Source of the DNA: an uncultured Bacteroidales bacterium
Lineage (GTDB): Bacteria; Bacteroidota; Bacteroidia; Bacteroidales; P3
DNA: 37,488 bases
Direction of reading: 5' to 3'
NCBI GenBank assembly: GCA_900315335.1
Contig: OMYR01000047.1
Coordinates: 1-37,488 of the forward strand
In this document: piece by piece, positions 1 through 37,488 of the stretch
How the letters are laid out: the number at the start of each line of letters is the position of its first letter
Position numbering within the stretch: position 1 is the stretch's first letter
The notes under the pieces: generated by a model
The model's database searches: none
Seen by the model: the letters and a program-made list of their open reading frames with translations, nothing else
What the model was told of the DNA's origin: nothing
Translations under genes and position numbers: made by a program

Positions 1-81
1 TACGGCTTTAGGGATCAACGATATTTTGAACTAAGACTGTATGCACTGCATGACTGCTGTATCACTCGAAATGTCGGATGA
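1..81 (+). CDS. C-terminal tail of an upstream gene, or upstream part of the frameshifted next gene (partial)
   Basis: Reading frame 1 is open from the window edge to a TGA at 79-81 and encodes 26 residues containing YFELRLYALHDCCITRN. The following ORF starts with ATG at 78, so stop and start overlap as ATGA. Two readings are possible. It may be the end of a separate upstream gene that is translationally coupled to the next. Alternatively, one GmrSD-type protein may have been split by a one-base change, because the charged, helical text reads on naturally into the next ORF (NHRKDVQSLF). Frame 3, used by the next gene, has a stop at 54-56, so that gene cannot simply extend upstream in its own frame. 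Only the 81 bases inside the window can be judged. Confidence 0.5.
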   Translation, partial: YGFRDQRYFELRLYALHDCCITRNVG

Positions 82-1097
82 ACCATAGAAAAGATGTACA
101 ATCGTTATTTCAAACAAAGAATGTAATGGGACTGTTAATTTCCACTTATTATAGTTCTAAATCACAAGAAAACGAAACATTATCTTATGCTAAATTTAGA
201 GAATACTTCCTTAGTTCGCAAAAGTCAATTGACGCAAAAAATACTTTTGGCGACCTCAGACACTTGCAAAAAAAATTTGAGGACGCATTCAACAATCCTA
301 TCGTTTATAATAAAGTTGGTGCTATAATAAGGATTATAAATGATAAAGACGCTTTCATTCGAGGGTATTTTAATAATAACCCAATTATTTCTTTTGACGA
401 TTTGGACAGATATTATAAATGGGCTTTTATAGAACTGACTCATAAAGAAATCATAGAGAACAATCAAAACAAATTTGACGAAAAATTTAATGATATCTTA
501 AAAGTATTGGAAAATAACAATTTATATAATGAAAATCCTGAAACTGCTTTTAGGCTTTTACTTAGACTTAATATAGATGAAGACAATAAACAGGAGGACG
601 GCAAAGGCAGAAGATTTGATTTTTCTATCTGGGATAATGGTAGCAGAGGCCGATCATTGGAACATATCTATCCTAAATCCAAAGTATGGCATAATGAAAA
701 AAACGGAGACTCTGTTATAATAATGGACGGCAATGGAGAAATCTGTGATGATTCTGTAAAACAAGATGATTCTTCATATATAAGTAGAGAGTCTTGTGAG
801 TATAAACAGACAAAGACAGTTGCAAGTGAACATTCCATTGGTAATTTGGTGTTACTATATAAAGACGACAACTCTGCCTTTAATAACAGTTCTTTTGAGG
901 AAAAGAAAAGTCTATTCTTTAATCTGTTCTTTAAAAAGAATGTTGATAAAAAGAAAGATATTTTCAAAAGCAGACATTTACTACATACGATATATAAATT
1001 TGCATACTCTGAATGGAAAGGCGAACAGATAGCAAAAAACAAATATGAAACATTAGAGGAATTTACAAAATATTATAAAGAATATTATGAAAAATAA
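78..1097 (+). CDS. DUF1524 (HNH-like) protein, C-terminal part of a GmrSD-type DUF262 nuclease
   Basis: The 339-residue product carries the DUF1524 signature of GmrSD-family type IV restriction enzymes: SLEHIYPKS at residues 193-201, then HSIGNLVLL at 252-260, followed by an Asn-rich stretch and a Lys-rich helix. The histidine in LEHI and the Asn/His of the second motif form the HNH-like metal site in this family. The N-terminal DUF262 NTPase domain (QR.Y.W and DGQQR motifs) that normally precedes DUF1524 in one chain is absent. It is either in the upstream reading frame (see 1-81) or truly missing. The gene overlaps the next DUF262 gene by 11 bp, so the two are very likely co-translated. The expected role is NTP-dependent cleavage of foreign, often modified, DNA. 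The family call is firm, but whether the gene is intact is uncertain. Confidence 0.75.
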   Translation: MNHRKDVQSLFQTKNVMGLLISTYYSSKSQENETLSYAKFREYFLSSQKSIDAKNTFGDLRHLQKKFEDAFNNPIVYNKVGAIIRIINDKDAFIRGYFNNNPIISFDDLDRYYKWAFIELTHKEIIENNQNKFDEKFNDILKVLENNNLYNENPETAFRLLLRLNIDEDNKQEDGKGRRFDFSIWDNGSRGRSLEHIYPKSKVWHNEKNGDSVIIMDGNGEICDDSVKQDDSSYISRESCEYKQTKTVASEHSIGNLVLLYKDDNSAFNNSSFEEKKSLFFNLFFKKNVDKKKDIFKSRHLLHTIYKFAYSEWKGEQIAKNKYETLEEFTKYYKEYYEK

Positions 1098-3378
1098 GAT
1101 AAATTTCATCACCGGGAAAACATACACATTGGCTGAACTGTTTTCCGAAGAAAGACAAATTATTATTCCTGATTTACAGCGCGATTATTGTTGGGGAAAT
1201 GATAATAACACTAAGGCCTCCGGAAAAGGAGAATTAGTTTCTGACTTTGTTTGTAACTTGATACTGCAGTTTATAGACGAAGATAAGAAATCATTGAATT
1301 TAGGTTTGCTTTATGGTTACGAAATTCCTGCAAATCATATTCAACTATGTGATGGTCAGCAACGCATTACCACTTTATTTCTGTTATTGGGTATAATAAA
1401 TAAACGCACAAATAACACATTCCGACAACATTTGATTTCTGATTTTGAATATAAATATGATGACAAAGAACCATATTTGAAGTACTCTATCAGAGAATCG
1501 TCCCTATACTTTTTGAGTGATTTGGTATGTAAGTTTTTTACAAAAAATACAGATAATATAGAGAAAATTAAAAGTGCAGATTGGTATTTTCGAGATTATG
1601 ATTTGGACCCGAGTATCCAAAGTATGATTAAAGCTCTTAGTGTAATAGAAAAACTACTTAATGAAAACGAACTTAATTTAAAAGAATTTGGAGACTGGTT
1701 GCTTCATAAACTTACATTTATGTATGTTGATATGGAAAACCGCAAAAATGGAGAAGAAACTTTTGTTATCATAAACACTACCGGAGAGCCACTTTCTGCT
1801 ACAGAAAATCTAAAACCATTGATTATAAAATCTGAAATAAATAAAGGTATTACAAATGTTGCTGAACAATGGGAAGAGATTGAAACTTGGTTTTGGAAAC
1901 ACCGAGCAGGTGATAATGACACTGCCGATGCTGGGTTTAATGAATTTCTTAGATGGGTAACGATACTAACTTCTGATGAAAATGAAGTACAAGAAATTCT
2001 TGATAAAGGAACATATACTTTTCCTGTAAAGAGTGTGTCTTTTAAAGAGATATATTCTTATTGGCAATCACTTGTTTTTTTATTTGAAAATTGGGAATTT
2101 AAAAATCGTTTAAAAAAAGAATTTCTTTCTCCTGCCACTTCTGAGGGAATAAATAAAATAGACTGTTTTGAGTTATTGCCATTGATAGAATATTGCACAA
2201 CTCATAAAGTGAATGACGATAACCAAAACCTTTATCGCTTGTATATGTTTCTTCATAATCTTACAAAAGTAAGTAATGTTAGTAAAAATCCTGCTGATTT
2301 GGTCTATGATGCCATACAAATAGCCAAGAATTGTGAAGATATAATAGAACTGACAGATAAAGATTTAAATATTTCACGCACCTTGTTATCTGACGAAGAA
2401 AAAAAGAAATTGTCTATTCTTAAGGAGAATATTGATAATCGCAAAAAGATTGAAGAGCCGTTTTGGAAAGCACAAAGTTATTCAGTTGAAAGCCATAAAA
2501 TATGGAGCGGTGAAATATTGCCTCTCATAGAGTGGTCTTATGATAATGATGGAAACTTTGACATAAATTTATTTAATGAATATCTCAAAAAGTTTGATGA
2601 AACTTTTGAAGGAAAGTGTGATGCTAATATTGATAATGTTCGTCGTGCCCTGTTAACAAGAAATCTGAAAGAGTATCCAAGAATTTTCAGAGGTGCCACA
2701 AACTGGTCGTTTGCTTGGAAATGGAGCGATTGGCAAACACTTATAAACGACAATAAGCAGGAGTTTAAGTCTTTCTTTGATGATTTAATAGGTGGTATTA
2801 CTTTTGAACAGATGATTGAGCAATATCCAAAAGAAAATTATTTGGCGGAATTTGTAAAAGACCCAGAATTTATGAAATATTGTGAATATAAAAATTTACA
2901 AAAGTATAACGACTCTTGGTATTTAATGAATGGTGCAAAATGGTCTGGAAATCATATTAATATCCATACTTATAAATATCATTTATATTTAAACAACAAT
3001 AAAAAAGAATTTGAAGGCTGGGATATTAATCAGTTATGGGAAAAAGAGAATACTTGCGTGTTTTATGACCAAAAACATAGTAAAGAGCCTTATGTATCCA
3101 TTGATATTATATGGAATGCCGGTAAAAACAATAGTGAAGTAGAAATTGATTTGTTTATGAAGCCTACTGATAATGCGGCAGTGGCTGAATCGGCAAAGCA
3201 AAAACTCAAATCTATTGCAGAAAGTTTGGATTATAAATGGAACGAAGATTCAATGAGGTATGTTAAATACATTGATATAATAGCAAACGAAGCTGAACTA
3301 TACGCTATAATTGATAAAGAATGTGAGCAAATATTGACGAATACTGAATTATGTAATGATAGTATCGAGCAACTTTAA
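1087..3378 (+). CDS. DUF262 domain protein, GmrS-like NTPase partner
   Basis: The 763-residue protein begins with a clear DUF262 (ParB/sulfiredoxin-like) domain: PDLQRDYCWG near residues 28-37, LCDGQQRITTL at 87-97 and GEETFVIINTTGEPLS at 222-237. These are the nucleotide-binding and hydrolysis motifs of GmrS-type subunits. About 400 further residues follow, rich in Trp, Tyr and charged residues, in which I do not recognise an HNH/DUF1524 signature. This protein therefore looks like the NTPase/sensor subunit and the preceding gene the nuclease. The start ATG lies inside the end of the preceding gene (11-bp overlap), which indicates one operon. The most likely role is antiphage or anti-plasmid restriction. 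The exact target is unknown, and the C-terminal half could define a distinct subfamily. Confidence 0.75.
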   Translation: MKNKINFITGKTYTLAELFSEERQIIIPDLQRDYCWGNDNNTKASGKGELVSDFVCNLILQFIDEDKKSLNLGLLYGYEIPANHIQLCDGQQRITTLFLLLGIINKRTNNTFRQHLISDFEYKYDDKEPYLKYSIRESSLYFLSDLVCKFFTKNTDNIEKIKSADWYFRDYDLDPSIQSMIKALSVIEKLLNENELNLKEFGDWLLHKLTFMYVDMENRKNGEETFVIINTTGEPLSATENLKPLIIKSEINKGITNVAEQWEEIETWFWKHRAGDNDTADAGFNEFLRWVTILTSDENEVQEILDKGTYTFPVKSVSFKEIYSYWQSLVFLFENWEFKNRLKKEFLSPATSEGINKIDCFELLPLIEYCTTHKVNDDNQNLYRLYMFLHNLTKVSNVSKNPADLVYDAIQIAKNCEDIIELTDKDLNISRTLLSDEEKKKLSILKENIDNRKKIEEPFWKAQSYSVESHKIWSGEILPLIEWSYDNDGNFDINLFNEYLKKFDETFEGKCDANIDNVRRALLTRNLKEYPRIFRGATNWSFAWKWSDWQTLINDNKQEFKSFFDDLIGGITFEQMIEQYPKENYLAEFVKDPEFMKYCEYKNLQKYNDSWYLMNGAKWSGNHINIHTYKYHLYLNNNKKEFEGWDINQLWEKENTCVFYDQKHSKEPYVSIDIIWNAGKNNSEVEIDLFMKPTDNAAVAESAKQKLKSIAESLDYKWNEDSMRYVKYIDIIANEAELYAIIDKECEQILTNTELCNDSIEQL

Positions 3379-3404
3379 CAATAAAAAAAACGAACGAAAA
3401 TTAC

Positions 3405-3462
3405 ATTGCTGTTCGGCAAACTTAATAGGACGCTTATCCAATAGTTTTATTCGGACAGCAAT
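3405..3462. terminator. Possible bidirectional stem-loop between convergent genes
   Basis: An 11-bp stem with one G-T type mismatch forms between 3405-3415 (ATTGCTGTTCG) and 3452-3462 (CGGACAGCAAT), with a 36-base loop. It sits in the 89-bp gap between two convergent genes, where a shared terminator is expected. The long loop and the lack of a strong T-run make this only a plausible call. Confidence 0.35.
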
Positions 3463-3467
3463 TCCTC

Positions 3468-4391
3468 TTAATATATCCTTTTAACGATATAAGGCCCCAA
3501 AATCTTGGTCAAACCATACGGCACAAGTTTCCATAACTTATACAAAAACTTGTTATCACGAAGATTTTTTCGCTTCCGACTATACGACCAATACAAAGCA
3601 ATCTCTTCGCCGTCGAATTGTCGTTTGTAATCATGTACAGACGAATTACGGGTACTCCTGCCAAAAGAATAATACACGGCGTTACTCTTCTTTGCAAAAG
3701 CAATCATAGAATTGTGCAAAGCGTATGATACGTAATATTTGTTGTAATCTTTCAGTGTTGCAAACAGTTCATTGGCAAAAATATCATCGGTTATTTTGTT
3801 AAGCGTTGCACCACCTACAATTTTGCCGTCCCTATACGCCACAAAAACTGTCGTTTTGCTTGTCTTCACTTGACGTTTGACAATATTTTTACTTGTCGGG
3901 GCTATGGCGATTTCGTTCATTCTTCGCACATAAGCGTGGTAGAAATCATTTATAAGACGTTTAGTCGTACCGCTTTTTACAATCACCCTTTCTTTTTCAG
4001 CTTTGTTTATCTTTCTATTTACATTGGAAGAAAACAATTCGGATATATCATTTTTCGCCGATATATCTTTCCAAATAAATAATTTATCGGAATAAATGTA
4101 TGGGGAATGTGCTGCCGTATCGCGTATTTCCCATGGCTTTTTGCTTGTGGAAATTACGTTTCCCTCTTCCGTTTCAAAAAGCATAAAAGGAGCGTTTTTT
4201 CTGTCTGTTGGTTTGCTTTCCAAGATACCTAACGACAGATAAGGCATAGATACATAGAATTTGCCGCATTTACACATCAAAATAGTCTTACGCAGACCGT
4301 CTTTTGTGGTATATGGTATGCGTAAGACTTTTTTTGAATGTACTTGTTCAAAATCTTTTATAAACTCGCTTGCGTCTGCAAATTCTATCAT
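3468..4391 (-). CDS. FemAB/GNAT-like aminoacyl- or acyltransferase, candidate VimA-type protein
   Basis: The 307-residue product has the C-terminal half of the FemAB/BioF2-like GNAT fold: VFVAYRDGKIVGGATL, then a helix (YYVSYALHNSMIAFAKK), then YYSFGRSTRNSSVHDYKRQF, which matches the conserved 'F.FGRS......FK..F' block. Such enzymes transfer amino acids from aminoacyl-tRNA, or acyl groups, to cell-wall or sugar amines. I chose the ATG at 4391. The longer frame begins with TTG at 4436 and would overlap wbpB by 41 bp, whereas 4391 leaves a 4-bp gap. The partner wbpB makes a diamino-uronate sugar precursor, so this enzyme probably decorates that sugar, as proposed for VimA of Porphyromonas in the Wbp/Vim pathway. 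The family is seen in the sequence; the VimA-like role is inferred from context. Confidence 0.6.
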   Translation of the reverse strand: MIEFADASEFIKDFEQVHSKKVLRIPYTTKDGLRKTILMCKCGKFYVSMPYLSLGILESKPTDRKNAPFMLFETEEGNVISTSKKPWEIRDTAAHSPYIYSDKLFIWKDISAKNDISELFSSNVNRKINKAEKERVIVKSGTTKRLINDFYHAYVRRMNEIAIAPTSKNIVKRQVKTSKTTVFVAYRDGKIVGGATLNKITDDIFANELFATLKDYNKYYVSYALHNSMIAFAKKSNAVYYSFGRSTRNSSVHDYKRQFDGEEIALYWSYSRKRKNLRDNKFLYKLWKLVPYGLTKILGPYIVKRIY

Positions 4392-4395
4392 AGTT

Positions 4396-5367
4396 TTACA
4401 TATTGAACGGATGAGGTACGCACTCCAATCGGGCAAGTGGGTGATAATCGCCTTTCAATCCGATAGGAGTTGTATTTCTTATTGCGGAAACGATTTCTAT
4501 ACACGAACGAGCATCTTCCAAACCGAAGCCGTTACCTGCAAGAATATGTTTATAACTCTCAGTATGCAGTTCGGTAAATCCGCCCGAGAACTCTATTTCT
4601 TCGTTACCGCAAGTAATTTTTCTAAATGTTCTTTTACCTTCTTGTCTTGCTTCTTGCGGTAAAGTATCTGCATTTATGGAAAGGAAATATCTTACTCTTG
4701 CACGCTCAAATCCCAAGAAACCTGCCACTCTATCGTGTGTAGCAACATGGACGATGTTTTGCTGACATTTACCAAAGATAAAGCCAAGCATATCATAGAA
4801 ATGAACACCGATATTGGTTGCAACGCCACCCGATTTGCTTACATCGCCTTTCCAAGAAGTGTAATACCAAAGACCTCGTGAGGTTATATAAGTCAAATCG
4901 ACGTCAAAAATCTTATCTTTCGGGGCAGCATCGATTTTTTTCTTCCACTCGATTATTGCAGGGTGCAGACGAAGTTGCAGGATATTATTGACTTTGTGTC
5001 CAGTCTCTTTTTCCAATTGTTCCAAAGCGTCAATATTCCAAGGATTCAATACTATTGGTTTTTCGCAAATGACATCGCAATCATTTTTCAAGCCAAAACG
5101 TATATGAGAATCGTGCAGATAATTAGGAGTGCAGACCGTAACGTAATCCAAACGCTTGTCGGTACGTTTTATCTTATCAACAAAACGGTCGAAACGCTCA
5201 TACTCGGTATAAAATGAGCAATCGGGAAAATAACTATCCATAATACCGACGCTGTCGGACTTATCCAAAGCGACAACTAAGTTATTATCGGTTTCTTTTA
5301 TGGCTTTAAGATGTCGAGGAGCGATATAACCGCCTACACCTATGATTGCAAAATTTTTCTTTTTCAT
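4396..5367 (-). CDS. wbpB: WbpB/WlbA-type UDP-sugar 3-dehydrogenase (Gfo/Idh/MocA family)
   Basis: The 323-residue protein starts with a Rossmann nucleotide-binding loop (FAIIGVGGYIAPRHLKAI) and carries the family block VTVCTPNYLHDSHI, then DVICEKPIVLNPWNIDALEQ and LQLRLHPAI. The EKP motif holds the catalytic lysine. The 'NPWN.DAL....TG..VN.ILQLRLHPAI' text is characteristic of WbpB/WlbA, which oxidises C3 of UDP-GlcNAcA for conversion to the 3-amino sugar. The next enzymes in that route are a WbpE aminotransferase (not in the window) and a WbpD acetyltransferase (present at 16254-16850). wbpB is the first gene of a two-gene operon and has a good Bacteroidota promoter at 5432-5461. In this phylum the pathway supplies surface polysaccharide or the T9SS cargo-linking sugar. 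Confidence 0.85.
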   Translation of the reverse strand: MKKKNFAIIGVGGYIAPRHLKAIKETDNNLVVALDKSDSVGIMDSYFPDCSFYTEYERFDRFVDKIKRTDKRLDYVTVCTPNYLHDSHIRFGLKNDCDVICEKPIVLNPWNIDALEQLEKETGHKVNNILQLRLHPAIIEWKKKIDAAPKDKIFDVDLTYITSRGLWYYTSWKGDVSKSGGVATNIGVHFYDMLGFIFGKCQQNIVHVATHDRVAGFLGFERARVRYFLSINADTLPQEARQEGKRTFRKITCGNEEIEFSGGFTELHTESYKHILAGNGFGLEDARSCIEIVSAIRNTTPIGLKGDYHPLARLECVPHPFNM

Positions 5368-5431
5368 AGTTTTTTGTATTTTACAACAGTGCTTTTTTGT
5401 TATTAAGACAAACGTCGCACCTTTTAGGCTG

Positions 5432-5461
5432 CAAAGTTACAATTTTTGATTAATATTGCAA
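5432..5461 (-). promoter_or_regulatory. Bacteroidota-type promoter for wbpB
   Basis: On the minus strand TTG (5461-5459) is followed after 19 bp by TAACTTTG (5439-5432). This matches the phylum's -33 TTG / -7 TAnnTTTG consensus at its usual spacing. Transcription would start near 5425, about 58 bp before the wbpB ATG. The rest of the 345-bp gap (5368-5712) is AT-rich and holds only this promoter and the tRNA terminator. A short ORF there is not convincing. Confidence 0.7.
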
Positions 5462-5673
5462 TATAAACACGAATTAAATTAAGTTTTAGAGCAATAAATT
5501 TTGCGTTTTTAGTAATGGAAATTTTTATTTGTGAGTTGAAAATGATGATGACACTAACAAAATTACTTAGTATGTGAATTGCCAAAAGCAATGTATCAAA
5601 GTAATAAAACAAGATGTAAAATAAACAAAACAATTCGTCAAATAAGAAAAACGGATATAGAAACAACAAAATA

Positions 5674-5706
5674 AAAAGGCGTCATAACACTGCTATGACA
5701 CCTTTT
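5674..5706 (-). terminator. Rho-independent terminator of the tRNA operon
   Basis: A 13-bp stem (5694-5706 with 5674-5686, one G-U pair) closes a 7-base loop. Read on the minus strand it is followed by a T-rich tract. It lies 7 bp past the 3' end of tRNA-Arg, exactly where the three-tRNA transcript should end. Confidence 0.8.
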
Positions 5707-5712
5707 GTTTCG

Positions 5713-5786
5713 TGATCTAAGAAGGATTCGAACCTTCGACCTACTGCTTAGAAGGCAGTTGCTCTATCCAGCTGAGCTATTAGACC
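5713..5786 (-). tRNA. tRNA-Arg (anticodon UCU)
   Basis: A 74-base cloverleaf. The acceptor stem pairs GGTCTAA with TTAGATC, the D-arm contains AGCTCAGCTGG, the anticodon stem is ACTGC/GCAGT with loop CTTCTAA (anticodon TCT), and the T-arm contains GGTTCGAATCC. The discriminator base is A and CCA is not encoded. It is the last of three tandem tRNA genes. Confidence 0.93.
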
Positions 5787-5839
5787 ATTCCTTCTTTTCT
5801 TTAACTTAGAAAGTTCGTTTTCTTAGTTTTCAGTCTGAG

Positions 5840-5914
5840 TCGGGGTAGTAAGATTCGAACTTACGACCTCCACATCCCAAATGTGGCGCGATAACCGGAC
5901 TACGCTATACCCCG
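5840..5914 (-). tRNA. tRNA-Pro (anticodon UGG)
   Basis: A 75-base cloverleaf. The acceptor stem pairs CGGGGTA with TACCCCG, the anticodon stem CCACA/TGTGG encloses the loop TTTGGGA (anticodon TGG), and the T-loop is GTTCGAATC. The discriminator is A and CCA is not encoded. It is the middle gene of the tRNA cluster. Confidence 0.93.
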
Positions 5915-5942
5915 AATATATTTCCAAGACCTTTTCTTCTGG

Positions 5943-6030
5943 CGGAGAATGGGGGATTCGAACCCCCGGTACCCTAATCGGGTACGACAGTTTAGCAAAC
6001 TGTTGGTTTCAGCCACTCACCCAACTCTCC
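5943..6030 (-). tRNA. tRNA-Ser (anticodon GCU)
   Basis: An 88-base class II tRNA. The acceptor stem pairs GGAGAGT with ATTCTCC, the anticodon stem ACAGT/ACTGT encloses loop TTGCTAA (anticodon GCT), and the long variable arm GTACCC/GGGTAC is typical of tRNA-Ser. The T-arm is GGGGGTTCGAATCCCCC and the discriminator is G. It is the first gene of the tRNA cluster and is preceded by a promoter at 6051-6081. Confidence 0.93.
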
Positions 6031-6050
6031 GTATGGCTGATTTGAGATTG

Positions 6051-6081
6051 CAAAATTACAACCTTTTTGATTATGCACCAA
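6051..6081 (-). promoter_or_regulatory. Promoter of the tRNA cluster
   Basis: On the minus strand TTG (6081-6079) is followed after 20 bp by TAATTTTG (6058-6051), the Bacteroidota consensus at good spacing. The start site would be near 6045, about 15 bp before tRNA-Ser. Confidence 0.7.
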
Positions 6082-6346
6082 CTTTTTTGGGATATTTTTT
6101 AGTTTTATTTTCTATCAGTTAGAGAATATACCCTGATTATTAGCAAATTAATTATGCTATAATAACATAATTTTTTTGAAAATATTACAAAATTTTTCGT
6201 ATTTTCTCATCACAAAAACGAAGTTAAGTGAAAATAATTCACTTTTTATTAATTTTTTACGCTATATAAGTCTCATTAATTTTTTTCAAACAAATACAGT
6301 CTTTTGATAATAGAAGTCTCTTTCAGCGTAGTGATTTGAATAAATC

Positions 6347-6451
6347 AATGTTTAACAGCAGAAAAATAATGTGAGTGATTAATAAATTAGTGTTAAACAT
6401 CAGTAAAATAATCAGGGACACTATTTTACTAATATCACTGATTATTTTTAT
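6347..6451. repeat. 21-bp modular repeat array A (5 units)
   Basis: Five contiguous 21-bp units begin at 6347, 6368, 6389, 6410 and 6431. Each is a 5-bp half-site, a 3-bp core and an opposing 5-bp half-site, then an 8-bp AT spacer. The 13-bp parts are AATGT-TTA-ACAGC, AATGT-GAG-TGATT, AGTGT-TAA-ACATC, AATCA-GGG-ACACT and AATAT-CAC-TGATT. The array starts 29 bp past the stop of the TrmH-type gene. The rest of the 450-bp gap (6031-6480) is AT-rich, holds the tRNA promoter and a 7-bp stem at 6226-6244, and shows no gene. Confidence 0.85.
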
Positions 6452-6480
6452 GGTTTGAAATAAATACTTTTTACAGAGTA

Positions 6481-7017
6481 TTACAGATTTTTTATTTGCT
6501 TAAAAATTTCCCATAAAGTTATACCACAAGAAACGCTTACGTTAAACGAATGTTTTGTTCCTATCTGTGGGATTTCTATAACGTTATCACTTAAATCTAT
6601 CGCCTCTTGATTGACTCCCTCCACCTCATTGCCGAGAATTAAAGCGATAGGCGTCTGTTCAACTTTGAAATCTTGCAACATTATGGAGTTTTGCGTTTGT
6701 TCCAATGCTATCATTTGATAACCTTTTGCCTTCAAATCTTTAACGCAATCTATGGTTGAGGTGCAGTATTGCCAACTTACGCTCTCCGTTGCCCCAAGTG
6801 CCGTTTTGTTTATCTCTCTATGCGGTGGCGTTGCCGTAATTCCGCAAAGGTACAAGCCCTCCAAACGAAACGCATCGGCCGTACGAAACATCGAACCGAT
6901 ATTCGACATACTGCGAATGTTATCCAAAATCAATACAATAGGAGTTTTTTCTGAGGATTTGTATTGTTCAACCGATATTCGGTTCAACTGCTCCATTGAC
7001 AACTTCTTTCTTTCCAT
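6481..7017 (-). CDS. SpoU/TrmH-family RNA 2'-O-ribose methyltransferase
   Basis: The 178-residue protein has all three SPOUT motifs of the SpoU class: NIRSMSNIGSMFRTAD (motif 1, catalytic Arg and Asn), IALILGNEVEGV (motif 2) and IPQIGTKHSFNVSVSCGI (motif 3). Together these form the knotted SAM site. There is no N-terminal substrate-binding domain, so it is close to the minimal catalytic core. The target, a tRNA or rRNA ribose, cannot be told from the sequence. It follows the second GldN-like gene after 10 bp and is probably the last gene of that operon. Array A lies just downstream. Confidence 0.88.
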   Translation of the reverse strand: MERKKLSMEQLNRISVEQYKSSEKTPIVLILDNIRSMSNIGSMFRTADAFRLEGLYLCGITATPPHREINKTALGATESVSWQYCTSTIDCVKDLKAKGYQMIALEQTQNSIMLQDFKVEQTPIALILGNEVEGVNQEAIDLSDNVIEIPQIGTKHSFNVSVSCGITLWEIFKQIKNL

Positions 7018-7027
7018 ACTTAGTAGG

Positions 7028-7987
7028 TTAAAGTTTATTATTTCGTGAAATCCTTACGCCAAGTTGAGAAAATATTTTTTCGTCATAAGGATATAACGGC
7101 AAAAAATACTGAACTTTCTTTAATATTTCGAGATTGTATGGTTTTATCGACCAATTCTCCGCAATTCTTACCGCTGTCAAATCTTCGGGTGTCAAATCAG
7201 TGTAAGTGTTTATGAGTTTTTCATTTCCCGTTTGCTCATCTTCAACCATTGCAGTACCTTTCAAGACAAACAAATCGTCTATCTCTTTTGGCGAAGAGAA
7301 CTCACTGCCGTCTGAATGCAATACACGGATTTTTTTATTCTGAACATTGTCGAAAATACTTGCAGTAAATGGCATCTTTACGGGATATTTCAGTTCCAAA
7401 ACACTCAAAACCGTATCGGGAATGTCTATCGCATTTCTGTCTATCGGCTTTTTAGGATTGTCTTTCAAGGTATCTTTTGGAAAAATCCAAAAAAGCGGCA
7501 TCTGAACGGTATCCTTACCTTCTTCGCTAAACGATTTGTAATGGACAATATAAGGTTGATAGGCTATTACTTGCTTATCAATAGTCAAATTCTTGTAGTT
7601 GTATGTTACTGCTTCCTCAAAATCGTATGCAGATATGTAAGGAACGATAAAATCCAACACATTTTTTTTATCAACAATGTTACCGCACTTTTTCTCAAAG
7701 GCTATGATTTGGTTTATAATGGTGTCCAAATTCAATTCACGCTTTCTGTTGTCGTAAATCTTGACACGCTTTTCTTTTACTCCCTGCAAAATTATTTTTG
7801 CCAACTCTTCACGAAAATATCCGGTCAAATGCTCATATTTATTAGGGTTTAACGAATGAGATATTTCCCATTCGGGATTGAAAACACCTACTTTGTGAGT
7901 TTCGTATTCAATACTGTAATCGGCTTTTTGTGCATTCAAAGAAATTATTGCCGACAAGAGTAATATAATCAAAGATAACTTTTTCAT
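7028..7987 (-). CDS. GldN-like secreted protein, second of a tandem pair
   Basis: The 319-residue protein has a cleavable signal peptide (MKKLSLIILLLSAIISLNAQ). It has no other membrane segment, so it is periplasmic or outer-membrane associated. Two places match the GldN pattern 'aromatic-rich strand, K-I/V, Y/A..P': TYNYKNLTIDKQVIAYQP and VRIAENWSIKPY followed by KKVQYFLPLYP. GldN/PorN is a periplasmic ring component of the T9SS. The match is faint and the protein could be a divergent paralogue with another role. I chose the ATG at 7987 over a GTG one codon upstream. The gene abuts its upstream paralogue (3-bp gap), so they are co-translated. Confidence 0.45.
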   Translation of the reverse strand: MKKLSLIILLLSAIISLNAQKADYSIEYETHKVGVFNPEWEISHSLNPNKYEHLTGYFREELAKIILQGVKEKRVKIYDNRKRELNLDTIINQIIAFEKKCGNIVDKKNVLDFIVPYISAYDFEEAVTYNYKNLTIDKQVIAYQPYIVHYKSFSEEGKDTVQMPLFWIFPKDTLKDNPKKPIDRNAIDIPDTVLSVLELKYPVKMPFTASIFDNVQNKKIRVLHSDGSEFSSPKEIDDLFVLKGTAMVEDEQTGNEKLINTYTDLTPEDLTAVRIAENWSIKPYNLEILKKVQYFLPLYPYDEKIFSQLGVRISRNNKL

Positions 7988-7990
7988 CAC

Positions 7991-8995
7991 TTATTGTTTT
8001 CTTATGTAATACAATGGATAAAAACCTATAAACTGCCCATCGGAAGAAAAGATACGAATAACGGGAGCATAGTAATTAACATTCTTTATAAAGGCGTGGC
8101 TTTTCTTGTCGTAGAGTACTTCTTCACCAAAACGCAATAGTTCTACCTCATCGCTGTTATATGTAAGAGTTATCACAGTATCTTTTTCAGTCTCAATACC
8201 ATCTTTATCCACATAAAAGACAGATGTTGTAGTGGAATGTTTCTTACGTTTTTCCAAATCGGATAATGAAAACGGCTCAACGGCATCGGGTGTTTCGTAA
8301 CTTAACACGGCTCTCGAATCGGTCTTAGCAAACAAATTCTCAAAAAAAGGTATGGAATATTCCGCTTCAAGGTTATTGTCCCACCAGTGGTATGGTTTCT
8401 GGTTGTAGATAGGCATCGTGTATTGAATGTTTCGTGAAATCTGCAATACATCGTCACTCGGCTTGCTGTTTGTTTGTCTTATCCAACCCAAATCAAATGA
8501 AAAGAAATTCTTGGTTTGTAAATCTTCTTCGCCCAAAGTTACAGAATCGCGTTGTATCATCGGACAATAAGCGACTATCTTCTTATCAATAAGCATCGTT
8601 TGGGGATTATATGTCCATTCTTCCATAAATTTAACGGCTCTTATCTCGTTTTCCAAAACCTTTTCAATATCTTTCTTGGAGTATTTTCTCATATCAAGAT
8701 TGTTCAACGCCTTTGTGAGGTTGCTAATCATCGTATCCCAAACAATAGTATCGCCCGAAAATGTTGAAAGATAAAGTTTCTTGTTTTTGATACTTGCTAA
8801 TACATCGTCCATAGCCTCCCAGAAAAATCGCTTATTAACAATGTAATGATACGATACGGAATCCTTTTCTTGCGATGAATTTATCTTGTTTTCAGTCATA
8901 TTCACCGTATAAACTATCTTCTTTGTCAGCAATTTTTGTTGTGCAAAACAATTTGCTCCGACCAATAACAAAAGTATCAAGATTGTTTTTTTCAT
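7991..8995 (-). CDS. GldN-like secreted protein, first of a tandem pair
   Basis: The 334-residue protein has a signal peptide (MKKTILILLLLVGANCFAQ). Its best GldN-like stretch is RAVKFMEEWTYNPQ followed by KKIVAYCPMI, which resembles the 'IKEDWFFD...RI.GI.P' block of GldN/PorN. A second weaker copy lies near the C-terminus (FGEEVLYDKK, then VNYYAPVI). Its partner shows the same double arrangement, which suggests that one duplicated domain gave rise to both. An ATG two codons upstream (9001) is also possible. A -7-like TACTTTTG lies at 9026-9019 without a clear TTG partner. The GldN link is an inference from pattern only. Confidence 0.45.
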   Translation of the reverse strand: MKKTILILLLLVGANCFAQQKLLTKKIVYTVNMTENKINSSQEKDSVSYHYIVNKRFFWEAMDDVLASIKNKKLYLSTFSGDTIVWDTMISNLTKALNNLDMRKYSKKDIEKVLENEIRAVKFMEEWTYNPQTMLIDKKIVAYCPMIQRDSVTLGEEDLQTKNFFSFDLGWIRQTNSKPSDDVLQISRNIQYTMPIYNQKPYHWWDNNLEAEYSIPFFENLFAKTDSRAVLSYETPDAVEPFSLSDLEKRKKHSTTTSVFYVDKDGIETEKDTVITLTYNSDEVELLRFGEEVLYDKKSHAFIKNVNYYAPVIRIFSSDGQFIGFYPLYYIRKQ

Positions 8996-9018
8996 ATACA
9001 TATCTCTAAAATGATTGG

Positions 9019-9026
9019 CAAAAGTA
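9019..9026 (-). promoter_or_regulatory. Probable -7 element for the GldN-like operon
   Basis: TACTTTTG on the minus strand fits TAnnTTTG and lies about 24 bp before the first possible ATG. No TTG is found 19-20 bp upstream, so the call is tentative. Nothing else is recognisable in 9002-9172. Confidence 0.4.
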
Positions 9027-9172
9027 ATACATTAATTGAAATTGTAAGACTTACAACCATATATTTGTAATAAAATTTACATACAATCAATAGAACAAAA
9101 ACGCTTTGCTTAAAAAGAATTTTTTCTACCTAAATCTCTGCAAACAAGAAGATAACCGCTTATTTAATCCCC

Positions 9173-10471
9173 TCAAAAAGCATTTTGGTTTATTGCAGTC
9201 ATTTCGACGTATAGTAATTTAGAAACTTGCTGCCAAAAACTTGGAAAAGACTTTGCAACACAAGAGGGGTTTTTTATTTCTACTCCTCTGCAAATAAGAG
9301 CAATAGCACTCAACGACATTGCTATGCGGTGGTCGTTGTATGTTTCAAAAACAAAGGTTTTGGTTTTCAATTGCTCCATATCAAAATCCCTGCTTTGCTG
9401 TTTAATAATCAAATCATCGCCGTCTTGATAGCAACGATTGTCTATTTTATTGAGTTCCGTTATCATATTTTTCAATCTGTCGGACTCTTTAACTCTCAGA
9501 CTTGCAAGGTTTTTTAATATTGCAGACTTACCGGACAAAAAACAAGCAACAGCTAACGGACAGAACAAATCGGGTGTTGCTATCAAATCAAATGAATACG
9601 CTGTTTTAGTGTTAAACATCGTTTCATTACTGTTTAACACTGCTCCATTAGTGTTAAACACCGTTTCAACACCTAATTGCCAAAACATCTCGACACAAGC
9701 GAAATCGCCTTGCAAAACACTTGTTTGCAATCGGTTAATAAAAATATTTTTTAATTTTCCTACAAAAACATAAAGGTAAATAAATGCTGCGGAAGAATAA
9801 TCTTGTTCTACATTAAAAGCATTAAATTTATATTGCGACTTACTGCAAATTAGACTTTTAACATCTTTTTTGATATTTCCGCCGAAACTATTTACCAAAT
9901 TAATAGTCATATCAATATACGGCATTGAACTCTGTCTGTTCGGCAATACCAATTTCAATTCTCCCTTGATACAAGGCGATATTAAAAGCAATGCACTGAC
10001 GATTTGGCTTGTTAAGTTTTCGTCAATATAAATAGGTGTCTTTATCGCCGATAATTCTTTACCTACAATGGTTATAGGAAAAATATTTTTCTTATCAGAC
10101 ATTTGAATATCCGCACCCAATTGTTGCAAAATTTCTATGAGTGGTTGCAGCGGTCTATCCAACATACGACTATCTGCATCTATTATCCACTGACCTTTTT
10201 TCAAAGACAAAAACGCTAAAAGAAAACGTAGAGTTGTTCCTGCATTACGACAATTAAACGCGTTATTTGTTTTGTTTGCAGATGCTTGTAAAAAATCTTG
10301 CAGCATCACTGTATCTTCCGATGTGGAAAGATTTTCGATTTCCAAATCGCTATTCGACAAATATTTTATGATAAGTAAGCGGTTGCTTATGCTTTTTGAC
10401 GAAGGTATTTCGATTGTAATATTCCCTGATATATTCTCTTTTCTTTTCAAAAGAATACTTCCGTAATACAT
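9173..10471 (-). CDS. aroA: 3-phosphoshikimate 1-carboxyvinyltransferase (EPSP synthase)
   Basis: The 432-residue enzyme transfers enolpyruvyl from PEP to shikimate-3-phosphate in aromatic amino-acid synthesis. Family motifs are present in order: SSKSISNRLLI (24-34), NAGTTLRFLLAF (76-87), LDRPLQPLI (104-112), DYSSAAF (224-230), PDLFCPLAV with the catalytic Asp at 301, RVKESDRL and NDHRIAMSLSAIAL. Its start overlaps the stop of the sigma-54 activator gene by one base (TAATG), so the two are translationally coupled. The oddity is residues 268-291. Three heptapeptides of the form V/M-F/L-N-T/S-N/K-x-x lie just before the catalytic Asp and are encoded by repeat array B (9608-9670). This is otherwise a normal-length enzyme, so the insertion seems to be tolerated. 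Confidence 0.95.
   Translation of the reverse strand: MYYGSILLKRKENISGNITIEIPSSKSISNRLLIIKYLSNSDLEIENLSTSEDTVMLQDFLQASANKTNNAFNCRNAGTTLRFLLAFLSLKKGQWIIDADSRMLDRPLQPLIEILQQLGADIQMSDKKNIFPITIVGKELSAIKTPIYIDENLTSQIVSALLLISPCIKGELKLVLPNRQSSMPYIDMTINLVNSFGGNIKKDVKSLICSKSQYKFNAFNVEQDYSSAAFIYLYVFVGKLKNIFINRLQTSVLQGDFACVEMFWQLGVETVFNTNGAVLNSNETMFNTKTAYSFDLIATPDLFCPLAVACFLSGKSAILKNLASLRVKESDRLKNMITELNKIDNRCYQDGDDLIIKQQSRDFDMEQLKTKTFVFETYNDHRIAMSLSAIALICRGVEIKNPSCVAKSFPSFWQQVSKLLYVEMTAINQNAF
9608..9670. repeat. 21-bp modular repeat array B, inside aroA (3 units)
   Basis: Units begin at 9608, 9629 and 9650 with 13-bp parts AGTGT-TAA-ACATC, ACTGT-TTA-ACACT and AGTGT-TAA-ACACC. The spacers are less AT-rich (GTTTCATT, GCTCCATT, GTTTCAAC) than in the intergenic arrays. 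The 21-bp period keeps frame in aroA and yields the tandem heptads VFNTNGA, VLNSNET and MFNTKTA on the minus strand. Confidence 0.88.
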
Positions 10472-11703
10472 TAGTCTGCAATATTATAATCGTTAATCTT
10501 TCTGTAAAGCGTACGTTCGGATATGCCAAGTTCCTTTGCTGCCGAAGCACGGTGGCCGTTATTCCTCTTCAAGGCTTCTCTTATCATCTTCACTTCCATT
10601 TGCTCCAAAGTCATTATAGGCAGTTTATCCTCCACAGCGAAAACTTGTTCCGTTTCCTGCGGAGCAAAAGTTGGTGTAGCGGAACGTTCAATTGTTGGCT
10701 CAACCTCTTGCAAATTAGAATTTTGATATGTATTAGGTACATCCAATAATAATGGTTGAGAAGGGTTTATACGATTTATCAAAGTGGCAACAACATTTTT
10801 CAATTGTTCTACCTCTGAACGAAGAGTGGAAATCTCTCTTTTGTTTTGCAATATCGTATTCAAAGCCTCATCTTGATTGATATTGTCATTGCCATTATCC
10901 ACAACGGCAGGCAAAGAACTCATCGGCGGAATATATTCTTTCAATATATCGACGCCAATCTCCCTGTCTTTTTCTATAATAGATATTTGCTCGGCGATAT
11001 TTTTCAATTGACGAACATTACCCTGCCAAGGATAATTTTTCAAATACTCTCTCGCATCCGCTGTCAAAGAAATATGAGGCATATTGTATTTCTCCGCTTG
11101 ATCAACCGCAAATCGCTTAAACAACATATAAATATCGTCTTTTCGTTTGCGTAAAGGCGGAATGGTTATTGAGATTTGATTCAATCGATAATACAAATCC
11201 TCACGAAAAGTGCCTTTTTCAATCGCAGCAACAAGATTAACATTAGTCGCGGCAACCACTCTGACATCGCAGTGCATAGTTTTGCTGCTACCAACAGGCA
11301 AATACTCCCCACTTTCCAAAACTCTAAGAAGTTTAACCTGCATATTCATAGGCAATTCTCCCACCTCATCTAAAAAGATAGTACCTTTGTCGGCTTCTGC
11401 AAAGTATCCCTTACGGTCTCTGTCCGCATTGGTAAAAGCACCCTTGATATGCCCGAACAACTCACTCTCAATAGTCCCTTCCGGTATAGCTCCGCAATTC
11501 ACGGCGATGTATTTGCCATGTTTTCGTGGGGAATTGGTATGTATAATCTTGGAAAACGCTTCCTTACCGACACCACTCTCTCCCATTACAAGCACACTCA
11601 TATCCGTAACCGCCACTTCGACAGCCACGCTTATAGCACGCATCAACTGAGGGTCATTACCTATTATTCCAAATCTTTGTTTTATTGACTGAATATCTGC
11701 CAT
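10471..11703 (-). CDS. Sigma-54-interacting AAA+ transcriptional activator, Fis-type HTH
   Basis: The 410-residue protein starts directly with the sigma-54 activator AAA+ domain: Walker A GESGVGKE (41-48), the loop-1 motif GAFTNA (88-93) in place of the usual GAFTGA, and Walker B GTIFLDE (107-113). The domain is followed by a Gln/Asn-rich linker with a coiled-coil-like stretch (about 275-310) and a C-terminal Fis-like HTH (RASAAKELGISERTLYRKI). No receiver, GAF or PAS sensor domain precedes the AAA+ domain, so control must come from partners, abundance or the linker. It lies between cls (13-bp gap) and aroA (1-bp overlap). Targets cannot be told from this window. The call of a sigma-54 activator is firm. 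Confidence 0.93.
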   Translation of the reverse strand: MADIQSIKQRFGIIGNDPQLMRAISVAVEVAVTDMSVLVMGESGVGKEAFSKIIHTNSPRKHGKYIAVNCGAIPEGTIESELFGHIKGAFTNADRDRKGYFAEADKGTIFLDEVGELPMNMQVKLLRVLESGEYLPVGSSKTMHCDVRVVAATNVNLVAAIEKGTFREDLYYRLNQISITIPPLRKRKDDIYMLFKRFAVDQAEKYNMPHISLTADAREYLKNYPWQGNVRQLKNIAEQISIIEKDREIGVDILKEYIPPMSSLPAVVDNGNDNINQDEALNTILQNKREISTLRSEVEQLKNVVATLINRINPSQPLLLDVPNTYQNSNLQEVEPTIERSATPTFAPQETEQVFAVEDKLPIMTLEQMEVKMIREALKRNNGHRASAAKELGISERTLYRKINDYNIAD

Positions 11704-11716
11704 TGTCGTTGTTAAT

Positions 11717-12796
11717 CTACATTAAATATCTGAAAGGCAACAAAATAATTTCTAAAATCTTCTCAATATTCGGACGTTGTTTCCATTGCTCGTAATCAAA
11801 ATCCTTGCTATATTTCTCTGTGTAGGAATAATGCTCTTGAAGTTGGGACAAAATAGATTTTTCCTTGCCGACCAAAGCCAATTCATATTGATAACGAAAA
11901 CTTCTATAATCAAAATTTGCGGAAGATATAGAGAAAATCTCATCATCAACCATAAGACTTTTAGCATGCAAGTTTGCAGGCACATAGAACTTAAATTTAA
12001 CTCCAGCATTGTACAAAATACCACTGTAATGCCTACGAATAATATCCACAACTCTCACATCGGAATGATAAGGTACGTGTATCGTTACATCAACACCCCT
12101 TTGAGCGGCGTCCATCAACTCTTTTCTCAAACCATGACCGGGAAGAAAATACGGAGTCTCCACAATAACTTTCTTTTTTGCTTCACGGATAAGTTTTTCG
12201 TATTTGGTTTTTATTCTTTGTCGCACGCTATCAGGGTATTCCTGAATAAAAATCCAATCTCCCACGTGATAACTTTTGTTACTTGCCACCATAGGTATAT
12301 CGTACTTGTTATACGTGCGAAAAGAATCCCTAAAACTTCTACGAAATATGGTTAAAAGTTTCAAATCAGTAGTCCTAAGATTCAATTCTCTCCAAGAAAC
12401 GCAGTAAGCAGTGATGTTAGAAGAACCAATATACGCAATCTCCGAATCTATGATAAGTAATTTTCTATGGTTTCTACAATGATTTTTTGCCAATAATCCT
12501 TTTGTCAAACGCACCTTTCGATACAATCTTATCTCAACACCTGCGTCTATTAACGGTTGGAAATAAGTTAAATCGCTTTTAGTTCCCCACGCATCGAGAA
12601 GCAATTTAATCAAAACACCTTCTTTTGCTTTTTTGTACAATGCCAAAAGAAATTTGTCGCCCATTGCTCCCCTGCCGAAACGAAATGTTTCCAAAAATAT
12701 AACACGCTTTGCCGAATTAATGTCGTCAAGCATCGCGTCATAAAGTTTTAGATTGTCGTCAAAGAGGATATATTTTTCGTTCTTATTGTCCAACAT
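11717..12796 (-). CDS. Phospholipase D-family cardiolipin synthase-like protein
   Basis: The 359-residue protein has two HKD motifs: NHRKLLIIDSEIAYIGSSN (His110, Lys112, Asp117) and LHAKSLMVDDEIFSISSANFD (His277, Lys279, Asp284). Both are complete, so the two-step phosphatidyl transfer of PLD-type cardiolipin synthases is possible. It lacks the N-terminal membrane hairpin of ClsA and resembles the shorter ClsB/ClsC layout; it probably binds the inner membrane peripherally. The ATG at 12796 is preferred to a TTG three codons upstream, and a consensus promoter lies at 12823-12853. It heads a probable operon with the sigma-54 activator and aroA. Confidence 0.85.
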   Translation of the reverse strand: MLDNKNEKYILFDDNLKLYDAMLDDINSAKRVIFLETFRFGRGAMGDKFLLALYKKAKEGVLIKLLLDAWGTKSDLTYFQPLIDAGVEIRLYRKVRLTKGLLAKNHCRNHRKLLIIDSEIAYIGSSNITAYCVSWRELNLRTTDLKLLTIFRRSFRDSFRTYNKYDIPMVASNKSYHVGDWIFIQEYPDSVRQRIKTKYEKLIREAKKKVIVETPYFLPGHGLRKELMDAAQRGVDVTIHVPYHSDVRVVDIIRRHYSGILYNAGVKFKFYVPANLHAKSLMVDDEIFSISSANFDYRSFRYQYELALVGKEKSILSQLQEHYSYTEKYSKDFDYEQWKQRPNIEKILEIILLPFRYLM

Positions 12797-12822
12797 CTTT
12801 ATCAAATATATAATATACTCTG

Positions 12823-12853
12823 CAAAAGTAAAACGATTTTTTCAAACAACCAA
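12823..12853 (-). promoter_or_regulatory. Promoter of the cls - activator - aroA operon
   Basis: On the minus strand TTG (12853-12851) is followed after 20 bp by TACTTTTG (12830-12823), matching TTG-N20-TAnnTTTG. The start site would be near 12817, about 20 bp before the cls ATG. Confidence 0.65.
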
Positions 12854-12990
12854 ATTTATCATTAGTTTTTTAGTATTAGTTACTTCTTTGCAATTACTAA
12901 AAAAAGTCTTTTCACAACTAAAATTTTCTAAAAATATACCCCTTGAAAAACAAGTTATAAACAAGGCAAAATTTTTATGTATTTTCGCAA

Positions 12991-13053
12991 AAATAATCAC
13001 TCACATTAGAAAAATAGTGTGAGTGATTATTTTATTAGTGTTTAACACTAATT
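12991..13053. repeat. 21-bp modular repeat array C (3 units), forming a strong hairpin
   Basis: Units begin at 12991, 13012 and 13033, give or take one base, with 13-bp parts AATCA-CTC-ACATT, AGTGT-GAG-TGATT and AGTGT-TTA-ACACT. Units 1 and 2 are near-perfect reverse complements, so 12990-13008 and 13015-13033 form a 19-bp stem with one mismatch and a 6-base loop. The third unit is a near-palindrome itself (13034-13052). The array lies downstream of the FAD/Fe-S oxidoreductase gene and may end its transcript. The remainder of the 382-bp gap (12797-13178) is AT-rich and shows no gene. Confidence 0.85.
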
Positions 13054-13178
13054 TTGTCTTTTTACATTCTTTGATATTCAATGTATTACAAAGGAGATTT
13101 TTCAGCCTTTTCTTTGTGTTTTTTGCACTCGAAATTCAAAATATAACATAAAAACTTTCAAAGATTGATATTACAACA

Positions 13179-16094
13179 TTACTTTAAGGCATCGTAAAGA
13201 ATTTCTATCGGGTGCAAAGGTTTTTTACCCGTGAAATGCGATATTTGTTCTCTGCAAGAAGTTCCAGATGCACAGACGATAGTTGTCAAAGAAGCCTTAG
13301 CGATATGTTTTGCAATAACATCATGAACGATTTTTTCGCTTGTAGCGTAATGTTTCTTCTCATAACCGAAACTTCCTGCCATACCGCAACAGCCCGAAGG
13401 GATTGCCGTTGCCTTGTAATTGGTCGGCAAAGACAATAGCGCCTGCATATATTTTTCTCCAATGATTGCCTTTTGCTGACAATGAGTATGATAAATAATT
13501 TCTTGCTCTTTATCCGTAAATTGTTCTTGACGTATATTGCCTTTTTGCATTTCACGATAAATAAATTCGTCAAAACAAAGACAATTCCTTGTTATATGAG
13601 AAATATCGCCCTCAACCAACAACGGATATTCGTCCCTGAAAGACAGAATGGCGGACGGCTCTATGCCAATCAAAGGATGATTGTCGCAAATCAAATCCTT
13701 TATGTTCTCAATATTCTTTTTTGCCAAACGTTTTGCACGCTTAATTAAGCCTTTTGAGAACAAAATTCTGCCACAATTGGAAACAGGTGCCAATCTAACC
13801 TCATAACCCAAGCGAGAAAGCAATAACAAGAATTTCTCCGCTATATGAGAATCTTGGAAATTAGAAAACTCATCGGCAAGTAAATAAACGTAATTATCTT
13901 TTTTGACATTGTTATCGCTACGCCACTTATTATATTTCTGATTAAATGTTTTAGGTTGCAGAGTAGGTAAAGAACGCCCGTGAGCAAAGTGCATAATGTT
14001 TTTGATTACGGAAGAAGAAAATTTATTAGAGATAAAGAAATTGTAAATAGACGGCAACGCACTGCCCATACGCTCAAACATCGGCAGATAACTCATAAGC
14101 AAAACATTTAACGGCGTGCCTTTTTTGTCGTAATAATGTTGCAAAAACTCGCTTTTAAGTTTGGTCATATCAACATTGGACGGGCATTCCCTTTTGCAAC
14201 CTTTACACATAAGACATTCATCTAACAATTGCTTGATTTCTTTTGACGCAAAAGCATCGTCAGGAGATGTTGTAGCGAATATTTCGCGCAAAATATTGGC
14301 TCTTGCCCTTGTTGAAAATTTCTCATCATTGCCGTTTGCACGAAATGACGGGCACATCGTACCACCAAAAACAGAGTCTTTCCTGCATACTCCCGCTCCA
14401 TTGCATTGTTCTATCGCTTGAAGAAATGAATATTCTTTGTCAAAGTTGTAATATGTCTTTATCTTGTATGGATTATTCTTTTCATCGGTATTTGGTTTTA
14501 GAGTCGCATCATATCGCAAATCTATATCCATTGGCGGAGTGTCTATAATCTTACCTCTATTGAAAATATTGTCTTTATCAAAAGTGTATTTGATTTGTTT
14601 CATCAGTTGATAGACCTCATCTCCGTACATAAAAGGTATAAACTCCCCTCTAAGCCTGCCATCTCCGTGTTCGCCTGATAAAGACCCGTGGTATTTCTTT
14701 ACCAACATCGCAACGTCCGTAGCCACCTTACGAAACAAGGCAATATCTTTCTTAGTTTTTAAGTTTAATACCGGACGCAAATGCAGTTCTCCGCTTGCAA
14801 TATGTGCATGATACACACATTTCAAATCATATTTCGCTAAAATTTCGCCAAACTCCGCCATATATTTCGGCAAATCCTGTGCTGCAACCGCCGTATCTTC
14901 TATAACACTTACAGGTTTGTTGTCGCCGGGAACATTGGTCAAAAGTCCCAAGCCTGCTTTACGCAACTCCCATACACGTTTGATGTCATTACCTCGTACA
15001 ACCACATATTCATACCCCAAATTGCTTGCTTTCAATGATGCAATGGTGTTATTTATCGCTTCTTCCAATTCTGCGGCAGTCGGTTTGCATAGTTCATCAA
15101 CAAGTATTGCCTTAGGGTCGCCTTTAACAAAGAAAAGGTTTTCGCTTTGCTCTGCATTTCTCTTGGCTGCGGCGATAATATTGTCGTCCATAAGTTCAAC
15201 GGCAATAGGTGAGAACTTCAAACAGTGCAGATTGGCAACAAAACTCTCTTGTAAGGAATTAAAGTGAATACATATCGCCGCACGATTATCTGACGGCAAA
15301 TCCATTATTTTAATTTTTATCTTAGTGATATAACAAAGTGTTCCCTCGCTACCTGCAATCAATTTGCAGACATCTATAAAATTTTCATCAAGAAGTTCGT
15401 CCAAAGCATAGCCGTTATTTCTTCTTATAACGGTTCGTGAAGGGAAATTTTTCTTTATTAATGTTGATAAATTTTTATCACTAACTATTTTGTCAATTAG
15501 CCTATATATTTCCCCTTCTAAATCATTTTGTTTGGTTTTGTCGATAAACTCTTGCTTGGATAGCCTATGGAAATTCACCACAGAGCCGTCCGCCAATATA
15601 CATTCCAACGATATTATATTGTCTCGCGTAGTTCCCCAAGCCACAGAATGTAAGCCGCAAGAATTATTACCAACCATACCTCCGATTGTACAGCGGTTGG
15701 AAGTAGATGTTTCCGGGGCAAAAAATTTGTTATATTTTTTTAATTCGGTATTTAATACGTCTCTTACAACACCAGGTTCGACGACGGCGTAATTATCTTT
15801 TACATTTATTTCTATAATATTATTGAAATTCTTGCTTATATCCATAACGATGCCCTCGCCGACGACCTGACCTGCAAGTGATGTCCCTGCCCCTCTGACA
15901 ATAAGATTTATTTTTTTTGAAGCACAAAAACCAATGATTTGCTTAATGTCTTCCAAACTATCAGGCAAGACAACAGCCAAAGGTCTTTCACGATACGCCG
16001 AAGCATCTGTCGAATAAAGGATAAGAGTTGTGTTATCTGTATGTATAGGGCAAGAAATCTTGTCTTGTAATAACGATAAATTTATTTGATTCAT
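13179..16094 (-). CDS. FAD-linked oxidase fused to Fe-S/CCG domains (D-lactate or 2-hydroxyacid dehydrogenase type)
   Basis: The 971-residue protein joins a GlcD-like flavoprotein half to a GlcF-like iron-sulfur half. The FAD_binding_4 domain shows VRGAGTSLAGQVVGEGIVMD and APETSTSNRCTIGGMVGNNSCG. The oxidase C-terminal domain ends with SGEHGDGRLRGEF. Next come CNGAGVCRK with GGTMCPSFRA, the ferredoxin motif CLMCKGCKRECPSNVDM, and a C-terminal CCG-type region with HCQQKAIIG and SGCCGMAGSFGYE. Proteins of this layout (YdiJ-like) oxidise D-lactate, D-2-hydroxyglutarate or related acids and pass electrons to the respiratory chain at the membrane face. The substrate is not decided by the sequence. 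The ATG at 16094 follows an upstream GTG by one codon, and a TAAATTTG -7-like element is at 16118-16111. Confidence 0.88.
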   Translation of the reverse strand: MNQINLSLLQDKISCPIHTDNTTLILYSTDASAYRERPLAVVLPDSLEDIKQIIGFCASKKINLIVRGAGTSLAGQVVGEGIVMDISKNFNNIIEINVKDNYAVVEPGVVRDVLNTELKKYNKFFAPETSTSNRCTIGGMVGNNSCGLHSVAWGTTRDNIISLECILADGSVVNFHRLSKQEFIDKTKQNDLEGEIYRLIDKIVSDKNLSTLIKKNFPSRTVIRRNNGYALDELLDENFIDVCKLIAGSEGTLCYITKIKIKIMDLPSDNRAAICIHFNSLQESFVANLHCLKFSPIAVELMDDNIIAAAKRNAEQSENLFFVKGDPKAILVDELCKPTAAELEEAINNTIASLKASNLGYEYVVVRGNDIKRVWELRKAGLGLLTNVPGDNKPVSVIEDTAVAAQDLPKYMAEFGEILAKYDLKCVYHAHIASGELHLRPVLNLKTKKDIALFRKVATDVAMLVKKYHGSLSGEHGDGRLRGEFIPFMYGDEVYQLMKQIKYTFDKDNIFNRGKIIDTPPMDIDLRYDATLKPNTDEKNNPYKIKTYYNFDKEYSFLQAIEQCNGAGVCRKDSVFGGTMCPSFRANGNDEKFSTRARANILREIFATTSPDDAFASKEIKQLLDECLMCKGCKRECPSNVDMTKLKSEFLQHYYDKKGTPLNVLLMSYLPMFERMGSALPSIYNFFISNKFSSSVIKNIMHFAHGRSLPTLQPKTFNQKYNKWRSDNNVKKDNYVYLLADEFSNFQDSHIAEKFLLLLSRLGYEVRLAPVSNCGRILFSKGLIKRAKRLAKKNIENIKDLICDNHPLIGIEPSAILSFRDEYPLLVEGDISHITRNCLCFDEFIYREMQKGNIRQEQFTDKEQEIIYHTHCQQKAIIGEKYMQALLSLPTNYKATAIPSGCCGMAGSFGYEKKHYATSEKIVHDVIAKHIAKASLTTIVCASGTSCREQISHFTGKKPLHPIEILYDALK

Positions 16095-16110
16095 CACAAT
16101 TATTTTTCAG

Positions 16111-16118
16111 CAAATTTA
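16111..16118 (-). promoter_or_regulatory. Probable -7 element for the FAD/Fe-S oxidoreductase gene
   Basis: TAAATTTG on the minus strand fits TAnnTTTG and is about 17 bp upstream of the ATG. No TTG is seen at the expected distance, so support is partial. Confidence 0.45.
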
Positions 16119-16192
16119 CAACTTTTTAACTATTTACGCCTCGCCAAACTCACAAAGCAAAGAAATATGAACGCTTTTCTATTGATTTGTTG

Positions 16193-16200
16193 TAATTTTG
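16193..16200 (+). promoter_or_regulatory. Probable -7 element for wbpD
   Basis: TAATTTTG on the plus strand fits TAnnTTTG and lies 53 bp before the wbpD ATG. It sits back to back with the divergent element at 16111-16118. A TTG at the normal -33 distance is not present. Confidence 0.45.
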
Positions 16201-16253
16201 CAACGATTGAAAAATAATAAAAAACATCGGTTAAACAGATACAAAAAAATAAT

Positions 16254-16850
16254 ATGACAACAGCAGAACAGAAAACAAGCAATTATTTCGCTCATCAGAC
16301 TTCTATCGTTGATGACGGGTGTATTATAGGAGAAGGAACCAAGATTTGGCATTTTTCTCACATTATGCAAGGTTGCAAAATAGGTAAATCGTGTAATATC
16401 GGGCAGAATGTGGTGATTTCCCCCGATGTTGTATTGGGGGATAACTGCAAAGTGCAAAACAATGTGAGTGTTTATACCGGTGTTAAGTGCGAAAACGATG
16501 TTTTTTTGGGTCCTTCGTGTGTTTTTACCAATGTTATAAACCCTCGAAGTGCGATTTCACGAAAAGATGAGTACAAACCGACAATATTAAAGCAAGGTTG
16601 CTCAATCGGAGCAAACGCAACAATAGTCTGCGGTCATACTTTGGGTAAATATTGTCTAATCGGAGCAGGTGCTGTTATACGACAAGATATTGGAGATTAC
16701 GAATGCTGGATAGGAAACCCTGCAACGCGATTGGGCTGGGTTGGAGAATATGGACACAGACTTATTTTCGATAAAGACAATATCGCAATAGAAAAAGAAA
16801 GCAATTTTGTCTATAAACTAAGTAACGACAAAGTGGAAAGAATCAAATAA
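16254..16850 (+). CDS. wbpD: WbpD/WlbB-type UDP-2-acetamido-3-amino-glucuronate N-acetyltransferase
   Basis: The 198-residue protein is a left-handed beta-helix acetyltransferase with many hexapeptide turns (IGEGTKIWHFSHI, IGKSCNIGQNV, IGANATIVCG, LIGAGAVI). The blocks VQNNVSVYTGV, FTNVINPRSAISRKDEY and GNPATRLGWVGEYGHRL are diagnostic for WbpD/WlbB, which acetylates the 3-amino group to give UDP-GlcNAc3NAcA. It is the only plus-strand gene in an otherwise minus-strand stretch of 27 kb and is separated by 11 kb from wbpB, its pathway partner. Array D starts within about 10 bp of its stop codon. Confidence 0.88.
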   Translation: MTTAEQKTSNYFAHQTSIVDDGCIIGEGTKIWHFSHIMQGCKIGKSCNIGQNVVISPDVVLGDNCKVQNNVSVYTGVKCENDVFLGPSCVFTNVINPRSAISRKDEYKPTILKQGCSIGANATIVCGHTLGKYCLIGAGAVIRQDIGDYECWIGNPATRLGWVGEYGHRLIFDKDNIAIEKESNFVYKLSNDKVERIK

Positions 16851-16860
16851 CTAATTTACT

Positions 16861-16986
16861 AATTGCTCTATTCAATAAATTAGTTTCACTAAATATTTTA
16901 TTGATTACTGTGATTAGTAAATTAGTTTCACTGATTATTTTATTAGTGTTTAATACTATTTTGCCAATGTTTAACATTATTTGCAG
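16861..16986. repeat. 21-bp modular repeat array D (6 units)
   Basis: Six contiguous units begin at 16861, 16882, 16903, 16924, 16945 and 16966. Their 13-bp parts are AATTG-CTC-TATTC, AGTTT-CAC-TAAAT, GATTA-CTG-TGATT, AGTTT-CAC-TGATT, AGTGT-TTA-ATACT and AATGT-TTA-ACATT. A degenerate partial unit reaches back to the wbpD stop codon. The array fills most of the gap between the convergent wbpD and queG genes. Confidence 0.87.
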
Positions 16987-17036
16987 GATTTCAGTAATAA
17001 AAAACTGCAAACGTAATTTGCCGATAATATCAAATG

Positions 17037-17957
17037 TTATTGGTTTTGTTTTTTGACAAAATCAATATTGGAAAGCAGTTTTGAGTATTTTATTCTGTCC
17101 ATTGGAGAGAGTTTTCGTAATTGTTGAAATTCCGTTTTGAAATCTTCATTATTTTCTATCTTATCTAATATCCTGCAAACAAGGCTTTTAACATCTGAGT
17201 CTTGGACATCGATTTTTTTTGCTTTATTGTTCCAAATGCAAGCATTAAGACAAATATCGCAACCATAGATATAGTTTTTCAAATCTATGTCGGAAGATAT
17301 ATTTCCTTTGTTTTCAATAGTTTGATAAGAGATACAACGATTTGCATCAATAGTTCCATTCTCTAAAATAGCGTTATTCGGACAAGAAGAGAGGCATTTG
17401 TTACAATTACCGCAATGATTGGGAATTTCTTGAGTATAATCCGAAATGCAGTTAGCCAAGATTTCGCCGATAAATATCTTGTTACCAAATTGTTTTGTAA
17501 CCAAAAGAGAATTTTTACCCTTCCAACCAAGCCCACATCTCACAGCCCATTCTCGTTCCATTACAGGGGCAGAATCAACAAAGGCTTTCGCCTGCAAATT
17601 AGGGTATTGCGATTGCAGTTGAGTAATAATAGAATTAAGTTTTTGCTTGATGATATGGTGATAATCCCTTCTCTGAGCATACGATGCTATCTTGAATTGC
17701 TTGTTTTCGGTTACGTTTTCATCATTATAAGACATTAGAAAACAAAATACTGTCCTTGTATTTTCAAATAATAGAGTCGGGTCTTCTCTTTTATCAAAAT
17801 AATTTGCAAGATAAGTCATTGAAGCATTGTAACCATTTGCAAGCCAATCTTCCAAATAAGTTAAATCAAGTTTTTCACACCTCGCTGCCCCACAATCACA
17901 CAACCCCTCTTTCAAAGCCAAAACTTTGACAATATTTAATGGTATGTAATCCGCCAT
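17037..17957 (-). CDS. queG: Epoxyqueuosine reductase
   Basis: The 306-residue cobalamin- and Fe-S-dependent enzyme reduces epoxyqueuosine to queuosine in tRNA. Seen are the catalytic region VDSAPVMEREWAVRCGLGWKGKNSL and two 4Fe-4S clusters: HCGNCNKCLSSCPNNAI, then CDICLNACIWN, which supplies the remaining cysteines. I set the start at the ATG at 17957. The longer frame begins with GTG at 18002 and would overlap dnaE by 44 bp, while 17957 follows the dnaE TGA after one base (TGATATG). It is therefore co-translated with dnaE. Other queuosine genes are not in the window. Confidence 0.93.
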   Translation of the reverse strand: MADYIPLNIVKVLALKEGLCDCGAARCEKLDLTYLEDWLANGYNASMTYLANYFDKREDPTLLFENTRTVFCFLMSYNDENVTENKQFKIASYAQRRDYHHIIKQKLNSIITQLQSQYPNLQAKAFVDSAPVMEREWAVRCGLGWKGKNSLLVTKQFGNKIFIGEILANCISDYTQEIPNHCGNCNKCLSSCPNNAILENGTIDANRCISYQTIENKGNISSDIDLKNYIYGCDICLNACIWNNKAKKIDVQDSDVKSLVCRILDKIENNEDFKTEFQQLRKLSPMDRIKYSKLLSNIDFVKKQNQ

Positions 17958-17958
17958 A

Positions 17959-20900
17959 TCACACACTGCGAGTTTGGATAGTGTAATCATAAATATCACC
18001 ACTCTTAACCAAAGGTTTTATTTCTTTGATAAAAGAAGAGGTATCTACCTTATGTTTCTTACTCTCTAACGTTACTCTCACATCACTATTTGAGTCAAAT
18101 ACCAAAAAGGTAATATCTTGCGTACCTTTATTATTTTTCGCCGCCAATGTTATCGCTTTAACCAAATCTTCCGTCATCTTGCTATTATCAATAGTCAATT
18201 TAACTCCCGTTGCATAAGTCTCAAACATATTTTCCAACAACTCCATTTTTTCTATACGAAACGTTATTTCGGGTGGATTTCTATGCTCCTGCATTGCTAC
18301 TCTCCCTTTTACATATACATAAAGATTTTCTTTCAAGAAGTTAGAAAAAGTTATATAGTCCTTACTAAACAACATAAATTCATGTGAGCCTTGCTTGTCT
18401 TCCAACGTGAATTTACCGTATTGAGCATTATTTTTGGTCATTCCGGTACCTGCCTTTGTGATTATACCTGCAAAAGATAACGATGTCTTACCATTGTTGT
18501 ATAACGTTTGTAAATCTTCCAATTCTGTTACATAACTATTTGCGAAAGCCTTTATTTCGTCCGAGTAATTGTCCAACGGATGCCCGGAAACATAGAATCC
18601 TATCATATCTCTCTCATGTTTCAATTTTTCCAACAGACTCATAGGCTCGCATTGTGGGACAAGTACCGATGCTTCTTCCACTATTTCTTCCGTTCCGAAT
18701 AAACTGACTTGTGAAGAACTTTCGCGCTCTTTTTTCTTTATACAATATTTTAATAACTTATCAAGATAAGTCATATTCGACTTATCATCAACTTGGGTTA
18801 AGTATTGAGCCCTATCTATATCCCCAAAACAATCAAATGCACCGCTTAAAACCAATGATTCCGTCGCTTTTCTATTTACTGTTCCGAGATTTCTGGTTAT
18901 AAAATCCTCAACAGACAAATAGTCTCCATTGTCCGTCCTTTCCTTGATTATGGCTTGCGAAACTTGTTCTCCCAAACTCTTTATGGCATTTAATCCGAAC
19001 AAAATCTGTCCTTTCTTATTAACCATAAAATTGACGTCCGACTCATTGATATTAGGGCCCAAAACATCTATATTATGTCTTAAACAATCGTCTATATACT
19101 TGGTAATATTTTTTATATCCTTAGAATTATGAGTAAGTACGGCTGACATATATTCGGCAGGGTAATGGGCTTTTAAGTAACCCGTTTGAAAAGCAACATA
19201 AGCATAGCAAGTGGCGTGAGATTTATTGAACGCATATTTTGCAAACTCAACCCAATCGTTCCAAATCTTCTCGGTTTTATTAGCATCAAGTTTATTTTCT
19301 GCACAACCTTTATCGAATTTGGCTTTCATCTTAGCCATAACGTCCATTTTCTTTTTACCCATTGCCTTACGCAACGTATCGGCTTCGCCCGGTGTGAAAT
19401 TTGCCAAAACTCTCGAAAGTTGCATCACTTGTTCCTGATAAACAGTGATACCATACGTATCTTTCAAATATTGCTCCATTTGAGGAAACTCATACTCTAT
19501 CTTGGCGTCGCCGTGCTTACGTTTGATAAAATCTGGTATATATGCCATAGGACCCGGTCTGTAAAGAGCATTCATCGCAATCAAATCCTCAAACTTATCG
19601 GGCTTCAAATTCTGCAAATGATTCTTCATGCCCTCACTTTCAAACTGAAAAGTAGCACTTGTATTACCTTCGGCAAAAAGTTTCAACGTCTGCTCATCTT
19701 CAAGTGAAATATTATCAATATCAACCTTAATACCTCGTGATTTATAAACATTTTCACAAGCATCTTTAATGATTGAAAGGTTACTTAGTCCCAAAAAGTC
19801 CATTTTAATCATACCGACACTTTCAATCAATTTGCCCTCAAACTGCACAGCCATCATATTACTATCCTTAGGCTTGGCCACAGGAACATAGTTACTTATG
19901 TCGTCAGGACCGATTATGACACCGCAAGCATGAACACCCGTACTACGAATTGAACCTTCCAAATCCTTTGCATATTTCAACACCTTTTTCTCCAATTCAG
20001 TACCTTTCTCAATTACTTCTTGCAATTCGGAAGATTCTTTAAAGGCTTCCTCCAAAGTTATACCGGGTTTGGTAGGGACATAACTCGCAAGACGATTGGC
20101 AGTAGGCAAATCCAATTCCAAAACACGGGCAACGTCTTTGATACTCATCTTGGCAGCCATTGTGCCAAACGTAGTAATCTGTGCAACGTGGGAAGCACCG
20201 TATTTATCTTGTACATAACGCAGTGTCCTCTCCCTACCCTCATCATCGAAATCCACATCAATATCGGGCAATGAGATACGGTCGGGATTCAAAAACCTCT
20301 CAAACAACAAATCATACTTCATCGGCTCTATCTGAGTAATACCCAAACAATAAGCCACCACACTACCTGCCGCCGAACCACGACCCGGACCTATAACAAC
20401 GCCCAAACTATCCCTACTATAATTGATAAAATCCTGCACAATAAGAAAATATCCCGGAAATCCCATCCACTCAATGGTATCCAACTCCATATCTATTCGC
20501 TGTTTGACCTTATCATCAAAATTCTCACCATAACGTTTCTTAGCACCCTCATAAGTAAGATGTTTCAAGTAAGCAAAATCAAATTTGGTTCTTACAAGTT
20601 TATCATATCCCCCTTTATCGCTTAAAGACTTGCTCACAACTTGTTGTTTCTCTTCTTCACTTGCCGTTTCAGAGATTTTATCACGCTTAATCAAACTCTG
20701 TAAAATATCTTCTTCAAGAACTTTTTGAGGGAATTTCTCATAATAATCCTCTATCTTGCCAAACGATTGCGGAATATCGAAAACAGGAAGTATAGGACCG
20801 CGTTCCAATTCATAAACTTCCACCTTATCGGCTATTTCTTGGGTATTAGTAATGGCATCGGGGATTTCCTTGAACAATTCAGCCATTTCATCGGGAGTTT

Positions 20901-21630
20901 TCAAGTATTCCTCGCCCGAATACATCAATTTGGTTGTATCATTGATTTTATTACCGGTCGATAAGCAAATAAGAATCCGATGAGCATAAAAATCATCTTT
21001 ATTGATGAAATGAACGTCATTTGTAGCAATCAATTTAATATCAAGTTTCCTCGCCAACGCAATCAATTTGGGATTGACATCGTTTTGCATCTCGTTTTTG
21101 CCGCAAAAATCTTGCAATTCGATATAATAATCGTCCTTAAAAACTTCTTTATACTCCATTGCAACTCTTTCGGCTTCCTCTATTTTACCCTCGTACAATA
21201 AGCGGGGAATAATTCCTGCCACACAAGCGGACGAACATATCAATCCTTCGCTATGTTCAAACAAAAGATTTTTATCAATACGGGAATTATAATAAAATGC
21301 ATTAGGGTCAAAGCCCAAAGAGTCCAATTTAATAAGATTTTGATAACCAGTAATGTTTTTTGCCAACAATATAAGGTGGTTTCCCCTACCCTCTTTCTTA
21401 TCGAATCTGTCGTTGGGAACGACATACATTTCACAGCCGAGAATTGGTTTAATTCCCTCTTTTACGCATGTATTTCTGAAATCCAAAACCCCATACATCG
21501 CTCCATGGTCGGTTATCGCCAAGGAATTCATACCTAATTCCTTGGTTTTCTTAACTAATTTCTTGATACCGCATGCCCCGTCTAATATGGAATATTGCGT
21601 ATGTACGTGTAAATGTGTGAAATCTGTCAT
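17959..21630 (-). CDS. dnaE: DNA polymerase III alpha subunit
   Basis: The 1223-residue replicative polymerase begins with the PHP domain (FTHLHVHTQYSILDGA, AITDHGAMYG). The catalytic palm has GPGRGSAAGSVVAYCLGI and the aspartates of LPDIDVDFDDEGRERTL. The finger and helix-hairpin-helix parts follow (ALYRPGPM, YGITVYQEQVMQL). The C-terminal OB-fold includes LSFAGIITKAGTGMTKNNAQYGKFTLED. It is slightly longer than the E. coli protein, as is common in this phylum. The ATG at 21630 is chosen because the longer frame starts with TTG at 21657, inside the probable -7 promoter element at 21662-21655. It leads a dnaE-queG operon. Confidence 0.97.
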   Translation of the reverse strand: MTDFTHLHVHTQYSILDGACGIKKLVKKTKELGMNSLAITDHGAMYGVLDFRNTCVKEGIKPILGCEMYVVPNDRFDKKEGRGNHLILLAKNITGYQNLIKLDSLGFDPNAFYYNSRIDKNLLFEHSEGLICSSACVAGIIPRLLYEGKIEEAERVAMEYKEVFKDDYYIELQDFCGKNEMQNDVNPKLIALARKLDIKLIATNDVHFINKDDFYAHRILICLSTGNKINDTTKLMYSGEEYLKTPDEMAELFKEIPDAITNTQEIADKVEVYELERGPILPVFDIPQSFGKIEDYYEKFPQKVLEEDILQSLIKRDKISETASEEEKQQVVSKSLSDKGGYDKLVRTKFDFAYLKHLTYEGAKKRYGENFDDKVKQRIDMELDTIEWMGFPGYFLIVQDFINYSRDSLGVVIGPGRGSAAGSVVAYCLGITQIEPMKYDLLFERFLNPDRISLPDIDVDFDDEGRERTLRYVQDKYGASHVAQITTFGTMAAKMSIKDVARVLELDLPTANRLASYVPTKPGITLEEAFKESSELQEVIEKGTELEKKVLKYAKDLEGSIRSTGVHACGVIIGPDDISNYVPVAKPKDSNMMAVQFEGKLIESVGMIKMDFLGLSNLSIIKDACENVYKSRGIKVDIDNISLEDEQTLKLFAEGNTSATFQFESEGMKNHLQNLKPDKFEDLIAMNALYRPGPMAYIPDFIKRKHGDAKIEYEFPQMEQYLKDTYGITVYQEQVMQLSRVLANFTPGEADTLRKAMGKKKMDVMAKMKAKFDKGCAENKLDANKTEKIWNDWVEFAKYAFNKSHATCYAYVAFQTGYLKAHYPAEYMSAVLTHNSKDIKNITKYIDDCLRHNIDVLGPNINESDVNFMVNKKGQILFGLNAIKSLGEQVSQAIIKERTDNGDYLSVEDFITRNLGTVNRKATESLVLSGAFDCFGDIDRAQYLTQVDDKSNMTYLDKLLKYCIKKKERESSSQVSLFGTEEIVEEASVLVPQCEPMSLLEKLKHERDMIGFYVSGHPLDNYSDEIKAFANSYVTELEDLQTLYNNGKTSLSFAGIITKAGTGMTKNNAQYGKFTLEDKQGSHEFMLFSKDYITFSNFLKENLYVYVKGRVAMQEHRNPPEITFRIEKMELLENMFETYATGVKLTIDNSKMTEDLVKAITLAAKNNKGTQDITFLVFDSNSDVRVTLESKKHKVDTSSFIKEIKPLVKSGDIYDYTIQTRSV

Positions 21631-21654
21631 AATTATTCCCGTTATTTTATTCTG

Positions 21655-21662
21655 CAAATATA
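21655..21662 (-). promoter_or_regulatory. Probable -7 element for dnaE
   Basis: TATATTTG on the minus strand fits TAnnTTTG and predicts a start site near 21648, just upstream of the ATG at 21630. This argues against the alternative TTG start at 21657. A clear -33 TTG is missing. Confidence 0.5.
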
Positions 21663-21738
21663 CAAAAATTACTTTTACTTACCCTCTAACAAGATAGAAG
21701 ATTGCAAAGACAAAATTCAAACGACGGATACGAAAAAT

Positions 21739-21822
21739 AATCACTCATATCAGTAAATTAGTGTGGGACACTAATAAATTAATCTCAATAACTAATTTAC
21801 CAATGTCCCTAACTAATTCGCT
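21739..21822. repeat. 21-bp modular repeat array E (4 units)
   Basis: Units begin at 21739, 21760, 21781 and 21802 with 13-bp parts AATCA-CTC-ATATC, AGTGT-GGG-ACACT, AATCT-CAA-TAACT and AATGT-CCC-TAACT. Units 2 and 4 have complementary cores (GGG and CCC). The array lies 62 bp beyond the stop of the T9SS cargo gene and upstream of the dnaE promoter. Confidence 0.87.
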
Positions 21823-21883
21823 ATCTATGCATAACTAATGTTACGCAGGTATATACACAAAAGTCGAATTGCCTTACAAATGA

Positions 21884-23416
21884 TTATTCAACTATCAATT
21901 TATTATTTTCAACATTTGAGCCGTCTTGGATTTGTAAAACATAAGTACCTTTTGGTAATGTACTCAAATCAATTGATATTTTAGACTGGTTTGCAGGTAT
22001 TTGCAATGTTTTAACAACTACTCCGAAGTTATTGATAATATTTATAACTCTTTTGTTTGCAATAGGTTGTAAATTTACAACGATAGTGTTTTTAGCTGGA
22101 TTGGGAAAGATTTCCGTTTTACGTATATTTGATACTTCATCAATACTTGAACTTACTGTAATCTTAGTTGTTACGATGCTGTCGCAACCATTTATACTTT
22201 GGAGAGTATCAATGTATGTTCCTTTCTTGGTATATGTGTTGTTTCCAACGATATAAGACTCACCCTTTATGATATTTACCGTTGTATCTACTTTATATAC
22301 AGGATTTACAATAAGATTTAATGCAATAATACTATCGCAACCATAATAATTTTGTAGAGTGTCAAAATATTCTCCTGACTTTGACAATTCATTATCTGCA
22401 AACAAATACGTTTCGCCTTCACAAATTTCAGCAATAATCGGCTCAACTGATTGGTTTACAGGATATATTATAAGCGTATATAACACTATGCTATCGCAAC
22501 CGGTTATTGCAAAAAGGGTGTAATTTATCGATAACATGGTAACTGTATCTACATTTTTCTTTCCATAATTAGTTCCGTCAGATAATACAAAATCTTGATT
22601 GGAACATATAGAAGTGTCTTTGGCTGTATAAATTATGGGATTGACTGCCAATTGCAGATAAACGACACTATCGCAATTGTTTTCGGTTTGTAACGTATCG
22701 CAATACAAACCTGATAACATTATTTGTTTTTCATTAAAAGTATATGTATTACCCTCACAAATAGTGTCTTTCAAAAGAGTTGGGACACCTTTCAAAACTA
22801 TGTTATCCACAATAGCACCCGGCATAGTACCACTTGTATTGTCGTTACGCCAAACAAAGACAAGATAAACCTGAGAACACGAAAAAGTATTCTTTATTTT
22901 AGATACAATATGCTTTTGCCCATTAGTAATTGAAAGATAGACATTACCGTCATCAAAAACAAAAGCACTGTCTTTGTAGTATGGTGCTGTAAAACCAGTA
23001 TATGAGGTCAAAGAATTAGGAAAAGACATATTGAAATTTTTTGGCAATACCATAACTTTCAAATAATCCTTCGTACCCTCTCCACCTATATTGACATCAA
23101 ATTCTATTTGCAGAGTATCACTTGCAATCAACTCTATTTCTCTGTATGCTAATGATATAGATGAAGAAGTTTTACTATAAGCAGTATCGCTGCTGTTGTT
23201 TGAAACAAATAAACGATAATTATCATTGTCGTTTGTGTTTATCGTCCATTTATTCTTGCCCGAAGAATGTTTGAATTGCCAAAGATTGTTTTCATTTGTA
23301 TCTTGAAAATCACAAGAATATATTTCCATTAAATTTATTGTGTCATTATCTGCAAACAAAGTAGTTACGCTTGCAAATAACAACACAATAAAAAAGTTTT
23401 TCAGTAGAGTTTTCAC
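21884..23416 (-). CDS. Secreted T9SS cargo protein with repeat domains and C-terminal sorting domain
   Basis: The 510-residue protein has a signal peptide (KTLLKNFFIVLLFASVTTLFA). A jelly-roll-like region follows (about 30-215). Then come four repeats of about 55-60 residues ending in 'G/N-CDS-I/V-V..L.L.V.P', with DT-ICEGNTYTF-type beginnings; the last is more degenerate. The C-terminal 80 residues form a type A T9SS sorting domain: EIFPNPAKNTIVV, then VVVKTLQI, LSTLPKGTYVLQI and a final KLIVE. It should be exported by T9SS and either anchored to A-LPS or released. Translation begins at GTG, since no ATG precedes the signal peptide. The gene starts 24 bp after sppA and may share its transcript. 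Confidence 0.9.
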   Translation of the reverse strand: MKTLLKNFFIVLLFASVTTLFADNDTINLMEIYSCDFQDTNENNLWQFKHSSGKNKWTINTNDNDNYRLFVSNNSSDTAYSKTSSSISLAYREIELIASDTLQIEFDVNIGGEGTKDYLKVMVLPKNFNMSFPNSLTSYTGFTAPYYKDSAFVFDDGNVYLSITNGQKHIVSKIKNTFSCSQVYLVFVWRNDNTSGTMPGAIVDNIVLKGVPTLLKDTICEGNTYTFNEKQIMLSGLYCDTLQTENNCDSVVYLQLAVNPIIYTAKDTSICSNQDFVLSDGTNYGKKNVDTVTMLSINYTLFAITGCDSIVLYTLIIYPVNQSVEPIIAEICEGETYLFADNELSKSGEYFDTLQNYYGCDSIIALNLIVNPVYKVDTTVNIIKGESYIVGNNTYTKKGTYIDTLQSINGCDSIVTTKITVSSSIDEVSNIRKTEIFPNPAKNTIVVNLQPIANKRVINIINNFGVVVKTLQIPANQSKISIDLSTLPKGTYVLQIQDGSNVENNKLIVE

Positions 23417-23440
23417 CTTTTTAAGCCTATAAAGGCATTA

Positions 23441-25228
23441 TTAGAAGTTAATAATATAATCCATTCTCATCTGTACTCCCTGCATTTGGGCTATATCACG
23501 CAGTTGTAAGAAGAAAGTATAAGGTTTGCCCAATTCCTTTGTCAATGACTTCATCTTGACTTCGTTGGATTGAGTATCTATAAATTGAGCAAATATACCT
23601 TGTATTTTAGGATATGTAATAATTCCATAAGATTTAAGATTTACTTTGGCAGCAGCCACTTGTATCGCTTTTTTCAATCCACCAAACTCATCTATAAGTC
23701 CCAATGGTTTAGCATCTACCCCACTCCACACTCTACCTTTGGCAATGGTGTTGATGTATTGAGGAGTTTTTCCTCTGCCTTGTGCGACCTTTGTAATGAA
23801 ATTAGTATAGAAATTCTCAACGTTTCGCTGCATCATCATCTTTGCATCGGCTGTCATAGGCGTTGTAACACTTATCGGATTGCTATTACTGTGTGTTTTT
23901 ACTGTGTCAAACGTTATGCCTATTTTGTTTTTCAACGCTCTATTGAAATTAGGTAACACCCCGAAAACTCCAATAGAACCCGTCAGAGTTGTTTGATTTG
24001 CAACTATATAAGAAGCATTTGACGACATCTCATAACCTGCCGAAGCAGCCATATCGCCCATTGAAACTATGACAGGTTTCTTTCTTTTGGCTTTGATAAC
24101 TTCGTTTGTTATAAGTTCAGATGCTATCGCATCGCCACCGGGAGAATTTACCCTTAATACTATAGCTTTAACTTTGTCGTTATTTGCTGCTTTTTCAATA
24201 GCCTTACAAACCGTTTCGCTACCTATACTCAAATCACTTCCTTTACCTTGATTAACATCGCCATAAGCATACACAATAGCAATATTATCCGTTTGTACCT
24301 TATTCATATCGGCTATTGTTTTCCTATATGCACCATATGAGATATAATTAATCTTTGAATTTTTGGAAAGTTTATTTTGAGCAATAACATATTTATTTAT
24401 AGTATCCTTATAATCGGATTTGAAACCAAGATAATCAATCAATTTGTTCTTATAAGCATCTTGCGGAAGAAATCCTTGTAAGGACGCAACTAAATCATTA
24501 AATTTCGTTTCGTTTATATTTCTTGATGCAGCAATCTGCGAAGACAATACACTCCAAATAGAAGTCAGATATTGGCGTGTTTGCACCCTATTGGAATCTG
24601 ACATATGGTTCATAATATATGTTTCACCTGCGGATTTGTAAGCATTATTCGTTGGACGTATCAAATCGACGTCAATATCCAATTTATTAATCAAATCCTT
24701 ATAATACATAACCTCACCGCCCATACCTGACAAGGTAAGCATACCGGCAGGATTTAACATAATCTTATCAGCAACGGTTGCAACATAATAAGACTTTTGG
24801 TCAATCATATCTCCATACGCGTAAATCTTTTTACCAGAAGTTTTGAAATCCTGTAATACCTCTCTTATTTCTTGTGCAGTTGCCATACCGTTTGCTTGGA
24901 ACACCGAAAGGTTAAGCATTATGGCTTTAATATTTTTATCATTCTTTGCTTTGTCTATAACTTGAATAAACTCAGTAAGACCTATTGCCTTATTGTTTAT
25001 TCCGTCTGCCGAAAACATAGATGAAATATCTTCAACCTCTCTATCATATATCGGATTGGATAAATCAACAAGCAAAACAGAATTATTTTTTACCGAAATA
25101 TCATCGGAACTCTTACCAATAGAAGCTATTATTGAGGAGATAATTCCAAGAATTAAGAAAAAAGAAATTATCATCGCCAAACCGCTTCCTAAACACGAAG
25201 CAAAAAGGAACTTGAAAAACTGTTTCAT
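23441..25228 (-). CDS. sppA: Signal peptide peptidase SppA, 67K type (protease IV)
   Basis: The 595-residue serine protease is anchored by one N-terminal membrane helix (about residues 15-38). It has the duplicated S49 layout: the general-base lysine lies in the N-terminal repeat (NNAYKSAGETY, Lys198) and the nucleophile in the C-terminal repeat (SMGDMAASAGYEMSS, Ser396). The strand VLRVNSPGGDAIASE forms the oxyanion region. It degrades cleaved signal peptides at the inner membrane as a tetramer. The ATG at 25228 is chosen over a TTG at 25240. It is followed by the T9SS cargo gene and separated from hutU by a terminator-like hairpin. Confidence 0.94.
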   Translation of the reverse strand: MKQFFKFLFASCLGSGLAMIISFFLILGIISSIIASIGKSSDDISVKNNSVLLVDLSNPIYDREVEDISSMFSADGINNKAIGLTEFIQVIDKAKNDKNIKAIMLNLSVFQANGMATAQEIREVLQDFKTSGKKIYAYGDMIDQKSYYVATVADKIMLNPAGMLTLSGMGGEVMYYKDLINKLDIDVDLIRPTNNAYKSAGETYIMNHMSDSNRVQTRQYLTSIWSVLSSQIAASRNINETKFNDLVASLQGFLPQDAYKNKLIDYLGFKSDYKDTINKYVIAQNKLSKNSKINYISYGAYRKTIADMNKVQTDNIAIVYAYGDVNQGKGSDLSIGSETVCKAIEKAANNDKVKAIVLRVNSPGGDAIASELITNEVIKAKRKKPVIVSMGDMAASAGYEMSSNASYIVANQTTLTGSIGVFGVLPNFNRALKNKIGITFDTVKTHSNSNPISVTTPMTADAKMMMQRNVENFYTNFITKVAQGRGKTPQYINTIAKGRVWSGVDAKPLGLIDEFGGLKKAIQVAAAKVNLKSYGIITYPKIQGIFAQFIDTQSNEVKMKSLTKELGKPYTFFLQLRDIAQMQGVQMRMDYIINF

Positions 25229-25253
25229 AATATTTATCAATTATAAAATCAAA

Positions 25254-25300
25254 ATGGCAAAAAGCAGTAATCAAGAAATCAAAACACTACTTTTTGCCAT
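25254..25300 (-). terminator. Stem-loop terminator after hutU
   Basis: A perfect 11-bp stem (ATGGCAAAAAG with CTTTTTGCCAT, 25254-25264 and 25290-25300) encloses a 25-base loop and is followed on the minus strand by a T-rich stretch. It lies 38 bp after the hutU stop and before sppA. Confidence 0.6.
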
Positions 25301-25337
25301 AAACATTATTTTTTATATTAGTTTCACGTGAATTTGA

Positions 25338-27335
25338 CTACAAAAGTGAATCAATAAACTTCTCGTCAGTCAAATTAGGCAATGTAACAGTAAGGTTAGG
25401 GTTCAAATCCATAGCACGTTTAATTGCAAACATCGCACCTTCGTTTCTTGCCCAAGAACGACGTGAAATACCATTATTAACATCCCAATAAAGCATATTG
25501 GTAATTCTGCGGTCTGATTCAGGAGTGCCATCGATAGCCATACCAAAGCCACCATTGATTACTTCTCCCCAACCAACGCCACCACCATTGTGGATACTTA
25601 CCCAAGTTGCGCCACGGAAAGAATCTCCAATAACATTCTGAACTGCCATATCGGCACAGAATTGAGAACCATCGTAGATATTTGAAGTTTCTCTGAAAGG
25701 AGAATCCGTACCGGATACATCGTGGTGGTCTCTACCCAATACTATCGGAGCAGATATTTTACCCTCACGTATTGCTTTATTGAAAGCCAATGCAATCTTT
25801 GTTCTACCTTCACAATCTGCATAAAGAATTCTTGCCTGCGAGCCTACAACCAAATGATTTTCCTTAGCACCTTTAATCCATTGAATATTATCTCTCATTT
25901 GTTGCTGTATCTCTTTTGGAGAGTTCTTTGCGATTTCTTCCAATACCTCCATTGCAATGTGGTCTGAGGTATCCAAATCTTCCGGTTTGCCACTTGTACA
26001 AACCCAACGGAATGGACCAAAACCATAATCGAAACACATAGGTCCCATTATATCCTGAACGTATGAAGGATACTTAAACGTTCCGTCTTCTTTCATAATG
26101 TCGGCACCTGCACGGCTTGATTCCAATAGGAATGCGTTACCGTAATCAAAGAAATACATACCGTTTGCAGCCAATTTATTGATAGCAGCAACATGACGAC
26201 GCAAAGTTTTTTCTACTTCTTTTTTGAATTGCTCAGGATTGTCAGCCATCATTTTCTGACTTTCTTCCAAAGTTAAACCAACAGGATAATAACCGCCGGC
26301 AAACGGATTATGCAACGAAGTTTGGTCGCTACCTAAATCAACTTTGATGTTCTTTTCAGCAAGATACTCCCACAAATCAACAACATTACCGTCGTATGCA
26401 AACGATACAACTTCCTTGTTTTCCTGAGCTTTCTTAACTCTTGCCATCAACTCGTCAAGATTGGAATAAACCTCATCAACCCAACCTTGTTCTTTTCTCT
26501 TATATGTTGCCTTTGGATTGATTTCTGCTGTAATGGAAACAACACCTGCAATGTTACCTGCCTTTGGTTGAGCACCCGACATACCACCCAAACCTGCGGT
26601 AACAAACAATTTACCTGCCAAGCCTTCGCCGTGTTTGGAAACTTTTCTTCCTGCATTCAAGACAGTTATAGTCGTTCCATGAACAATACCCTGAGGACCT
26701 ATGTACATATAAGAGCCGGCAGTCATCTGACCATACTGAGATACACCCAAAGCATTGTAACGTTCGTAATCGTCTTGTTTTGAATAGTTAGGAATAACCA
26801 TACCATTTGTAACAACAACTCTTGGAGCCTCTTTATGAGAAGGATATAATCCCATAGGATGACCGGAATACATAACCAAAGTTTGCTCGTCGGTCATAGT
26901 TGCCAAATACTTCATAGCCAAACGATATTGAGCCCAATTCATAAAAGCAGCACCATTTCCGCCATAAACTATTAACTCATGCGGATGCTGTGCAACAGCA
27001 GGGTTCAAATTGTTCTGTATCATCAGCATTATAGCAGCAGCCTGACGAGATTTTGCAGGGTATTCATCAATACTACGTGCGTACATATCATAATCAGGAC
27101 GATAACGATACATATAAATTCTACCGTAAGTCTCCAATTCTTCCAAAAACTCAGGAGCAAGTTCTGCATGAAATTTTTGAGGAAAATATCTTAAAGCATT
27201 CTTCAAAGCAAGTTTCTTTTGTTCCTTAGTAAGTATATCCTTACGTTTAGGAGCATGATTAATAGTCGTATCATAAGGTTTTTTAGCCGGCAAATAATCC
27301 GGAATACCTTCCAAAATTGCTTGTTTAAAATCCAT
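25338..27335 (-). CDS. hutU: Urocanate hydratase
   Basis: The 665-residue NAD-dependent urocanase catalyses the second step of histidine degradation, urocanate to imidazolonepropionate. Family blocks are seen: HELIVYGGNGAAFMNW, YSGHPMGLYP, GLGGMSGAQPKAGNIAG (NAD binding), the active-site region FDYGFGPFRWVCTSG with its catalytic cysteine, and HNGGGVGWGEVINGGFGM. The longer 660-670-residue form is usual in Bacteroidota. No hutH, hutI or ftcD gene is adjacent, so the pathway must be encoded elsewhere or be incomplete. A -7-like TAATTTTG is at 27395-27388. Confidence 0.96.
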   Translation of the reverse strand: MDFKQAILEGIPDYLPAKKPYDTTINHAPKRKDILTKEQKKLALKNALRYFPQKFHAELAPEFLEELETYGRIYMYRYRPDYDMYARSIDEYPAKSRQAAAIMLMIQNNLNPAVAQHPHELIVYGGNGAAFMNWAQYRLAMKYLATMTDEQTLVMYSGHPMGLYPSHKEAPRVVVTNGMVIPNYSKQDDYERYNALGVSQYGQMTAGSYMYIGPQGIVHGTTITVLNAGRKVSKHGEGLAGKLFVTAGLGGMSGAQPKAGNIAGVVSITAEINPKATYKRKEQGWVDEVYSNLDELMARVKKAQENKEVVSFAYDGNVVDLWEYLAEKNIKVDLGSDQTSLHNPFAGGYYPVGLTLEESQKMMADNPEQFKKEVEKTLRRHVAAINKLAANGMYFFDYGNAFLLESSRAGADIMKEDGTFKYPSYVQDIMGPMCFDYGFGPFRWVCTSGKPEDLDTSDHIAMEVLEEIAKNSPKEIQQQMRDNIQWIKGAKENHLVVGSQARILYADCEGRTKIALAFNKAIREGKISAPIVLGRDHHDVSGTDSPFRETSNIYDGSQFCADMAVQNVIGDSFRGATWVSIHNGGGVGWGEVINGGFGMAIDGTPESDRRITNMLYWDVNNGISRRSWARNEGAMFAIKRAMDLNPNLTVTLPNLTDEKFIDSLL

Positions 27336-27387
27336 TTTCTATTATTTTTTAATTATCTTATTCTTTCAAGTCTATGATTTCAACCTG

Positions 27388-27395
27388 CAAAATTA
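27388..27395 (-). promoter_or_regulatory. Probable -7 element for hutU
   Basis: TAATTTTG on the minus strand fits TAnnTTTG and lies 53 bp upstream of the hutU ATG. The -33 position is TTC, not TTG. The rest of 27336-27533 is very AT-rich. An 8-bp inverted repeat at 27455-27462 and 27513-27520 might end the DUF1573 transcript. Confidence 0.45.
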
Positions 27396-27533
27396 AGAAA
27401 TTTTTACTATATTCTGAAAAGATATAAAATAATTTTGTCAAATATATAAAACAATGAAATCGAAGCCACGATTAATTAATAATTAATTCGATTATTAATC
27501 AATCTATGACACCGATTTCACACAAAATAAAAC

Positions 27534-27947
27534 TTATTCTACTACTTTACCTTTTATTTTAAGTATTAATTTGTTATCATTTATAGAATTGTTTCTAACA
27601 AGTATAGTCTTCTTGAAATCTCCGACTTGCTCTGTATTATACGTAACAGTCAAAGCAGTGGTATCATCGGCAGCAATCTCTTTTCTATTTATTGCCACAA
27701 CGGTACAACCGCAAGAAGTTACCACTTCGCCAATATGCAATGGTTTTTTACCAACATTGTAAATAACAAAAGTACATTTGGCTTCGCTGTTTTGTTTAAT
27801 TGTATTAAAATCATATTCCAATGTACTTACCCCTATTCTTGGCGGTACTTTCTTCTTATATATTGAAAATCCAAGTTGCATACCAAATATAACTATTATA
27901 CCAATAAGGCATATAATTACTATCTTCTTTTTATTTTTTTCTTTCAT
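27534..27947 (-). CDS. DUF1573 domain protein, membrane-anchored
   Basis: The 137-residue protein has one N-terminal membrane helix (IVIICLIGIIVIFGMQLGFS, about residues 9-28) and a periplasmic DUF1573 Ig-like domain: EYDFNTIKQNSEAKCTFVIYNVGKKPLHI, then VVTSCGCTVV and LTVTYNTEQVGDFKKTI. The SCGCT motif is typical of the family. DUF1573 proteins are abundant in Bacteroidota and their function is not known. The gene overlaps the upstream lipoprotein gene by 17 bp and is the last of three small co-directional genes. Confidence 0.82.
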   Translation of the reverse strand: MKEKNKKKIVIICLIGIIVIFGMQLGFSIYKKKVPPRIGVSTLEYDFNTIKQNSEAKCTFVIYNVGKKPLHIGEVVTSCGCTVVAINRKEIAADDTTALTVTYNTEQVGDFKKTILVRNNSINDNKLILKIKGKVVE

Positions 27948-28167
27948 AATTTATTTCCTCTAATTTTATAATTATACAAAAACTATCCATATCAAAAGCA
28001 TAAACAAGAGTATCTGCTATCCTATTATAGGTTGCAACAACCTTATTTGGGGAACTTACAGCAGATTTCACTATACTTTTAGTCAAATCTTCATTGTCAT
28101 CATTATTACATGAGACAAAAACAAACATGCTAATAAATAGCACTGTGAAAAAATTTTTTCTTTTCAT
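27931..28167 (-). CDS. Small putative lipoprotein
   Basis: The 78-residue product has a lipoprotein signal (KRKNFFTVLFISMFVFVSC) with a cysteine at position 18 followed by NNDDNED, acidic residues at the start of the mature chain. The remaining 60 residues show no family I recognise. An ATG seven codons upstream (28188) is possible, but the ATG at 28167 gives a normal signal length. It lies 23 bp after the upstream gene and overlaps the DUF1573 gene, so the three genes look like an operon. Confidence 0.6.
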   Translation of the reverse strand: MKRKNFFTVLFISMFVFVSCNNDDNEDLTKSIVKSAVSSPNKVVATYNRIADTLVYAFDMDSFCIIIKLEEINYERKK

Positions 28168-28190
28168 TTTAGTTAATGTTTTTAACATTA

Positions 28191-28607
28191 TTAATATTTA
28201 ATTTGCCAAAATTGGCATTTAATTTTAAAAATTTCAAATATTTCCGAATACTGTTTTTCACCTAAACTTCCATTATGAAAATATAAAACTTTCTTATCAG
28301 GAGACAAAAGATACTCGGTCGGCATAAGTCCAATATCCATTATTTTACTCAAACCGACAGCAGAATAAGAAAAACCATCTATCCCATATTTTAACGACTC
28401 TTGTTTTAATCTATTTATATCGGAAGCAAAAGAATTTATACAAATAACTCTTATTCCGTTTTGTTCAAAAATAGTTTTACCGTAATCTTGTTTTTCTTTT
28501 TTAACCACTTCAAACCATAACTTACCATAACTTACAACTCGTACAACTATAAAACCAAAAATATAATAAAGTAAAACCATTGTAACTTCCAATCGTCGTA
28601 GTATCAT
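28191..28607 (-). CDS. Small membrane-anchored protein of unknown function
   Basis: The 138-residue product has an N-terminal hydrophobic helix (VLLYYIFGFIVVRVV) followed by a soluble part. The segment GLMPTEYLLSPDKKVLYFHNGSLGEKQ resembles the end of thioredoxin-like TlpA proteins ('PT.YLLSPD.KVL...G'), but no CxxC motif is present. It may therefore be a redox-inactive thioredoxin fold. The start is taken at the ATG at 28607 rather than a TTG two codons earlier; another ATG at 28580 would shorten the N-terminus. It is first in the operon with the lipoprotein and DUF1573 genes. Confidence 0.5.
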   Translation of the reverse strand: MILRRLEVTMVLLYYIFGFIVVRVVSYGKLWFEVVKKEKQDYGKTIFEQNGIRVICINSFASDINRLKQESLKYGIDGFSYSAVGLSKIMDIGLMPTEYLLSPDKKVLYFHNGSLGEKQYSEIFEIFKIKCQFWQIKY

Positions 28608-28624
28608 TATCAATAAAATTTAAT

Positions 28625-28708
28625 AGATACTGATGCCAATAAATTAGTGTGAGACACTAATCCGCTGATGTTAAACATTAGTAAATTAGTATTAAACACT
28701 AATTTCAT
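28625..28708. repeat. 21-bp modular repeat array F (4 units)
   Basis: Units begin at 28625, 28646, 28667 and 28688 with 13-bp parts AGATA-CTG-ATGCC, AGTGT-GAG-ACACT, GATGT-TAA-ACATT and AGTAT-TAA-ACACT. The array sits 49 bp past the stop of the 28758-29360 gene and fills most of the gap to the next gene start. Confidence 0.86.
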
Positions 28709-28757
28709 AAAAATACTTGAAAAATTATTGATATTATTAAAGGATAAAATTAGAAAA

Positions 28758-29360
28758 TTATTCGTTGGAGTAAATTAGAACACGACTATTATTCCATGAT
28801 GATTTCCATTCTTCTTGTGAAATTATATCACCGTTAATATCCAAACTTTCAAAGTTTTGATTCTTTTTTATAACTTTTGCTCTGCCTTGAATGATTATAT
28901 TTTCTATTTCTTTGAAAACAAGTGATTTATCTTCAATAGTTTTACTAAGAGAAATTCCTAAATCATTGTTAAATAAATCCATAGCCATTCCAACACTATC
29001 ATAACCACTTAAAGGCTTTTGAGTGAAAACGTAGTAATTGTAATTTTCATAAATCTCCCCTATTCTTCTTGCGTTCTCCTCACCTATTTCAATTGAAAGA
29101 CTATACATCCAATATATATGACGAAAAGCATCAAACTTTCCACCCTCGGAATTTCCACCAAAAAATTTCTCATTATCCAAACTATCCATAGTTTTCATAA
29201 CATCCTTTGAAATATTAATGGCAGTCATAACGGAATTGTAATGTCCCACCACCCAAAACTTATCTTTTGAACTCATACTCTTATAAATTGCCTTAAAATT
29301 TTGAGCAGACAAAAAAATTGAAGAAAACAAAAAAATAAAAAATAGTAAATTCCTTTTCAT
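28758..29360 (-). CDS. Secreted protein with an 'AFRH..W' DUF6973-like domain
   Basis: The 200-residue product has a signal peptide (KRNLLFFIFLFSSIFLSAQ). Its central block KFDAFRHIYWMYSLSIEIGEENARRIGEIYE and the later SVGMAMDLFNNDLG recall a domain with conserved 'DAFRH..W', a helix with E..A...G..HE and 'MD..NN..G'. I associate this with DUF6973 and similar domains in secreted Bacteroidota proteins. The conserved His, Glu and Asp suggest a metal or catalytic site, but no activity can be assigned. It is a single gene, with array F downstream and the nadA terminator upstream. Confidence 0.5.
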   Translation of the reverse strand: MKRNLLFFIFLFSSIFLSAQNFKAIYKSMSSKDKFWVVGHYNSVMTAINISKDVMKTMDSLDNEKFFGGNSEGGKFDAFRHIYWMYSLSIEIGEENARRIGEIYENYNYYVFTQKPLSGYDSVGMAMDLFNNDLGISLSKTIEDKSLVFKEIENIIIQGRAKVIKKNQNFESLDINGDIISQEEWKSSWNNSRVLIYSNE

Positions 29361-29412
29361 CATTCAACCAATAAAATTTTTCAAAGCATAAAAAAACAAC
29401 ACAAAAAATAAA

Positions 29413-29473
29413 CTCTGAGAAAAGAATAATCAAGGTAGTTGATAATACACTAAAAAATATTCAATTCTCAGAG
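29413..29473 (-). terminator. Possible terminator after nadA
   Basis: A 9-bp stem (CTCTGAGAA with TTCTCAGAG, 29413-29421 and 29465-29473) encloses a 43-base loop and is followed on the minus strand by TTTATTTTTT. The long loop lowers certainty. Between it and the nadA stop (29474-29547) the sequence is simple TTAATTAA-like text. Confidence 0.45.
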
Positions 29474-29547
29474 GTTTTAATTAATTAAATTTATTAATTA
29501 TAACAATTATTAATCAATAAATTATAAATTAATTATAAAACACGAAT

Positions 29548-30501
29548 TTATTTGATAATTCCAAGTTTTTTACTTATTTCAAGCATTTTTTCTATCGGCT
29601 TTCTTGCATCTGCAATAATTTGTTCATCTAAATTGATTTCGTACTTCTCTTCTTCCAATGAAGCAAGAACTTTTTCCATAGTGTTCAACTTCATATGACG
29701 ACAATCGTTGCAAGCACAACTTGGATTTTGAGTAACGACAACAAAGTTTTTATCCGGATTATCATTTTGTAATTTATGCAAGATTCCATTCTCCGTTGCC
29801 ACAAGGAAATTCTTCTCTTTACTCTCTTTTACAAATTTTATCATTCCTTGCGTAGAACCTACATAATCTGCCAACTGCAAAACAGCATCATTACACTCCG
29901 GATGTGCAATCATTACATAATTCGGATACTGCTGTTTCATCTTCAAAGTATATTCGGCAGTAAGCAAATCATGAACTTCACAACTTCCGTGATACAACAC
30001 CATATTTCTTCCGGTCATACGGTTGATGTATCCACCAAGATTTTTGTCGGGAGCAAATATAATCTTCTGATTCTTCGGTAAAGAATTTACAATTTGCAAA
30101 GCATTGCCCGAAGTACATATTATATCACTTAAAGTCTTTATCTTAGCACTGCAATTGACGTATGATATAACAATATGGTTGGGATATTGAGCCTTGAATT
30201 GCTTAAACTCTTCGTATTGACAACTGTCTGCAAGAGAACAACCTGCATTCAAATCCGGAATTATTACTTTCTTTTTCGGGTTAAGAATTTTTGCCGTTTC
30301 GCCCATAAAATGAACTCCGCAAAACAATATTATACTTTTATCGGTTTCAACTGCCTTTTGTGCCAACGCCAATGAGTCTCCAACGTAGTCGGATATATCT
30401 TGAATTTCAGGTATTTGATAATAATGTCCAAGTATTACGACATCCTTTTGTTTTTTCAGTTGAAGAATTTTTTCTTTAATATCCGCAGCCATTTTTAACA
30501 T
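29548..30501 (-). CDS. nadA: Quinolinate synthase
   Basis: The 317-residue 4Fe-4S enzyme condenses iminoaspartate with dihydroxyacetone phosphate to quinolinate in NAD synthesis. Three pseudo-repeats are visible, beginning VVILGHYYQIPEIQDISDYVGDS. Cluster ligands and family blocks are also seen: VNCSAKIKTLSDIICTS, MVLYHGSCEVHD and NPSCACNDCRHMKLNT. A second ATG three codons in (30492) gives a more usual N-terminus. nadB and nadC are not adjacent. A TAATTTTG element lies at 30604-30597, about 96 bp upstream. Confidence 0.95.
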   Translation of the reverse strand: MLKMAADIKEKILQLKKQKDVVILGHYYQIPEIQDISDYVGDSLALAQKAVETDKSIILFCGVHFMGETAKILNPKKKVIIPDLNAGCSLADSCQYEEFKQFKAQYPNHIVISYVNCSAKIKTLSDIICTSGNALQIVNSLPKNQKIIFAPDKNLGGYINRMTGRNMVLYHGSCEVHDLLTAEYTLKMKQQYPNYVMIAHPECNDAVLQLADYVGSTQGMIKFVKESKEKNFLVATENGILHKLQNDNPDKNFVVVTQNPSCACNDCRHMKLNTMEKVLASLEEEKYEINLDEQIIADARKPIEKMLEISKKLGIIK

Positions 30502-30563
30502 TTGATTTTTTATTATTTATTCTTTTTATATAAAATAATAATATTTAATATATTTGTTAATTA

Positions 30564-30587
30564 TGTTGATAAAATTTTGTATCAACA
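30564..30587 (-). promoter_or_regulatory. Inverted repeat in the nadA leader
   Basis: TGTTGATA (30564-30571) and TATCAACA (30580-30587) form an 8-bp stem with an 8-base loop. They lie just downstream of the -7-like TAATTTTG at 30604-30597, so the hairpin would be in the nadA leader RNA. It overlaps one of the TTATCAACA sites and could be an operator or part of an origin array. Confidence 0.4.
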
Positions 30588-30874
30588 TTCGCTGTGCAAA
30601 ATTAATATATTTATCAACAATTTTATTATAAAACTGAAAATTTTCAAATTAGTTATTATTAAAAGATTAAACAAATAATATTTATTTTATCAACACAATT
30701 AACACTATTGTTTATAATTTTATTAACAGTGTTTGAAATGTTGATAATAAGTGTTAAAACTGTTGATTTTTTGTATGTTTTTTAACAATGTTGAGTGAGT
30801 GATATTTTTGAAAACATTAAAATAACATAGTTATTAACAATTTTTTTGTGGATTTCTATTATTGTCATTAAAAT

Positions 30875-31000
30875 AATATTTAATCTTGTATTTCTGATTA
30901 TTGAGATTGGTAAATTAATCATTGAGATTAACAAAATAGTGTTAAACATTATTTTACTAATCATTGAGATTATTTTGCTAATGTTTAACACTAATTTTTT
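30875..31000. repeat. 21-bp modular repeat array G (6 units)
   Basis: Units begin at 30875, 30896, 30917, 30938, 30959 and 30980. Their 13-bp parts are AATAT-TTA-ATCTT, GATTA-TTG-AGATT, AATCA-TTG-AGATT, AGTGT-TAA-ACATT, AATCA-TTG-AGATT and AATGT-TTA-ACACT. A weaker unit may precede at 30854. Two units are identical over the 13-bp part. This is the only array lying between divergent genes. Confidence 0.87.
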
Positions 31001-31155
31001 AATTAGCGAAAAATATGTTTTTTTATTATTTTGTATTATATCATAGATATAATACAAAACATTTTTCCCTTTTATTTAGAAAAACATAAGTGTTAAAACA
31101 AATGTTATATGTAAAATTTATTCACTATAAGGCATAATAATAATTTTTTTTGTTT

Positions 31156-31163
31156 TACCTTTG
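31156..31163 (+). promoter_or_regulatory. Probable -7 element for the rpiB operon
   Basis: TACCTTTG fits TAnnTTTG and would start transcription near 31170, about 23 bp before the rpiB ATG. No TTG is found at the -33 distance. Confidence 0.5.
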
Positions 31164-31192
31164 CAAAGCTAATTTATAAAAAATTAAGAGAA

Positions 31193-31633
31193 ATGTCAAG
31201 AATTATACCTATGGCATCGGATCATGCCGGTTTTGAATTGAAAGAACATCTTAAAAAATACCTTGAAAACAAAGGTTTTACAATAGAAGATTTTGGATGT
31301 AATTCTCCCGACAGTGTTGATTATCCGGATATGATTCACCCGATAGCAAAGAAAATAGATGCAGGGGAATACGAGTTTGGGTTCATAATGTGTGGAAGTG
31401 GCAATGGTGTTAGCATGGTTGCCAACAAATATCAGAATGTTCGTTGCGCTCTTTGTTGGAATGAAGAGATAGCTTGTCTTGCAAAACAGCATAATAACGC
31501 AAATATTGTGGCTCTTCCTGCAAGATTTATTTCGCAGCAAGAAGCCGAAAATATAGTTGATGCGTACTTAAATGCAAGTTTTGAAGGCGGAAGACACCAA
31601 AGAAGAGTAGAGAAGATACCTGCTGTAAAATAA
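31193..31633 (+). CDS. rpiB: Ribose-5-phosphate isomerase B
   Basis: The 146-residue LacAB/RpiB-family enzyme interconverts ribose-5-phosphate and ribulose-5-phosphate. Seen are ASDHAGFELKEHLKKYL, SVDYPD, the catalytic-cysteine motif MCGSGNGVSMVANK and HNNANIVALPARFIS. It opens a run of plus-strand genes and is followed after 13 bp by a LutB-like gene and then deoC. Both rpiB and deoC handle pentose phosphates, which points to nucleoside or pentose use. Confidence 0.95.
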   Translation: MSRIIPMASDHAGFELKEHLKKYLENKGFTIEDFGCNSPDSVDYPDMIHPIAKKIDAGEYEFGFIMCGSGNGVSMVANKYQNVRCALCWNEEIACLAKQHNNANIVALPARFISQQEAENIVDAYLNASFEGGRHQRRVEKIPAVK

Positions 31634-31646
31634 AAAGCGGAAATTA

Positions 31647-32807
31647 ATGAATAACAACGATTACAGAGATTTTTTAGACGCTTGTAAAACTGCAATAAGC
31701 CAAAGAAAAGACGAGGTTTTAACGCCTCATAATTTTGAACTTATTGCAAGTGGTGTATTTCGCAATAAGGAATACGTCAAACAAGTGGCTTCAAATATCC
31801 GTAATAAGTTCATTAATGGTATTGTCGATAATTTGGTAAGTTTCAACAAAAACTTTTCTTCCAATGGGGGAGAGGTGTTTTGGTGTGTGGATTACAATGA
31901 TTTTCTTTTGAAGTTGGATAAAATTCTTCAAAAGGATAAAGTTAAGAAAGTCAATATCTTTTCTTCTTATTTTACTAATGAATTAGGTATAAATAAATTC
32001 TTTGAGAACGATGATTATACGGTAGATAGTCAAACTGACGATTGTGTTATTTTTCACCCGAAATTCGGTATTGTTTCCACCGGTAGTTTGGTTCTTAACT
32101 TCAATTCTGCTTATGATATGGAGTTGGTTTTGAACAGTAAGACTAAGATTTTTGTTTTACCGATAACCGATTTTCTTTTCAAGGCAGAGGAGTCTGAGAT
32201 CTTCTCACATTTGGATAGTATATACCGCTCGGAAGTTGATTTTCCTTATCTTACATCTATTTACACGCCTTCTCCGATTGATAGTAACGAGAAAACTTAT
32301 TTGTTTTTGGTTGATAACGGAAGGAGTGATGTGTTGGAGAATAAGGATATAAGGCAGGCATTGACTTGTATCAATTGCGGGGCTTGTAAAAAGGTTTGTC
32401 CTGTTTATAATATAATAGGAGATGAGCCTTACGACAATGTCTTTACTGGTCCTATCGCCAATGTTATTTTGCCTTTCATTGAAAATACCGAGTCTTATAA
32501 ACATCTTTGTTTTTCGTGCGTGTCTTGTGGTAATTGTTCGGCTGTTTGTCCGATGAAAATACCTGTTGCAGAGTCTATTGTATTGAATAAAAAATATTTC
32601 TTCGAAAATAAATTGATGGATATGAAAGACGAGCGAATTTCAAAGTCTCTTAGCAAATATCTTTTGTCAAGAAAGAAGATGAACGGCAAACAATGGATGA
32701 AAAACATAAGGGTTAAAACTATTATAAACTCAAAGATAATTGACGGTTATAAGTTTGAAAAATCTACCTTCAATTTACAATATACTGATAATAATGATGG
32801 AAAATAA
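31647..32807 (+). CDS. LutB-like iron-sulfur protein with degenerate LUD domain
   Basis: The 386-residue protein has an N-terminal LUD-like alpha/beta region (about 1-225, with FHPKFGIVSTGSLVL) and two 4Fe-4S motifs: CINCGACKKVCPVYNIIG and CFSCVSCGNCSAVCPMKIPVAE. This is the layout of LutB of the LutABC L-lactate oxidation complex. It is shorter than usual LutB (about 470 residues) and lacks the C-terminal segment. No lutA or lutC is adjacent. It lies between rpiB (13 bp) and deoC (overlap of about 14 bp), so it is co-translated with pentose genes. The electron-transfer role is likely; the substrate is unknown. Confidence 0.72.
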   Translation: MNNNDYRDFLDACKTAISQRKDEVLTPHNFELIASGVFRNKEYVKQVASNIRNKFINGIVDNLVSFNKNFSSNGGEVFWCVDYNDFLLKLDKILQKDKVKKVNIFSSYFTNELGINKFFENDDYTVDSQTDDCVIFHPKFGIVSTGSLVLNFNSAYDMELVLNSKTKIFVLPITDFLFKAEESEIFSHLDSIYRSEVDFPYLTSIYTPSPIDSNEKTYLFLVDNGRSDVLENKDIRQALTCINCGACKKVCPVYNIIGDEPYDNVFTGPIANVILPFIENTESYKHLCFSCVSCGNCSAVCPMKIPVAESIVLNKKYFFENKLMDMKDERISKSLSKYLLSRKKMNGKQWMKNIRVKTIINSKIIDGYKFEKSTFNLQYTDNNDGK

Positions 32808-33657
32808 TATCTGTGATAACCTGTTGAATTTAGCATTTTCTGAGCCGAAGAAGTTTAACGAGAGTGTGGATAAAATAGTAAGTACTACGCTTGAAAGTTT
32901 GGATAAAGACTTGGTAGTTAGAAAATTGTTATCTTTATTAGACATTACTACTCTGCATGATGACGACTATAAACAAGCGATAGAAGATATTGTTTTGCAA
33001 TCCACATTTGAGATTGATGGTAATAGGGGAGTTGTTGCAGGTATTTGCGTCTATTCAAATTTATTACCATTACTAAACGCAATAAATATAGATAAGCGCA
33101 TTTCAAAGGTTGTTGTTTCGGGTGGATTTCCTACGGGACAAATGTCTTTGGAGGGTAAATTACACGATATTGGATTTGCTATTGAGAATAAAGCCGATGA
33201 AATTGATGTACCAATAAACAGAGGATTGTTTTTTGAGGATATCGAAGAATTGTGTATAGAGTTAAATGCTATGAATAGCATCGTTAAACAAAATCCAAAG
33301 GCTAAACTAAAAGTAATAATAGAAGCGGGAGAATTGAAAGATTTCAAAAATGTTTATGAGGCTTCTAAACTTGCAATGACTTGTGGCGCAGACTTTATCA
33401 AGACTTCGACAGGTAAAGTTTCACGTGGTGCCGATATTTATTCTTCTGCTGTTATGATACTTGCCATTAAAAAATTTATGGATAGTAATCCGAATCGAAC
33501 CATTGGATTTAAGGCAGCAGGAGGAATAAGAACCTCTGTTCAGGCTATGCAGTATTATGCGTTGATGACTTACTTTTTTGGAGAAGAATATATAACGAAA
33601 GATACTTTTCGTATAGGGTGCAGTAACTTAAAACAAGAAATAATTAATAATATATAA
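32794..33657 (+). CDS. deoC: Deoxyribose-phosphate aldolase
   Basis: The 287-residue class I aldolase splits 2-deoxyribose-5-phosphate into glyceraldehyde-3-phosphate and acetaldehyde. The Schiff-base lysine is in GADFIKTSTGK, the second active-site lysine in IGFKAAGGIR, and EIDVPINRGLF matches the family strand with its Asp. It begins at one of two adjacent ATG codons (32794 or 32797) inside the end of the LutB-like gene. An upstream extension in frame has no family similarity. The length matches the longer DeoC type. The gene ends 17 bp before spt. Confidence 0.93.
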   Translation: MMENNICDNLLNLAFSEPKKFNESVDKIVSTTLESLDKDLVVRKLLSLLDITTLHDDDYKQAIEDIVLQSTFEIDGNRGVVAGICVYSNLLPLLNAINIDKRISKVVVSGGFPTGQMSLEGKLHDIGFAIENKADEIDVPINRGLFFEDIEELCIELNAMNSIVKQNPKAKLKVIIEAGELKDFKNVYEASKLAMTCGADFIKTSTGKVSRGADIYSSAVMILAIKKFMDSNPNRTIGFKAAGGIRTSVQAMQYYALMTYFFGEEYITKDTFRIGCSNLKQEIINNI

Positions 33658-33674
33658 TAGGAAATAATTTTAGG

Positions 33675-34871
33675 ATGAAACAACTAACTTATAAATTGGG
33701 AAAAGCTCCTCTTTTGGAGGAAGAGCGTCAGACAAAGGCATTGGGTATTTATCCGTATTTTCGTCCTATTTCCTCAGATCAAGATGCTGAGGTGGAAATA
33801 AATGGTAAAAAGGTTTTGATGTTTGGTTCCAATTCTTATTTGGGACTTACAAATCACATCAAAGTCAAACAAGCCGGTATTGAAGCCATAAAAAAATATG
33901 GTACAGGCTGTGCAGGAAGTCCTTTTTTGAACGGATATATGGATATTCACGTTGAGTTGGAGGATAAGTTAGCTAAATTTGTAGGTAAAGATAAAGCGAT
34001 AGTTTATTCTACGGGATTTCAATCAAATTTGGGGGCTTTATCATGTGTTGTTGGAAGAGGTGATTATATTATATGTGATGAAAGAGACCACGCATCTATT
34101 GTAGATGGCAGAAGATTGTCCTTTGCAACACAGTTGAAGTTTAAGCACAATGATATGGACTCCTTGGAAGAAATATTGAAAAAACTTCCACCGGATGCCA
34201 TTAAATTGATTGTTGTTGATGGAGTGTTTTCAATGGAAGGGGACATTGCTCCATTGCCGAAAATAGTTGAATTAGCAGAGAAATATAATGGCAGTATATA
34301 TGTCGATGAAGCACATTCTTTGGGTGTTTTAGGTGAGCAGGGTAGAGGTGTTTGTAATCATTTCGGAGTAACGGATAAAGTAGATATAATAATAGGAACT
34401 TTCTCTAAATCGCTTGCAACTATCGGTGGTTTTGTTGCTGCTAATGATACGGTTATTGACTTTTTGCGTCATCATTCACGTCCTTATATCTTCTCTGCAA
34501 GTATTTCACCTGCTGCAACGGCAAGTGTTCTCAAAGCATTGGATATTATACAGGAAGAGCCGGAAAGACTTAAAAACCTTTGGGAGATGACACATTACTC
34601 TTTGAATTTGTTTAGAAGTTACGGTTTTGAAATAGGTCCGACGCAAACACCTATAATTCCGTTGTATATTCACGATGTGAGAAAGACTTTTGCAGTTACG
34701 AGAGATTTGTTAAACGAAGGTATCTTTGTTTCTCCCGTTATGCCGCCTGCATGCGCTCCGGAAGATACTTTGATACGTTTTGCTTTAATGGCAACACATA
34801 CCAAATCTCAGATTGACCGTGCTATCGATACAATAGTTAAAATTTTCAGAGAATATCAAATTATCAAATAA
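33675..34871 (+). CDS. spt: Serine palmitoyltransferase
   Basis: The 398-residue PLP-dependent alpha-oxoamine synthase condenses L-serine with a fatty acyl-CoA to 3-ketosphinganine, the first step of sphingolipid synthesis. Seen are SNSYLGLTNH, CDERDHASIVDG (His139 stacks on PLP), VDEAHSLGVLG (211-221) and the PLP lysine in GTFSKSLATIGGF (Lys245). Length and motifs fit soluble bacterial SPT as well as the related KBL and AONS enzymes. The following two genes favour SPT over those alternatives. It begins 17 bp after deoC and is the first gene of the ceramide set. Confidence 0.9.
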   Translation: MKQLTYKLGKAPLLEEERQTKALGIYPYFRPISSDQDAEVEINGKKVLMFGSNSYLGLTNHIKVKQAGIEAIKKYGTGCAGSPFLNGYMDIHVELEDKLAKFVGKDKAIVYSTGFQSNLGALSCVVGRGDYIICDERDHASIVDGRRLSFATQLKFKHNDMDSLEEILKKLPPDAIKLIVVDGVFSMEGDIAPLPKIVELAEKYNGSIYVDEAHSLGVLGEQGRGVCNHFGVTDKVDIIIGTFSKSLATIGGFVAANDTVIDFLRHHSRPYIFSASISPAATASVLKALDIIQEEPERLKNLWEMTHYSLNLFRSYGFEIGPTQTPIIPLYIHDVRKTFAVTRDLLNEGIFVSPVMPPACAPEDTLIRFALMATHTKSQIDRAIDTIVKIFREYQIIK

Positions 34872-34881
34872 AAATTATTTG

Positions 34882-34912
34882 AAGTGCCTTGTTGAATACC
34901 GATAAGGCACTT
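34882..34912 (+). terminator. Hairpin between spt and bcerS (attenuator-like)
   Basis: A perfect 9-bp stem (AAGTGCCTT with AAGGCACTT, 34882-34890 and 34904-34912) encloses a 13-base loop and begins 11 bp after the spt stop. No long T-run follows, so partial termination or RNA processing between spt and the next gene is more likely than a full stop. Confidence 0.5.
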
Positions 34913-34934
34913 GTTATAGTCAAAATATCAATTT

Positions 34935-36089
34935 ATGTCCATAATTACCATAAAAGAAGTACCATATAATAAAGGTAAGTATCGTATAACCTCTTCCAAG
35001 TTGTTTAACGATTTCTTGGATTTTCCTTTTAAACTGTTCAAAAATGATAAAATGTTTGTTCCATCTTTGTATATGGATGAGAGGAATACATTCAACAAGA
35101 AAATAAACCCTGCCCTTGCATGGTGTGAGTATAAGATATTTTTGGCATACAAAGACGATGAACTTTGCGGAAGAATAGTTGGTATTATCAATAATAAGGC
35201 AAACGAAATATGGAAGCGTAAATACATACGTTTTGGTTGGTTTGATACAATTGATGATGCCGATGTTGCGCAGGCTTTATTTAATGCTGTTATCAATTGG
35301 GGTAAGAGTAGGGGACTTGATAAAATTGTAGGTCCTATGGGCTTTACGGATATGGATAAAGAAGGTATGATTGTAGAGGGTTTTGACACTCTTTGCTCTA
35401 TGGCTTCGCTGTATAATCCTGCATATTATCCTAATATAATGGATATATTGGGTTTTCAAAAAGAAGTGGATTGGGTTCAATATGAAATATCCGCCAATCA
35501 ACCTGTGCCTGAAAAGGTGAGCCGTATCAATGATTTGATAAAAGAAAAATATAATCTGCATATTGTTGAGGGTCTTTCCAAAAAAGAAGTTGCAAAACGC
35601 TATGGCAGGAAAATTTTTATTACTTTGAATAAGGCCTTTCAAGGTCTTTACGGATATGTTCCTTTGACTAACGAGATGATAGATTTTTATATCAAACAAT
35701 ATCTCACTTTCGTGGATTTGAATTTGATGTGTTTGGTTGTCGATGACAAAGACGATGTTGTGGCTTTTGGTATTTCGATGCCGACTCTTTCCAAAGCGTT
35801 TCAAAAGGCCAAAGGCAAATTGTTCCCATTCGGTTGGTATCATATTCTGAAAGCGATGAAGAATTACGAATATATAGATTTGTATCTTAACGGCGTCGAT
35901 CCGGAGTGGCAGAACAAAGGAATTCATTCCATATATTATGCACATATGAATAAAAACTATATTCGTCTTGGTTCAAAAATGGCTCTTGCAAATCCTCAAT
36001 TGGAATACAATCAAGCAGCACATATTTGGACAAAATATGACAGCAAAATAGTAATAAGAAGACGTGCTTATATAAAAGATATACAATAA
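34935..36089 (+). CDS. bcerS: GNAT-like acyltransferase, candidate bacterial ceramide synthase
   Basis: The 384-residue protein has two GNAT-like halves. The C-terminal half carries LYLNGVDPEWQNKGIHSIYY, an acyl-CoA-binding loop of the GNAT 'Q/RxxG' type, and the conserved-looking end ANPQLEYNQAAHIWTKYD. The N-terminal half contains IVGPMGFTDMDKEGMIVEGF. Caulobacter bCerS is a GNAT-family protein that N-acylates the 3-ketosphinganine made by Spt. A GNAT-like gene directly between spt and a CerR-type reductase therefore fits ceramide synthase well. Function is inferred from neighbours and fold, not from a diagnostic motif. Confidence 0.7.
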   Translation: MSIITIKEVPYNKGKYRITSSKLFNDFLDFPFKLFKNDKMFVPSLYMDERNTFNKKINPALAWCEYKIFLAYKDDELCGRIVGIINNKANEIWKRKYIRFGWFDTIDDADVAQALFNAVINWGKSRGLDKIVGPMGFTDMDKEGMIVEGFDTLCSMASLYNPAYYPNIMDILGFQKEVDWVQYEISANQPVPEKVSRINDLIKEKYNLHIVEGLSKKEVAKRYGRKIFITLNKAFQGLYGYVPLTNEMIDFYIKQYLTFVDLNLMCLVVDDKDDVVAFGISMPTLSKAFQKAKGKLFPFGWYHILKAMKNYEYIDLYLNGVDPEWQNKGIHSIYYAHMNKNYIRLGSKMALANPQLEYNQAAHIWTKYDSKIVIRRRAYIKDIQ

Positions 36090-36131
36090 CAGATAGGGTA
36101 GGAGAGATTATCAAACAATGATGAAAAGGCG

Positions 36132-37115
36132 ATGAAAAAGGTATTGGTTACAGGCGCAAGTGGTTTTATAGGTTCAACTCTTGTGGATTTGTTATTGAAA
36201 AAAGGCGATTACGAAGTATATGCAGGCATAAGAAAGACTTCTTCAAAAAAATATCTGACAGATGACCGCATACATTTCATTGATTTGAAATACACCGATA
36301 CTGCCACGTTGAGAAATCAATTGCAAACAGAGAATTTTTCAACCATATTTCATTTGGCTGGATTGACCAAAGCCAAAAAACCGGAAGATTTCTTTACGGT
36401 TAATTTCTCTTATACCAAAAACATCGTAGATGCAATAAAGGATTTACCGACCAAACTTATATACGTTTCTTCTTTTGCCGCTCACGGCCCCGCACCCGAT
36501 AATCCTTTTGCTCCTGCTAAAACTACGGATGAGAATAAACCAAACACTTTTTACGGCAAATCTAAACTTAAAGGGGAAGAATATATTAACGAAAATTGTA
36601 CTAATCCGTATATAATCTTACGTCCTACGGGAGTTTATGGCCCACGTGAAACAGATTATTTTGTATATTTCAAAACAATTAAAAATCATATAGATGCCAC
36701 ACTTGGCAAACCTGTTCAACGTTTGACATTTATTTATGGCGAGGATTTGTGTGAGGCTTGTATTTTGGCAGCAAATAGTGATATATCTGGCAAAACCTAT
36801 TTTGTATCGGATAATAATGTTTATTTGGATACTGAATTTGCACAAATCACCAAAGAGATATTTTCCACATGGGTTATAAGTATTCGTTTTCCGTTATGGA
36901 TAGTTAGGTTTATATCTATTTTTTTGGATTGGTTCGGCAGAATTATACACAAACAATTCACGTTGAATAAAGATAAATACAATATTCTTGCTGCCCGTAA
37001 TTGGGATTGCGACACACAGGATATAAAGCGTGATTTGAATTTTTATCCAAAACACGATTTAAGAACCGGTTGCGAAAAGACCATAGCGTGGTACAAAGCC
37101 AATCATTGGTTATAA
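36132..37115 (+). CDS. cerR: NAD(P)-dependent epimerase/reductase, candidate ceramide reductase CerR
   Basis: The 327-residue extended SDR protein has the Rossmann motif VTGASGFIGSTLVDLL (6-21), FHLAGLTKAKKPEDF, the catalytic SSFAAHGPAP and FYGKSKLKGE (Tyr-x3-Lys), and LRPTGVYGPRE. CerR of Caulobacter, an epimerase-like SDR, reduces oxidised ceramide after bCerS, and homologues sit near spt in Bacteroidota. The gene follows bcerS by 42 bp and completes a three-gene ceramide set. Without the context it would be called only a sugar-nucleotide epimerase-like protein. Confidence 0.72.
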   Translation: MKKVLVTGASGFIGSTLVDLLLKKGDYEVYAGIRKTSSKKYLTDDRIHFIDLKYTDTATLRNQLQTENFSTIFHLAGLTKAKKPEDFFTVNFSYTKNIVDAIKDLPTKLIYVSSFAAHGPAPDNPFAPAKTTDENKPNTFYGKSKLKGEEYINENCTNPYIILRPTGVYGPRETDYFVYFKTIKNHIDATLGKPVQRLTFIYGEDLCEACILAANSDISGKTYFVSDNNVYLDTEFAQITKEIFSTWVISIRFPLWIVRFISIFLDWFGRIIHKQFTLNKDKYNILAARNWDCDTQDIKRDLNFYPKHDLRTGCEKTIAWYKANHWL

Positions 37116-37159
37116 TTTCCTTGTATCGGATATAATTTTATCAATATCGCTAACTATAT

Positions 37160-37194
37160 AATTAACGTAAGGGATGGCGTTCCTTATGTTAATT
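37160..37194 (+). terminator. Stem-loop after the ceramide operon
   Basis: A 15-bp stem with two G-T pairs (37160-37174 with 37180-37194) and a 5-base loop lies 45 bp past the cerR stop. It is followed by AT-rich text rather than a pure T-run. It is the probable 3' end of the rpiB-to-cerR transcript. Confidence 0.55.
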
Positions 37195-37233
37195 AACGTT
37201 AATTATTTATTTGAGGTTTTTAACCGTTTGCCT

Positions 37234-37296
37234 CTACTTTGCGTTCAAATAACTTTACTTCTCGTCTAAATCAGGCTACTTTTCGTCCAAATCACG
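37234..37296 (-). repeat. Left 21-bp repeat triplet of the terminal symmetric structure
   Basis: Three contiguous 21-bp units at 37234-37254, 37255-37275 and 37276-37296 read on the minus strand as AGTTA-TTT-GAACG, CCTGA-TTT-AGACG and CGTGA-TTT-GGACG, each followed by an 8-base spacer ending in AGTAG or AGTAA. They have the same 5-3-5-8 spacing as arrays A-G but another core family. They face the matching triplet at 37410-37472. Confidence 0.8.
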
Positions 37297-37299
37297 CAG

Positions 37300-37406
37300 A
37301 AACGTGATAGTATATTGCGATATATAGTGATAGTATATTGCGATATATATGACCTCTATATATCGCAATATACTATCACTATATATCGCAATATACTATC
37401 ACGTTT
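37300..37406. repeat. Perfect 107-bp palindrome with 50-bp arms built from four 23-bp copies
   Basis: Arms 37300-37349 and 37357-37406 are exact reverse complements around a 7-base loop (TGACCTC). Each arm holds two direct copies of a 23-bp unit that starts GTGATAGTATATTGCGATAT (37304-37326, 37327-37349; inverted copies 37357-37379, 37380-37402). The structure could extrude as a cruciform in DNA or fold as a very stable RNA hairpin. No gene is seen in 37116-37488. Confidence 0.92.
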
Positions 37407-37409
37407 TCG

Positions 37410-37472
37410 CCTGATTTAGACGAGAACTTGCGTGATTTAGACAATAAGTAAAGTGATTTAGACACAAACTCG
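37410..37472 (+). repeat. Right 21-bp repeat triplet of the terminal symmetric structure
   Basis: Units at 37410-37430, 37431-37451 and 37452-37472 have 13-bp parts CCTGA-TTT-AGACG, CGTGA-TTT-AGACA and AGTGA-TTT-AGACA. They mirror the left triplet across the palindrome. More units may follow beyond the window edge. Confidence 0.82.
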
Positions 37473-37488
37473 GCGTCATCGCTCTTGA

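Follow-up and report, generated by a model that had tools for sequence, protein, structure and literature searches.

Interspersed arrays of a 21-bp module in an uncultured Bacteroidales bacterium: a repeat family with likenesses to REP/BIME and Rickettsia palindromic elements

What kind of element are the short tandem arrays scattered through a contig of this uncultured Bacteroidales bacterium, and what holds their letters and their register? In the window (the whole stretch analyzed, 37,488 nucleotides of contig OMYR01000047.1), a preliminary description had reported seven arrays, A to G, with about 31 units in a strict 5-3-5-8 bp architecture: a half-site, a free core triplet, an inverted half-site, and a spacer. 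All seven arrays are present, with about 28 units among them. Twenty-five units depart from the three half-sites by at most 2 mismatches, and the weaker units at 16882, 21781, and 30896, although each has 3 mismatches, retain T3/A11 and stay in register. The starts formerly given to D (16861), F (28625), and G (30875) are each one unit too early, the 13-mers there having 5, 6, and 3 mismatches, respectively, with T3 or A11 missing. The arrays and the gene that hosts one of them are as follows.

6347..6443, no strand assigned: array A, 5 units; same place in Bacteroidales bacterium Phil12
9173..10471, minus strand: aroA (EPSP synthase), host gene of array B; NCBIfam aroA match
9608..9662, no strand assigned: array B, 3 units, in frame within aroA; peptide VFNTNGAVLNSNETMFNTK
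12995..13049, no strand assigned: array C, 3 units, of which units 1 and 2 are an inverted pair
16882..16978, no strand assigned: array D, 4 units preceded by a weaker one, flanked by convergent genes
21739..21814, no strand assigned: array E, 4 units, one of them weak
28646..28700, no strand assigned: array F, 3 units
30896..30992, no strand assigned: array G, 4 units preceded by a weaker one, flanked by the divergent genes nadA and rpiB

Array A is flanked by a tRNA-Ser and by the gene (stop at 6481) for an RlmB-like methyltransferase. The location of array B inside aroA had been overlooked; the gene matches NCBIfam aroA with E 3e-80 and 270 bits, against a curated cut-off of 287.

The 21-bp register stands out against controls. 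Runs of at least three in-register units occur 6 times in the window, as compared to a mean of 0.02 and a maximum of 1 in 50 Markov-1 controls. In contiguous stretches of this genome totaling 77,488 nt, a half-site detector found 16 arrays at period 21; the other periods in the range 15–32 yielded between 0 and 2 apiece. Forty Markov-1 runs gave a mean of 0.125 and a maximum of 1, and the sequence reversed without complementing gave 3. The preliminary observation is confirmed, subject to some corrections. A detector restricted to the 8-bp part (two copies of A.TWWA.T at a 21-bp distance, overlaps counted), applied to 190,523 nt of this genome's loci, returned 37 matches where about 4 were expected; at eight alternative spacings the count was 1 to 5. 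After extension, arrays comprise 3 to 6 units of 21 bp.

The 5-3-5-8 grammar and the exchangeable core triplets were likewise borne out, with a matching frame in the sister species G001. "Strict", however, overstates the case, since units are missing in places and some length changes are not of 21 bp (array D, L027:39). The core is exchangeable but not wholly free: 158 of 170 units draw on five triplet pairs (TAA/TTA, GAG/CTC, CAC/GTG, CCC/GGG, or TTG/CAA). Many units are non-palindromic (e.g., AATGTGAGTGATT), and the mean self-match of units is 7.48 of 13, compared to 7.82 for a unit against the reverse complement of units elsewhere. Each module contains two dyads, RRTSWNWNWSAYY (13 bp) and ANTWWANT (8 bp), whose centers in the consensus, at 7 and 17.5, are 10.5 bp apart; both parts vary within restricted alphabets.

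Comparison with Phil12, which is ∼95% identical and shares the family, shows where letters are held. A first constraint test was exposed to ascertainment bias and was redone on cells where changes stay detectable (816 kept, 108 dropped), with column groups chosen after viewing the consensus and the first test. On these terms, half-site columns 1, 3, and 11 had changed in 0 of 185 cells and columns 2, 4, 10, and 12 in 29 of 262; columns 1, 3, 5, 9, 11, and 13 together had changed in 8 of 371, as compared to 308 of 3628 (8.5%) in the flanks (p 1.4e-6). The core is also less changed than the flanks (8 of 183), which is unexpected for a free core. Conserved spacer columns (16 of 208) were not clearly slower than the other columns (23 of 208), and arrays overall (91 of 1340) diverge near the flank rate. 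The zero count at columns 1, 3, and 11 and the 10.5-bp dyad spacing argue, indirectly, for protein binding; no binding protein was found. Such fixation could also arise by homogenization among copies, without binding.

Thirteen of 16 arrays occupy the matching location in Phil12. Whole 21-bp units have been gained or lost at L077:11217 and L077:14916, array D shows several small indels, one core of array E is GGG here and TAA in Phil12, and the two outer half-sites of array C are both changed together. The surroundings of array F are duplicated and rearranged in Phil12, and a synteny break with ∼8.8 kb extra in Phil12 falls inside an array. No clean empty site was found between the two genomes: of 19 Phil12 array calls, 10 have an array here, 6 were unframeable, and 3 lack one, of which one is a spurious detector hit within a gene and the others lie in rearranged sequence. 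Intergenic arrays were compared with Phil12 alone; positions 12000-31200 of the window match nine genus genomes in pieces only. Beyond this pair, the frame recurs in G001, where the outer letters and spacer are retained with different cores (GCG, CGC, GGC, GCC). In the remainder of the GTDB family, matches were at chance-like level. Viral contigs searched for the paired TTA-type pattern gave 0 matches. Within this genome, blocks are shared among loci: a three-unit stretch is common to 68 of 1431 array pairs, as compared to 7.4 (maximum 19) after permutation of units, and a two-unit stretch to 158 pairs, as compared to 57 (maximum 80).

With one ORF caller, 49 of 54 arrays lie between ORFs, 1 inside, and 4 at stretch edges. 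Among 198 array calls, 20 rows fall in ORFs of at least 150 aa, a figure that mixes two thresholds and includes overlaps (L078, L114, L143), two orthologous pairs (AroA, FtsX-like), detector noise (L053:15152, L054:8747, L158:6298), a weak two-unit case (L154), and possibly false or extended ORFs (L078:16757, L116, L135, L044). The in-gene claim rests on AroA, AroC, and an MBL-fold hydrolase, in each of which the array is in frame and relatives were compared. In AroC it amounts to about 20 extra residues (G007, matched in two pieces, was left out of the alignment), and in AroA to zero extra residues relative to most relatives; in the MBL-fold comparison, G008 and G010 gave no match. An SBP_bac_5 protein also carries an in-frame array, and HTH and L145 proteins are further candidate cases.

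Mycobacterial MIRU minisatellites are dispersed tandem units that vary in number, as the units here do, but they are longer and are not known to have the half-site grammar. The earlier statement that no described repeat class compares was too strong, as REP/BIME, Rickettsia palindromic elements (RPE), and tandem-repeat MITEs are near kinds. REP/BIME are described as high-copy, mostly intergenic, regularly spaced clusters in both orientations that serve as protein-binding sites (PMC2817692; PMC3733652). The present arrays are likewise many short repeats clustered mostly outside genes; they differ in being AT-rich 21-bp modules with many alternative units, without the GTAG or CGTC tag described at one repeat end (PMC3733652) and without a Y1 transposase. 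No conserved tetranucleotide was seen in the 24 bp outside the 108 ends of 54 arrays, only an A-rich AAAAWT, and Y1_Tnp (PF01797, RAYT) matched 0 of 14 genus genomes while matching 5 of 14 control genomes. We thus reject a REP transposase as the agent; CGTC REPs, too, are described as lacking a dedicated transposase (PMC3733652). RPE are reported to occur in frame in unrelated metabolic genes, with a length of about 150 bp (PMC10969869). The three compared in-gene cases (AroA, AroC, MBL-fold hydrolase) resemble them in this respect. The family differs in consisting of tandem 21-bp modules rather than a single element, in lying mostly between genes and, in AroA, in adding no length relative to most relatives. 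BrickBuilt of Porphyromonas gingivalis is described as a 23-nt tandem repeat at dispersed loci, in 19 copies, always intergenic, with a leader and tail with inverted ends (PMC4596501). It belongs to the same order and also has a period of about two helical turns, whereas some of our arrays lie within genes and no leader or tail was observed (columns beyond the edge spacer are weakly conserved, ≤0.65 bits).

CRISPR was rejected, there being no constant repeat with unique spacers of fixed length: the 13-bp and the 8-bp part both vary. The G001 matches listed lack GTTAAAC, which we take to fit an integron attC core, and attC was rejected. An Rfam search of the window gave nothing above gathering score except three tRNAs. 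Sites of lox type have 13-bp arms flanking an 8-bp crossover, the geometry found in these arrays, and the synteny break noted above would suit a tyrosine recombinase; but the arms are not constant and PF00589 occurs in 13 of 14 genus genomes with or without arrays, so recombinase sites are extremely improbable. We reject such an enzyme as the agent, and no mobilizing gene was found among these two families. Nearly as improbable is that the array primarily encodes a peptide repeat, with heptads like KIVLNTN, and that its intergenic copies are dead genes. Each strand has one frame that is fully open in many of the 54 arrays (57% and 65%), as compared to 11–14% after shuffling and 0–2% in the other four frames; however, the open frame is a consequence of the unit consensus, most arrays lie between genes, and letters 1, 3, and 11 do not appear to correspond to the first two codon positions of a single amino acid pattern.

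A more serious possibility, although an unlikely one, is that the arrays are maintained for the hairpins that a single strand can form, whether at RNA 3' ends or as ssDNA/cruciform, the half-sites being stem halves of adjoining units. Folding z averages −4.2 on both strands, and 76% of the 54 arrays score under −2. Chimeras built from the same units fold less stably, by ∼2 SD, than the arrays, but some of 60 chimera sets fold equally well. In three adjoining inverted pairs that carry rare letters, the partners fit one another at least as well as any unit elsewhere does (null mean 0.09), though one direct pair also met this rule. The coupled changes in array C favor pairing, and of the 27 arrays located in tandem gene pairs, 20 are closer to the upstream stop codon (p 0.019); there is, however, no preference for convergent regions (12 convergent, 27 tandem, 10 divergent). 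General complementarity of adjoining units was rejected, being matched in 778 of 2000 permutations, and so were intrinsic terminators, as only C of five arrays at positions 12000-31200 reaches the terminator score and the 12 terminator-like sites there barely differ from 10.3 in shuffles. The half-sites are marked by conserved letters rather than conserved pairing. Neutral minisatellites, which ectopic gene conversion and slippage would homogenize and which would have neither a bound protein nor a function, are about equally unlikely: whole-unit indels, block sharing, the whole-triplet swap in array E, and divergence near that of the flanks would all be expected, but fixation at particular alternate columns rather than module-wide, and outer letters and spacer kept around new cores in G001, are not predicted by plain homogenization. 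We also doubt that the modules are sites of a clade-specific protein assembling along DNA in two-turn steps and that these sites spread by drive, overwriting sequence in place, even in an enzyme gene such as aroA, until the half-sites are present, with the core triplets exchanged wholesale between species.

The reading we prefer, with about even confidence and from sequence comparison, is that the arrays are a lineage-specific REP/BIME- and RPE-like repeat family, without a REP transposase, whose half-sites are probably protein-bound. Blocks of two to five modules would be copied or converted into new loci by some agent, modules would then expand and shrink via slippage or unequal recombination, and a half-site-binding protein, at steps of two helical turns, may preserve the fixed letters. 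A module of 21 bp spans seven codons, and one frame per strand mostly lacks stops, which would be why arrays are tolerated within genes. Its length is thus compatible with both helix and code, being two turns of DNA and seven codons. The density of the family in a scarcely studied genus of gut bacteria, together with two closely related species that share it and a sister species whose cores differ, makes it suited to asking how repeats spread without a REP transposase, what fixes some letters, and how peptide repeats come into conserved enzymes.

The window (GC ∼35%) is contig C13 of a 2.13-Mb assembly of 66 contigs, 98% complete, and carries a T9SS sorting domain at 21884-23416. All seven arrays (A-G) reported in the preliminary description are present; of the ∼31 units counted there, 25 were recovered at no more than two mismatches, with three weaker units in register. 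Over 77,488 nt of this genome scanned at periods of 15–32, 16 arrays were found at period 21 and 0 to 2 at each other period, as compared to a mean of 0.125 in Markov-1 controls and three arrays in the reversed sequence. Extending this density to 2.13 Mb gives an estimate of ∼440 arrays per genome, if the density holds. The 8-bp part of the unit, used alone as detector in this genome, led to the same register (37 versus about 4) and recovered T at column 3 in 89% and A at column 11 in 84%. The simplified consensus of 193 units is RRTSWNWNWSAYY-ANTWWANT, its two dyads 10.5 bp apart, a helical spacing.

Comparison with G002, a close genome of the same genus, shows how the units change. The G002 contigs C158, C53 and C109 probably correspond to records NWBO01000158.1, NWBO01000053.1 and NWBO01000109.1 of the MAG Bacteroidales bacterium Phil12; GTDB genus Phil12 is Candidatus Scybalousia of family P3, with mammalian guts as its habitat (PMC8957277). 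Thirteen of the 16 arrays in the window, L077 and L078 have a positional counterpart in G002 (from the window A, B, C, D, E and G; L077:11217, 14916 and 17374; L078:435, 2222, 7165 and 16736), and three (F, L077:4680 and L078:9728) have no clean pairing. Whole units are gained or lost: G002 has one more at L077:11217, and one is missing at L077:14916. Other length changes, in array D and of 13 bp at L027:39, are not multiples of 21. In array E one core is exchanged (GGG to TAA in G002), and in array C the outer arms differ together, AATCA to AATGT with TGATT to ACATT.

Divergence across 20 orthologous arrays is 6.8% (91 of 1340 sites), versus 8.5% in the flanks (308 of 3628). After removal of cells in which detection could bias the counts (108 dropped, 816 kept), no change was seen in columns 1, 3 and 11 (0/185), and T3 and A11 alone gave 0/122 (p = 3.6e-5). 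Columns 1, 3, 5, 9, 11 and 13 together changed in 8 of 371 cells, versus 37 of 445 in the seven remaining columns of the unit (p = 8.8e-5, Fisher test; p = 1.4e-6 relative to the flanks). Because of these counts, we conclude that particular half-site letters are kept, by selection or by homogenisation. The core had been described as free; in fact ten triplets cover 158 of 170 units, and since 8 of 183 core cells changed versus 29 of 262 in columns 2, 4, 10 and 12, the core is intermediate. Within the spacer, changes affected 16 of 208 cells in the conserved columns (14, 16, 19 and 21), versus 23 of 208 for the rest.

Among 1431 array pairs, shared two-unit stretches numbered 158 (57 permuted) and three-unit stretches 68 (7.4 permuted); therefore, blocks of units have moved or undergone conversion between loci. 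Of 19 array calls in G002, 10 have an array in the genome of the window, six were not framed and three lack one, these being detector noise in a gene and two cases in rearranged sequence; thus no clean empty site was found among the 19, six of them not framed. Rearrangement near arrays was also observed. Synteny with G002 breaks in or beside array L077:4680-4776 (at 4740-4796), where G002 has ∼8.8 kb more (C53:280258 to 289023). Two near-identical G002 arrays ∼1.5 kb apart (L054:6174-6270 and 7646-7742) lie at extra sequence with further gene copies relative to the window, an arrangement with the appearance of a duplication that has arrays at its borders.

RNA folding of 54 arrays gave an average z of -4.2 for each strand. 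Arrays gained ∼2 SD over same-unit chimeras, of which some sets fold equally well. TTA-type units are palindromes and GAG-type units are not; overall, self-complementarity within units (7.48/13) is no higher than between units (7.82/13), and neighbour complementarity is not special on average (778 of 2000 permutations reach the observed mean). For three pairs of inverted neighbours bearing rare letters, no unit at another place matches better than the two neighbours match each other (null mean 0.09); the same holds for one direct pair. Hairpins exist in a subset.

With ORFs called mechanically, the 54 arrays fell between tandem (27), convergent (12) or divergent (10) ORFs, inside an ORF (1) or at stretch edges (4), the shares of the three orientations resembling those of intergenic regions themselves (17, 11 and 10 in 77 kb). 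Between tandem ORFs, 20 of 27 arrays were closer to the upstream stop (medians 51 and 117 bp; p = 0.019). With another ORF caller, four of the 16 arrays in the contiguous stretches fell within ORFs; some of these ORFs appear spurious.

Several genes do contain modules. Array B lies in aroA, in a region two residues longer than in G010 and gap-free against the other eight of nine aligned relatives, so here the modules replaced pre-existing sequence rather than entering as an insertion. Chorismate synthase (AroC) of the genome of the window and of G002 has a ∼20-residue stretch, with heptads LVLNISE IVLNTDK IMLNTNF, absent from six aligned relatives. An MBL-fold hydrolase, whose nearest solved chain is 3kl7, a putative metal-dependent hydrolase, has four heptads over a stretch nine residues longer than in five relatives, and one Phil12 SBP_bac_5 protein carries heptads within its domain. 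A Phil12 helix-turn-helix protein (L143:636-1364) has at least five heptads of array peptide after the HTH domain (KIVSETN LPINETN QIIRDTN LLINDTN LPINDTN). One reading frame per strand is open throughout in 57% and 65% of arrays, versus 11–14% when shuffled; because the unit consensus alone accounts for this, it is compatible with, and not proof of, selection for translatability.

With array A as query against 41 genomes around the window, matches fell in same-genus G000 (the genome of the window), G001, G002, G008 and G011, plus one 27-base match in G040. A two-unit pattern matched 18, 35, 16 and 2 times in G000, G001, G002 and G008 among 190 family genomes, and once or twice each in G011, G055, G024, G171 and G190, with letters unlike the repeat family; read backwards, it matched four times in G000 and once in G175. 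The sister species G001 has GC-rich cores with outer letters and spacer unchanged. Paired TTA-type units were also sought in the GTDB genome collection, in a scan that may omit the genome of the window; it returned 51 stretches, 40 in Phil12 and 11 singles elsewhere. Among these 11, L141 (Alkalibacillus) gave a three-unit detector call, and in Flavobacterium aquicola, outside family P3 (L128:3364-3419), three intergenic TTA-type units spaced by 22 and 21 bp are visible by eye.

Other tandem units were also observed. A G001 run of ∼21-bp units beside a normal array (L048:689-827) alternates GTTTGACACT-like and CTTTACGACA-like forms. Short tandem arrays of 22-bp period, with runs of A and of T, occur in G008 and G001 (L055:343-404, L055:13746-13806 and L056:11494-11556); their unit is a different one and the period similar. 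Near the contig end, other tandem units of 21 and 23 bp make up a 112-nt inverted repeat (window positions 37234-37464) whose arms are separated by 7 nt; nothing similar was found among the loci compared.

No description of these arrays was found in searches of an open-licence library. We file them as a variant of dispersed palindromic repeats and as members of none of three known systems. They resemble REP/BIME in high copy number, place and clustering (PMC3733652, PMC2817692) but are without end tag and Y1 transposase; Rickettsia palindromic elements in having in-frame copies (PMC10969869), although size and build differ; and BrickBuilt in tandem repetition and Bacteroidales host (PMC4596501), but no leader or tail was seen here. 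Protein binding may be the cause of the letter constraint, blocks may be copied by some agent, and the seven-codon unit length would allow arrays to be tolerated inside genes.
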